Below are positions 1 through 64,000 of a stretch of DNA of 64,000 nucleotides, one piece after another. The stretch is from Narthecium ossifragum (taxonomy: Eukaryota; Streptophyta; Magnoliopsida; Dioscoreales; Nartheciaceae). The notes beneath the pieces were generated by a model. The model worked only from the letters and a program-made list of their open reading frames with translations. It was not told where the DNA came from and made no database searches. Position 1 is the first letter of the stretch; every line of letters begins with the position of its first letter. Location: positions 9,173,096-9,237,095 of the forward strand of contig OY986969.1 in NCBI GenBank assembly GCA_963920575.1. The letters are read 5' to 3'. The position numbers and the translations under genes were made by a program.

Positions 1-1511
1 GATTTTGCCGAAATTTTAAACAATTCTTATGCCTTTTTACTATTATTGATATATATTTCATTCTATTCTATTTGATCTTTTGGAAAGGTATCTTTTATGG
101 CAGGTGGCCTTTGACACTCATTGAGGGGCGCATGTTGCAAATCTTATATAGATCAGTCAGGGGGTTATTCTTCAAGTCTTTACCTATGTCTCTAACATTT
201 TATGGTGATTTCTATGGTTTTATTCATTTAATCTCTTCTAGAGACATGAATTCATTCAAGGATGACGTATTCTTCTTATGGGCGGTGGGGTGATCGTCTT
301 TTATGCGAGCCAACTACTTATAACGCGATATTTACGGTGATCTCTATTCTTTTTCCTTGCTTTATTTTTCTGACTTAGTGTAATTGGGGACAATTACATT
401 CAAGTTGGGGGTAGATTCTAGGAATTTAATTTTTTTTATACATCTCTTGAAATATGTCAAAAGGATGAAATTATGATATGATTTGACAAAGATGCATGTT
501 TTAGAAATTTATCTTATGAATTATTCTGAGACTTGTATGCCATATAAGAAATAGTAAATTTTTACTATGCATGACATTGTTTCTATACTTTAACACTTTT
601 ACCTTGATTTAAGGATAACTTGACATATCCTGATGCACATGTTCACTTCCACATGTTAAGGGGTTGATATTAGATTCTAAGCATGATACTAGGATAGATT
701 TACAATTTTATGTCATGACACAGAAAATACATGAACACATGCAATTATCTGAGTATGCGGAAAAAAAAAATTAAAGGATTTTCAACTTAGTAACCGGACA
801 GTGTGCCTAGCCAGCGTGGTGTTCGCGTAAAACGGTTGAATTTCCTAAGAAAAAGTTCTGGAGCTTGATAAAGCTGTGCCTAAACAAAACCTTAAGTGTT
901 TTGCTAAGTAACCGGGTCTCTGCTCCTCAAGAAGCGGAGAGTGCTCGCGTAAAAAGGCAAAGTGTCTGATAGTTGAGAAAAAAAATGATGAAAAAGAAAA
1001 AAAAAAACAGATATTGCTATGTGATAAGTGGAAAATATGTGTTGGATAGGATTGTGATCTTGAATAGTTGAAGTGTTTAGATATAATTGACCCTCTGAAG
1101 CATGTGGAACCCCAATCACACACAGGAGTGTTAAAGTTGTTTTTAATCATGATTAAATATGTTGAAGTGTTGGAAATATGTTATGACATGTTTTGATTTA
1201 CTATGTTTTTATGCGACTATGAGTTGAAGGGTATATTTATGGATATTATTTCTATTTCATGCATTAGAGTTAAGGAATATTATGATTGATTTCTAGTGAT
1301 ATATTCAAAGGGATGTATAGATGCTTGTGGGTGTCATCCCTGAAAACCCTCAGGAGACTATAACTCCTCCACTGGGGTAACCCAGGGGTTTAAAGGCTTG
1401 TTGCACATGCTAAGTGCAATCGTGAGACCTACGAAAGTGGCTAGTTAGATTTATTGCTTTCGTTTTATATTTTCTTTGCTCGAGGACTAGCAAAGTGTAA
1501 GTTGGGGGGTG
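1..1511 (+). mobile_element. 3' internal region of an Athila-like Ty3/gypsy element
   Basis: No coding frame of interest is visible. The stretch ends in a purine tract (GTTGGGGGGTG, 1501-1511) that directly abuts an LTR starting TGATGAGTCAC, the normal polypurine-tract/3' LTR arrangement. Two copies of a roughly 50-base motif (about 793-845 and 905-962) recur in reverse orientation at 37505-37660 and 47020-47165, next to the equivalent purine tracts of two minus-strand Athila-like elements, which supports the assignment. The 5' part of the element lies outside the window. Confidence 0.7.
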
Positions 1512-2931
1512 TGATGAGTCACTAAATGTTCATGATTAAACCCCTTAATTTACCTTTGTTAGGCCTAGAGTGTTTGTATTTGATAGCTTGTTAGTTGATT
1601 TCAGGTTTGATCATGCTTTGAGGAGAAATGCAAGAAATTCGGTTAATATGCTGAAATACACTGCTCTGTCGACTGTTAGCACAATATTCACCAGAAATTA
1701 TGTTTATCTCCAAATATTCTGAAATTTGAATGAAAGCTAGTCGACATCAAGACATACAACTTTCATGTTGGATATTTTCAGAGATTCCAGATGGATTGAT
1801 AGCAGTTTGGGAAAAGATGAAGATAATTAGCTGCTGGAAGACTGGTCCGTCGACGCCCAGGAGAATATTCGTCAAATATTCTAGTTAAGTCCAAATATTG
1901 TAAACTATTCGGGAGAGGACAGAAGACTTCCAGATCTACATCTTTTGTGTTGGACTCGTTCTCAAATTCCGAACCGGTTGAGCCCAGTCGCGATTGGAAG
2001 AAGCTGTCAGGGTTGGACCAGGAATTCCGAGTTGTACTTGAGGTCTAACTTAACCCTAAAACCCTAATCCGGGAATTAAGATATAAAAAGGGTTTGGTGG
2101 CTGGAAAACAAGATGCCCCTATAGAGAAAAACAGAGGAATTCAGATTGGAGAAGAAGACGGAGATGTGGTGTAGATCTCAAGCTTTCTTCATCGAATACA
2201 TGGCCTTCATCCCAAAGATGAGTGGCTAATCTTCTAGATCTAGGGACCTCATGAAACTCTAGTATAACTTTCTGTGTTTTCTAGTTGATTCTTGTACTTC
2301 TTTCTCATAGACATGATCTTATGGATTTGAATTTATTGATAATAGAGTTGATGGAAGTATTTCCCTTGACGTATTTTGTGTCCTACCTGATTGCTGTGCT
2401 TGATGGTAGAGTTCCATAAGATGGTTTTCATGTGGTTTTTGACACGCTTTTGAGATAATCTATGCTAAGTAAAGATAGATTGTACTCAGGTTAAGTCCGA
2501 AGACAATCTATGCTACACGAAGATAGGTTATGCCTTAGGTAGTCATCAACTTTCTTTTAGGGTTTCATGTGAGCTTAAGAAGCCATGATACCATAATGTC
2601 TAGAGAAGAAGCAAGATGATAGCTAGAGGATACAGGAAGTGAAGCTAGAGTGGATTGAGGGATCTCTAGGTTGTTTCTCTCATTGATCTATTTCAACCTC
2701 TTTAATTGCTTTCTTAATTAGTTTTAATTAATTAGTTTCCAAAATCCAAATCAACCCTTCATTGCTTTAGGATTAGAGTTTTGAGATTCAATTTCACCTT
2801 CGTTATTCAAGTCAAAGTTTTCCCTGAGGATCGACCCCATATTTCATCATTATACTATCGTTTGAATTTAATATTGAAATAAGGGTTTATAAATTTCTAA
2901 ATTGCGTTTTACATCCGTTTTAACGACAACA
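1512..2931 (+). repeat. LTR of the Athila-like element (copy 1)
   Basis: It begins TGATGAGTCACTAAATG right after the purine tract and is about 70-80 percent similar by eye to 19961-about 21228, which starts the same way. A TATA-like stretch (ATATAAAAAG, about 2091) precedes a leader-like region. I place the end at ACGACAACA (2931). The next bases TTTG could be the start of a PBS spacer that was cut by the next element, but this is only a guess. The LTR lacks the GATCGATC arrays found in most other LTRs here. Confidence 0.65.
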
Positions 2932-2937
2932 TTTGTG

Positions 2938-4031
2938 AGCGATCAATATCGCTCAGAGAAATTTATCGATCAAAGAGAAGAATCATCAATAAAAAATGAT
3001 GACTGTTTCTACATAAAGAAACCATCAATCAAGAACGATGATAATTTAATATGGATAATATTGTTGACTAAGAACGATAATCTTCTTTACACAAGAAGTT
3101 TGTCGACCAACAGCAATCATAAGTTATCGACCAAAGACTTGGTTCATTTATAGATAACAAGATGTCAGTTCTGGACGATAAAGAAGTGAAATAAGAGAAA
3201 GCACCAATCAAGGAAAATGACATTATGTACACAAGCCCACCAACCCGATGCAACCGTCATCGGCTAGAAGCTTATCGCCCAGACGCAAACGTCACTGGCC
3301 AAAGCAAAGAATGAAGAAACGAGGAAACATCGGAAAACATGGGACACGCGGCTCCTCCAGAGTAAAAGACGGAAAACGACAGAGAATGTGCTGGACTAAG
3401 CAGTTGAACTGCTCTAGTATAAATAGTTTTTTTCCTTCACCATGTAACCTCTCTCGCAAAACTTCAACGGAGCCTATGCGCTTGGTTTTCATTATGTCCT
3501 TTAGGATGTTTTCCGTTCCTATAAGTTGATTATTTCTTTAATATAATGGCATCGTTTCTTCAATTCTTAGTTAGTCTTTTATGCTTTAAGTAGTTAGATT
3601 ACTGTTTTAGATGGATAATCTAGGTTTAAATAGTTTCTTTACTTCAAGTTTTATTTACTGCTTTTTTCTTAGAATAATTTAATATTAGGAGTTTTATTTC
3701 GTAGATTAGATTAAGTTAATGAGTAGATTTAGATGTGTTTTTCTGGATTTAGTAATTTAGGTTGATCTTTATCCTTTATTTAATTAACTCCGTAATCCTA
3801 GATAATTTAAGGCTTCCATTAGGTCAATTTTAATTATTTTAAGCTAATCTAGATAATTAGTTTTAATTAAGTTATTAAATTAGGTTTAATCTAGATTTCC
3901 ATATTACTTGACATCTCTGATTCGATCATTCGAAGGATTAGAACATAACCATAATCATCTGATATTTAAGTGTGGAATAGGATTTGACCTTGACTATTTG
4001 ACCGGTCAACGGTTAGATTTCCTCTCTAACA
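2938..4031 (+). repeat. 5' LTR of the Tat element, 5'-truncated
   Basis: It matches 16197-17287 almost base for base up to CTCTAACA. It lacks the first about 280 bp of the 3' LTR, including nearly all of the U3 ATCGATATCG tandem array, and joins straight onto the previous LTR. A TATA box (TATAAATAG) is at 3418-3426. Confidence 0.88.
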
Positions 4032-4036
4032 TTTTT

Positions 4037-4054
4037 TGGCACGCCCGGTGGGAC
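4037..4054 (+). promoter_or_regulatory. Primer binding site of the Tat element
   Basis: Six bases after the LTR end lies TGGCACGCCCGGTGGGAC, the position and TGG start expected for a tRNA 3'-end complement. I could not assign the tRNA with confidence. Confidence 0.6.
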
Positions 4055-7000
4055 ATGTGTCAAGTCTTTATGGAAATCGGTCAAATTGGACCAGACGGTA
4101 TGGTCGTCACTAGGACTAGGTTGGATACTAACAGTGGTGGTGGAAATGCCGATCACGTCGATAGCCAACCAGTTTTAGTTGTTAGTGAAGATGAACCCAT
4201 TATTCCTCCATCTTTTGACCAACCGCACATGCCTCCGCCCGTTCTCCCACCACACATAGAATATCGAGATAGGGTGGTTTATCGCTCTGTAGAGCGAGGA
4301 AACACATCGACCAGAGGTGGCCTAGGTCCAGGAAACATAACGTCAAGTACAGCCCAAACTATGATCGATGAAGCTTTACATGCTAACAATCAGCAAATGG
4401 CTAACCATATCGCCACTTCTTTAAGGCCTTTTATCGATACCATGCAGACCTTTATCAACGCAACTTTATCTCATGCAAACCCTGGGCAAAATGTTGCTAG
4501 GCTGACCATGTCAATGATTCCTATCGGCCAAAACACAACTCAGAACAATCGTCTTTTTCCGCCCAACACGATCATGGGACCTGGCGGTAATAACGGTTTT
4601 GTTCTTTTGCAAAATCCAATGCACAGCCAAAACTTTCTCGGTCAAAATAGCCAACTTGGTCAAACTAGTTCAACCCATCATCGCCCATCGATGAACAATG
4701 ACAATAACCAATGACCTAACTTAATCGGTCAAACATCTGGGTTATTTCCATCGTCAACGCAAATACCTCATAATAATGAGATGTTAACCCCTGGAGGAAT
4801 GCCAAACAGTGGTGTCCCTCCTCTTCAAGGGATACAAGGCGATGTTGTTCCTCCGGCACAGGAAGCGCCAAATAATGGAGTCCCTTTAGGTCAAGGTGTA
4901 CCAATGGGTGGAATGCTTTTGGTTATGGGTGATAACATTCCTCAGAACATTCCTCAGAACATTCCTCCTATTGGCCAGAACCTTGTTTTCCCAAACAATG
5001 GCCAAAATATCGGCCAGAATAATATCGGTCAAAATAACAACCTGGGTGCTCAAGGCCAAGGGTTTCCACACAATAACTATGGGCAACTAGGTGGCCAAGT
5101 GAATCGGCCAGTAGGAAATAATTTTTATAATCAAAGAATGGCCGATGGTCAACGCATGGGTGATATCCCTTATCAGAGCAACTATCGACCATATGAAGCA
5201 CCACCGTATTATGCTCGACTACCAAACGAGCAATATGATCAAGTATATAACAACCCTCTTTATAATCAGGCCGATGTCCTTCGAGAACAAGTTGCCGAAA
5301 TTTTACAGGAACAGATAGGTTTAGGACGACCAGCTACTCGTCCAACCTATAGAAAACCTTATCCTGATTGGGTTGACCAAATGTACCCACTTTCTAGGAA
5401 CTATAAAGTTCCGGAATTCACTATGTTCTCTGGTGTAGATGAAATATCGACCATTGAACATATAGGAAAATTCTCCATGCAATGTGGAGAAGTGAACGAT
5501 TTTGTCAAGCTTAGGCTGTTTTCTAATCCCCTATTTGGAGTAGCTTATTCTTGGTTCATTAAATTATCGCCCAACTCTATTCAGAGTTGGCAGCAAATGG
5601 AACATGCTTTTCATTCTCAATTTTATAAGTCTGAACCAGAAATCACAATGGCCAATTTGGCTCAACTGAGACAGCGGCCAGATGAGAATGCTGAGTCATT
5701 CTTACAAAGATTTAAAAGAGCAAGAAGTAGGTACTTTATTCCCTTGCCTGAAAGGGAATCTGTAAAAATCGCTCAAAGTGGATTGGCCTTTGAACTTAAA
5801 AACAAATTCCAAGACCGAGATTTTATCGATCTATTTCAATTGCAGACTAGCGCTATATGCTATGAACAACTATTAAGGGAGGAAGATCAGATGAAATCAT
5901 CGTCCAAAGGGACATATTATAAAGACACTAACTATGAGATGAATCAAGTTAGTGACGTCGATGTAGAAAATTATAATATGGACGATGTTTGTTTAGCTGA
6001 GCTTTTAAAGGGAAAACTTTATATATGTAAAGCGCTCGCCAAACTTGAGCGAGAACTTAAGGGTAAAGAAGTAGTCCGAGACGGTAAACGTCATGCAAGA
6101 AAATTTTCTTTTGACATTTCAAAGGCTGATCAAATCTTTGATCAATTACTGAAAGATAAACAAGTTAAATTGAAGGATGGACATGCTATGCCAAGCCTTG
6201 ATGAAATCAAGGACAAAAGATATTCTAAATGGCATAATGCTTGGTCACATCACACTAACCAATGTTTGGCTTTCCGTAATGTTTTGCAGGATGAGATTGA
6301 CTCCGGTAGGATTGGTTTTCCAACCAAACACATGGGAGTCGATGCAAATCCATTCCCCAAAGCTGCACCAATGGGGATGGTTCTGACTGATGTGGCAAAT
6401 TTTAAGTTGCCCAAGTTTAAGATTGTTATCGATGAGACTCAGGACGATAATCGTCCAGATGTGTTTGCCCGACTCAGCCAAGACAAAGGGAAGGTACCTG
6501 TTCTTCCACATGTCTGCCCAAGATGTCACTGGGACCTTAGTAGACCGATGACACCGTTCACCAGGACCAAATTCCATCGACAACAACCTTGGCTGTAAAA
6601 ATCGAGGTCAGCCTCACACTTACCCCAGGAACTTTGTACCTCAACCTTACAAGCCAGAACGATGGTTCAACTACAACTGCTACACTCGTCGGTCGGTTCC
6701 TGTGGAGGAGATGACCAGGACCCAATACCGGAGATATCAGAAGAAGTATGGCCAGATGATGAGGGCCAAGCAAGCCCAAGAACCTGACCCAAGTCAAAAT
6801 GGAGAGGCTGAAGAAATTGAGGATGATGCTGTTGTTTCCAAAGCAACAGAATCGTCCAAGAGCAAGTTTTATCGTCCAAACAAGGACGATGATGATGAGG
6901 CTGGAGGAAACCAGGTAATCCGATTTGGAACACTCCTGTCAGTGATTGTCAACAATTACATCCTACCAAGCTACCTTGGACAACAATGTCCAGTTGAAAG

Positions 7001-7364
7001 CGACTCAGAGATATCCGACATGGCCGACGACGAGCCGTCAGCGACTCTGGTGGATGAAGATGGAGAGACGTCGGCTACCTTGGTCGATGAAGTTGAAGAT
7101 TCAGCACCAATGAACCTTATACTCGATGATGAGAGTGAATACGTCGAGGTTGAAGAAAAAATCGATGTTACAGAAGAAGCTAGGAGAAGAGGTATGTCCA
7201 CAGAACTCCTCCTCCGGCAATTGTATGAGGAAGGCAATCCCGCAGTTGGACCAGGTGGCCAGCCAAGTGGCCGATATGATTACCTGAGGGTCTATGGGGA
7301 TGTGAAGGTAAAATGTCTCGTTAAGAAGACGGAGGCTGTCGTCCAGATTGTGCCATCGTCATAA
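4055..7364 (+). pseudogene. gag: Tat element gag and gag-protease linker (broken)
   Basis: Gag should form the capsid around the element RNA in the cytoplasm. I start at the first ATG after the PBS (4055), in the main frame. The N-terminal half is Gln/Asn/Pro/Gly rich. The retrotransposon gag domain lies at about 5330-5890, with a conserved WQQMEHAFHSQF-type core, followed by RPDENAESFLQRFKRAR. An in-frame TGA at 4712-4714 interrupts it, and the frame then continues to 6598. A shift near 6590 moves reading to another frame (from about 6594), where YNCYTRRSVPVEEMTRTQYR and an acidic linker follow until TAA at 7362. HVCPRCHWDL near 6510 could be a remnant CxxC site. I am sure of gag and less sure how the linker is processed. 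Confidence 0.85.
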
Positions 7365-7700
7365 ACAACAATCATCCCAACTGGCTGGGGTGATGAAGAT
7401 GAAGAACCCATGGTTGATGATGCTGAGTGGGTAGAAGTAGAAGTCCCTATCAAGGTTCATGAGGAAGCGGCAAGAAGGAAGATCCCTCCAAACAAGTTGA
7501 TGATGGAGCTTTACAAAGCGGCAACCCAGCTGTGGGTACTCTAGGTGAACCAAGCGGTAAGTTTGACTACCTCGTTTGTTATGGTGATCCTCTCGTAAAA
7601 AAGTGGGTTCCTAAGACCGATGTAGCCAAGTACATTCCACAAGCCAACAACGTGCCAATCACTCCAACTGGTTGGGATGTAGAAGCCACGGAGACACAAC
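7138..7700 (+). repeat. Internal duplication of a roughly 95-residue module in the gag-protease linker
   Basis: Two consecutive segments share the same order of motifs. The first has GNPAVGPGGQPSGRYDYLRVYGD, with the final IIPTGW near 7376-7390. The second has GNPAVGTLGEPSGKFDYLVCYGD and then VPITPTGW near 7655-7675. Each starts with an acidic V-E-V-E-type stretch followed by E-E-A-x-R-R. The second copy is shifted out of frame near 7518. Confidence 0.7.
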
Positions 7701-8242
7701 ATGACAATCAGCATGTGGACCAACAATCGCAGCTATGGGATGGGCAAGAGAACCCAGAGGTTGTTAATGTTGCAGCTAAAGCCAAGGGAAAAGCAGTTCG
7801 AGATCAACCTCAGTCATCGATCAAGTCGCCTGAGGAAGATCGCCAAGATAAAGATAGGGCTGTGTTTGATCGACCACAAGAAGCAATGACACGCCATTTA
7901 CGGCCTTTACATATTAAGGCCGAGATCAATGGTATCCCAGTGAACAGAGTTTTGATCGACACCGGAGCCGCAGTTAACATCATCCCCGCCAAAATCATGA
8001 AGAAGTTGGGTAAGACCGATAATAATCTTATCCCCACTGATATTACGCTAACAGGTTTCAGTGGAGTTCCAGCCTCAGCCAAAGGATTTCTTCCTTTAGA
8101 TATTAAGGTGGGGAGTGTTACAAGAACGACAGCATTTTTTGTCATGGACTCAACGACCAGCTACAATGTCTTACTTGGTCGAGATTGGATTCACGCCAGC
8201 CAGTGTGTTCCGTCTTCTCTTCATCAATGTCTCTTTCTTTGA
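7532..8242 (+). pseudogene. Tat element aspartic protease region
   Basis: The frame carries the retroviral-type protease that matures the polyprotein. The core is RPLHIKAEINGIPVNRVLID followed by TGAAVN, with the catalytic DTG-A triplet at about 7958-7969. It continues with the flap region and ends in the conserved LLGRDWIH near 8170-8195. Just after that the frame is lost: a small indel near 8237 turns the conserved SSLHQCLF tail into a stop, and 8243-8496 then holds protease-RT linker sequence with further stops. The catalytic residues look intact. Confidence 0.85.
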
Positions 8243-8496
8243 AACGACAGAGGAAATGTTGAGTCCGTTATGGCTGATAATATGCCTTACACTATGGACA
8301 CTCATGTTGTGGAGGCGTCCTTTTACGATTGCAATTATGGTCCGTTGCAGTTCCTTCAGATCGATGATATACTGAAGGTAGTGTCCGAGAATGGTGTTAT
8401 TCTAAGGTAACGCGTAGCGGAACTGTTTGATCCTGCGAGTCCAACCTCAGTGGTCTTTGCACCTAAAGGTGGCCGATCATCAGCCTCACAGTTCCA

Positions 8497-10125
8497 GTGA
8501 TGGGTTCACACCCTGAAAGAAATTGGGCCGCTGTAACGGCCTTAAAAGCCAAACTAATGGCTTACCAAGTGGAAGTGTTCGCAACACAGGACACGAATGA
8601 CTTGGATTGTCTAAACGAGATTCCCCAAGAGGACGATGAAGAAGTCCCTTATGGCAAACGTGGAAACATGCAGGCTCAGGATCCACTAGAAGAAATCGAC
8701 CTTGGTGACGGTGAGGAGCATCGTCCAACCTTCATCAGCAAACTTATCGACCAAGATATAAGGTACAAACTTATCGCCATTTTACGTTCATATAAAGATT
8801 GTTTTGCTTGGGATTATAAAGAAATATCTAGTTTAGATAGAACTATCGTCGAGCATGAACTCCCTAATCGACCAAACTTTCAGCCATACAAGCAAGCGCC
8901 AAGACGCTTTGCTCCTAATATAATCGCAAAGGTAAAGAAAGAAATTGAACGATTATTAAATGCCAATTTTATTAGAACGGCCAGATATGTAGAATGGCTT
9001 TCTAATATAGTGCCAGTTAAGAAGAAAAATGGCAAACTTAGAGTTTGTATAGACTTTAGAAACTTAAATTTGACAACACCCAAGGATGAGTATTCTATGC
9101 CATCAGTTGATAATTTGGTCGATTCAACCGCTGGGCACGAAATATACTCATTTATGGACGGGTATTCTGGATATAATCAAATTTATATCGCCGAGGACGA
9201 CGTTCATAAAACGGCATGTAGATGTCCAGGATCACTTGGTAGTTATGAATGGATGGTTATGCCCTTTGGTTTGAAGAATGCTGGTGCTACCTATCAACGA
9301 GCAAGGAATTTGATCTTTCATGATATGATCGGCCATTTTATCGAGGTATATGTCGATGACATTGTAGTAAAATCACCAGTTATGGCTGATCACTTTTCAC
9401 AATTGATCAAAGCTTTTGAGCGAATGAGAGAGTATAATTTGAAGTTATATCCCTTAAAATGTGCATTTGGGATACAAGCAGGAAACTTTCTTGGTTTTCT
9501 CGTCCATCAGCGACGAATCGAACTTGACCAAAATAAAGCAAAGTCTATTATCGAGGCTAATCCTCCAAGGACTAAGAAAGAGCTGCAAAGATTTCTTGGT
9601 CAAGTAAATTTTTTAAGATTTATTGCTAACTGTGCAGGCAAAACTCAAGAGTTCTCATCGCTCTTACAATTGAAGAATGGAGACGACTTCGTCTGGGAAG
9701 AGCGACATCAACAAGCATTTGAATGTTTGAAGAAGTGTTTAGCAACACCACCAGTTATGGCGCCACCACGATTGATGGATCCTATGAAGCTCTATATCGC
9801 TGCAACAGACCGATCAATAGGAGGTCTCTTGGCGCAAGATGGAAAAGACGGAGTCGAGAGAGCAGTATATTATCTAAGTAGACAGTTGTTACCTTATGAG
9901 CAAAAGTACTCGGCCATAGAAAAGTTATGTTTGGCCTTGTATTTTATGTGTACAAAGTTGAGAGCTTATTTAAAGCCTGTAACAGTCTACTTGATTTCTA
10001 AGTACAATGTAATGAAATTTCTGTTTTCTCGGCAAATTTTGCATCAACGTATTGGTTATTGGGTTTTACCTTTAGCTGAGTTTGACATTAAATTTGTCTC
10101 TCAAAAGGCTGTCAAAGGCCATTAA
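8497..10125 (+). pseudogene. pol: Tat element reverse transcriptase and first RNase H
   Basis: This 542-residue open frame copies the element RNA into DNA and degrades the template strand. Visible RT blocks are KKKNGKLRVCIDFRNLN (about residue 180), EIYSFMDGYSGYNQI, WMVMPFGLKNAGATYQ, and the catalytic YVDD at about 9349-9360. These are followed by the thumb/connection FLGFLVHQRRIELDQNK and the RNase H start LYIAATDRSIGGLLAQDG, where the usual D is present. The frame stops because a 34-bp unit is present three times at 10089-10190, which shifts it before the next domain. The ATG at 8497 is only the first in the open stretch; natural translation would come from upstream as a polyprotein. Confidence 0.93.
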
Positions 10126-10190
10126 ATTTGTCTCTCAAAAGGCTGTCAAAGGCCATTAAATTTGTCTCTCAAAAGGCTATCAAAGGCCAA
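10089..10190 (+). repeat. Three tandem copies of a 34-bp unit inside pol
   Basis: A unit starting ATTAAATTTGTCTCTCAAAA and ending GTCAAAGGCC is repeated head to tail three times with one base change in the last copy. The two extra copies add 68 bp, not a multiple of three, so they separate the RT/RNase H frame from the second RNase H/integrase frame. Confidence 0.93.
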
Positions 10191-12017
10191 GTATTGGCCG
10201 ATTTTTTAGCTGACTACCCTTGTGTCGATGTATCGAAGGAACTAGAGCGAGAGATCAATATTATATCGCTCACTCCATGGACGATGTACTTTGACGGTTC
10301 TAAAACTGTCAATGGAGCAGGCCTTGGGATAACAATCCTATCGCCCATTGGACGCAAGTATAAATTCGCATATACCCTATCGCAATTGTGCACCAATAAT
10401 CAGGCTGAAAATGAAGCATTAATCATCGGCCTAAAAATTTTGTTAGATTTAAAAGTGTCTAATGTGCAAATTAAAGGTGATTCACAATTAGTGATAAATC
10501 ATCTCCTTGGACATTACAAATGCCAGAGCGATATACTAATTCTATTTCACCAAATCACTTTACAGTTATTAAATCGCTTTAACGATTTTGAATTACTTTT
10601 CGTTCCAAGACAACAGAACGATGAAGCTAATACCCTCGCCCAGATAGCATCAGACTATAAAGTGTTAAAACATTTGGGGGGCATGGCCAATTTTACTTAT
10701 GGAACGATACAATCGGTTTTAGAGCGATGTCATCGGCCAATTGAGGTAAATCAGCTCGACGACCAACCAGATTGGCGTACCCCAATCGTCGATTTTTTGA
10801 AAAACCCATCGTTCAAGGTCGATAGGAAACTCCGTCTCAAGGCGATACATTATTTCCTACAAAACGACATTTTATATAAACGTCGGCCAGATGAAGTTCT
10901 ATTGCGATGTTTAAGTCCTGATGAAGCTAAATTGACAATGACTGAGATACATAATAGTGTTTGTGGGGCACATCAGTCCGGCATTAAAATGCCCTGGCTA
11001 ATAATGCGCAGTGGCTTTTATTTGTCACGCATGGGGGAGGAATGTGCTATGTATGCCAAAGGATGCGAATCATGCCAAAAGCATGGACCACTACAGCGAG
11101 CACCAGCAAGTGAGTTATCGAGCATTGTGAAGCCTTGGCCATTTAGATGTTGGGCAATAGACATTATAGGAAAGATATATCCCCCATCGTCTATGCTGCA
11201 CAAATTTGTAATTGTAGCGACAGACTATTTTACTAAATGGGTAGAAGCTACCCCGTCAAAAACAGTCTCTGATGATCAAGTTATAAACTTTATCTGGGAA
11301 AATATCATATGTAGATTTGGCATTCCGCAAACAATTGTGTCCGATCAAGGGACAATGTTTGTAAGTTCTAAAGTAAAGAATTTTTTGGCTGAGTATAGAA
11401 TTAATATGGCCAATTCTACACCTTACTATGCCCAGTCTAATGGACAAGCTAAAGCGTCCAATAAAACCATCAAGTCAATAATAAGGAAAATGATGCACGA
11501 TAATCCAAGGCAATGGCATGAAGGTTTACTAAGAGCGTTATGGGCACATAGAACTACACCTAAGTCTAGTACAAAGGTTACGCCTTACCAATTAGTTTAT
11601 GGTCAAGAAGCAGTTTTACCGGCTGAGATAAATGTTCTATCGCCCAGAGTTCTAAAACAAAATCGCTCAACTAGTGAAGAATATGAGGAAGCATTAATGT
11701 ATAATCTTTTAGAGCTCGATGAACAACGAGCTATTGCCTTAGAAAATATAGAGACCCAGAAGTTGAAAGTGGCCGATATCTATAATAAGAGGGTAGTATC
11801 GAAAGTATTTCAAGAAGAAGACTTGGTTTGGAAAACCATACTACCTATAGATCGGAATGACCCTAAATATGGAAAGTGGTCGCCCAACTGGGAAGGACCA
11901 TACTTGGTCGATCAAGTATTGCCAAATGGGTCATATCAATTAAGGACTATCGACGGTGGATTACATCGATCAATGATAAATGGTCGATATTTAAAGAAAT
12001 ATTACCCGCCATTGTAA
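10128..12017 (+). pseudogene. pol: Tat element second RNase H and integrase
   Basis: It encodes the extra plant-type RNase H and the enzyme that inserts element cDNA in the nucleus. After the conserved GQVLADFLADYP comes the second RNase H (MYFDGSKTVNGAGLGI, NNQAENEALIIGL, with D, E, D-type positions, to about residue 190). The integrase follows, with an HHCC finger (H...CGAHQSG, then CESCQKHG near 11070) and a core with WAIDIIG (about 11149-11169) and IVSDQGT (about 11335). The third catalytic acid is missing: in NGQAKASNK codon 11451-11453 is AAA (Lys) where the family has Glu. The C-terminal tail with GPYLVDQVLPNGSYQL is present, ending at TAA near 12015. The frame is open, but the enzyme is predicted to be inactive. 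Confidence 0.93.
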
Positions 12018-12118
12018 GATAGAACGGTAAGGAAAAACGTCCTTAAAAATAGGACGATAGCAATTAGTCAAAAACTTCTTCATTACAAAATTATCGATCA
12101 AGTATTCAACATCACAAA

Positions 12119-15100
12119 TTATCTTCTTAAAGAGAGTTGTTGAGAAATACGAGCTATTTTGTCTCTGAATGCTTTCAACCGATTCTTGCTCTTGACAAAT
12201 TTAGCATTGATTTCAATTTGGCGATCTTTGGAAGAGTCAGCTTCAAGAGCATCATATTCTTCCATATCTTTTTTGCTCTCTTGGTTGAGTTGCATACCTT
12301 CTTTGATAAGATAGCCCCTTTGTGTCTTCAGTTGAAGAATTTGTGCTTCCAATTCTTTGATTTGAGCATCAACTTTAGAAATAGTTGATTCCCTCTCGCC
12401 AACAGCATCCACATTCGTCGATATCTTTTTAATGCTCTCGCTGATCTTGTCTTTTAAGAATGCTCGCCGCTCTCGACGTTCTCCAACAAGAACAAGCTCG
12501 TGGATTAAAGTCTTCTTTTCCGCATCAAAGCTCTCGATAATCGACTTATACTTTGGATGTCATCTATTTCTTCAAATGAAAACCCTAATGCTTCAGAGTC
12601 AATAGTCAAGAATACGGCAGTCGATCTCTGAAGAATATTCTGATCTGGAGCTGTGAAGTCTTCCTTGTGTACCTTGTCCAAAATAAGCATGCAATGGGCC
12701 AATGCTTTTCTAAGGTCCTGATATCGACCTTGCTGGACAACAGCAGGATCCGAGGTCGTTTGTTTTCCATACAAATGAGCTTGCCAGGACTCATTCAGAG
12801 AAATGAGGGAATTGACTAAATTAGCCATATCAGCCGACAGAGTAGAGAACCATAAAACTTACGATCATTATGGATCATACAAATAAATGTGATCAGTTAA
12901 GTTTGAATTCATACCTCATCTGAAACAAAAGTGGATGAACTTTTTTGAGGAGTGTTGAACCATATCGATGGCGCAATTACTGGTACAATTGCTAAGGTAT
13001 ATTCGGCCATCGTCGTTTGTGGCATGGTAGGACTTGGAGCTGATAGAGTAACAGAAGTATTTATTGTTGAAGTACTGGGGGGCACATTGACAAGATGTTG
13101 AATGTCAATGGCCGATAACTCTGGGATAGGAGATGTCTCGACCAAGGGTTGTAGGGTCGATACACCGGTAGAAGCTATGTCAGATGATAGTTGAATATCA
13201 CCAAGGTCCCTTAAAATATTATAAGGACCATGAACAAGCATCTGACCGATAGGTGACAAACCTGGTTGGGTTGGAGTGAGGTTCAAAACGTCATAAATAT
13301 TTTCGACGTCAACATCATCTCGTCTTTCCTCTTCAGATGATGAGATGACAATGTTTTCTCGACTAGAGGGCTGTTAATATAAAATGAAAAAAGATCAATA
13401 CAGTGTTTTATTCAAAATGAACACATAATTGTTCTGTCAAGATTCCAACCTGACTAGGGACAACAACAAGGTCTTTATCAGTTCCTTCACCAACAGTTTT
13501 CTCAGCCACATCAGAGGGAGAATTAGAAAGAGAAAAAAGGTGGGAAGGAGTAGAGACGTCCGATCTCTCTCTATAAGACAAAGACGAGTAAGTTCGAGAT
13601 ACAAAAGTAAAGAAATGCAAGATAGCGAACAAAATACTCACTTAGAAGCAGAGGCGGAATGCACACTCTGCCTACTTTCTGGCGAGCCTGCATCATCTCC
13701 AACTGCTGAAGATGAACGAGCTTGATGTTCAGTTTCCTCAGTTGCTACTCCCTCAACCACTACATTCTCAATTGTTGCTTCATCGGTCATCTCCTCGACT
13801 AAAGGTCTCTTGGCCAATGGAGATATCCTGGATTCACCGGTTAGTCCCTATTTCTTCTTATGAGAAGAAGCTTCTTCAATAGACTTCCCCTTTCTCTTTT
13901 TGGGTGATTTCTCACTTCTTCCGGTGGAAGCATCCACTTCTTTCTTTTTCTTCTGAGGTCTATTTTTCGCCTCAATCTGTTCCAAAACATCCTTCTTACG
14001 TCCCAACTTCTTCTTGGGAGGAACAAAGTTGTTAAAAACATCAGTTTTGTCTTTAGAAAAATGACGCTCTTTGATGGCCGAATCCCAAGTGTCAACTATG
14101 GTAGCATCGATATTGGCCACTGGCTCAAAACTCGAAAGTTTAAAGCGTTTGCAAAGTGCTATATCTTTTTTCTCTACGGAGACTACCCTATCGAGGTTAT
14201 GGAAAACACATCGCCCTTTAGCTATTATATTATAACTGAAATAAGGGGGAACTGGCCAAACTTGCTTTAAACCAAATTGGCGAGCGACAAAATTTGGAGC
14301 GTAGACCTCTACTCCGCATTTATTGTTGGATCTGCCCCACACCATATCAAAATGAAGATCTCGACCAACCAAAAAACAAGCCCATGCCAATCTTTTTTCC
14401 TCATCGTCCAGATCAGCTGATAAATCGAGGAGTGGACGAATGCAAGCTGGGTGAGAATTATGGTTGAAAGGACGATATGAAGCAAAACTGGATAAAGTAT
14501 AAAAGTAATTGAAAGTATGCTGGAGAGATTTGGGAATAAAAGAAGAAGAAAGATACAAGTGACCTTGCGTCCTGGCCGATGAAGAAGGAGGAACATGGAG
14601 CCCAGGAAAATAGGATCTAAGCCATAATTGGACGATCCAAAGTGGGCCAAAACCAGTGAGACTACTACTTTCTCTCAATTGCTCGAGAGTAAAATAGATG
14701 CCTCGATATATGGCCGATAAGATAAAAGTAGAAAAGGAAAACATTTGTTTTCCAGAAACCATAGCTCGGGCGAGACCGATATAACCTTTGATAGGTTTTT
14801 TGGAAGGGAGACAGAGAACAAATTTACAAAGCCAATAATAGATGAACGCTAATCGTTCTCTAGCGTTTGGTGGCTCATCAGTTTCTTCAAGTTTGGCATA
14901 AGCATTGATAAAAACACCATAGTTTTTATCAGAATCAAAAACTGTCTCTTTAGAAGGAAACTCCATATTAGCTGATACTAGATCACCAATAGGAGAAAGA
15001 CCAGTCAAAAGAGAAATGTCTAAGAGGGTGATGGAAAGAGTACCACAAGCAAAAACAAAATTATTGTATTCTGTCGACCAAAAAAGAAACGATGACAAAA

Positions 15101-15533
15101 GTAAATTAGGCCCTTGAGCAGGAACCCTAGTGCTCAAATCAAAGAAATCCAAAATGCCAGCATCAGAAAAGATTTTCTTGGAATCTAAGTGATTAACCAT
15201 TCTACTATGCTATTTAGTAAACTTGTCATCGATCAAAGGCCATGTTATGATGGGATTCTTGACAGAAAGAGTAGAAAGATTAAGTTCTTGGGAAAAAGGC
15301 AAATCGTCGAAAGTTGGAAAACTCTTAACAACAACTTGGAGATCAGAAGAAAGAGAGGGCAAAAGATCAAAAACGAAGCAAGGACCCAAGGAAAAGAACC
15401 TGGAAGAAGAACCTCCTGCCTTGACCAGATAATTCCCTCTCGCCTCATCTAATCTCAAGATTCCATTAAATTCCCCATAGGCTTTGCAGACATCCTTGTG
15501 CAACTCCTCCTCAATTTTAAATTCACGAACCAT
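12119..15533 (-). pseudogene. Antisense plant mobile domain (PMD) gene with introns, inside the Tat element
   Basis: It lies opposite to pol, between integrase and the 3' LTR. Exon 1 (15533-13642) has the plant mobile domain: SKKIFSDAGILDFFDL, then FVFACGTLSITLLDISLLTG (about residues 120-200), then a long helical region and a Lys-rich nuclear-localisation-like tail. Two in-frame TAG codons (15210-15212, where the family has Trp, and 13848-13850) interrupt an otherwise open frame. Introns with clean GT-AG borders follow: 13641-13571 (GTGAGT...TTATAG) and 13449-13371 (GTTGG...TAACAG), joining exons 13570-13450 and 13370-12915 in phase. A third donor (GAG/GTATGA) is at 12914. The last exon (about 12828-12119) has a coiled coil (about 12412-12250) and a one-base shift near 12555. 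PMD genes are known from plants and from antisense regions of Tat elements. The molecular role is unknown to me. Confidence 0.8.
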
Positions 15534-15917
15534 AGCGACAAATAGAAAAGTTCACGGAGACAAGGAAGAAGAAGAACTCTATGATGATTCAAGAACTCAC
15601 AAGAAGAAAAAACCCAAGCGCCGTAGAGGAAAGAGAAGAAAGAAAACTAGAACCCTAATAGAACGAAGAAGAACCAATAAAGTTCTTTCGCGCCAAAGAC
15701 GTATGGCCAAAAGGGTATGCATGTAAGAGAGGGACGGCACATTAAATGCGGAATATCAAAAGATATGGATGGAGAAGGAAAACAGAAAGACGATTCTGTT
15801 TCCCAGAGAATGGTCATCATTAGCCTTTAGTGGTTAACCAGCAAGCTGTCAAATCGCATCAGATGCGGTTATCTCATCATAAATTCAAACTCCTCGATTA
15901 CTGCATGGGGGGCAAAA
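15534..15917 (+). promoter_or_regulatory. Upstream region of the antisense gene and polypurine tract of the Tat element
   Basis: No gene is seen. On the minus strand it would hold the promoter of the antisense gene. At the right edge, GCATGGGGGGCAAAA (15903-15917) is the polypurine tract that abuts the 3' LTR and primes plus-strand synthesis. Confidence 0.7.
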
Positions 15918-17287
15918 TGTTAGCCAAAATAATGGCTAACCAATCAATGATTAACATGTCAGCATAATAAATATAGTCAATAGAATGTCAAATCCAAATC
16001 GAACGATATCGCTCAAAGATAAGTTCATCACCCTAAGATCGATATCGTGCAGAGAAATTTATCGATATCGTTCAGACAAGCTTATCGATGTCGTCCAGAG
16101 AAGTTTATCAATATTGTCCAGAGAAGTTTATCGATATCGTTCAAGAAACTTATCGATATCGTCCAGAGAAGTTTATCGATGTCGCTTAAAGAAATCTATC
16201 GATATCACTCAGAGAAATTTATCGATCAAAGAGAAGAATCATCAATAAAAAATGATGACTGTTTCTACATAAAGAAACCATGAATCAAGAACGATGATAA
16301 TTTAAGATGGATAATATTGTTGACTAAGAACGATAATCTTCTTTACACAAGAAGTTTGTCGACCAACAGCAATCATAAGTTATCGACCAAAGACTTGGTT
16401 CATTTATAGATAACAAGATGTCAGTTCTGGACGATAAAGAAGTGAAATAAGAGAAAGCACCAATCAAGGAAAATGACATTATGTACACAAGCCCACCAAC
16501 CCGACGCAACCGTCATCGGCTAGAAGCTTATCGCCCAGACGCAAACGTCACTGGCCAAAGCAAAGAATGAAGAAACGAGGAAACATCGGAAAACATGGGA
16601 CACGCGGCTCCTCCAGAGTAAAAGACGAAAAACGACAGAGAACGTGCTGGACTAAGCAATTGAACTGCTCTAGTATAAATAGTTTTCTTCCTTCACCATG
16701 TAATCTCTCTCGCAAAACTTCAGCAGAGGCTATGCGCCTGGTTTTCATTATGTCCTTTAGGATGTTTTCCATTCCTGTAAGTTGATTATTTCTTTAATAT
16801 AATGGCATCGTTTCTTCAATTCTTAGTTAGTCTTTTATGCTTTAAGTAGTTAGATTACTGTTTTAGATGGATAATCTAGGTTTAAATAGTTTCTTTAGTT
16901 AAAGTTTTCTTTACTGCTTTTTCCTTAGAATAATTTAATATTAGGAGTTTTATTTCTTAGATTAGATTAAGTTAATGAGTAGATTTAGATGTGTTTTTCT
17001 GGATTTAGTAATTTAGGCTGATCTTTATCCTTTATTTAATTAACTCCGTAATCCTAGATAATTTAAGGCTTCCATTAGGTCAATTTAGATTATTTTAAGT
17101 TAATCTAGATAATTAGTTTTAATTAAGTTATTAAATTAGGTTTAATTTAGATGTCCATATTACTTGACATCTCTGATTCGATCATTCGAAGGATTAGAAC
17201 ATAACCATAATCATCTGATACTTAAGTGTGGAATAGGATTTGACCTTGACTATTTGACCGGTCAACAGTTAGATTTCCTCTCTAACA
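15918..17287 (+). repeat. 3' LTR of the Tat element
   Basis: TGTTAG...CTAACA ends, 1370 bp. A tandem array of a roughly 27-bp unit with the palindromic core ATCGATATCG and a CCAGAGAAG spacer fills about 15998-16226 in U3. The TATA box TATAAATAG is at 16674-16682, followed by an RNA-leader-like region. The 5' LTR ends identically. Confidence 0.92.
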
Positions 17288-18544
17288 GGGGTATTTTACT
17301 GACTTCCCTTGTTATTGTTTGCTACAAACAACTCAATGCCCAATAGAGATTATGACATCAACATGAGAGGCATAGAGCTCCAATTGTCAAGAAGAGGTGA
17401 AAATGAATCATGGTATCGGATACGAGGGCGCTTAGGCAAGGGGTATCAATCAGATCCTTTATGGTGAGCTAAAGATGCCGATCAAAGTTTCAAGGAGACG
17501 CTAGGGCACGATTGTTCATTACTCTGGCTATTAGGATTTTGATACCATATCTTAAACTTACTAGTGAACTCAAACGTAGAACAATTAATGCCTTCATTTG
17601 AATCGTGCCCTATGATGTTAAGGCAACCATGCTTGCATAATATAACTCATGACGTGTGAGTACGATACGAGTCGATCCCTTTGCCATGTCATCATCTTCT
17701 TCCTCCTCTCTTCTCTCTCGTGCCCGAGCCCTAGCATCATCGCCGACCACCTACTTCCAGCCCTCTCCAACCACCCCCGTCGCCACCTAAACCCGACATA
17801 ATGTCCTCCTTGACCCCATGACCCTCATCCCTCTTCTTCCCGCCGGCCATCATCTCCTCCGGCGACCTCCACGCCACCCCACAACCCGACAGTCACTATT
17901 CTCAACCCAGATCCACCTCAATCTCACCTTGAAACCTCCCAGATCCTTCCTAGAACCCTCGCTAATCTACCCAGACCTCCTTTCCGACGTCCCAAGCCAC
18001 TCCTGAACTCCACCGTCGCCCCCGAAGCCGGACAACCCAAACCTCATAGTCGTTTCCCCTAGATCCGAGCGATCCAATCCGAGCCATTGGATCTCATCCC
18101 CACTGTCCGACGTCTCCACCGGCGAGGATCCCGACCGCCGTTGTGCCTCCGACGCCGGCGATCCGCTTCCGGCGATTCTCAGCTGCCGAATCCACCTTAG
18201 CTTCTTCTCGAAGCTTCCCTGATTGACTCAGTCAACCTGACTCAGCCACTTAATCTAGACCCATCCCAATCCAACCCAATCAAACCATATTCGAACCAAC
18301 CCAATTGAATCAGTCTAGACCAATTCCTTGAGTCAGATCTGAACCATATCAGATATGATTCGATCCAGCTAGCCAGATCATCCAATTGGACTCACTCAAG
18401 TCCGATCAGACTGAATTCTTATCAATTGTAGTAGAGATCCGATAAGAGAGGATTGCGAGTAGACCGCTCGTATCAGAGTATTAGCACTTTATCTCATATG
18501 GATAAGTTTGGTACCTGAGCTAAAAAAACATCTTTCTTCTCAGG
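17288..18544. other. Unassigned DNA between the Tat element and the nested block
   Basis: I recognise no gene here. 17700-18230 is C-rich and Pro/Ser/Leu-coding in the plus frames (for example 17818-18006), which looks like compositional bias and not a protein. 18230-18420 has repeated AACCCAAT/GACTCA-like runs. It could be flanking intergenic DNA or a decayed element. Confidence 0.4.
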
Positions 18545-18673
18545 AATTTTTTTTAAAATAATATTATTTTAATAAAATATTATTAAAATATACCCATGGA
18601 GAAAATATTGATGGGGATATGCTTGCTTTGACCAAGTCTGCGCCACACTGTCGTGACCTTTTATTTTTTTAAT

Positions 18674-18968
18674 TCAGTCAATAAAGACATAACTTGGAGT
18701 TACGTTTTGATATAAAGAGGTAACGTCTTTGACCATTTTTTCATCTATGACCTCTTCCCCTGTATCTCCTTTCTCCAACTTTTCATCTTTAAAGATGAAG
18801 TCAGCTGGAGCTGCCTCGTCCTTCCCAGCACCCACAATCTCCACAAAGTTAATTGCACATCTGAGTGCCACTTCTACGACAAATCCAATTGAAGTTGGGT
18901 CAGCAGCTAATGATGCAACAATGGTTGTGACTGCATTGGAGGTTGCAGCAACAGAAGTTGTGCATCAA
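18674..18968 (-). pseudogene. Repeat-module reading frame, C-terminal part (function unknown)
   Basis: A minus-strand frame reads an Ala/Val/Thr-rich stretch (AATSNAVTTIVASLAADPTS), then GFVVEVALRCAINFVEIVG, then an acidic part with KLEKGDTGEEVIDEKMVKD, ending near 18674. The Ala-rich part is the same module as at 53940-54009 plus 60096-60150, and LEKGDTGE resembles FEKGDPGE and VEKGDMKE of the frame near 60300-60480. It is probably the 3' end of one gene-like unit with tandem modules, split by the L1. I do not recognise the family. Confidence 0.45.
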
Positions 18969-18995
18969 TTCATGCGTGGCTGAGATGTTGTCGGG

Positions 18996-19110
18996 GGAAG
19001 CATGATCTCCTCCTCCTCCCCACCTCTCCCCCCCCCCACCCCCCCCTCCTCCTCTCCCCCCCGCCCCCCCTCCTCCTCTCCCCCCCACTCAGGCCCGTCA
19101 TTTCTCTCCC
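18996..19110 (+). other. Extremely C-rich tract at the LINE 5' end
   Basis: About 90 bp are nearly pure C with short T runs (19004-19087), G-rich on the other strand. The position fits the 5' UTR of the LINE. Confidence 0.7.
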
Positions 19111-19379
19111 CCGGTGCCGGTCTTTGCCTGTCGGGGGTCCTCTCCACCAACCTCTGATCCTCCTGTCAAACAACCTCTTTGTAATGTCTTCCAACCCTTG
19201 TCCCCTGTTTCCCTTGTCACACCCTCCCCTTCTCTGGGAACAGCTTTTCCTTCCTCTGTTCCTCACCCCCTTTCCTCTACTTCGTTGCCCTAGCCCTCGT
19301 CCCCACATTTATTCCCCGCGACTCCACTTTACCATGGCCACCTACCCATGCGGACCCTTCTTTATCACCAGAACTTAGG

Positions 19380-19960
19380 AGCTGCGGGGGTGGATCCGAG
19401 GGAGGGCAACATGACGAAGCACGTGGTGGGTTCACCAATGGGAGCTGCTCCGCCACCATGCGAGCCACCTATTCTGGAATTGGACGAAAGGGATATGGCG
19501 AGGACTCGGTTAGCATGGGAACATGCAGCGTACGCGCGGCTTGATGGCCGAATGCGCTTGGACGAGCTAAGGTGGTGCTTGGAATGGTTGTGGGCTCCTT
19601 TTAAACCAGTTCTAGTGTTGAAGATGATCTCTTTGTTCTCTGCTTTAGGCGGGGAGAGGATTTGCTGCGGGCCATGTCTGGTGGCCCCTGGCGTCTAGGG
19701 AAGCTAACACTTTCCCTCTATGGCTGGCAAGACGAGTTTAGGCCAGGCGAGGATACCCTGCTTTACAAGCCGGCGTAGGTTCGCTTCCCGGGCTTGCCTG
19801 TGGACCACTTTGGACAAGAGCGACTGGTGCAAATAGCCAGTGCTATTGGTAAACCCATTCTGGTGGATCCTGCTTCTGCGCGAGCGTCTCGATGTCGCTT
19901 CGCTCATGTTTGTGTCTTGATTCGCACGGACCTACCGGTGGTGGAAGGGATCTGGTTGAG
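19380..19960 (+). pseudogene. LINE ORF1 (nucleic-acid-binding), decayed and truncated
   Basis: ORF1 of plant L1 elements binds the element RNA. The frame 19408-19698 covers the start of the DUF4283-type domain. It shifts near 19620, and the other frame continues through GGPWRLGKLTLSLYGW to an in-frame TAG (19776-19778), where the family has the W of WVRFPGLP. Next come FGQERLVQIASAIGKPILVD and the typical C-terminal RFAHVCVLI...LPVVEGIWL. The LTR fragment at 19961 cuts the frame there. A remnant continues at 23621-24180 without a clear frame. Confidence 0.75.
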
Positions 19961-21235
19961 TGATGAGTCACTAAATATTCATACTTAAACCCCTTAATTT
20001 ACATTTGTTAGCCTGAGAGTGTTTGTATTTGATAGTTTGTTAATTGATTTCAGGTTTAATGAAGATTGAAGTTAGAAAATACAAAAAAAGACTAATCTAT
20101 GGAAATTATGCTGCTCCGCTGTCAGTTTGAAAAGAATTCACCAAATTCTCCAGATAAATCCTAAATTCCTGAAATTTGGAGGACTTATAGAAGACTTCAA
20201 GATGAACAACTTTCATGTTGGACACTTCACGAGATTCTGGACAGATTAATAGCAGTTTTCAAGAATATGAAGATAAACAGATGCTGGGAGACTGGTCCGT
20301 CGACGCTCAGGGGCATATTCGCCAAATATTCCATATAAGTCCAAATAATATCAAATATTCGGGACATGACAGAAGACTTCCTAATCTACACCTTTCAAGT
20401 TGAGCACATTTCTCAATTCCGAATGGGTTGAACCCAATCGCGACTGGAAGAGGCTGTCAGACTTAAACTAGGAAATCCGAGTTGCACTTGAGGTCCAACT
20501 CAACCCAAAACCCTAATTCCGGGAATACACCTATAAGAAGGTGTTTGCTGGCCGAAAATTGGAGGTCCCCATAGAGAGAAAAGAGAGAACTAGGGTTTGG
20601 AGGATTCTCTGGAGAAGATGGAGCTACAACGTGGATCCCTATCGTTCTTCATTGAATCTAAGGCTTCTATCACAAAGATGAGTAGCTAATTCTATCCTTA
20701 GGGATCTCATGAAGCTTTAGTGTAGCTTCTTTGTATTTTCTAGTTTGATTCTTGTCATCTTTTCAAAGACATGATCCTATGAATATGGTTTTATTTTATA
20801 AAGAGTTGAGGGAACAGAGTTCCTTGACGTACATTCAGACCTACTTGATTGCTGTGCTTGATGGTAGAGATTCGTAGGATGGTTTTCATGTTGGTTTTGT
20901 GTATGCCTTTGAGATAATCTATGCTAGATGAAGATAGGTTGTACTCATATTAAGTTCGAAGACAATCTATGCTAAGTTTAGATAGGTTATGCCTTAGGGA
21001 AGCAATCGCATTATTTTAGGGATTCATGTAAGCTTAAGAAGCTGTGAATCCATAATGTCGAGATCAGAAAACAAGAGGATAACTAGAGAATACAGGAAGT
21101 GAAACTAAAGTGGATTGAGTAATCCCTAGGTTTTCTCTCATTAATCTATTCCAATTTCGCTAATCGCTTTCTTAATTAGTTTTAATTAATCCGTTTCTAA
21201 AACCCAAATCAATCCTTCTTCGCTTTAGGAGAAAC
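19961..21235 (+). repeat. Truncated LTR of the Athila-like family (copy 2)
   Basis: It is colinear with 1512-about 2780: same start TGATGAGTCACTAAAT, the GTCCGTCGACG stretch, ACCCTAAT and the long TTAATTAGTTTTAATTAAT motif. It stops where the solo LTR begins. There is no purine tract before it, so it is not attached to an internal region here. Its 3' end (about 150 bp) is missing. Confidence 0.75.
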
Positions 21236-23620
21236 CCTAGGGATTTGGGCCCGTGGCTCGTTGTGGACCGCAAGGGTAATTTGGGAAATTGCGTCTTGTC
21301 AGTTTGTTTCACACCCGCGTGTGTACACACAGCCTTTGATTGATGATTGGGTTTAAGTAGATCCGTTTAGGGGGTTTTTGACTTGTGAATCGATCCAAAC
21401 TAGTGTTGGATCGATCCAGCCAAGTCTTGGATCAATCCCTCTTGGTCTTGGATCGATCCGGGTACTGTAGCAGAGCAGTTGAGCTTGCGAGGATGGCCGT
21501 CGTGGCTGTCGCTCTCCGCTGTCAGAGGAGAGACGACTTCCTCTCCTCTCCTCCCCTTTTCCCCTCCTTCCTTGGCCTTCCCCCTCACTATTCTTCCTCT
21601 TCTCTTCCTCTTCTCTTTCCCCTCCTTCTTCCTTCCTTCTTCTTCCCGCGGGCTCTGTTTCCCATGTTCTGGCAGCCCCTTCTTCTCCTCCTTTCTCCCT
21701 ACTCCGGCCACCGTTTTGGGAGCTTGAAGGCTCGTTCGATCCGTGGCGGCGTGAGGAAGATCCTTGACATGGTTTGGGGCTGGGTTGGTGACTGTTTAGC
21801 GGGGAATCAACCGAGTGCGTTTCTGGTAGGTGTTCTACCTACGAGAGTTGTTTAGGGGTGTTCTCTTGATCTAGCCGTTAGATCTTGCTGTTCTTTGTGT
21901 TGTTGGATGCATGTTGCTTAGTATAATTTCTGGTTTAAGCTTCATGAACTTTGGTTGAGATTTTAGTAGGATTTATGCATGTTAAACTCGGATTTTTTCG
22001 GTTTCTCTGTTCTTGAGGAACAGCCGGTTTACGGCGCGTTTTCCGATTTGTACAAGCATGATATTGACTTATTATGCACAGGAGAGTTGTAGATCTCTGA
22101 GTTATCTTTCCATTCCAGCTTATTTCGTATTTTTCTGATTTTTCTACGAATTGTGATGATTGTTCTCGTGGCCTGCGACGAGACTAATCTGAAGCTGGTA
22201 TGAAGCTGTTCGGATCGATCCAAATGTTTTGGATCGATCCAATGTTTTCTGGATCGATCCAAATATTTCGGATCGATCCCAAAGTTTTTTGATGGAGTTT
22301 TATTGACCATTTTTAGTGATTTTGATTAGTGTTTTCCCAGTAACCGAACCGTTGGATGTTTCCCGATTTTGGATATGTGGATCCCAGCATGTAGATCTAC
22401 TAAAATCTAAGTTGGATCTCGAATCCGACGTCGTTTGGATGTCAGATCGATGGGGTCAACTAGCTGCTATGTAGAGAATGTTTTGGTGTGTTAAATATAA
22501 TATTATATGTTTGGATTATAATATTATATTTTACTATTCATCGCGGTTTTCGGGGTTGCTTCCCGTTGCAGGAGTTCACGGTTAACGGTCGTGGTACCGT
22601 CGTAATGCCGGGACCCGCTGCGGATCGGCTAGCAGCGGTTGGTAGTATCGCTGCAACGATCCAGTTGGACTTGTATGCTGCCTTGTCATACTGTTGCATG
22701 CTTATTTCTCTTACTTGTGTATTTTCATAGCATGCATTCTCTGTTGTGCATTAGTTGCATGGTTAGGACGTGGGTGATCTGTGGGTCGCCGTCCCAAGGC
22801 TGGAAGCTCGGATTTAGCCCTAGGACCGGGGTTGGGTAGCTTGGTCCAGGTTCAAATTGTGGTGTCCAGTCAAACTTGATGATAGGCTTAGATGACTGGT
22901 ACACATGTTGCTTGATGATTATAGAGGTCGTGTCGGCCTTGAGTCAGATGCTGAGGTGTAGCCCGTGTTCCACTGTATTGACCCTTGAGTAGAGAGGTTG
23001 ACTACTTAGCGGTGCTTTTTCCCGCCTGCAGTGCCGTTCCCTGCATGTGGGCCAGCAGTGTTGTTTCCTGCTACTGAGTGTGACCAGACATGTGACCAGC
23101 TCGGCTGGAAGACCATGATCGTGGGCCTCAGGGACACGCGGTTGGGGTTATGGGGCCCATGTGTACACCCAGGTCTTACTTGAGGGCGACACTCTTGTGT
23201 TCCCCTTCCTTCTGTGTGGCGTAGTGTAGAACCCTACTGAGCTTTATGCTCACTCCTACCCGGGCTGTGTTTTGCAGGTGCAGGCGCCAGCTCTTCTTCA
23301 GTAGCCCCTACCGGGCAGGTGTTTGGTGGCGCGGCGGCGTCTGGCGGGGTCTGAGGATCGGTGATCACTTTCTACACTTTTTGTTATAGTTAGTCTCCTA
23401 CGGGAGTATGATGTATAAACTGTTGTAACCCCTTTGAGGTTTTGGAATATTATATTATATCTATTGAGGTTTGAAATTATTGTATTATTCAGGGGTGCTT
23501 ATGAACTGTTTAATGAAACCAGTAGGCTAAAGGGAACCCCTCGCTATTATTTCCGCATTTAGTTAGGTTCCGGTTCGCGTCGCCCGGCCCGGTTGGTCTT
23601 TCACGGGTCGAGGCGCGACA
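21236..23620 (+). repeat. Solo LTR of the long-LTR family (copy A), 5' end slightly eroded
   Basis: It matches the LTR family of 54922-57222 in the same order: GTGGCTCGTTGTGGACC, the CT-rich block, pairs of GGATCGATCC (21393-21458 and four at 22209-22280), GACCGGGGTTGGGTAGC, GGTCGTGTCGGCC and the final TTCCGGTTCGCGTCGCCCGG ending GGCGCGACA at 23620. The first 30-45 bp differ or are missing. LINE ORF1 sequence resumes after it. Confidence 0.78.
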
Positions 23621-24184
23621 GATCCTCTGGGTACGGAGCTAATGCAGGCTGAGACAATCGCTGGCGGGACGGCGAGAGTGGTTGGCTCTGACTCTGCAAC
23701 CCAGGCTTTACAGCTGGAGGAGGGTCTTTCAAATTTTGAAGTGCATGAGGGAGCGGGCGAATTTGATCATAGAGTGCCGGTTCCGGGCGCGGAGGGCTAC
23801 CTGGTTGAACCTACCTTAGGGGGGATACTTCTCTACCTGCTCAACTGGGGTGTGGTTCTCGGGTGGCTGTGTCGTCCCCTTGTCCTCGGGAAGAGCTCTC
23901 CACTACATCCACCCAAGGGGGGATGATGTCCCTGCTGAAGCTACTGTCGATGCCTCTGTCGATGACTCCGGTAACTCCCTGGAAGCCTTCCACCTCCACG
24001 CCCTAGAATCTCTCCTCATCGCCCTTCTTCCCTATCCTACCTAGAACACTGAAGGAGAGGAGGATGCTTGGGACACGGAGTCGGATAACGATGATGAAGC
24101 GGCTATCCGGGGCGTTCGTGCCTTGCCTCTGGCGGTGCAAGGTGGCTCCTCCGCACCCTTGGGTGTGCTCACCATTGTTGATCC

Positions 24185-25384
24185 ATGAAGATCCTATCTT
24201 GGAATTGTCGGGGCTCAGGTCTACGCAAGCTCTCACAGTTTTGTCGAAGACTGGTGGCCCGGCACGAGCCGGGTCTCTTTCTCTTGCAGGAGGTCGAATT
24301 ATCCATGGAAGATCTATCGGGTGCTAGGCTCAAGTTTGGTCCATGATGGGACCTTTTCCTTGTTCCTCGTGTGGGCCGGAAAGGGGGTATTCTGGCCGCA
24401 TGGAAGTTGGATTTGGGGCGAGTCTCGTTTGTCCAATCGTCTAGGCAAGCGATCCAAGGGATTATCACCATCTCCTTGTCTTCTCAGTGGCGCATCTCAA
24501 CGGTCTATGCTTCCAGAATGTGTGGGGAACGCCGTCGGTTGTGGGCGGATCTGTCACGAGCTGGCCAAGGGCATTGCGCGCATGTCATTCTGGGGGACTT
24601 TAATACGATCCTCTCTCCGATGGAGAAAAGAGGGGGGAGGCCATTTCGTCTTAGCCGCGGAGTCTGGGACTTCACGGCATTTATTTCTTCGAGCAATCTC
24701 ATGGATCTAGGGTTTACTGATCAGACTTTTACTTGGTCCAATAAAAGGCAAGGGAGAGCTCGGATTCTGGAACGGCTTGACAGGGGTCTTTGTAATGAAG
24801 AGTGGAGGAGGATCTACCCTGCTGCCTGGATCAAGCATTTGCCGCGCTTCTCCTATGAAGCGGATCCTAGTCCTCCAGGTCCTTCGCCATTTCGACTCGA
24901 GAATTTCTGGTTGTTTGAGCTAGAGTTTGCTTCGCTGTTGTGTCGTGCGTGGAACCGGGAGCGACCGGGATCACGTCAATTTGTTTTCGCGGGGCGCTTG
25001 AAGGAAATCAAAGAGTCCGTCAATATTTGGAATAGAAGAGACGAGGCTGATCTGTTCAAGATGGGGGCTCAATCTGAGAGACTCCTTGAGGCTCTGTACG
25101 AGAAGGAAGCCTTAGTCATTCTCTCGGGGGCAGAAGAAATGGAGCTGCGCTGCACTGAGAACAAGCACACGGCTAATCTCCTGCGACAGGAGGCCTTTGT
25201 TTCAAGTCGGTTCAGGCAGAAATGGGTTCGTGAAGGTGACCGTAACACCTCTTTTTTCCACAAGTTGGCGTCGTCCCGGCGGCATCGGTCCAGGGTGGTC
25301 GAGATTGTCAGCGGGTCTGGAACGGTGCTGTTGAAACATGAAGACATTGCTACAGCAATTGTGAGTTACTACCAGCAGCTTTAG
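24185..25384 (+). pseudogene. LINE ORF2, endonuclease part
   Basis: The APE-type endonuclease nicks target DNA to prime reverse transcription. The start MKILSWNCRG is typical of plant L1 ORF2. It continues LFLLQEVELS, an in-frame TGA at 24344-24346, then RKGGILAAWK, VYASRM (24500s), VILGDFNTILSPMEKRGG (the D-N pair of the catalytic site), LMDLGFTDQTFTWSN and RARILERLDRGLCN, all colinear with the family. A TAG at 25382-25384 separates it from the RT part, which lies in the same frame. The final HLPRFSYEADPSPP region replaces the usual SDH motif with SYEAD, so the last catalytic histidine is probably lost. Confidence 0.88.
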
Positions 25385-25390
25385 TCTGAG

Positions 25391-27068
25391 TTGGATGCTG
25401 ATGGGTCGGAACAAGGTCTCCCCGATCTGCCAGTGGTTGATGAGGCCAGGCATCCTGAGCTTGTAGCACCTGTCCTCGATGACGAGATCTTGGCGACGTT
25501 GAAAGAGATGGGCTCGGGGAGATGCGCAGGACCTGATGGCCTCTCGGTGGAGTTCTTTCTGAAGTTTTGGAATGTGCTTGGTCGTGAGGTGTATCTGGTA
25601 CAAAGCTTCTTCAACAATGCACGGCTACCTCCCCACTGGAATGAAACCTTCGTCTCCCTCATTCCAAAGATCGACAACCCGAGAAGGATCAAAGACTACC
25701 GTCCTATTAGCCTCTGTAATGTCTGTTACAAGATCGTATCCTCGGTTCTGGCGCGCCGTCTGCGGGGGGTCATGGGAGAGCTTGTGGGTTACGAGAAATC
25801 GGCCTTCATTCCTGGGCGGAGTATTTTTGATAATATTGCCTCCGCGCAAGAGCTGCTTCATTCTCTTCATCGGGCTCCAAGATCTCGGCCTTTGATGGCG
25901 ATCAAGGTGGACGTCCAGGCAGCTTACGACAGTGTCCGGTGGAGTTTTCTGAAGCGTGTGATGGAGGCTATGCAGTTTCCCTCGCAGTGGATCGACTGGA
26001 TCCTTGGGTGTATCTCTTCCCCTTTGTTTTGTATTATTGTGAATGGTCGGGTGTGTGGCCACTTCAACTCCTCACGGGGTCTTCGCCAAGGAGACCCCAT
26101 GTCGCCTTACCTTTTTCTCCTAGTGCAGGAAGTCTTCTCGAGGCTGCTTAAGGGCAGGGGGGGTCGAGGGGAGTTAAATTCTATGGTGCCCCGGAGGTGT
26201 TTTCTCATCTCCTGTTTGCGGACGACTGTCTCCTTGTCACGAAGGCTTCGTTAGAGGAAGCGGGACGGGTCGTCGCGATCTTGAAGAAGTTCCACCATAT
26301 GTCAGGCTTGGAGATGAATCCTCTCAAGACAAAAGTTCGTTTTTCCCTGTGTGTGGATGAGGACCGCCGTCGTAGTATTTGTCATTTGCTACATGTTCCT
26401 TAGATGAGGGAAGTCTTCAAGTACCTGGGAGTACCAGTCGACGGAGGTACCCTCAAAGCCTTAGCTTTTAATGACCTTCTTGATTCGTTTCAGTCCAAAC
26501 TTAGCAGTTGGAAGGGTTTGAAGCTCTCTGGTGCGGGAAGAGTCACACTTATCAAGTCCGTCCTTCAAACGACTCCAGTTCATTCCTTCTTTGCCACAGA
26601 GGCACCCACATCTGTGATCAAGTCCCTGGAGTTTATCGCGAGAACCTTCCTTTGGGGCGGGAAGCATGGTTCGTGTCGTATGGCCTGGGATCGGGTATGC
26701 ACGCCAAGGGAGGAGGGTGGTCTGGGGTTGCGCAAATTCCCCCAGTGGCAGCAAGCTCTTCGCAGGAAGTGTGCGGCTAACTTGTTACTTCAACCGAAGT
26801 CCATCTGGGCGAGGATGACCAGAGCTAAGTATAAGTGGGAGGGGTACCTACCACTTGGTTCCATACCCGCGAGGAGCTCCATCCACTGGAAGAGGATTTG
26901 TCGAGCTGCTAGTGCAATCCGGCAGGGATTAAGGTGGACTCCGGCACCTCAGAGCCAGGTTAGTATCCTCGAAGATCTCTGGATCTTGGATTCTCCTCTC
27001 TCTCCCTCTCTCCTGCTCCCTTCCACCAAGATCTACTTGTTGGGAAACACCTGCTTGGGGAATTGCTG
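25391..27068 (+). pseudogene. LINE ORF2, reverse transcriptase part
   Basis: RT blocks in order: GRCAGPDGLSVEFF, SLIPKIDNPRRIKDYRPISL, AFIPGRSIFDNI, AIKVDVQAAYDSVRW, SRGLRQGDPMSPYLF (about 26075-26120), and FADD (about 26212-26226), the catalytic aspartates. A shift occurs in the G-run near 26157-26164, so FADD is in the next frame (26197 onward). A TAG at 26401-26403 follows, then KYLGVPV, LSGAGRVTLIKSVL and the thumb-like RMAWDRVCTPREEGGLGLR. The end around 27060 shifts again. All pieces are colinear with plant L1. Confidence 0.93.
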
Positions 27069-27967
27069 ATGGAGGATGGTTCATGGGATGAGGAGAAGCT
27101 CTCGTTCCTTTTCTCCGCCGATCTCAAGTAAGCAATCCTACTAATTTGACCGGGAAGGGTTGTGGGCTCGAACCAAGCCGCTTGGGTGTTCAATAGCCGC
27201 GGGCTTATTTCTTCTTCATCTATCTACTCTTCCATCAACGCAGAGAGGTCGCATCCTTGGTTGGGAGAGGAGGTCAGTGCAAGATGGATTAACTTCTGGA
27301 AATGTCTGGCTGGGCCCCGAGTGCTTTTCTTTTTGTGAAAGCTATTCGATGGTAAGGTTCCCACGGTGGCTTGGTTATGGTGTGTTGGAGCAGTTCATGA
27401 TCCGTCTTGTACAAGATGCGGAGGTGCTCAGGAGACAGTGAATCACATTTTTTTTGAGTGCTCATTTGCGGTGGAAGTGTGGAGGTTGGTGTCAGACGGT
27501 AGGCAACCTCCCTTATCAATGGAGGATTGTTGGCTACTTCTTACGGGCTTAGGGAGAAAGAAACGAGGCGAGTGGGAATCTAGGGTCGCATACTTGTTGT
27601 GGTGGCTATGGAAGGAGCACAACGCTCTGATATTTGAGAAGACAAGTTTGTCACCGGAGCGGCTTAGTCGTCTAATTTTTCAGCATGTGAGGGAGTCCAG
27701 ATCTACTATACAGCCACATGTACACGCTGTTGTGCCTTTGGGAACTCAGCTACCAGCATTGACACTCCGAGCGGATGCGGCTTTCAGTAATGGCATAGCT
27801 GGGCTAGGGGTGGTATGCTTTCTCGATGGTGCGACTTCTCCGGCGTGGACCTGGGGTGCTCTTCAGGCAGCGGGGTCAGTTGTGATGGCAGAATTGCTGG
27901 CGATCCGGAGGGGTTTGGAGGAGGCTCATCAGCGGGGCCTGTGTGGGATTGTGGTGGAGTCAGATTC
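27069..27967 (+). pseudogene. LINE ORF2, zinc-finger-like and RNase H part (5' piece)
   Basis: The zf-RVT-type segment reads around an in-frame TGA (27336-27338, where the family has Trp of FLWKL), then CVGAVHDPSCTRCGGAQETVNHIFFECSFA with the C-C-H-C pattern. The plant RNase H-like domain follows: LRADAAFSNGIAGLG (D), AELLAIRRGL (E) and VVESDS (D). The domain is cut at 27967 by the LTR element and resumes at 53588. Confidence 0.88.
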
Positions 27968-28608
27968 TGTGACGACCCGTACACCTGGTCCAACCCCGTC
28001 GGTCGAGGGTCCTGTTCGGTTGGGTTGGCTCTGTTGCCCTTGCTTCGCGATCCCCTTTGATCGTTGCGGCTCCGGGGGAAATTTGGTAAATTACCCTTGT
28101 CGAAGTTGGTTTCACACATGCGTAGCGTACACACGGCCTTGTAATGATGTATGTGCTTGACTAGACTATTAGGAGCACCCTAGATCGGAGGATCTGGGTC
28201 AGATCGTAAAAATATGGACATGGGCAGCTGAGATTAGCTTAGGCTGATCGGATGGCCAGGATTTAACTTAAGCTAATCATCATATGAACCTCCCTTCAAC
28301 CCTTCTCTCTCATGAGAGCATCAGCCGCTATCCATTCCGAGAGAGAGAGAGCGAGAGAGCGGCGGCCCGTTCTCGCGGAAAGAGAGGGAGGGAGAGAGGC
28401 GATCCGACGGCGACGACCGCGATCGGAGAAATGGAGAGGCGACTGAAGAAGAGCTCGACAACGAAGGCTGGGCCTTCTTCTTCAGCGATGACGAGTCTGG
28501 TGACTGGGCGGAGATCCTAGCTACGGCGACTGTGGTTGGAGGAGAGAGCGACAGTTGGGTCCCTCCTGTCGACTGTGAAGACAGAGCTTGGCGACGACGC
28601 CAAAGGGA

Positions 28609-28967
28609 AAGAGTTTCAATTTCCAAGCATCTTCAGTAAAGTTATTGACTTTCACGGTCGAACTAATCAAGATAAATTCTTCTATATGAGTGTACGGATC
28701 TTCATGAGACAGACCATGAAAAGCAGGAAGAGATTGAAGAAATTGAGGCTTGATTTCATAATGGGCAGCTCCTATCACTGGGGGTTGAATGAACGAATTT
28801 GAAGTAAATGAAGTAGGAATATAAAAATCTTTCATATTCATGCGGCCTTGATCTTCGTGATGGGTCGGGTTTTCCTCAAGATCATGATGATCATCTGGGT
28901 TATGGTTCTCCATGGATGAATCATATGAAATATTCACAGGTCTAAGCAATGCAGGACGAGAATTCAA
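28609..28967 (-). pseudogene. gag: Athila-like gag, N-terminal fragment
   Basis: A minus frame starts at ATG 28967 and carries the plant gag signature KPQFLQSLPAFHG followed by EDPYTHIEEF (about residues 73-95). It is cut by the junction with the host LTR at 28608. The short leader 28968-29262 between PBS and ATG is normal for such elements. Confidence 0.8.
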
Positions 28968-29262
28968 GAATTCTTACAATGTAATATTTAAATTTGAATC
29001 TTCACTAACATTCATTCATATACCACATCACCAGAGCAAACAAGGTTTAGAGCTGATACAAACAGTGCTATCTTGGTGAAGTTTTGACCGATGCTCCTTC
29101 TCCGCTTGGAAGGTGCTTCGTCAAAGTCCCTAACGCACGATAAAAAAGATAGGAAATATTAGAACTAGAACTATTTTTGGTCTTTTATATAATAAACGAC
29201 AGAAATAAACATAACTAATTGAAATAAAACTACACTAAGCAATTAAACTTAATACACCGTGA

Positions 29263-29280
29263 TCCCCGGCAATGGCGCCA
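29263..29280 (-). promoter_or_regulatory. tRNA-Asp-type primer binding site of the Athila-like fragment
   Basis: On the minus strand it reads TGGCGCCATTGCCGGGGA, one base from the tRNA-Asp complement TGGCGCCGTTGCCGGGGA used at 39742-39759. It lies six bases inside the LTR end at 29287. Confidence 0.85.
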
Positions 29281-29286
29281 AAATTC

Positions 29287-30255
29287 TGACACGCCTTGAA
29301 AAGTGTCGTTACCTTAAGAAGAACGCCAAAATTATAAATTTATAATCCGAATCACTAACTAACTACTTAAGGGGTAGATAGCTATGAGTCCGAGTCGGTC
29401 CATAGGGAAAGCAGGATTAAGTATATTCACCTCGTATAGTTCTAAACCAAAAGTTAAGAAGAAGGAATGATAGTTGGTCTTCGAACTACTTTTAACTCGA
29501 ATTAAATTAAATCGGGAGAATAACAATAGGAGAAAAGACTAGGAATTTCTAATCTGTAAGCGAGAGCTATCTAGGCATTCCTAGGATAAGAGCAATTCCA
29601 TAAGTTCTAGTTGGTTTTCTAAGGTTGATAGAAGATCGGCTAGGTCCACTATCACTCAACATAAATTCATTAGAAATCTACGTCGGAACGAAGGTCTAAT
29701 CAGCTGATAATTGGTATGAGAATAATCAAAGTGGTTCTAGCACTTTGAGTACGCCTAATCAATAAAGATAAAGAACGAATTGTAGGTTACAATCGTAGGT
29801 CTTAATGGTTCTAACATTAAGGTAGTGGTTCTAGCACTCCTACAAATCGCCCCTTGGAAAAACGGATCGATCTTCTTTCCACGGCTGAATCGAGTCTCCA
29901 GGTTCGGATCGATCCGACTTGTCTCGGATCGATCCCCTTTGAGCAGTGCTTTTATTTAACTCTCTGTCACACCTACGGCTGGAAAATAGATCGATCTTCT
30001 TGTATTGAGATCGATCTTCTTTGGTTCAGTTGGCCCGCTTCTTGCTGGAATAATAAGATCCATCCCCTTTGGATGTCAGATCGATCTGAGTTGCACAGAA
30101 TTGCCAGAATAGCTTCGTTTTAGCACCAAACTAGACCTAACTTTTGTTGAAGGCTCTTATACCTGAAATGTACCATAAACCATCAAAATAGCATTGCTCG
30201 GAGGCTAACAGGACCTAGTTAAAGGGGCGATTTGTGCACTTTTCACGCGTTATCA
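29287..30255 (-). repeat. 5' LTR of the Athila-like fragment
   Basis: 969 bp. On the minus strand it begins TGATAACGCGTGAAA and ends GGCGTGTCA next to the PBS. It holds six GATCGATC copies at 29864-30090. It differs from the other LTR families in the window. Confidence 0.85.
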
Positions 30256-32000
30256 CTCGCTTATGCTTAGCTTGAGATAGCACAAGTCGGTGATGTACTC
30301 TAAGCTTCTGGTGATCCTGTGGGTGTTGTTATTGCCTCTTAAATGTTTCTTCTCTCTCCCCCTTCTCATTCCTGGACTATGAAGACTTGCCCTCGGATTT
30401 GAAACTCTGCCTCCTACTCCTCTGTTCGTGATTGGTCGGGTGTTGGTTGGTGACTTCCCTTTTGATTGGCGATGCGGCATTGAAATCTATAACTTGGAGA
30501 CCAATCCATTCGCAGATTTTATGTAATCGATCTTCTTGGAAGTGCCATATGAGCAACCAAGATTTAGATGATCAGTGTAGAGTGTTACTACTCTTAACTT
30601 AAGTGCATTCCTCCACCTTTTCTCATATGAGTCATGCTATAATTGTCTTTCGACCTCCCTGATAAGTTAGTTCCTGGATTTCCCCTTCTCTCAGATTGCT
30701 CTTTAAAACACCGCTAAAATATTTTATCGTTGTTGCTGGATAGTTAGATTATCGAGTGTAGGTTTGTGTATTTCCCTATTCAATTCTCGTAATCTCATGT
30801 AATTGCACCAACTATGTACTCGTTTATCATGCTCAAGCCTAGGGCCGGCTGTGCGCCTGTTTATATTTTATTCGTTGGTTAACCAAGGGAGTAATGCCCT
30901 TGGGAATGTTTAGACTAATTGGGTCGAGGGTGTGCCCTTGTTTATCGAATGATATTATATATAGTTTAGATGTATGAAAACCATGGTTGGATTATATATA
31001 GCTCTGTAATGCTAAACCCTACTCTATAACTACGATATATCATGTTGGCAATTGACTGATGATTTGTCATGTAGAGACACCTAGGCCTAGTTGTTTGAAT
31101 AAGCTCATACATGACGCTTGCATTAGAGACATTCAGGCTAGGTGGTAGGCGATGAATTCGATCGCCGATCCGGGGTTCTTGGGTAGCCCGGATCTAGCCC
31201 TAGGACCGGGGTTTGGGTAGTCGAGGATTAAAACGTGATTGTCATCAACGACCATGTTCGATATTATTGCATTTGAGGTGTAGAGGTCGTGTCAGGTCTT
31301 TAAGGCCAAGTGCTAAGGATGGTTGTCGATGTCCCTGACATGTGTGTCCCGCGAGACATGATATGACTGGGCAGGGTCGTACCTGGACAGGAGCCCGTAG
31401 TCTTTGTTTCCTCTCGTCTGTTCTTGGGTGAGGGTGGGACCTGGACAGGAGCCCTCGGGAATCGATGGGGTCATGGGGCCCTTGACATACCTTAGGCTTA
31501 GTCGGAGGACGATACAGTTGCAGTTTCCCTTCCTTTCTGTGCGACGTAGAGTAGAACCCTACTGGGCATTGTTGCTCACCCTACCTGGGCTGCATCGGTG
31601 ATGCAGGTGAATGCCGTTCCTTCTTTGAGGTGCTCTTCTAGAAGATGGCGCCATATTCCGAGGTGATCGAGGACTTGGAGTTTCGAGGTGTTTCTTCTAC
31701 AGATAATTTACAGTTTTATCTGAGAAATGTTGTAATATTCTTTAATGTAGACATTTGAGAAATGTAATAATTAGTTATTTGCAATGGTGCCATTACTCAA
31801 GTTGAAGTTGTAAAATTGTAAAATGTACAGGTTTCTTGTGTTATAATTATAAAGGAGATTCTGCCAAAATTTTTACGAACTGGATGATTAAATTATTTAA
31901 ATTCGTAGCAGTTATAAACTTGTGCGTCAATTGATGATGTAAATAGGTTTAGGTGGTTCATGCTTCGATCTGGATGGGTTTTCTGGGTCGGGGCGTGACA

Positions 32001-32381
32001 GTTTGGTATCAGAACAGGCTGTAGATCCCACGGATAGGATTAGGCTTGCGGTTGAGATTTTGAGTGTGGAATGGGATAGTTCTAGGTCTAGAACATCCTT
32101 ACATGGCTGTTTGCGATTGTGTGTGATTTGCATTAGTTAGGTTGTTTGATGTTGTGTTTTGGTTTTCGGCTGTGTCGTGACGCCTCAGGGGGAGATGTGC
32201 ACGCACACCGGTGATGTCTGTTCCCTTGCCTGACAGTGTATCTCCCCCCGTGCTGGAGATGAGCGAGTAGGGAATAGGACGTGTGTCGTCTTTGTACTTT
32301 TGAAATCTCGAGAGGTGAACCTGCTAGGGTTCAGAGACGATGTTGGAGATCCTTCGACAGTAGACGACTGATTGATGGAGG
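32001..32381 (+). other. Leader of the chromovirus-like element
   Basis: It runs from the PBS (about 32003-32014) to the solo LTR insertion point. No gene recognised. Confidence 0.6.
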
Positions 32382-34883
32382 TGTCGCGCCCCGACCCGCG
32401 AAAGCCCAACCGGGCCGGGCGACGCGAACCGGAACCTAACCAACGCGGAAAAAAGAACGACGAGGGTTCCCTCTAACCTATTGGTCTCCCTAGCAATTCA
32501 CCAAAGCACCCTCAAGAAAATACAATATTATATTCAAGCCTCGAACCACAGATTAAAACTCAAAGTGTTGATATACAAATCCTCGGAGAGGGGAAGATTC
32601 AAAATACATCATCACTCCCGTAGGAGACTATCTAACATAGGTATAAAAGCAATAAACGATCACCACCTCTCAAAGACCACCAGGCGCCGCCGCACTGCCA
32701 ACCAACTGCCCGGTAGGGGCCAAAGAAGAAGAACCGACGCCTGCACCTGCAAAACGCAGCCCCGGGTAGGTGTGAGCACTAAGCTCAGTAGGGATCTACA
32801 CTACGCCACACAGAAGGAAGAGGGAAACGCAACAGTGTCGCCCTCAAGCCAGACTCGAGTGAGCTACAATGGTCCCGTTACCATTCACCGGTGATCTCTA
32901 GGCATATCCAACCATGGTCACCCCAACGGACTGGGCCCATCCTGGATACGCCTAGTGTCGTAGGGTTCCAGCTGTGGTCACCTAACTCGCCATGGGCCCA
33001 CACTGATGCCCCTACTGACAGGAATGGACACTGCCCAAATAATAAGACCCGTCACCGGTGGCATCCTCAAGACCTGACTTGAGGCCGACACGACCTCTAC
33101 AATCATCAAACATCATGTGTACCAGTCCTCTAAGCCTATCATAAGATTCGACTGGACACCACAATTCAAACCGGGTCCAAACTACCTAACCCCGGTCCTA
33201 GGGCTAAGTCCGAGCTTCCAGCCTCGGGACGGCGACCCAAGGATCACCCACGCCCTAACCAATGCAACTAATGCACAATCAACAATGCATGCTATGACAT
33301 ACACAAACAGGAGATAGGCATGCAACAGTATGGCAAACATCACATAAGTCTACTGGATCGCTGCAGCGGTACCACCAACCGCTGCCAGCCGATCCGCAGA
33401 GGGTCCCGGCATTACGACGGTACCATGACCGTCGACCGCAGACTCCTGCAACGGGAAGCAACCCCGAAAACCGCTTATGAACAGTAGAAATATAATATTA
33501 TAATTCGACATATAATATTATATTTAAAAACACAAAATGTTCTCTACTAGAGGCTATTTTATCTTGTCGATCCGACATCCAAACGACGTCGGATTCACGA
33601 TCCAACTTAGCCAACAGTAGAGCTACATGTATGGATCAACATATCCAAAATCCAGAATCATCCAACGGTTGGATTTACGGGAAAACGCTAATGAAAACCA
33701 CTAATCAAAACTAACTTTCTAATTAATTGCTGCAATGCAGCCCTCCAGCAAAAAATTCATAAGAAATCATAGAAAAATCGGAAAAATACGAAATAAGATG
33801 GAATGGAAAGATAACGAAGAGATCTACAACTATTGTGTTTATGAAAACCCAAGATATAGTACGTACCGGCCGAAAAACACGCCGGAAGCCGGCTGTTCTT
33901 CAAGAACAGCAGAAAAACAGAGAAACCGAGTTTAATCATGCATAAAACCTACTCAAATCTCAACCGATTAATATGAAACTCAAATCAGTTATTATACTAG
34001 GCAAGATACATCTAATATCAAGAAGATCAATAGATCCAACGGCTGGATCACGCGAAACCCACTTAAGAACACAAGTAGGTAGAAGAACCTACCCAACTGC
34101 GCATTCCTCGGTTGATTCCCCGCGATTTGATCGCCAACAAGCTGCCAAACCACACCAAGAGCCTTCCTCTCGTTGTCACGAATCCAACGAGCCAAAGAAC
34201 ACCCAATTTGGTGGCCGGAGGAGGGAGAACGGAGGGAAAGAAGCTCGCCGGCGGTAAAGGGATGAAACAGAGCACCGCGAGAAAGAGAGAAGGAGGGAAG
34301 AAGAAGAGAAGGAGAAGGAGGAAGAGGAGGGGAAGAAAAGAGGGGAAAGGGGGAGGGGAAAGCCGGGAAAGAGGGGAAAAAGCTGGGGGAAAAGGGAGGG
34401 GAAGACTTCCCTCCCTGACAGGGGAGAGCGACGGCCGACGGCCGTCCTCGCGAAAGAGAAAACCCACCGACTCGAGCATGATCGATCTCCAAGGCATGTG
34501 AGATCGATCTCCTTTGCAATCGAGATCGATCTCCTTGAAATCCAGATCGATCTTCTTTGCAAAAAGGGCCAGATCGATCTCCCTAGCCATCCAGATCGAT
34601 CTCCTTTACTCAGAAAGGCAAACTTGGGCTAAAACACAAGCCCAAGCTCAGATCTTCCGATCTCGGGTTCACCTAGCCATTCTAAACAAACACGAACACA
34701 AGCAAGGCCAGTGTGTGCACACGCGGGTGTGAAACAAACCAACAAGGCACAATTTACGAAATTGCCCTTGTAGTCCAAGAAACAATACGATCCACCGGAT
34801 CGCGCGCTCGACGCGAGGCAAACCAACGAGCCACGGGCCTGACCCAGCCGGTCGACCCAGGAGTAGAGGGACGGGTCCTCACA
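32382..34883 (-). repeat. Solo LTR of the long-LTR family (copy B), duplication GGAGG
   Basis: 2502 bp, TGTCGCGCCCCGACC...GGGTCCTCACA on the plus strand, with GGAGG at 32377-32381 and 34884-34888. No internal region is attached, so this is a solo LTR left by recombination. It has six GATCGATC copies (34484-34606) and a long purine-rich block (34240-34400). Confidence 0.92.
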
Positions 34884-34888
34884 GGAGG

Positions 34889-35446
34889 TGTCCCGGATCC
34901 CGGATGTTTTGGACATCCTGGAGAATCGCTTGCTTGGGAAACCTTTTCTTTTTTGCCTACCTAAGAAGTGATGCGTAGTGGCGCTTGTCGGGGCCACTAG
35001 GGACACTGTTAGTTGTGTGTTGAGAATAGTTCGCGTACTGTTCACTGTCACCTACATTTGGAGGGTGGTGTAGTTGGGAGTACCTTCCTCTGTTCTTGGT
35101 ATTCGCACCGCGTAGCAGCACGCAGGTTGGTTGGATCACCTAGCTCGGTATGCTAGAGCGATAGCGGGGGACGCCCTGGACTGTACTCCGGATACTGAGA
35201 CAGATGACTTGAGGGTTGACACCGGACTGTTGGTCGGTGGTCGTGGTGAGTTTTGGGGTTGTCGTTCCTGCTTCTAGGGAACGACAGGGTAGCCATTGGT
35301 AGAGGCAGTGGTTTCAGCATCAGCGACATCAGCAGCATCGTTCCAGTCCTTTGAGAGGTAGCTTGGACCGCCAGACTGAGAGGGAACCGACAGGGTGCTT
35401 GAGTGCTAGCCGCGGGGAGCCTTTCCGCCGACGGTGCTGGTTGCGA
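34889..35446 (+). other. Decayed internal sequence of the chromovirus-like element
   Basis: It lies between the solo LTR and the Athila-like insertion. Short open stretches only; no domain recognised. Confidence 0.5.
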
Positions 35447-35451
35447 GAGGC

Positions 35452-37125
35452 TGATGTCGCTCAAATGTGTCACGCACAGCGGTCGCGGTGCAGTACAACA
35501 TAAGAGAGGTCGAATCCCACAGAGAGACAAGCAGGAAAGATCCAGAAATACAAATAACAATGAATTGAAAACAATCAAGAGCGATAAAAGTTAAGAGAAT
35601 AGATCGAAGATGTAATGGTAAGATAAAGTTAATGAAAGAAATCAAGATTTGAATGAGGCTAGGCTTCTGGAATCACTTCACTCGGATTTGGGTTCTTCTC
35701 TTCTCAATGGTTCATATGATACTCAGTCAAGGGATTCACATCCCAATCGCCTTAACCGGAAGATATAGAATTATGAATCTAACAAAATATATAAATGTCT
35801 CTTCCTACGATTGGTTCTTCCTTTTTATAGTTCTAACTTCATCCAACCAAACCTAAGAATACACGATACCGGCTGTCACTACAGGCAACGCGCAGCAAAA
35901 GTTCATCGGGGCAAAGCCCTAACTCTATCTAACTGGATCTCTAAGAATACACAATACCAACTCTCACAATCGGCAATGCATAGCAAAGATTCCTCGGGAT
36001 AGAGCCCCAACCTTATCTTACAAGATCCCTAAGAATACACAATACCAGCTGTCACTACGGGCAATGCATAGCAAAGGTCTCGCGAGACTCGGTAGGAGAA
36101 TCAAAAGAGATAACTATGGGATCACAATATCATAAAAGAAGCATGACTGTATTTATAATAATGTTTAATCACAAAGCAATCTGTGAAGATCCAATACATA
36201 AGAAGAGTTTAACAATAAAGATTAAAAACTATGAACCATTGTTGGAGAAGAAGCCCTAGTCCTCGCTAGATCATCCGTCCGCCATGCCCGTGGATTACTC
36301 GGCCATGGATGGAGATTCCTTCATCTTCTTCCCTTAGGAAACGTCCAGAAAGAGCCTCCATAAACGTCCAAGAAGTCCCCCTCAAACCCTATAAAGAGTC
36401 CTATTTATAGCCCCAAAGTCTCTCCATCAACGGATTTGATCTAAACCGTTGATTTAATTCACTGGGAACGTCCGATCGATCCTCCTCGGGATGTTGGATC
36501 GATCGGTCTCATTAAAATCTTCAACTTCTATGTACGCCCGAGTCCAATCGATCGAACTATGGGCGCTGGATCGATCGGATGCGTAAAAATCCACCTTCTC
36601 TGGCTATTTTTGAGTCCGATCGATCCAACGATAGGTGCCGGATCGATCGGACCCCTTAAGATGGATGGATGGATCGATCGGACCATGTTCAGCCAAAAAA
36701 TATATGTTCTGTCACGATTCTGTATAGTTGGATCGATCTCAGCAGGGGTGTCGGATCGATCCAACTTTCCACCGTATTACTGTTCTGCCATCCAGACTGC
36801 GCCATCGGTACTAAAATTGCCGTAACTTCCTCTAGGAAACTCGGAATCACGAACCGTAAAATTCTCCAGAATCTAGACTTCAAGAGCTTTCCAACCATGT
36901 ATGGCACAACGTCTGGTTCTTCATGAGCAGGTACATATTAATCTTTAAAGTTGATCCATGCACTCTTTTCAGCTTCTTTTAGCTTCAATTTCCTGCATTT
37001 TCCAAACAACCAAGTGAAGCAACATATAGATATAAAAATAGTAATAAAGATGTTGATTACGGATAATAATCTAACAATTGAGATGGTTATAAAGTTGTTC
37101 AGAGTGCACTTTCTTGCACTCATCA
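35452..37125 (-). repeat. 3' LTR of the Athila-like derivative
   Basis: 1674 bp. TATA box CTATAAATAG on the minus strand (36401-36410). Eight GATCGATC copies at 36471-36767 form paired stem-loops just upstream of it. The adjoining purine tract is at 37126-37135. Confidence 0.92.
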
Positions 37126-38190
37126 CACCCCCCAACCAGCTTATTGCTAGTCTCTAGCAATTCAAAGCGCATAGAATATAATTAAGCACACTAACGGTTT
37201 AAGGATGTAGACATGCATGATAAAAATTCTACCTCATCAAGTCACTAGTGTTTTATACAGTACAGAGCATGAAAACTTCTTATACTCATACACATACTAC
37301 CAACATATGAAATCAACTTCTACACATCAAACATGCTAATCACCATCCAGAAGAACACATGTGACGTGACAAATAAATGTTACGTGCACAAGCAACTTCT
37401 ACCCACCATTAGTCTAAACACACTACTATCTTCATGACCAATCATCCAACCCTCGCACTTTAAGTACAACATGCTCTTTCTGTTTTTTTTTTCAACTATC
37501 AGACATTTTGCCTTTTTACGCGAGCACTCTCCGCTTCTTGAGGCGCAAAGACCCGGTTACTTAGCAAAACACTTAATAGTTTTCTTTTTTTTATCGCTAT
37601 AAGTGGTTCTACCTTTTTACGCGAGCTCCCCGCTTCCTGAGGCAAGAACACCCGGTTACTCAGTAAATCACTTAATAGTTGTTTAGGCACAACTTGATCA
37701 AGCTGCAGAACTTTTTCTCTTTTTTTTTCTCTGCATGCAATACTCAACACTAGCTAATGCTGAAATCATGGTCTAGATTAACAATAGCATGCTCATTCCT
37801 CTGGTAATCGCCACTGCACATAAAGTGTTCGTGTGTGGATCACATGATGTTATACTTTCAGGTTATCATGCATGCAATCAATGTATTGGTCAATTCATAT
37901 GAAATCAACATGCATAATAAGCATAAAAATTTCAGCTCATGTACAATTTCTAGTAACATGCTCAATTCAACACTATTAAACTCAATAAGGTAGCATGCAT
38001 AAGGTCATGCATGCCTACACCCCCAACCTGAAATTCACATTGTCCTCAATGTGTGCTAATCATGTAAATAAGCAGAAGGGTGTTGGCTGAATTTTCATAT
38101 ATAGCATAAATAAAAATTGGAAATCGAAATAGGAGCGAGGCCACCTGACAGAATATCTGAAATCTTGCCCAAGGCTCCTCATAGTGGCCG
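37126..38190 (-). other. 3' non-coding region of the Athila-like derivative
   Basis: No gene. It carries the GGTTGGGGGGTG purine tract (37126-37137) and two copies of the conserved AGTAACCGGGT...GCGTAAAAAGG motif at 37507-37562 and 37611-37662. Confidence 0.7.
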
Positions 38191-38196
38191 AATTTC

Positions 38197-39190
38197 TCAA
38201 GCAAGGAAGACGGAAGTCCAGGCATCCTTGAAGATCCGGGAACTCTCATAAGCATCATTCCTGAGTTCCTCCAGCTCAGACAGCTGGAGTTTCCGATCCT
38301 GACCTGCACCATCCAAAGTAAAATTTAGTGACTTAATAGCCCAATATGCCTTATGTTCTAACTCAACTGTAAGATGACAGGGTTTTCCATAAACTAAGCA
38401 GAATGGCGACATCCCCAGGGTAGTCTTGTATGCAGTGCGATAGGCCCACAACGCATCTGACAGCCTCAAGGACCAGTCCTTTCGGTTGGGGCTCACTGTC
38501 TTCTCCAGGATTTGCTTTATCTCTCTATTAGCTAATTCAGCTTGGCCATTTGTCTGTGGATGATAAGCAGTGGAAATCTTATGTGTAACTCCATACCTGC
38601 GCATCAAAGCCTCAAAAGAGCGGTTACAAAAATGGGATCCTTGGTCACTGATAATGACCCTAGGAGTACCAAATCTAGACAAAACATGCTCTTTAAGAAA
38701 CTTGATGACAGTGAAATGATCATTATTCCTACATGCAATAGCCTCCACCCACTTAGAAACATATTCCACAGCCAACAATATATATAAATAGCCAAAAGAA
38801 GAAGGAAAGGGTCCCATAAAATCTATACCCCAACAATCAAAAATCTCTACAGCTTGAATTGGGTTCAAAGGCATCATGTGTCTTCTAGATAGAGCTCCTA
38901 GCGTTAGACATCTATCACAAGATTTGCAGAAAATGTTAACATCACGAAACATAGTAGGCCAGTAAAAACCACATTGAAGAATTTTAGCAGCAGTCTTTTT
39001 CATCGAAAAATGGCCTCCACATGCATGAGAGTGACAGAATGTAATGATGCTTTCGATTTCATAATCAGGGACACAACAGCGCATAATCTGGTCAGGACAA
39101 TACTTAAACAGACAAGGATCATCCCAATAAAATTTCTTTACCTCAACAAAAAATCTACGCTTATCCTGCGCACTCCAAAAGGAAGGGATC
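38197..39190 (-). pseudogene. pol: Athila-like integrase
   Basis: It inserts cDNA into chromosomes. The frame (longest part 39084-38197) has H-H-C-C finger residues ([19 protein letters not shown], then CKSCDRC), then [15 protein letters not shown] and [12 protein letters not shown], so all three catalytic acids D, D and E are present. [12 protein letters not shown] and LELRN-type residues follow before the frame ends at 38197 without the usual C-terminal continuation. The region 39085-39190 continues the same frame upstream ([14 protein letters not shown]). Confidence 0.9.
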
Positions 39191-39463
39191 TCACCTGTTG
39201 CTAAGTAATTTCTTTACCTCAACAATTTTTAATGTCGCTAAGTAGTTAACAATGTGGGCATACCAGGGCAGCCGTGCAACTGAAAAAAGTTGCTCATCAG
39301 GGAAGTCATCCATAATTGGTGGCTCATTTTCTGCTACTTCCACCATCAATCTTGATAGGTGGTCAACGACAACATTCTTCAAGGGAAAGCGGGGGCTGCT
39401 CGAGCACCTAAGAACAAAAGCAAAATAAACAAAAACAAAAGCAAACATGCAAGCACACAACAT
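39191..39463 (-). pseudogene. pol: End of RNase H/tether before integrase, joined to element leader
   Basis: It reads NVVVDHLSRL, then IMDDFPDEQLF and PWYAHIVNYLA, the usual link between RNase H and integrase. It is interrupted at 39200-39240 by about 40 extra bases that partly copy nearby sequence (GTTGAGGTAAAGAAATT occurs again at 39137-39153). Upstream of about 39400 the RT is absent and leader DNA follows. Confidence 0.75.
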
Positions 39464-39741
39464 AAAAATAACTCAAGCATTCTCAAGCATACAAAAAAGC
39501 AAACATGATCTCAGATAGTATTGATATAATTCATTTTCCATCTTTTCTTTTTTTCAGTTTTTTTTTTTGTCAGTTTTTTTTAACAGGTAAAAGTAAAACG
39601 AAAAATCAAAATAAAACTAAAAAGAAAATAAAGAAAACTAAGGAAAGAGAAATAAAAATCCAAAGAAAAGGGAACAAAGTTACCGCCTTCGATATCTTCA
39701 ATCATCGTGATCTGATGATTCTTGCGCTTTTCTGAACCATC

Positions 39742-39759
39742 TCCCCGGCAACGGCGCCA
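39742..39759 (-). promoter_or_regulatory. tRNA-Asp-type primer binding site
   Basis: On the minus strand TGGCGCCGTTGCCGGGGA lies five bases from the LTR end at 39765. It matches the tRNA-Asp complement typical of Athila. Confidence 0.93.
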
Positions 39760-41034
39760 ATTTTTGATGTCGCTCAAATGTGTCACGCACAGCGGTCGCG
39801 GTGCAGTACAGCATAAGAGAGGTCGAATCCCACAGAGAGACAAGCAGGAAAGATCCAGAAATACAAATAACAATGAATTGAAAACAATCAAGAGCGATAA
39901 AAGTTAAGAGAATAGATCGAAGATGTAATGGTAAGATAAAGTTAACGAAAGAAATCAAGATTTGAATGAGGCTAGGCTTCAGGTTTCACATCACTCGGAT
40001 TTGGGTTCTTCTCTTCTCAATGGTTCATATGATACTCAGTCAAGGGATTCACATCCCAATCGCCTTAACCGGAAGATATAGAATTATGAATCTAACAAAA
40101 TATATAAATGTCTCTTCCAACTATTGGTTCTTCCTTTTTATAGTTCTAACTTCATCCAACCAAACCTAAGAATACACGATACCGGCTGTCACTACAGGCA
40201 ACGCGCAGCAAAAGTTCATCGGGACAAAGCCCTAACTCTATCTAACTGGATCTCTAAGAATACACAATACCAACTCTCACAATCGGCAATGCATAGCAAA
40301 GATTCCTCGGGATAGAGCCCCAACCTTATCTTACAAGATCCCTAAGAATACACAATACCAGCTGTCACTACGGGCAATGCATAGCAAAGGTCTCGCGAGA
40401 CTCGATAGGAGAATCAAAAGATATAACTATGGGACCACAATATCATAAAAGAAGCATGACTGGATTTATAATAATGTTTAACCACAAAGCAATCTGTAAA
40501 TATCCAATACATAAGAAGAGTTTAACAATAAAGATTAAAAACTATGAAGCATTGTTGGAGAAGAAGCCCTAGTTCTCGCTAGATCATCCGTCCGCCATGC
40601 CCGTGGATTACTCGGCCATGGATGGAGATTCCTTCATCTTCTTCCCTTAAGAAACGTCCAGAAAGAGCCTCCATAAACGTCCAAGAAGTCCCCCTCAAAC
40701 CCTAGAAAGAGTCCTATTTATTGCCCCAAAGTCTCTTCATCAACAGATTTGATCTAAACCATTGATTTAATTCACTGGGAACGTCCGATCGATCCTTCTC
40801 GGGATGTTGGATCGATCGTTCTCATTAAAATCTTCAACTTCTATGTACGCCCGAGTCCGATCGATCGAACTATGGGCGTTGGATCGATCGGATGCGTAAA
40901 AATCCACCTTCTCTGGCTATTTTTGAGTCCGATCGATCCAACTATAGGTGCCGGATCGATCGGACCCCTTAAGATGGATGGATGGATCGATCGGACCATG
41001 TTCAGCCAAAAAATACATGTTCTGTCACGATTCT

Positions 41035-43099
41035 TAGGGGTGAGCATTCGGTTCTCGGTTCGGTTCTCGGTCCATAACCGAAGAACCGAATTTTTTTCGG
41101 TCCAGTTTTTTGAGAACCGAACCGAACCGAAGTTACATGAGAACCGAACCGAACCGAAATTTTCGGTTCCAAATTATTTAAAACCGAACCGAACCGAAAT
41201 TTTCGGTTCCAGAACCGAACCGAAAATTCCGGTTCCAGAACCGAACCGAAAAGTTCGATTCCAGAACCGAACCGAACTTTGGTCATGCTAAGAACCAAAA
41301 CAATACTTTATGATGCTTTGGATATTGAAAATTCAATAATATTTCACACTCCAATAATATTTCACAAAACCTACTGAAGCATTGCCCAAGACTCCAAGAG
41401 ACAATCATCAACTTGGTCGAAAGTATCCAACAAGCACAGAAGCAGATACAAACATCATCAACTTGGTGGAAAGTAGGCAAGCAAAACAACCACAATCTTC
41501 CCAAACAAGCAAAACGACCACAATCTTCCCAAACATTTATTTGATTACTACAACACATAATAACCAGCTAAAACTGAATATATATGCACATAAACTGATA
41601 AAAGCATTCATCAAGTTACAAGCGAGGGAAATGACTAAGTTTTAGATACATCATATAATCAGAAGATTACATACATGATGGCTTTGAACAACTAATAACA
41701 CCCTAAGTTTGTCTTTTTCATCATCTTCAAGAATTCGGCAACGTCGAACTCTCCATCACCTGCACATCTCATGTATCGTAACTTCAGATTCAACCAGATA
41801 AGAGCTACGTAAGATGGAATCAAAGAAAGATTAGTATGCTTTCGATTAGAATTAATAAAGTCTAAAACCCCAAAACTACGTTGTCACCTTCAAATAGCTA
41901 AAGTAGTCATTTAGATGCAAATCAACTGGCAGCAGATAATAGCAGCATTAACATGAACTTTTCTTCAAGTTAGTAATTGTTAAACTCTACTATAAATGTT
42001 TAAATTAACCCCTTCTATCAGCTTAACTATTCAGGTAGATTGGTCAAATTAGATTGACCTCCTCTACAAAATCTTCGAGCATACAGCATTCCATAAAATC
42101 CAGTGTTCATGTAACAGGGAAATTAAGGCAAATCAAGATGCTGAACACCAATGTTTAGAAGGTATCCAATCCAAACAAGTAACACTAAACCAAAACAATA
42201 CTTTATGGGTTTGAAGTCCTAGCTAGGAGCAAGTTGCAGATTACTTAAAGAGTACTAATAGAATGTAAGACAGTATTCTAGCCAGTAAGAATACAAGCAT
42301 GAAAGCACCTTACTACAAGCTATAGCAACTGCAAATTTAATAAAAGAAAACAAAAAAAGAAAAGAGAAAAATAGAAGATTGCATCTAGTAAGAATACAAG
42401 CATGAAAGCACCTTACTACAGCTATTGGTAAGAATACAAGCTAAAGTATTCCTAATGCCAATTTATAAGCATGATAGTTGAAACAAATAGAATGTTCATG
42501 TGGCATGCATGGTTATTTGGCTTATTTCTACCAATCTGAACATGATGAGAACAGCGGAGCCACATTATACACCCAAACAACGAAATAATCAAATCCATCA
42601 ATTAAACACAGCCATAAACCACAAGATTTGATAGAAAAATAAATCTTAGATGCTAATCGATCCACAGCGAGAAATTAAGCAAAACCCCACAAGTTTTTGT
42701 AGCAAACTAGGAAAAAATCAATGAAGACTGTAGATTTTTGAATTAAGCAAATGCGAAAAAATCCAATGAAAGGAAGTAGGAGGATCTGTGTACTTAGGGG
42801 AATTAAGCAAAACNNNNNNNNNNNNNNNNNNNNNNNNNNNNNNNNNNNNNNNNNNNNNNNNNNNNNNNNNNNNNNNNNNNNNNNNNNNNNNNNNNNNNNN
42901 NNNNNNNNNNNNNNNNNNNNNNNNNNNNNNNNNNNNNNNNNNNNNNNNNNNNNNNNNNNNNNNNNNNNNNNNNNNNNNNNNNNNNNNNNNNNNNNNNNNN
43001 NNNNNNNNNNNNNAAAAACCGAAAAAACCGAACCGAATGGACCGAACTAATTCGGTTCGGTTCGGTTCTTCGGGTTCGGTTCGGTTCTGCTCACCCCTA
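41035..43099. mobile_element. Non-autonomous hAT-type DNA transposon with 8-bp duplication
   Basis: 12-bp terminal inverted repeats TAGGGGTGAGCA/TGCTCACCCCTA, flanked by ACGATTCT (41027-41034) and ATGATTCT (43100-43107), an 8-bp duplication with one change. The uninterrupted site is seen in the sister LTR at about 36714. The sub-ends are full of AACCGAACCGAA-type repeats (41050-41280 and 43014-43085), as in many plant hAT elements. No transposase is visible. The interior has a 200-N gap. Confidence 0.93.
42814..43013. other. Assembly gap of 200 N
   Basis: Exactly 200 N within the hAT, a conventional placeholder length. The true size is unknown. Confidence 0.99.
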
Positions 43100-43516
43100 A
43101 TGATTCTGCATAGTTGGATCGATCCTACCAGGGGTGTCGGATCGATCCAACTTTCCAGCGTATTACTGTTCTGCCATCCAGACTGCGCCATCGGTACTAA
43201 AATTGCCGTAACTTCCTCTAGGAAACTCGGAATCACGAACCGTAAAATTTTCCAGAATCTAGACTTCAAGAGCTTTCCAACCATGTATGGCACAACGTCT
43301 TGTTCTTCATGAGCAGGTACAGATTAATCTTTAAAGTTGATCCATGCACTCTTTTCAGCTTCTTTTAGCTCCAATTTCCTGCATTTTCCAAACAATCATG
43401 TGAAGCAACATATAGATATAAAAATAGTAATAAAGATGTTGATTACGGATAATAATCTAGCAATTGAGATGGTTATAAGGTTGTTCAGAGTGCACTTTCA
43501 TGCACTCATCAGAGGC

Positions 43517-45148
43517 GCGACACGCTTACCGCAGAGCAGTCGGGCGTGACGCACGGCGTGGAACAGAGCAGTGGGTTGATACCCCAGTTGGGACATGTAC
43601 CTGTGGCAGACGCGAGAATTCATATTCCAGTTAGAGCCTTGCCGGAGACAAGGTACCGACCAGTCTTGCCAGAGTTTCGCGCAATTCTTGGCAGAGAGCA
43701 CCTTCAGCAACAGCCCGTTTCGAAGCCGCCTTCCTCTAGTTTTCAGCTTCAGCCTTCAGCTTTTGGGGTATTTTGCGGCTCGTGGTTTTTTTTATGTGGC
43801 ACTGGGTGTTTTCCCCCTTGTGACTCGTCCCCGTGCAGCTGTGTTGGCTTGGGACTGGAGTCAGGTGTGGCTTTGGGAGTAACCAATGATTTGGGAAAAG
43901 AGCTTGGGTTGGTTGCTCTTGTCGGGGCGTTTGCTAGAGGTTGGAGACCTCCAGGTGTCCGTCGCCCACGTGTGGGACACGTTGGGGTTCGACGGCTTCT
44001 TCGGTTTGCGCTGGTTGGTCGTACACCGAGTTGTGTTTGTTGGCCGTGGGAAGGTGTTGTGGGTACACCTGACGGTGTTGTTTTGCTCTCGTTGAAGGTC
44101 GCGGGTTGGCGCGTCTTCTGGTTGTCAAGAGCTGGGGCTGTTCACCAGTCTGTGGTGAACTCCTTCCCCTTTTGTTTTGAGGGTGCTCGGGAGAGCAGAT
44201 TTTTCCCTCGTATTGTTGTTTGTGCAGCTGTCCTTTTGAGGAGCTTTCAGGATATTCCGCCTTCGCGGGATTGCCGAATTTGGACTCGAGGTTCATTCGA
44301 GGTAATTCAGCCAGTGTCTTCAGTGAACGCGTTGCAAAGACCTTAGGACCAAATAGGCCGTGTTGTAATTGGAACAGATGCGACCATCGAGGATGTGTAT
44401 TCGCTCTTCTGGACCATGAGCAGCTGGATCGCGCCCAACAGTTTTCGCCGTCTCGGCAGTTTCAGCAGTCACATCAGTAGGTTGGAGTTCGTACCGTCTA
44501 CAATCAGATAAAGATTCGAGATTGCGATATCCCGATGACAGCTTTCAGTACAAGATACAGATTGTGTCAGCGGTAGGCAAATTATTTGATCCAGCTGAGC
44601 TTGAAGCAGATATGTGACGGCAGAGATCGAAGACTGCTTTCGCGATTCAGCGGAGACATCTTCAGGACCGCAGGACCATTGACTAGAGTGACCAGGAGAC
44701 CGGATCTCTTGCCTCAAAGTCACTACGTCAGTGCCTTTAAGGGTGATAGCAACTGATAGTTGCTAGAAAGGTCTCGACCTTTCGGGTATTTCCCCTTTCA
44801 ATTTAGGCCAATGCCGTAGACGGTACCTTGAGCAGATGGGCGAGAGAAATTAGAACATCTTTAGCGGCAGTGATAACCCATCAGTGGCGGAGATGGAAGC
44901 AGTTATCCAGTTCGGACAACACTCATTACTACTCAGAAGATGTCAGTTATGTCAGTCCAGAGGGATGGTGATGTGTAGTGACGACATGAATCTTACAGAA
45001 GTCCGTGCCCAGATTGATGCCCAGCGTGTGGATGAGAGTAGACAGCGTCAGCAGGCAGCATGTGATGTTTCAGAGGCCGAGCCTCAGTTCCAGAGTTGTG
45101 CAATGATGGCGTGCAAGCGTCCTGCTCATTTCCCTTGTAGGCCACTTA
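43517..45148 (+). pseudogene. Decayed internal region of the chromovirus-like element with an RT remnant
   Basis: It continues the element across the Athila-like insertion. 44481-44558 reads IKIRDCDIPMTAFSTRY, matching the RT block IKIR-x-x-D-x-x-KTAF-x-TRYGHYEF of chromoviruses. Neighbouring frames are broken. The open stretch 43546-44346 shows no recognisable domain and may be chance. Confidence 0.6.
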
Positions 45149-46632
45149 TGAATAAATTCCATATCTCACAAGTATACGAATCGGTGTGATCAGTATAGCA
45201 GCAAGACGAGTATCGTACCCACAGAGACTTGTAGAGATTATTAGAGTAAAATGCTAAAGAACATAAAAGAAAGAAAATAAGGAAGGGAAAATAAGAAATA
45301 TGAAGTATCGAAAATAGATGATCTAATAACGAAATAAGAAAACGATGGGAATATGATGGATGAATACTAAGGTTCCGATTTCACCATAACATCCTCATTC
45401 TATGCATTGAATCAATCAAGATCTCAGTTTAATTTCAAGGGTTCGTTCTTCCGGTATGATGATCCGTTTGGCCGCGGTCTTCACCAATTACCCTCAATTA
45501 ACCCTAGTTAATGAACCCATAGTTAAGGGTCAATCAAGAATCCATTAAGCTCTGAAGAACAATTATGAACCAAGAAGTGTCTTAGCTTGAACCCGGCTTC
45601 GACTAAATCTCATTTATTCATAGATCCTGCAAGATTAGGGAATGAACCCTCGCCCAATCTCACATAAAACAATCTATAATACTTCTATTGGCCAGATAAA
45701 GGTATTTAAGATCTCAATATAATAATGAATGAAACAAGAAATATAAACTGATTAAATAAATATGATCCAATAACATAGAATGATTCTGTTAGACTACATC
45801 GGTACCTTAGAGAAGAAACTAGCCACTCATGTTCATCATGAAGGCAATAAAACTAATGAAGAAATAAAGAAGAAATAAGAAAAGAAAACCAAGCCTGGAA
45901 CCCGTCTCCTCTCCTCCAAATGCTGCCAAAAAGCCCCCCTCAAACCCAAGAAAGAGTCATATTTATAGCCTTAATTGTCTCCAACCACGGATTAGATCTA
46001 AACCGTTGATTTTATTCACTGGGAAAGTAGGATCGATCCTTTCAGGGGTGTCGGATCAATCCGTTGCATCAAAATCCTCAATTTCTAGCTACGCCCGAGT
46101 CGAATCGATCCTTCCAGAGGTGTCGGATCGATCTGACTCAGTAGGATGAATAGTAGGATCGATCTAACTCGGTAGAATGGATAGTAGGATCGATCTGACT
46201 GTGATCATCTGAAAAGCATATGTTCTGTAAGGATTTAATTACCGATTCCGATTGATCCCTCTCCAGGTGTGCGATCGATCTGACTCCCTGAGTATTTACT
46301 GTTTTGCCATTCAGACTGCGTCATTGGTACTAAAATTACCGTAACTTCCTCTAGGAAACTCGAAATCTCGAACCGTAAAATTCTCCAGAAACTAGACTTC
46401 AAGAGCTTTCCGATCATATATGGTCCATCATCTGGTTCTTCATGAACAGGTACAGTTTAATCTTTCAATTTGATCCATGTAATCTTTTCAGCTTCTTTGC
46501 TCCTTTTTCCTACATTTTCCAAACAACTATGTGAAGCAACATATAGATATAAAAATAGTAATAAAGATGTTGATTAAGAATAATAATCTAACAATTGAGA
46601 TGGTTATAAGACTGCACTTTCATGCACTCATC
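45149..46632 (-). repeat. 3' LTR of a second Athila-like fragment
   Basis: About 1484 bp. On the minus strand it starts TGATGAGTGCATGAAAGTGC next to a purine tract, and probably ends TTTATTCA at 45149. It is related to the 35452-37125 LTR in its U3 start and in the region around 46290-46450. TATA box near 45959-45970. Five GATCGATC copies at 46029-46287. Confidence 0.8.
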
Positions 46633-47800
46633 AAACCCCCCAACCAGTTTATTGCTAGTCTCTAGCAATTCAAAACGCATAAAATATAATTAAACACACT
46701 AACGGTTCAAGGATGTAGACATGCATGATAAAAATTCCGCCTTATCAAGTCAATAGTGTTTTACATAGTACAGAGCACGAAACATTCTATACTCATGCAC
46801 ATGCTACTAACACATGAAATTAACTTCTACACTTCAAACATGCTAATCACCATCCGGCTGAACACATGTGAGGTGATAAATAAAATTTACATACATAAAC
46901 AACTTCTACCCACCATTAGTCCAAACACACCACTATTTTCCGGACCACTCATCCAACCCTCGCATTTAAACTCCAGCATGCTTTTTTTTTCTTTTTTTTC
47001 TCAACTATCAGACATTTTGCCTTTTTACTCGAGCACTCTCCGCTTCTTGAGGTGCAGAGACCCGGTTACTTAACAAAACACTGAGTAGTTTTTTTAACTA
47101 TCAGTTGTTCTACCTGATTACGCGAGCTCTCCGCTTCCTGAGGCAAGAACACCCGGTTACTCAGTAGATCACTTAATAGTCATTTAGGCACAGCTTGATC
47201 AAGCTCCAGAACTTTTTTTTTTTAAACTGCATGAAATACTCAACATACTAGCTAACGTAGAAATTATGATCCATATTACAATAGCATGCTCATTCCTTTG
47301 ATGAGTATAATTGCCACTGCACATAAAGTGTTCGTGTGTGACTCACATAATGTTCTACCTTCAGGTTATCACGCATGCAATTAATATATAGGCCAATCCA
47401 TATGAAAGCAGCATGTATAATAAGCATAAAAATTTCAGCTCATGCACAATTTAACACTATTATACCCACAAGGTAGTATGAATAAGGTCATGAATGTCTA
47501 CACCCCCCAACCTGAAATCAACATTGTCCTCAATGTGTGCATCGTAAACAATAACATATGTAGGAGGTGGCCATCCAAATTTCCATAGAAAGAGGAGACA
47601 AGATAATGTAAATAAGAAAGAGGCCACATGATAGAGTAAGCGAACATCTCTTCAAGGATCCTCAGGGTGGTTGAAAACCTAAAAAAAACAAAAGAGAAAA
47701 CATAAAACTAAAAATTGAAACTTAAAACAGGTTACCTTGGTGGGTTGCCTCTTACCTAGCGCTTTATTTAACATCTAGGCAAGACGTACTGCAAAGCCTT
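46633..47800 (-). other. 3' non-coding region of the second Athila-like fragment
   Basis: Purine tract complement TCAAACCCCCCAACC at 46630-46644. Two copies of the conserved CCGGTTAC motif at about 47020-47070 and 47110-47165. It is colinear with 37126-38045 and ends in CCCCCAACCTGAAAT-type bases. No gene. Confidence 0.65.
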
Positions 47801-47805
47801 AAGGT

Positions 47806-48925
47806 TCAGCCAGGTTTGTATGGCTGTAATGCTTCAAGCGGTGCGACAGCCTCCTTTGCTCTCTTATAACTGTGCAAGTCATCCTTCCCCATCGTCAAAT
47901 CCACTTCCAGTGTAGTCTTCACTTGCTCCTGCCTGAAATTAGAGAACACCAATGAATCTACAACATCTATTGAGAAACAATCAAAAGAGTTTGAAGGATA
48001 GAACATAGACTCAAATACTTTAAATTCAACAGTTTCACCTAAAACTATCATGCTAAGCTTACCATCCTTAACATTAATTATAGTTTCGGCTGTAGCCATG
48101 AATGGACGTCCCAACAAAATAGGTAACTTTCTATCATTCAACGGTGCCTCATCCATATCCAATATCACAAAATCAGCAGGGATAATTAACTTATCAACTT
48201 GTACTAAGATGTCTTCTACAATGCCTAATAGATATTTAATTGAACGATCTGCAAGTTGTAGATACATAGTAGTAGGTTTTAATTCACCCACATCTAACTG
48301 ACGAAAAACAGAGTAAGACATCAAATTAACACTGGCTCCTAAATCAAGCATTGCCTCCCCTATTTTTGTATCACCAACAGTAATATTAATGTTAAAACTC
48401 CCTGGATCCTTAAGCTTGGGTGAAAGCTTCCTTTGTAGAACCGCGCTTGCCGTCTCTGAAACCATCACCTTTTCATGAGGTTCATACTTACGCTTAGAAG
48501 TACGTAGTTCCTTGAAGAACTTTAGAAAGGCTGGCATTTTCCTAATTACATCAAGTAATGGTAAGTTCATATTAACCTTAGATAGGATATCATAAATTTC
48601 AGAATATGACTTATCCATTTGGGCTTTCTTCAGGCGGCCTGGAAAAGGAATTGGCGGCACATATGGTGGAGGAGTGTTGTGACGAACCTCCGTATTTGAA
48701 ATTGCTCTCTTTCCATGCTCAGGAGAAGATGTGGCCAGCGGTGGCCTCTTCGAGGGCTCTTCCCTCTCGACTTCCACAATTTTATCATCACTACACATAT
48801 CAGTAACTTCAGCATTAATATTATTATCAATTATCTTACCTGAACGAAGAACAATAACTGCGTTGGCTTGCTCAGGTTGGCTTGGAGCATCAGCGTTAGT
48901 AGCACGAGATGCAGAGTTCGTCCCC
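47806..48925 (-). pseudogene. Athila-like gag end and protease
   Basis: An open frame reads VLRSGKIID (end of gag), PFPGRLKKAQMDKSYSEIYD and a DVIRKMPAFLKFFKEL stretch. The aspartic protease follows: GSFNINITVGDTKIGEAMLD, then the LGASVNLM core (D-L-G-A in place of the usual D-T/S-G-A or DLGAS; DLGAS is common in Athila), LADRSIKYLLGIVEDILV and ILLGRPFMATA. RT and integrase are missing, and the frame joins the 3' region directly. The first residues of the open frame (48926-48960) probably belong to the surrounding element. Confidence 0.88.
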
Positions 48926-50325
48926 ACTACTTCACCTGTCGGGAAGTGAAGGCGGAGCATCAGCGGATACCAGATCCGTTACAGCTTTTTCAGTGTCAGC
49001 GAAAGTGGAAGCATAGCATGGTGGAAGTCGTCACCAGATTATTGAGGACTCAGAGAGGACGATTCATATCTTGGAGGACATGCTTAGGGCATGTGTCCTC
49101 GATACAGCAGGCAGTTGGAGAAGTACGTCGCTTTGCTAGATTCCGTCTACTTCAGCAGTCGTCAGTCCAGACTTACGTATCATTCGAGGCATAGTACTAC
49201 AGTTCGCGCCGTTCTTCCGATTGCTCAACAGAGGTTGTTGAGGCATCACCCACCATTCCAGACGTCATCAGACAGTCTTCAGAGAGCTTAGCACAGATCA
49301 GACAGAGACTCATGATGGCGCAGAGCAGACAAGAGAGCTACGCAGATCAGAGGCGATGATGTTCGGAAATTTTTAGTTGGTGATAGTGTTTCTGAAGGTT
49401 CATTTGCACAGAGGATTAGTCAGGGCTTGCAGAGAGCAGAGACCGGACGAGGTAGAGGCCGAGGCAGCCCTACTCCGATAGTTTGCACCAGAGTCGTGAC
49501 GACGTGGAGCGACGACGACACAGAGCCTACGGAGATACATCATGGACTTCGTCATCAGCTTAGTTGGCATCAGTGCAGAGGTCAGAAAAGAGAGTTTTTT
49601 TCTTGTTACCTCACCAGTCAGGAGGCGGAGACGAAATACCGACATACAGCAGAGGTGTTGCAGTCCTTTTTTAGTGCCAGTGTGGATGTCATAGCATGAA
49701 AGACTTCATCATTTGATCTAGATATCGTCACCCAATTTTCAGAAAATCAGCACAGATCAGGTAAGAGTTGATAGAAGATTTTGTGCAAATCAGAAGCGAC
49801 GACTATTGGAGACACAATTGGCAACAGAGTGTCATTTCAGACGATACGACACAGAGATCCATGCAGTGTTGGCAACAGAGGTGTCGAGGAGGCATCGTTC
49901 AGTTACGTCGTGCGTCATCAGACATGATGATTCAAGCTTGGGCCAGATACATTGCATAAGGGGGCAGTCAGTTCAGATGATTGGCAGGAGAGACCAGTCT
50001 CGAGAGACATGACGGTTCCGTCAGATTTAACCCATTGAGGTGTAGAGGTGTTGTAGGGGTAACTTGGGAGCGCTGGAGGCGCATGTGTAGTTTGTCCCAA
50101 GTGGTCCTCACCCCGAGGTGTTCCTCTGTCTTGTGTGGTCGTGGCGGGCATTGGTGCCCGGTGGGTTGTGTTGCGGGCGTTGATACCCGGTGCCTTGTGT
50201 GGTTGCTCGGGTTATGAGCTTGCTAAGTTTTCTTATTTTGTGTAGGCATGCTTGTTTTTGCTTTGTTGTTTCCGACCCTATCCCTATCAAATTTCGAGGA
50301 TGAAATGCCTTTAAGGGTGATAGGT
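48926..50325 (+). pseudogene. Decayed integrase and 3' region of the chromovirus-like element
   Basis: About 49060-49200 reads LEDMLRACVLDTAGSWEKYVALLDSVYFSSRQS with small shifts, the integrase segment that follows the catalytic core in chromoviruses. The rest is broken. The element's purine tract TTTCGAGGATGAAATGCC...AAGGGTGATAGG (50292-50325) abuts the 3' LTR. Confidence 0.7.
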
Positions 50326-53300
50326 TGTGAGGACCCGTACCTCCAACCTGGTCCGACTGCGTCGGTCGAGGGTCCGGTTCGGTTGAGTTGGCTCGGTTGG
50401 CCTTGCTTCGCGATCCCCTTTGATCGTTGCGGCTCCGGGGGAAATTTGGTAAATTACCCTAGTCGAAGTTGGTTTTACACACGCGTAGCGCGCACACGGC
50501 CTTGTAATGATGTATGTGCTTGACTAGACTATTAGGAGCACCCTAGATCGGAGGATCTGGGTCAGATCGTAAAGATCTGGACTTGGGCAGCTGAGATTAG
50601 CTTAGGCTGATCAGATAGCCAGGATTTAACTTAAGCTAATCATCATATGAACCTCCCTTAAACCCTTCTCTCTCATGAGAGCATCAGCCGCCATCCATTC
50701 CGAGAGAGAGAGAGCGAGAGAGCGGCGGTCCGATCTCGCGGAAAGAGAGGGAGGGAGAGAGGCGAGCCGACGGTGACGACCGCGATCGGAGAGATGGAGA
50801 GGCGACTGGAGAAGAGCTCGACAACGGAGGCTGGGCCTTCTTCTTCAGCGATGATGAGTCTGGTGATTGGGCGGAGATCCTAGCTACGGCGACCGCGGTT
50901 GGAGGAGAGAGCGACAGTTGGGTCCCTCCTGTCGACTGTGAAGACGGAGCTTGGCGATGACGCCAAAGGGAGATGACGGCCATGATTAGAGGGGACCAAC
51001 GGAGACGACATCGACGATCGGAGAAGGAGGTTTCGTGTGATCCAGAGGTAGGGTTTCTGATCTAATCCCTTGATTAGACTCTACTAGACTAGAATAGGTT
51101 TTCTTGGATGCATGATGGCTTGGTTTTTTGGATTTCTTCCTTGTTGCTTTCGTGGCTTCCTCTACAAGTTGTTCATCGGAATGTATGTTAGCCTAGGATC
51201 ATGCAACCTCCTCTTCTCTTTGTTGCCATTGTTTGGAACTATGGATTGGTGGTGCATTGTGATGAGATTGCTTCCCTTTTTGCTCTGGTTTTTGCCGGTT
51301 TTGATGCCTTAGCGTGGGATTGTTACTTTTGCTCTGTTCTTCCGTGGCTTGGATGGTGTTTGGGCTTCTGTTCTCTCATGGCCTTTGGTGATACTTCTTC
51401 TTCCTCTTCTTGCTACCGTGGGCTGTTAGAGATGTTGCATTTTATTGGTTTTCTACTGAAGTTCCACCCCTGTTTTCCATGGGTGTGATCGGAGCCTTTC
51501 CTTTCGTTGGGTGTGGGCTTTCCATCGTGATCTCATGCCCTTTGTGAGGTTTTCTTCTTCCCCTGTTCCGGATTTGCCTCTGCTCGTTCTCTGTTTCTTC
51601 CTCTGCAAGGGTTTCTTCTCCCTCCTCAAACCCCCATCCGATGCTTCCACTGTGTCCTCTGGTGTTTTGGATTGGATTGGTTGGTTATAGTTGTAGGTAG
51701 AGTTGTCAATCTTGCTCGTTGTCTGTTAATGGTTTGTGCTCAGCTCTAAATAGGGATAGAGATGGACTCGCTTATGCTTAGCATGAGATAGCACAAGTCG
51801 GTGATGTACTCTAAGCTTCTGGTGATCCTGTGGTTGTTGCTATTGCCTCTGAAATGTTTCTTCTCTCTCCCCCTTCTCATTCCTGGACTATGAAGACTTG
51901 CCCTCGGATTTGAAACTCTGCCTCCTACTCCTCTGTTCGTGATTGGTCGGGTGTTGGTTGGTGACTTCCCTTTGGATTGGCGATGCGGCATTGACATCTA
52001 TAACATGCATACCAATCCATTCGCAGATTTTATGTAATCGATCTTCTTTGAAGTCCCATATGAGCAACCAAGATTTAGATGATCTGTGTAGAGTGTTACT
52101 ACTCTTAACTTAAGTGCATTCCTCCACATTTTCTCATATGAGTCATGCTATAATTGTCTTTCGACCTCCCTGATAGGTTAGTTCCTGGATTTCCCCTTCT
52201 CTCAGATTGCTCTTTAAAACACCGCTGAAATATTTTATCGTTGTTGCTAGATAGTTAGATTATCGAGTGTAGGTTTGTGTATTTCCCTATTCAATTCTCG
52301 TAATCTCATGTAATTGCACCAACTATGTACTCGTTTATCATGCTCAAGCCTAGGGCCGGCTGTGCGCCTGTTTATATTTTATTCGTGGGTTAACCAAGGG
52401 AGTAATGCCCTTGAGAATGTTTAGACTAATTGGGTCAAGGGTGTGCCCTTGTTTATCGAATGATATTATATATAGTTTAGATGTATGAATACCATGGTTG
52501 GATTATATATAGCTATGTAATGCTAAACACTACTCTGTAACTACGGTATATCATGTTGGGCAATTGACTGATGATTTGTCATGTAGAGACACCTAGGCCT
52601 AGTTGTTTGAATAAGCTCATGCATGATGCTTGCATTAGAGACATTCAGGCTAGGTGGTAGGCGATGGATTCGATCGCCGATCCGGGGTTCTCGGGTAGCT
52701 CGGATCTAGCCCTAGGACCGGGGTTTGGGTAGTCGAGAATTAGGACGTGATTGTCATCAACGACCATGTTCAATATTATTGCATTTGAGGTGTAGAGGTC
52801 GTGTCGGGTCTTCAAGGCCAAGTGCTAAGGATGGTTGTCGATGTCCCTGACATGTGTGTCCCCGCGAGAGATGGTATGACTGGGCAGGGTGGTACCTGGA
52901 CAGGAGCCCGCAGTCTTTGTTTCCTCTCGTCTATTCTTGGGTGAGGGTGGGACCTGGACAGGAGCCCTCGGGAATCAACGGGGTCATGGGGCCCTTGACA
53001 TACCTTAGGCTTAGGCGGAGGACAACACAGTTGTAGTTTCCCTTCCTTTCTGTGCGACGTAGAGTAGAACCCTCCTGGGCATTGTTGTTTACCCTACCTG
53101 GGATGCATCGGCGATGCAGGTCAATGCAGTTCCTTCTTTCAGGTGTTCTTCTAGAAGATGACGCCATATTCCGAGGTGATCGAGGACTTGGAGTTTTGAG
53201 GAGTTTCTTCTACTAATAATTTACAGTTTTAATCAATGATGTACAAATCAATGTATAACATGATGTATTCGAGGACATAATTGTATGATCATTAATTCAG

Positions 53301-53587
53301 TTCTATCTGAGAAATGTTGTAATATTTTTTAATGTAGACATTTGAGAAATGTAATAATTAGTTATTTTCAATGGTGCCATTACTCAAGTTGAAGTTGTAA
53401 AATTGTAAAATGTACATGTTTCTTCTGTTATAATTATAAAGGAGATTCTGCCGAAATTTTTACGAACTTGATGATTAAATTATTTAAATTCATAGCAATT
53501 ATATACTTGTGCGCCAATTGATGATGTAAATAGGTTTCGGTGCCTCACGCTTCGATTTGGATGGGTTTTCTGGGTCGGGGCGTGACA
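50326..53587 (+). repeat. 3' LTR of the chromovirus-like element
   Basis: 3262 bp, TGTGAGGACCCGTAC...GGGTCGGGGCGTGACA. It is uninterrupted, so it is the reference for the 5' copy. It shares short blocks (TAGCCCTAGGACCGGGGTT, TAGAGGTCGTGTCGG) with the 2.2-2.5 kb LTR family, so the two families are related. It contains no GATCGATC array. Confidence 0.92.
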
Positions 53588-53864
53588 GATTCACTACTAG
53601 CTGTGGGGTTCATTAATGGGAGGTACAATTGGCCACACGAGCTTGGGGGTATTTTGCGAGAAATCTGGTGGGTGACGACACAGTCCATGACAGCGTGCTT
53701 TCTTCACATTCCCAGCGAGATGAATTCCCTGGCTCATGAGGTGGCGAGTTGGGCAAGGTGGTCTGCGGCCATTTAAATGGGTGCATACAACTCTTGCCCT
53801 CTTTCTTCTTTGTAACTTTGTTTTTCTTTTGTAACCCAACCCTTGGCTCATCTAATAAAAAAAA
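53588..53864 (+). pseudogene. LINE ORF2 RNase H end and 3' tail
   Basis: After the GATTC duplication the frame continues SLLAVGFINGRYNWPHELGG and ends FLHIPSEMNSLAHEVASWAR with a stop at 53774-53776. FxHxPxxxNxxAxxxA is the last RNase H motif. A short 3' UTR ends in A8. Confidence 0.9.
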
Positions 53865-54009
53865 GGATGGTGCAACAGCGTCTACCTTCCTCTGTATCTT
53901 CCTTATAGACTTCTTTTTCTTCTTTTTCTTTACCACTTCTTCTATGAGACTACGACAAATCCAGTTGAAGTTGGGCCAGCTGATAATAATGCAACAGAGG
54001 CTGTGACTG
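53865..54009 (-). pseudogene. Repeat-module reading frame, middle part
   Basis: A minus frame reads TASVALLSAGPTSTGFVV, then LIEEVVKKKKKKKSIRKIQRK and VDAVAPS. It repeats the module seen at 60100-60190 (KSIRKR, then VNAVAPSAAAVVAATFNA). It is separated from the rest by the L1 on one side and the LTR cluster on the other. GACTG (54005-54009) is the left target duplication of the LTR cluster. Confidence 0.5.
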
Positions 54010-57000
54010 TGTCGCGCCCCGACCCGCGTAGGCCCAACCGGGCCAGGCGACGCGAACCAGAACCTAACATACTGTGGAAACTTTGGCAAGGTTTCCCTCT
54101 AATCATAGTGGTCTCCCTAGCAATTCATAATCATTATGTATTAAACATTTAATCACAAACCTCAAAACTGAAATGGAATAATAATACAAATCCTCAACAG
54201 GGTAAGAGTTATACAAATTCTCTCCTGTAGGAGGCTAACTAAACAAAGGGTGTAAATAGATGATCACCGCTCCTCAAGCACCGCCAGACGCCGCCACGTC
54301 ACCAAATGCCTGCCCGGTAGGGGTGACCGAAGAAGAGCTAGCACCAGCACCTGCAAAACGCAACCAGCGTAGGAGTGAGCACTAAGCTCAGCAGGGACAC
54401 TTCATTATGACACTCACAAGGGAGGGAACACAACAGTGCCGTCCCCAAGTCAGACCTAGGTGTATACAAGGGTCCCATAACCCCACCGGGAGTCCGTGAA
54501 TGCAGTTCCAAACACTACATACTCTTAACAGGACACATGACACTCTTTGGCGGGCAAGGACACCACTGGGCAGGCACACCCCCACCCAAGAGTTAAGAAC
54601 ACCGGACACCGGCTACACCTCATATTGAACTTGGAGTCGACACGACCTCTAAACATCAAACCACATGTATTCATGTCATCTAACCCTATCATCGATATCG
54701 ACTGAATGACTGAATACTACAAATTGAGTCCTGGACCAAGCTACCCGCAACGGTCCTAGAGCTAGATCCGGACTACCCGAAAGCCCTGGATCGGCGATCA
54801 ACCTATCGTCAGTGTCGTACTCCTATGCAGCTAATGCACAACACAATGCATGCCATGATCATGCGTAGGGTAATACAGGTAAGCATGCAATAGTATGTGA
54901 TGGTACATTAAACAAGGTCTGTGTGAGGACCCGTCCCTCCCCTCCTGTGGCTCGCTATGGACCGCAAGGGCAATTTGGTAAATTGCACCTTGTCGGCTAG
55001 TTCCACACTCGCGCTTGTACACACACTGACCTTGTTTGTGGTAATGTTTGCTTAGGATGGTTAGTGGGACCCGGGATCGAAAGATCCGGACTTAGGCTTG
55101 AATTCTCGCCTAAGTTTAGCTTTCAGCACACAAACGATCGATCCTCTCTAGCTAAGAGATCGATCCTCTTGTGCCAGAAAGTCAAGTGAGATCGTCATGA
55201 GGTGATCGATCCTTCCTTGGGTAAGGATCGATCCTTCATAGGTCGGTTCGTTTGCCTATAAAGCAGACGAACCTTCTTCCCTCAAATCCTTTTGGAAACC
55301 CGGCGATTTGAGCTCGGATCTTGGGATTTTTCGAAGGCGTTGAGGACGATCCAAGGCCTAGCTGCTTGGATCTAAGCTGCGTTTGCTCCGGTAGGGATCC
55401 TACCGACATCTCTCTTCGGGGTTTTGAGTTTTCCGGTTTGATCTGTGGTTTAATGCTTAGATCTTGTGATTAGCATGTTGGTTTCTTGTGTTTTAACCGG
55501 GTTTGGACTCGTGGGATCCTGATCTATCAGATCCCAGAGTTTCGTGGTTTTTGGTTGTCTCTTCCGGCGGTATTCTTCGCCGGAAGGACTCCGCGGAACC
55601 CATCATGATCGATCTTCCCTTGAGGAAGGATCGATCTTCTGGGTTGGTCATGCTCCGCCCGATGAAGGATCGATCACGAGCTTGGTGAGGATCGATCCTG
55701 GTTCTTGGGGAGCATGGCTGTCCTTCGTCGCGAAGAGGATCGATCCCCCTGTGAGGAAGGATCGATCACTCGTGGTGCGATCTGAAGGGTGCTCTCTGTC
55801 GCGAAAATGATCGATCCTCCTGAGAGGAATGATCGATCCTTTTGTCTCGACAGTGAGGCTTTACTCTCTGTTGCTGAGAGGATCGATCCTACCCTAGGGG
55901 ATGATCGATCCTTTGGTAGAAGAGAGGGTTTTGACTAGTTTTGCCCAAGGGGCTTTGTATGTTGGTTTTCTTTATTGTTTTATACCTTGTACATAACATT
56001 AAGCATGTTAGCCCTATATAGGGGCAGTGGTGAACCGGGGGAGTGATGACTCCCGGGATGTTTAGAATAAACGGGCGGGTGGCCCTACTGCTTTCCCTAG
56101 CCTCTCACGCCGGCGTTCGCCGAGGGCCACATTACTTGTTGCACATTGTGAACTGTTGTTTGCGGGGTTGTTTCCCGGTGCAGGTGTTGTGTGGACTGCT
56201 GGCGGTTGGTAGTGGTACCACTGCAGCAGTCCTTAGACCTTATTTATCTGTTCACCACCCCGGGCCGGCAGGGTGCCGTGCCCAGACCTTGTATTTATAT
56301 CATCACATCCTGCTGCATGCTTACATGTATCTTTTCTGCGCATGTTCATAGCATGCATTGTGTTGTGCATTAGTTGCATCTGTTAGGGCGTTGCCGATCC
56401 GGGGCTTCCGGGTAGCCCGGATCTATCTCTTAGGACCGTGCGGGTAGCTTGGTCCAGGACTCGATTTGTAGTATTCAGTCTTTTCGATGATAGGGTTAGT
56501 TGGACATGAATACTGTTGTGCTTGATGTTTAGAGGTCGTGTCGGCCTTGAGCCAAGTCGTGGTGTAGCCGGTACCCAATCCTTCTAGAACTCTTGGGTGG
56601 CAGGTGTGACTACCCAGCGGTGCTACCCGCCGACAGTGCCCAGGATCATGTCGTGAGTTGGCAGTGCCGTTTCCTGTCTTACTGAGTGTGACCCAGTGTG
56701 TGACCAGTTCGCTGGAAGACCACGACTGGGGCTCTCAGGGGTATCCGGTGGGGTTATGGGACCCCTGTGATACACCTAAGCTTTGCTTGGGGACGACACT
56801 GTTGTGTTCCCTTCCTTTGTGAGTGTCGTAGTGTAGTGTCCCTGCTGAGCTTAGTGCTCACACCTACCCGGGCTGCGTTTTGCAGGTGCTGGCGCTAGCT
56901 CTTCTTCGGTTGCCCCTACCGGGCAGGTGTTCGGTGACGTGGCGGCATCTGGCGGAGCTTGAGGAGCTGTGATCTGTCCGTGTACACCTTGGTTAGATAG

Positions 57001-57916
57001 TCTCCTACGGGAGCGATTTTGTATAACATTCCCTGTTTGAGGATTTGTACTATATTCCAGCTTTGTGTGTTGAGCTTTATAATTGTTGTCTATTACATGA
57101 TGATTATGCTTATTAGGGTAACCACTACGATTAGAGGGAAACCTCGCCAAATTTCCGCAGTAGGTTAAGTTCCGGTTCGCGTCGCCCGGCCCGGTTGGGC
57201 CTACGCGGGTCGGGGCGCGACAGTCTGGGCACGGCACCCTGCCGCCCCGAGGTGGTGAACAGGTAAGTAAGGTATAGGAGCTGCTGTAGTGATACCACCA
57301 CTAACTGCCAGCAGTCCACCACAACACCTGCATCGGGAAGCAGCCGCACAAACAACAGCTCACAGATATCACAGTTAAAGCCCTCGGCGCACGCCGGCAT
57401 GCAAGGGTAAAGAAAGTTGTAGGCCTACCCACCCGTTTATTCTAAAGATCCCGGGAGTTATCACCCCCCCCGGTTCATCACTGTCCCTATTATAGGGCTA
57501 ACATGCTTAACATATGTGCCAGGTATAAGACGGTAAGAAAACCCGTCATACAAAGCCCCGCGAGCAAAAGCCACTTCAAAACACCCATCAACCACTAAGA
57601 GATCGATCTCTCTTCTAGAGAAGATCGATCTTCTTAGTGCTTGGGAGAAAACTCATCCCTATCAACCGAAAGAAATCGATCTTCTCCACCAGAGGGATCG
57701 ATCTTCTTCATGACATGGAACTCGCCATACCGGCCTAAGCAAGGATCGATCTCTTCCAACCGAAGGATCGATCCTGCTCGGGCTGGGCCCGACGCCCCAC
57801 ATGCTAGGGATCGATCTTTCCTCAAGGGAGATCGATCCGAATGGGTTCTCCGGCGGCCGGACGGCGAGAAATACCGCCGGAAAACACAACCAAACCCCCC
57901 AAAACTCTGGGATCGA
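54010..57916 (-). repeat. LTR of the long-LTR family (copy C), split by copy D and cut by copy E
   Basis: Parts 54010-54921 and 57228-57916 on the minus strand start TGTCGCGCCCCGACCCGCG on the plus strand and follow the family order. The copy is interrupted by copy D (54922-57222). About 600-700 bp of its U3 end is missing at 57916, where copy E begins. Seven GATCGATC copies lie at 57600-57840. Confidence 0.85.
54922..57222 (+). repeat. Solo LTR of the long-LTR family (copy D), duplication GTCTG
   Basis: 2301 bp, TGTGAGGACC...GGCGCGACA, with GTCTG at 54917-54921 and 57223-57227. The host sequence AACAAGGTCTGGGCACGG is restored when it is removed. TATA box CCTATAAAG at 55255-55263. GATCGATC pairs lie both upstream (55134-55236) and downstream (55606-55913, ten copies). 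Confidence 0.95.
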
Positions 57917-60095
57917 TGTGAGGACCTGTCCTTCTACATCTGTGGCTCATTGTAGATCACAAGGGCAATTTGGTAAATTATGCCTTGTCGACTTGTTTCA
58001 CACCCGCGTGTGCACACACTGACCATGTTTGTGGTAATGTATGACTAGAATGGTGCGTGGGATCCGGGATCGAAAGATCCGAGCTTAGGCTTGAGTTCTT
58101 GCCCAAGTCTAGCTTTCTAGACAAATCGGATCGATCTTCTTTGGTTAAGAGATCGATCTCCTTGTGCCAGAAAGTCAAGCTGTGATCGTCATGAGAGATC
58201 CCCTCATAAGTCGGTTCGTCCGCCTATAAAGCGGACGCATCGGATTTCTTTGAATCCTTTTGAAATCCGTGGATCTTGAGCTCAGATCTGTTGATTTTGA
58301 AGGAGTTTGAGGACGATCCAAGGCCTAGCATCTGGGATTGAAGCTGTTATTGCTTAGGTAGGGATCCTACCTACAATCTTTTGAGTTTTTAGAGTTTTTC
58401 CGGTTTAATTGTGATCTTTTTCTTAGATCCGTTAAAATACATGTTTGTTTTCCATGATCTCACTAGTTTCGGACTCGTGGTTCCTTATTCTACCAGATCC
58501 CAGAGTTTTGGAGGTTTGGTTGTGTTTTCTGGCGGTATTTCTCACCGTCCGGCCTCTGGAGAACCCATTCGGATCGATCTTCCTTGAGGAAAGATCGATC
58601 CCTTGTGGGGCGTCATGCCTAGCCCGAGCAAGATCGATCCTTCGGTTGGAAGAGATCGATCCTTGCTTAGGCCGGTATGGCGAGTTCCATGTCATGAAGA
58701 AGATTGATCCCTCTGGTGGAGAAGATCGATATCTTCCGGTTGACAGGGACGAGTTTTCTCCCAAGCACTAAGAAGATCGATCTTATCTTCTCTGGAAGAG
58801 AGATCGATCTCTTAGTGGCTGAGGGGTGTTTTCAAGTGGCTTTTGCTCGCGGGGCTTTGTATGACGGTTTTCCTTACCGCCTTATACATGGCACATATGT
58901 TAAGCATGTTAGCCCTATAATAGGGGCAATGGTAAACCGGGGGGGTGATAACTCCCGGGATGTTTAGAATAAACAGGTGGGTAGCCCTACAATTTTCCTT
59001 AGCCTTGCATGCCAGCGTGCGCCGAGGGCTTTAACTGTGATATCTGTGAGCTATTGTTTGCTGGGCTGCTTCCCGATGCAGGTGTTGTGGTGGACTGCTG
59101 GCAGTTGGTGGTGGTACCACTGCAGCAGCTCCTAGGCCTTACTTACCTGTTCACCACCCCGGGCCGGCAGGGGCCGGCAGGGTGCCGTGCCCAGACCTTG
59201 TTTAATGTACCATCACATACTGTTGCATGCTTACCTGTATTACTTTGCGCATGATCATAGCATGCATTGTGTTGTGCATTGGCTGCATATGAGTATGACG
59301 CTGACGATTGGTTGATCGCCGATCCGGGGCTTTCGGGTAGTCCGGATCTAGCTGTAGGACCGTTGCGGGTAGCTTGGTCCAGGACTCGATTTGTAGTATT
59401 CAGTCGATATCGATGATAGGGTTAGATGACATGAATACATGTGGTTTGATGTTTAGAGGTCGTGTCGACTCCAAGTTGAATCTGAGGTGTAGCCGGTGTC
59501 CGGTGTTCTTGACTCTTGGGTGGGGGTGTGCCTGCCCAGCGGTGTCCTTGCCCGTCAAAGAGTGTCCTGTGTCCTGTTGAGAGTCTGCAGTGTTTGAGCT
59601 TGCGTTCACGGACTCCCGGTGGGGTTATGGGACCCTTGTATACACCTAGGTCTGACTTGAGGACGGCACTGTTGTGTTCCCTCCATTGTGAGTGTCATAG
59701 TATAGTGTCCCTGCTGAGCTTAGTGCTCACTCCTACCCTGGCTGCGTTTTGCAGGTGCTGGCGCTTGCTCTTCTTCGATCGCCCCTACCAGGCAGGCGTT
59801 TGGTGACGTGGCGGCGTCTGACGGTGCTTGAGGAGCGGTGATCATCTACTTACACTCTTTGTTTAGTTAGCCTCCTACGGGAGAGAATTTGTATAACTCT
59901 TACCATGTTGAGGATTTGTATTATTATTCCATTTCAGTTTTGAGCTTTGTGATTGAATGTTTAGTACATGATGATTATGAATTGCTAGGGAGACCACTAT
60001 GATTAGAGGGAAACCTCACCAAAATTTCCACGGTAGGTTAGGTTCTGGTTCGCATCGCCCGGTCATATTGGGCTTACGCGGATCGGAACGTGACA
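57917..60095 (+). repeat. LTR of the long-LTR family (copy E)
   Basis: 2179 bp, TGTGAGGACC...GAACGTGACA, plus strand. TATA box CCTATAAAG at 58223-58231. Eight GATCGATC copies at 58128-58166 and 58569-58808. It follows copy C head to head, with no duplication at 57916, and is followed by GAGTG, which resembles GACTG left of copy C. Confidence 0.9.
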
Positions 60096-60696
60096 GAGTG
60101 CATTGAAGGTTGCAGCAACAACAGCTGCTGCTGATGGTGCAACAGCATTTACCTTCCTCTATCTCTTCCTTATAGACTTCCTTTTCTCTTTATTCTTTAT
60201 CTGCATAAAATCTTTGACATCCTCTTCACCATATTTTTGACCCATCTTCTCTTCTTCGAAATTAGCATTATTTTCTATTGCCTCCAAATTTCTATCCTTG
60301 GACTCTTCCTTCATATCTCCTTTCTCCACCTTTTCAGCTTCAGAGATGATAGCATTTATGGCTGCTTCCTTATCATCATTTTTAGTCTCCGCCAATCTGC
60401 TTCCCGACACAACCATGGTCGTTTCTACGGCTACCACTTTTCCATCTTTGACTTCTTTCACCTGGATCTCCTTTCTCAAATTTTTTATGTTCAGGAACGA
60501 AGCCAAGAGATACTGTTTCTTCCTCCCCATCATCCCTGATCAAGATGACATCATGCATTGTTGCTTCCTTCACATCGTTTTTAGCCTCCGCAAATTCGCT
60601 TCTCAATACAACCATATTCTGTGGTGCTGATTTTTCCATGCAGTCAAAAGAAGTCTGGAGCTGGTCAGATGCAAAAGAACCCGTGGAAAACACCAA
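60096..60696 (-). pseudogene. Repeat-module reading frame, N-terminal part (function unknown)
   Basis: A minus frame from ATG 60696 reads DCMEKSAPQNMVVLRSEFAE, then AKNDVKEATMHDVILIRDDG and EHKKFEKGDPGE. After a one-base shift near 60470 it continues VKDGKVVAVETTMVVSGSRL, AETKNDDKEAAINAIISEAE and KVEKGDMKEE, then an acidic/Lys-rich part ending SIRKR and, past a TAG, NAVAPSAAAVVAATFNA. MVV-S-AE-KND-KEA and EKGD occur twice, so this is an internal duplication. Low complexity, charged, no known domain seen. It starts just inside the right inverted repeat. Confidence 0.45.
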
Positions 60697-60965
60697 GCAT
60701 ACATGGAAATAATAGTTGGCCAGAAATTAATAAAAAGATAGACTAGAGATTTTAATAATTGGGTATCTAATAATAGTTGGTCAAAGACAATCTTTATATG
60801 AAATCATAACTTTAAGCTGCGTCTTTATTGACTGAATTAAAAAATAAAAAGCTACGTCAGCGGTCATGCTAACGTGGCCAAAGCAAACATATCGCATCAA
60901 TATTTTCTACACATGTATGTTTTAATAATATTTTATTAAAATAATAACACTTTAAAAAATTTCCT

Positions 60966-61465
60966 TCTTCTTATTCTACTAATTTCCACCGATGCTATTA
61001 CCCTTATCCACATGTTTATTACTTTATTTATCCTCATTTTTTTAGTTAGTTGAGTCTATTGTCGAGGCTTGGATTGTAAATGTCTTAAATACCGAACATC
61101 TACTATTAATTAAAGGGTGCGTCTATCGACACCGACCAAATGACTAAGGACACCGTCCAAAAAAAATTTCTGATAATGACAAAAATACCCTTCATACTAA
61201 TGTCTTAAATACCCCTCTTAAATATCCAAATGTCTTTCTTCATCCTTTTTCTTCAGGTTTTTGCTAAGGACACCTCAACCCTGGATATCATCTCCTACAT
61301 CCATCATCTCCTTATAACTCTCCATCATCTCCTTCCTTCTAAGCCCTAACGAACAATATCTTCATCGCCTCCATCACCACCTCCATTACCCTACATTGTT
61401 TTCCTCCTCAACCTCCCACTATCCATCTAATCCAAGCGAAGCTCTGAGAAGACCTACGGGAGAAG
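60966..61465. other. Unassigned AT-rich DNA and probable 5' end of the MULE
   Basis: About 61104 GGGTGCGTCTATCGACACCG starts a stretch with two TAAGGACACC copies (61144-61153, 61265-61274), which may be a MULE terminal region. The other end lies beyond the inserted LTR, so it cannot be tested here. Confidence 0.35.
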
Positions 61466-61620
61466 GTGCTCGAACTAGAGAAGATGCTATGGGACACGGT
61501 AGTCGGTGAGAACGCCTCTGGAGAAGAAGCATCTGCAGAAGACGCCTCTAGAGAAGACGCCTCTGGAGAAGATGCCTCTCGGACAGCTCTAGTACTCGTT
61601 TTTCTTTCCCATCGGCATAG
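61466..61620 (+). other. Low-complexity coding-like stretch at the 5' side of the MULE
   Basis: Near-perfect 15-bp repeats (GAAGACGCCTCTGGA-type, about 61505-61580) would encode EDASG/EEASA units after MLELEKMLWDTVV. It could be a 5' exon or captured DNA; nothing more can be said. Confidence 0.4.
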
Positions 61621-61916
61621 TTCGGTTTTTAAAAACCGAATTACTGTTTTTGTTTCGATTTTAATAAATCGAACCTGTACGGTTTTTAAAAATCGAACTT
61701 GTGATCTATTCAAAGCAGTATTCGGTTGTATGTTTGGTTTTTAAAAATCGAACTTATAAAAGTATGTTCGCTTTTTAAAAGTCGATTTATATTCGGGTTT
61801 GAAAACCCGAACCTGTGCCTAATGTTCGGTTTTTAAAAATCAAATCTGTGCCTAATGTTCGGTTTTTAAAAACCGAATCTGTGCCTAATGTTCGGTTTTA
61901 AAAAATCGACAATTGT
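61621..61916. repeat. Array of about nine 20-bp palindromes with a 33-bp tandem part
   Basis: TTCGGTTTTTAAAAACCGAA (perfect, 61621-61640 and 61858-61877) and seven diverged versions, 20-40 bp apart. The last three form a 33-bp tandem repeat starting CTGTGCCTAATG. It lies between the putative 5' stretch and the transposase exon. Confidence 0.85.
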
Positions 61917-62103
61917 CTATTCACTAACATTCTTTGTTAATCCAGATATATGCTTCTACCGCCGATAGCAATGTTGGAACTGCTATATTACGAGATTTTA
62001 CTGAGGCTTTCACGACTCCTATGGTATATTTGCTAACTTAAAATCATCATGTTATCTATTGTAAGGCAAGTACCCTGATTATTATGCTTTCTTGCTGCCT
62101 ATC

Positions 62104-63243
62104 AGATCTTTAACTCCCGGTCAACTCTTATCCAGTGGGCCCAAGAAGTCGGAAGGCAGGATGGGCTTGTAATTGTGATCAAACACTCCCAGACGGGTGG
62201 AAATAAAAAGCCAAGGCTCATCTTGGCATGTGAGCGCAGTGGCGAATACAGAAACACAGCAAAGTACGGAGTGAATAAGCATGGGATAGATATTAAGGGC
62301 CGAAAAATTAAGAAGAGAGATACCAGTACAAAGAAATGTGGATGCCCATTCAGACTTCAGGGAGTGAAGCTCTCTACTGCCGACGAATGGATGTTGAGAG
62401 TGACATGTGGGGTGTACAATCATCCAAGTGCACGTAATTTGGAGGGGCATTCGTATGTTGGTAGGTTATCCTCCGAAGAGGAAATTATGACGGTTGATTT
62501 GTCATGAAGTTTAGTGAAGCCAAGAGAGATATTGAATACTATAAAGCGGAGAAATCCTCATAATGTCTCGACGATGAAGCACATATACAATGCACGGCAA
62601 AAACATAGAGTTGTTGAGAAAGCGGGGAGATCAGAGATGCAGTCTCTCTTGCCCCATCTGAATGATAGTGGGTACGTGGAGTGGCATACAAGCAATGATT
62701 CTTCCTTTTGCGTCCAGAGCATATTCTGGGCACACCCTTCATCTGTGGAGTTGTTGCGTGCCTTTCCGGAGGTCCTCATCATGGATTGTACGTACAAAAC
62801 AAACAAGTATCGACTCCCGCTTCTAGAGATAGTTGGAACTACATCAACGGGTCTCACATTTACATCGGCCTTTGCATATCTTCATTCTGAGTCGAAGTCT
62901 ACCTTTGTTTGGGCACTAGATAAGCTGAAGAGCTTGATGGATGGGTGTATGCAGCTGCGCGTCATTGTGACAGATAGAGACTTGGCATTGGTTGATGTTG
63001 TGCACCATGTCTTCTCGACTGCTAAACACATGCTATGCAGATGGCACATCAGCAATAACATCATGGTCAATTGCCGTAAGATGTTCGAAACATTGGATAA
63101 GTGGAATTCATTCATGTCTTGCTGGCAGCTTGTAGTAGAGTCCCCTACCGTGGAGAAATATATTGAGAATGTGCAGTTTATGGAGCGCACTTTCTTCGCA
63201 TATCCAAATGCCATTGCATATCTCAAGAATTCATGGCTGAATG
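62104..63243 (+). pseudogene. MULE transposase (FAR1/mudrA-like), broken and truncated
   Basis: Cuts and moves Mutator-like elements. The N-terminal FAR1/WRKY-GCM1-type zinc region reads SRSTLIQWAQEVGRQDGLVI, ACERSGEYRNT, KKCGCPFRLQG and VTCGVYNHPSA (C-C-H-H). An in-frame TGA at 62505-62507 interrupts EEIMTVDLS/SLVKPREIL. The MULE core follows: VLIMDCTYKTNKYRLPLLEI (first catalytic D), SAFAYLHSESKSTFVWALDK, RVIVTDRDLALVDVVHHVFS (second D) and HMLCRWHI. It ends at NSWLNV, where an LTR copy has inserted (63244), so the last catalytic E is beyond the insertion. An AG at about 62102 could be the exon start. The frame is otherwise open. Confidence 0.9.
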
Positions 63244-64000
63244 TGTGAGGACCTGCCCCTCTTTTTTTTCCCTTTGGCTTGTTGTTGACCCAAGGGCAAT
63301 TTGGGAAATTGCGCCTTGGCGGTCGTTTCACACTGGGTGTGCACACACAGACCTTGGTTAATGCTTGTGTTTGCTTAGAAAGGTTAGGTGGACCCGAGGT
63401 TGGGGGTTCTGGACTTGGGCCTGTGTCCCAGCCCAAGTTTGCCTTTCAGGGCACAGAAGATCAATCCCCTTGGGGTGGAGATCGATCCTGTTGGCTAGCA
63501 GGATCGATCCCGCATGCATGGAAGATCGATCCTCATGTGCCTGAAAGTCGTTGGCGGTGGCTTTCGAAGGACGGCCACGGCGATGGCCGTCGCTTCCCCT
63601 GTCAGGGGAGGGGAGACTTTTGCTCCCCTCCTTCGCCTTTCCCCCGCCTTCGCCGGCTTTTCCTTGGCCTTACCCCCTTCCCCTCCTCCTTCCTTTCCCT
63701 CTCTTCTTCCTTCTCCTTCCTCGCGAGAGCTCTGCTTCCCCTGTTTCCGGCTGAGAGCTTTCGCTTCGCCGTTCTCCCTCTTCCGGCCACCGTTCTTGGA
63801 GCTTGAAGGCTCGTTGGAACCGTGACGGCGTAAGGAAGATCCTAAGTTAGGCTTCGTAGATCGAAGCAGCTCTGAGGAGGTAGGGTTCTCACTCAAAGAC
63901 TCCCGCTATTTTTGAAGGGTTTGAAATCCGGGTTTTGTTTTGCTTAGATCTCCTTGTGGAGTTGATATTTTTCGGTTTTGAAGCCATGAGTAGCTTCGGG
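63244..64000 (+). repeat. LTR of the long-LTR family (copy H), running off the window
   Basis: It starts TGTGAGGACCTGCCCC inside the MULE transposase and follows the family: GGGCAATTTGGGAAATTGCG, GTGTGCACACACAGACC, three GATCGATC at 63479-63533, the CT-rich block 63600-63730 and GAGCTTGAAGGCTCGTT. The 3' end is outside. Confidence 0.9.

Follow-up and report, generated by a model that had tools for sequence, protein, structure and literature searches.

The 64,000-nt stretch of Narthecium ossifragum DNA analysed here (the window) raises the question of why one palindromic octamer, GATCGATC, is repeated in arrays inside the LTRs of several retrotransposons. The exact octamer was found 72 times, compared to a mean of 1.22 and a maximum of 5 in 100 dinucleotide shuffles, close to the count of about 70 against one expected by chance made in an earlier sequence-only reading. 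The second-ranked palindromic octamer was present in 9 copies. As that reading also stated, the octamers were confined to LTRs: all 72 were located within ten array-LTR intervals (19,604 bases) and none in the remaining 44,396 bases. One-mismatch versions of the octamer were found near the exact ones. The array is not obligatory, as had been proposed, since the LTR at 50326 and the LTR-like sequence at 1511-2934 have no octamers. The finding of one octamer, clustered and often arranged in hairpin pairs in several LTR groups, suggests a shared control element. The LTRs and their arrays are as follows.

21246..23621, + strand: LTR A, group I, identified by self-similarity to B, D and E; end ..GCGACA
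21409..21458, + strand: array A-up, 2 exact octamers and decayed copies in 21-bp steps
22213..22278, + strand: array A-down, 4 octamers in 19-20 bp steps; the relative B has no octamer here
29287..30254, - strand: LTR T29 (the 29287 LTR), group III, inside an array-less LTR
29865..30086, - strand: array T29, 6 octamers
32384..34884, - strand: LTR B, group I, identified by similarity
34480..34601, - strand: array B, 6 octamers
35453..37126, - strand: LTR T35 (the 35452 LTR), group II, 3' LTR of the element at 35453-43513
36474..36761, - strand: array T35, 8 octamers, ending 64 bp from the TATA box
39765..43513, - strand: LTR T39 (the 39765 LTR), group II, 5' LTR with an insertion at ~41034-43101
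40787..40992, - strand: array T39, first part, 7 octamers
43117..43147, - strand: array T39, second part, 2 octamers
45149..46634, - strand: LTR T45 (the 45149 LTR), group II, U3 in common with T35, R/U5 different
46031..46280, - strand: array T45, 5 exact octamers, ending 63 bp from the TATA box
54922..57222, + strand: solo LTR D, group I, target duplication GTCTG
55136..55233, + strand: array D-up, two pairs; the TATA box follows after 23 bp
55607..55910, + strand: array D-down, five hairpin pairs, one per 61-72 bp
57223..57914, - strand: part of LTR C, group I; the other part is 54006-54921
57601..57837, - strand: array C-down, 7 octamers
57915..60098, + strand: LTR E, group I, identified by similarity
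58129..58158, + strand: array E-up, one pair; the TATA box follows after 66 bp
58572..58809, + strand: array E-down, three hairpin pairs
63244..64000, + strand: LTR H, group I, identified by similarity and cut by the window end
63480..63531, + strand: array H, 3 octamers in 22-bp steps

The families had been described as otherwise dissimilar. This did not hold for LTRs A, B, C, D, E and H, which form one related group (I; ~68-92% identity over hundreds of bp in a self-comparison), for T35 and T39, which are both LTRs of one element (97.6% identity, target duplication GAGGC on either side, integrase coding between them in 38200-39213), or for T45, which shares with that element the U3 and the 3' internal part (80% over 1.7 kb) and not the R/U5. 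What remains of the description is that the array LTRs of the window belong to three flank-unrelated groups (I, II and III). The T29 LTR is nested in an LTR of the same array-less group as 50326, and next to it is what we take to be a primer site of the TGGCGCC type. Paired LTRs or target duplications were identified for T35/T39, D and an LTR from a genome sample, L163 (termini TGTTGGG..CCCAACA, flanked by TACTT); the flanks of LTR E contain no matching target duplication, and A, B, C, H, T29 and T45 were called as LTRs by similarity or termini. The gag/pol evidence comes from the T35/T39 element (integrase) and from the genome-sample locus L143, where gag is found beside the array (protease was below the cut-off), and not from group I.

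The excess extends beyond the window. Counting throughout the genome (379 Mb), as the sequence-only reading had recommended, confirmed it: there are 202,613 copies of GATCGATC and 8,576 of a reversed-pattern control. Pairs separated by exactly 22 bp number 33,313 compared to 3 for the control, and pairs with a gap of 4-34 number 94,953 compared to 140. Clustering was assessed in 20 stretches of 10 kb (200 kb; 0.05% of the genome), 6 of which had no octamer. Another octamer was located within 100 bp for 115 of the 122 found. An equal density in non-LTR DNA, the outcome that had been named as refuting the idea, was not observed in this 200-kb sample, where 113/122 octamers had sequence similar to the window's array-LTRs no more than 1.5 kb away.

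The spacing of the octamers is regular. In the window, 33 neighbouring octamers are 19-29 bp apart, most frequently 22 bp. Octamer pairs repeat every ~72 bp, and the 22 and 72 bp steps are alike in flank-unrelated groups. The linkers are enriched in GACAGA/TCTGTC (17/64, 2.4 expected) and in the longer TGACAGA/TCTGTCA (11/64, 0.6 expected). The excess of both motifs speaks for a control module, and the absence of GACAGA from most group-I linkers speaks against one. Since the 22/72-bp geometry and the GACAGA motif are common to groups, more than the octamer is shared. Spacers compared between groups did not match beyond chance except marginally for T29/E (p 0.027), which counts against recent copying and against a transfer of whole arrays between groups. 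Tandem Repeats Finder (TRF) reported arrays A-up, A-down, B, T39 and T45 as tandem repeats (73-89% matches), with a 31-bp unit in T45 and a 72-bp unit in T39 (74% matches); arrays D, C, E, H, T29 and T35 were not reported, and among 16 group-I units the octamers alone were invariant. Among 15 further octamer loci, L002, L005, L019, L063 and L088 are tandem repeats whose spacers resemble one another, and L008 and L010-L012 are not.

If the octamer is under selection, it should be kept while its flanks change. From T45 to T35, identity was 40/40 in the core, 61/118 in the flank and 326/395 in the rest of the aligned stretch (54/56 in the core, with 8 gapped, in the other direction); from E to D it was 45/45 in the core (3 gapped) and 59/112 in the flank. 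The CpG was kept in 6/6 cores from E to D and 3/12 times elsewhere, and in 5/5 cores from T45 to T35 (5/7 in the other direction) and 10/18 times elsewhere. When the octamers were masked before alignment, 5/5 T45 octamers still coincided with octamers of T35 (0.10 expected). In the D/E comparison, 7/14 D octamers came within 3 columns of one of the 8 in E (0.93 expected, p 0.005). The retention of octamers amid changing flanks in both pairs argues for a control module. A conserved site amid variable flanks near a promoter was found in T35/T45 and D/E and not in distant group-I copies, where conservation is weak (B to E core, 18/30), no octamers are in register in A/B or A/D, and those in the same column number 0 in D/B and 1 in D/H.

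The arrays had been said often to end 20-60 bp upstream of the TATA box. The distance in D (23 bp) is within this range, which proved slightly low for T45 (63 bp), T35 (64 bp) and E (66 bp). A distance of 63-67 bp was observed in 7/46 clusters from four flank-unrelated groups (scan p<1e-4; 0.011 when one of T35/T45/L136 and both E and L151 were kept). This recurrence favours a control module. Of the 46 clusters, 15 had a TATAWAD box at most 130 bp away and directed away from them (18.5% at random positions), and it was missing from 31/46; its presence in so few clusters, together with the weak conservation among distant group-I copies, counts against such a module. D and E have additional arrays downstream of the TATA box, a poorer fit to a promoter-proximal site.

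Many octamers come in pairs with complementary flanks. The two stems named earlier, in the Athila-like LTR and in copy E, are present as written, the latter with a one-base bulge. Folding energies of the 33 pairs of the window (-28.45 kcal/mol) were compared with those obtained after swapping arms among pairs (-22.93 kcal/mol); the loss of about 5 kcal/mol corresponds to z -7.8, and 58 pairs from an independent genome sample gave z -9.6. The arms covary at inner positions 1-4 (z 5.8, 5.4, 3.7 and 4.8), with no covariation at inner 5-7, and at outer positions 1-5, so that covariation takes in ~5 bases on the outer side and 4 on the inner side and ends at the loop. Of the 33,313 pairs of the genome with 22-bp spacing, 1,483 had A on the left without T on the right, and 1,410 had T on the right without A on the left. 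The stem-loop geometry is supported by the arm-swap and covariation tests, though 16 group-I units examined ungapped were negative (whole stem 64.8 vs 65.0% shuffled; flanks 50.0 vs 51.5%). Compared with dinucleotide shuffles, 200-base windows with at least 2 octamers had a mean z of -3.53 (n=19) and those without octamers -0.55 (n=295, 5.1% of them below z -3).

Such pairing would be expected if the stems, with their 6-base loop, were functional hairpins in RNA or single-stranded cDNA, selected for packaging, dimerisation, 3'-end formation or replication. The pair-specific arms, the covariation pattern and the folding of octamer-rich windows are all in favour of this explanation, as are the one-mismatch partners retained 23 bp away by 3/5 T45 octamers (those at 46157 and 46188 have none), which make T45 weak support for an octamer working without a pair. 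We nonetheless consider it unlikely. Watson-Crick pairs are in excess in the arms (171 vs 127.4 expected) and sense G.T pairs are fewer than expected (46 vs 57.4 by swapped expectation), so selection on RNA is not favoured and a DNA-level module is. Moreover, the antisense strand folds about as well as the sense, and the T35, T45, D-up and E-up arrays precede the TATA box and should be missing from the 5' leader. Pair-specific folding was not detected in L143 alone (10 pairs, z -0.76), sense-strand folding of the T29 and E-up clusters reached only z -0.6 and -0.5 relative to mononucleotide shuffles, and the ungapped group-I units did not exceed shuffles. Rfam at its gathering score had no matches in the window. 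Thus, of the RNA stem-loop array that had been envisaged, the stem-loop geometry stands, and an RNA-only reading is weakened by the lack of the expected G.U signature.

The reading we favour, which we hold at slightly under an even chance, is that the arrays are promoter-proximal binding modules acting at the DNA level, with the octamer under selection and the arms perhaps homogenised by template switching. It builds on the computed enrichment, clustering, 22/72-bp spacing, octamer conservation in two LTR pairs, arm complementarity and recurrent TATA distance. The functional unit would be the palindrome GATCGATC, commonly in two copies 22 bp apart and recurring about every 72 bp, to which some linkers may add a GACAGA site and which in several groups would end ~64 bp before the TATA box. 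A nuclear protein would read the palindrome as a dimer in double-stranded DNA, and its binding would keep the LTR promoter active. The complementary arms would be made and repaired by palindrome-seeded template switching, a process that can create and repair such hairpins (PMC8794818), rather than by selection on RNA. The dimer-binding enhancer suggested by the sequence-only reading survives in that some arrays are promoter-proximal and more than one flank-unrelated LTR group carries them; its weaker side is that most copies belong to one related group.

The closest precedent is found in the VANDAL transposons of Arabidopsis, where the targets of VANC proteins are arrays of short motifs in non-coding TE DNA (PMC5735166, PMC10398659). 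Related copies there carry strongly differing arrays, and VANC6 motifs are present in an unrelated TE (PMC5735166). The arrays described here likewise repeat one short motif in TE DNA that is non-coding, and vary between relatives. They differ in that they occur in LTR retrotransposons, in three or more groups with unrelated flanks, and in their palindromic motif, often in complementary pairs, with 22 and 72 bp steps. The octamers might be targets of a sequence-specific, VANC-like anti-silencing protein that one element or the host would encode and of which several LTR groups would take advantage; the arrays would then allow the LTR to escape DNA methylation. This reading, to which the array pattern shared with VANC targets and the mostly retained octamer CpG lend some support, appears quite improbable to us; VANC targets are described as tandem repeats, with no mention of hairpin pairs in the portion of PMC5735166 consulted.

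A neutral origin, in which palindromes provoke slippage and template switching, multiply and gain complementary flanks without any function, is given somewhat less credence still. It agrees with the quick turnover of arrays, with the tandem repeats at A-up, A-down, B, T45 and T39, and with the hairpins that template switching generates, whose complementary arms also change together (PMC8794818); in contrast to those hairpins, a fixed octamer is present here in both arms at near-constant spacing. By itself such a process would not hold one octamer near-invariant while its flanks turn over, nor favour one palindrome (72 copies vs 9 for the next), and it leaves unexplained both the TATA distance and why unrelated groups have the 22/72 bp steps in common. 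An assembly artefact was rejected as having practically no chance of being correct: GATCGATC is identical to the MboI Hi-C ligation junction (PMC4556012), but octamers occupy matching places in T35 and T39, two LTRs of one element, and in their diverged relative T45, and they occur in 22-bp steps with one-mismatch versions close by.

A broader and more tentative proposal, which we regard as possible but rather doubtful, extends the binding module to a common retrotransposon promoter code. Tens of thousands of palindrome hairpins with 22-bp spacing on a 72-bp repeat would have been acquired by, or passed between, no fewer than four groups of LTRs with unrelated flanks (Ty3-type, one with Ty1/copia-like termini), one host- or TE-encoded trans factor would activate or de-silence them all together, and the DNA hairpin, kept by arm covariation without G.U, would itself be part of what is read. 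If a single octamer lets one factor act on LTR groups that are unrelated, a single protein could switch the activity of much of the transposon load, and convergence versus exchange of modules between families would be testable within one genome. The 33,313 same-spacing pairs are a large natural data set for weighing selection against template switching in hairpin making.

Type-B ARR proteins were considered as readers, because the AGAT core of their cytokinin-form site, AGATHY (PMC5913131), is also found in AGATCGATCT; here AGATC is followed by G rather than C/T, and AGATCG does not match AGATHY. No such array was found among the matches listed in the literature on the octamer string, on U3 repeats or hairpins and on shared LTR motifs, nor any title on plant LTRs among those listed for the octamer string, and no relatives of the array were found in viral contigs. 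Short sites repeated in the U3 upstream of the TATA box are known from the Tnt1 BII box, the Tto1 repeats and the ONSEN heat elements, each within a single element family. In contrast, the octamer described here is common to several groups and is present in ~200,000 copies in one genome.

The sequence-only reading had estimated about 70 copies of the palindromic octamer GATCGATC, all in LTRs. We counted 72, and 72/72 were within the ten array-LTR intervals, with 0 in the remaining 44,396 bases of the window; shuffled window sequence had a mean of 1.2 and a maximum of 5. The window corresponds to C7:9173096-9237095 of a 379.4-Mb assembly. The reading had proposed a genome-wide count, which gave 202,613 copies of GATCGATC and 8,576 of the reversed, likewise palindromic, control pattern. 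Octamer pairs spaced exactly 22 bp numbered 33,313 versus 3 for the control, and those with a gap of 4-34 numbered 94,953 versus 140. A genome sample of twenty 10-kb stretches (at 2, 6 and 10 Mb of contigs C1-C6 and 2 and 6 Mb of C7) contained 122 octamers, 115 of them within 100 bp of another, and 6/20 stretches had none. Similarity to the array-LTRs of the window was found within 1.5 kb of 113/122 sampled octamers and not for 9. The octamer arrays are real, non-random and genome-wide; they are a novel form of transposable element (TE) motif arrays, not a separate category. In the prokaryotic contigs L019, L063 and L088 (bacteria and one archaeon), GATCGATC also forms arrays, stepped at 21 or 24 bp and with spacers that are nearly identical.

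The window consists of plant transposon DNA, including Ty3-type gag, protease, reverse transcriptase, RNase H and integrase domains (the closest integrase relative among the matches listed is 80% identical), a LINE-type reverse transcriptase and a plant mobile domain (PMD) protein. The reading had described the arrays as shared by unrelated LTR families. This stands for three flank-unrelated groups in the window, but not for A, B, C, D, E and H, which form the single group I in a self-comparison of the window, nor for T35 and T39, which belong to one element, nor for T45, which shares their U3. Group I LTR ends resemble TGTGAGGAC..GCGACA, and these LTRs are presumably Tekay/Del-like. The others are:

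35453-37126 and 39765-43513, minus strand: T35 and T39 (group II), LTR pair of one element, GAGGC at both sides
45149-46634: T45 (group II), shares U3 and 3' internal region with the T35 element, R/U5 different
29287-30254: T29 (group III), located inside the other copy of the array-less 50326 group

T45 looks like a recombinant, having its U3 in common with the T35 element (87-95% in the first 300 bp) and not its R/U5. The 50326 group and group I are distantly related. The former lacks the array, as the reading had noted for the LTR at 50326: neither 50326-53591 nor its relative 27968-32004 has an octamer of its own, and these LTRs are a natural comparison for array function. The window and the genome sample together yielded 36 clusters with at least three octamers, falling into groups of 21, 8 and 4 plus three singles; L136-L140, five of these entries, overlap and represent the same locus. 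Among the loci L155, L161 and L163, only the single L163 was identified as an LTR, a solo TGTTGGG..CCCAACA with TACTT at both sides and termini that we take to be Ty1/copia-like; the exon that precedes it is EamA-like by Pfam (E 2.6e-5) but falls short of the curated cut-off. The L161 and L163 arrays, near 742.9 kb and 748.9 kb of C1, have A-T flanks GATCGATCAT..ATGATCGATC. At the flank-grouping cut-off, their flanks aligned neither with each other nor with groups I-III.

As judged from alignments, the octamer persists amid changing flanks in two related LTR pairs. From T45 to T35, identity was 40/40 in the octamer core, 61/118 in the flanks and 326/395 in the rest; from E to D it was 45/45, 59/112 and 81/144. 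CpGs were kept at 5/5 core sites versus 10/18 elsewhere from T45 to T35, and at 6/6 versus 3/12 from E to D. In the reverse direction, T35 to T45, the values were 54/56 for the core and 5/7 for core CpGs. The flanks changed faster than the rest in T35/T45 and not in the aligned D/E stretch. As an alignment may be anchored by identical octamers themselves, the LTRs were realigned with the octamers masked. All five T45 octamers still coincided with T35 octamers (5/5), and 7 of D's 14 were at most 3 columns from one of E's 8, three in the same column. In the seven other pairings, same-column octamers numbered two in E/B, one each in D/H and B/H, and none in D/B, E/H, A/B and A/D. Arrays are thus retained where the relatives are closer, and older relatives have mostly had theirs replaced.

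Distances between octamers (228 octamers) peak at 22 and 72 bp, with 71-72 bp steps in groups I, II, III and L163. The octamer pair is a predicted hairpin. Among 69 distinct 14-base spacers (the first listed places, all on C1, of the 33,313 22-bp pairs), inner positions 1-4 covaried (z 5.8, 5.4, 3.7, 4.8), forming C-G, T-A and A-T pairs; no covariation was seen at positions 5-7 (z 0.7, 1.0, -1.2). In 31 representatives, 78/124 cells at the first four inner positions were paired versus 43.4 expected (z 6.3). Outer positions 1-5 covaried (z 2.5-5.2) in 51 units of mutual identity below 60%, as did inner positions 1-2 (3.6, 5.1) and, weakly, 3-4 (1.5). Folding was weaker once arms were exchanged between pairs: 33 window pairs had an energy of -28.45 kcal/mol with their own arms and -22.93 with swapped ones (z -7.8; -5.9 for only group I, -2.2 for the T-groups), and 58 independent pairs had -28.11 and -23.01 (z -9.6). 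The compensatory arm changes that the reading had proposed to test for were borne out by covariation and arm swaps, but not by 16 ungapped group-I units (paired flanks 50.0% versus 51.5% shuffled) or by the group III locus L143 alone (arm swap z -0.76). Sense-strand folding of the T29 and E-up clusters (z -0.6 and -0.5) also counts against the hairpin. Outer flanks of neighbours 30-79 bp apart paired with T39 and C kept (p 0.0005 at four bases), and not significantly after these close relatives were dropped.

Within 130 bp, 15/46 clusters had a TATAWAD box oriented away from the array (random positions, 18.5%), and 7/16 array-to-TATA distances fall at 63-67 bp:

Group I: E, 66 bp; L151, 67 bp
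Group II: T35, 64 bp; T45, 63 bp; L136, 63 bp
Group III: L143, 64 bp
L163: 63 bp

The chance of seven distances in any 5-bp bin was <1e-4, and 0.011 for five of 14 when one group-II value and both group-I values were kept. This recurrent distance points to a role tied to transcription. Linkers contained GACAGA/TCTGTC in 17/64 cases versus 2.4 expected and TGACAGA/TCTGTCA in 11/64 versus 0.6; GACAGA-type linkers occur in groups II and III, L155, L161 and L163, and few in group I. In plants, TALE homeodomain proteins recognize sites of the TGACAG type. CTCGGGC/GCCCGAG was enriched in linkers of several groups (8/64 versus 0.4).

The best explanation, which we favor tentatively at close to even odds, would be a promoter-proximal, DNA-level module whose octamer is bound by a putative protein. 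Array folding is strand-symmetric, sense being similar to antisense, and sense G.T pairs are not in excess (46 versus 57.4 expected); with the constancy of the octamer, these observations favor DNA over RNA as the object of conservation. That the paired octamers are themselves functional nucleic-acid hairpins seems rather unlikely. A one-mismatch partner at 23 bp lies beside three of T45's five octamers, so T45 does not show that octamers persist without pairs, which makes the hairpin alternative slightly more likely and the protein-bound module slightly less so. Palindromes could seed template switching and leave complementary arms as a by-product (PMC8794818). Work on VANC targets (PMC5735166, PMC10398659) describes fast-turnover, TE-borne motif arrays that can serve a trans factor, with the target motif also occurring in an unrelated TE.

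A different palindrome with similar spacing occurs at 16036-16226, where ATCGATATCG-like units repeat at 23-bp steps (8.3 copies) in the 3' LTR region of another element with LTR copies near 2942 and 16198; its other LTR copy retains about one unit. Between the integrase and 3' LTR of this element lies an antisense PMD ORF (13851-15209). PMC5418596 reports PMD in Ty3/gypsy elements, and PMC7156037 links PMD proteins to a promoter motif. Finally, LTR T39 carries an insertion at 41034-43101 with ends TAGGGGTGAGC..GCTCACCCCTA and GATTCT at both sides, containing 200 N.
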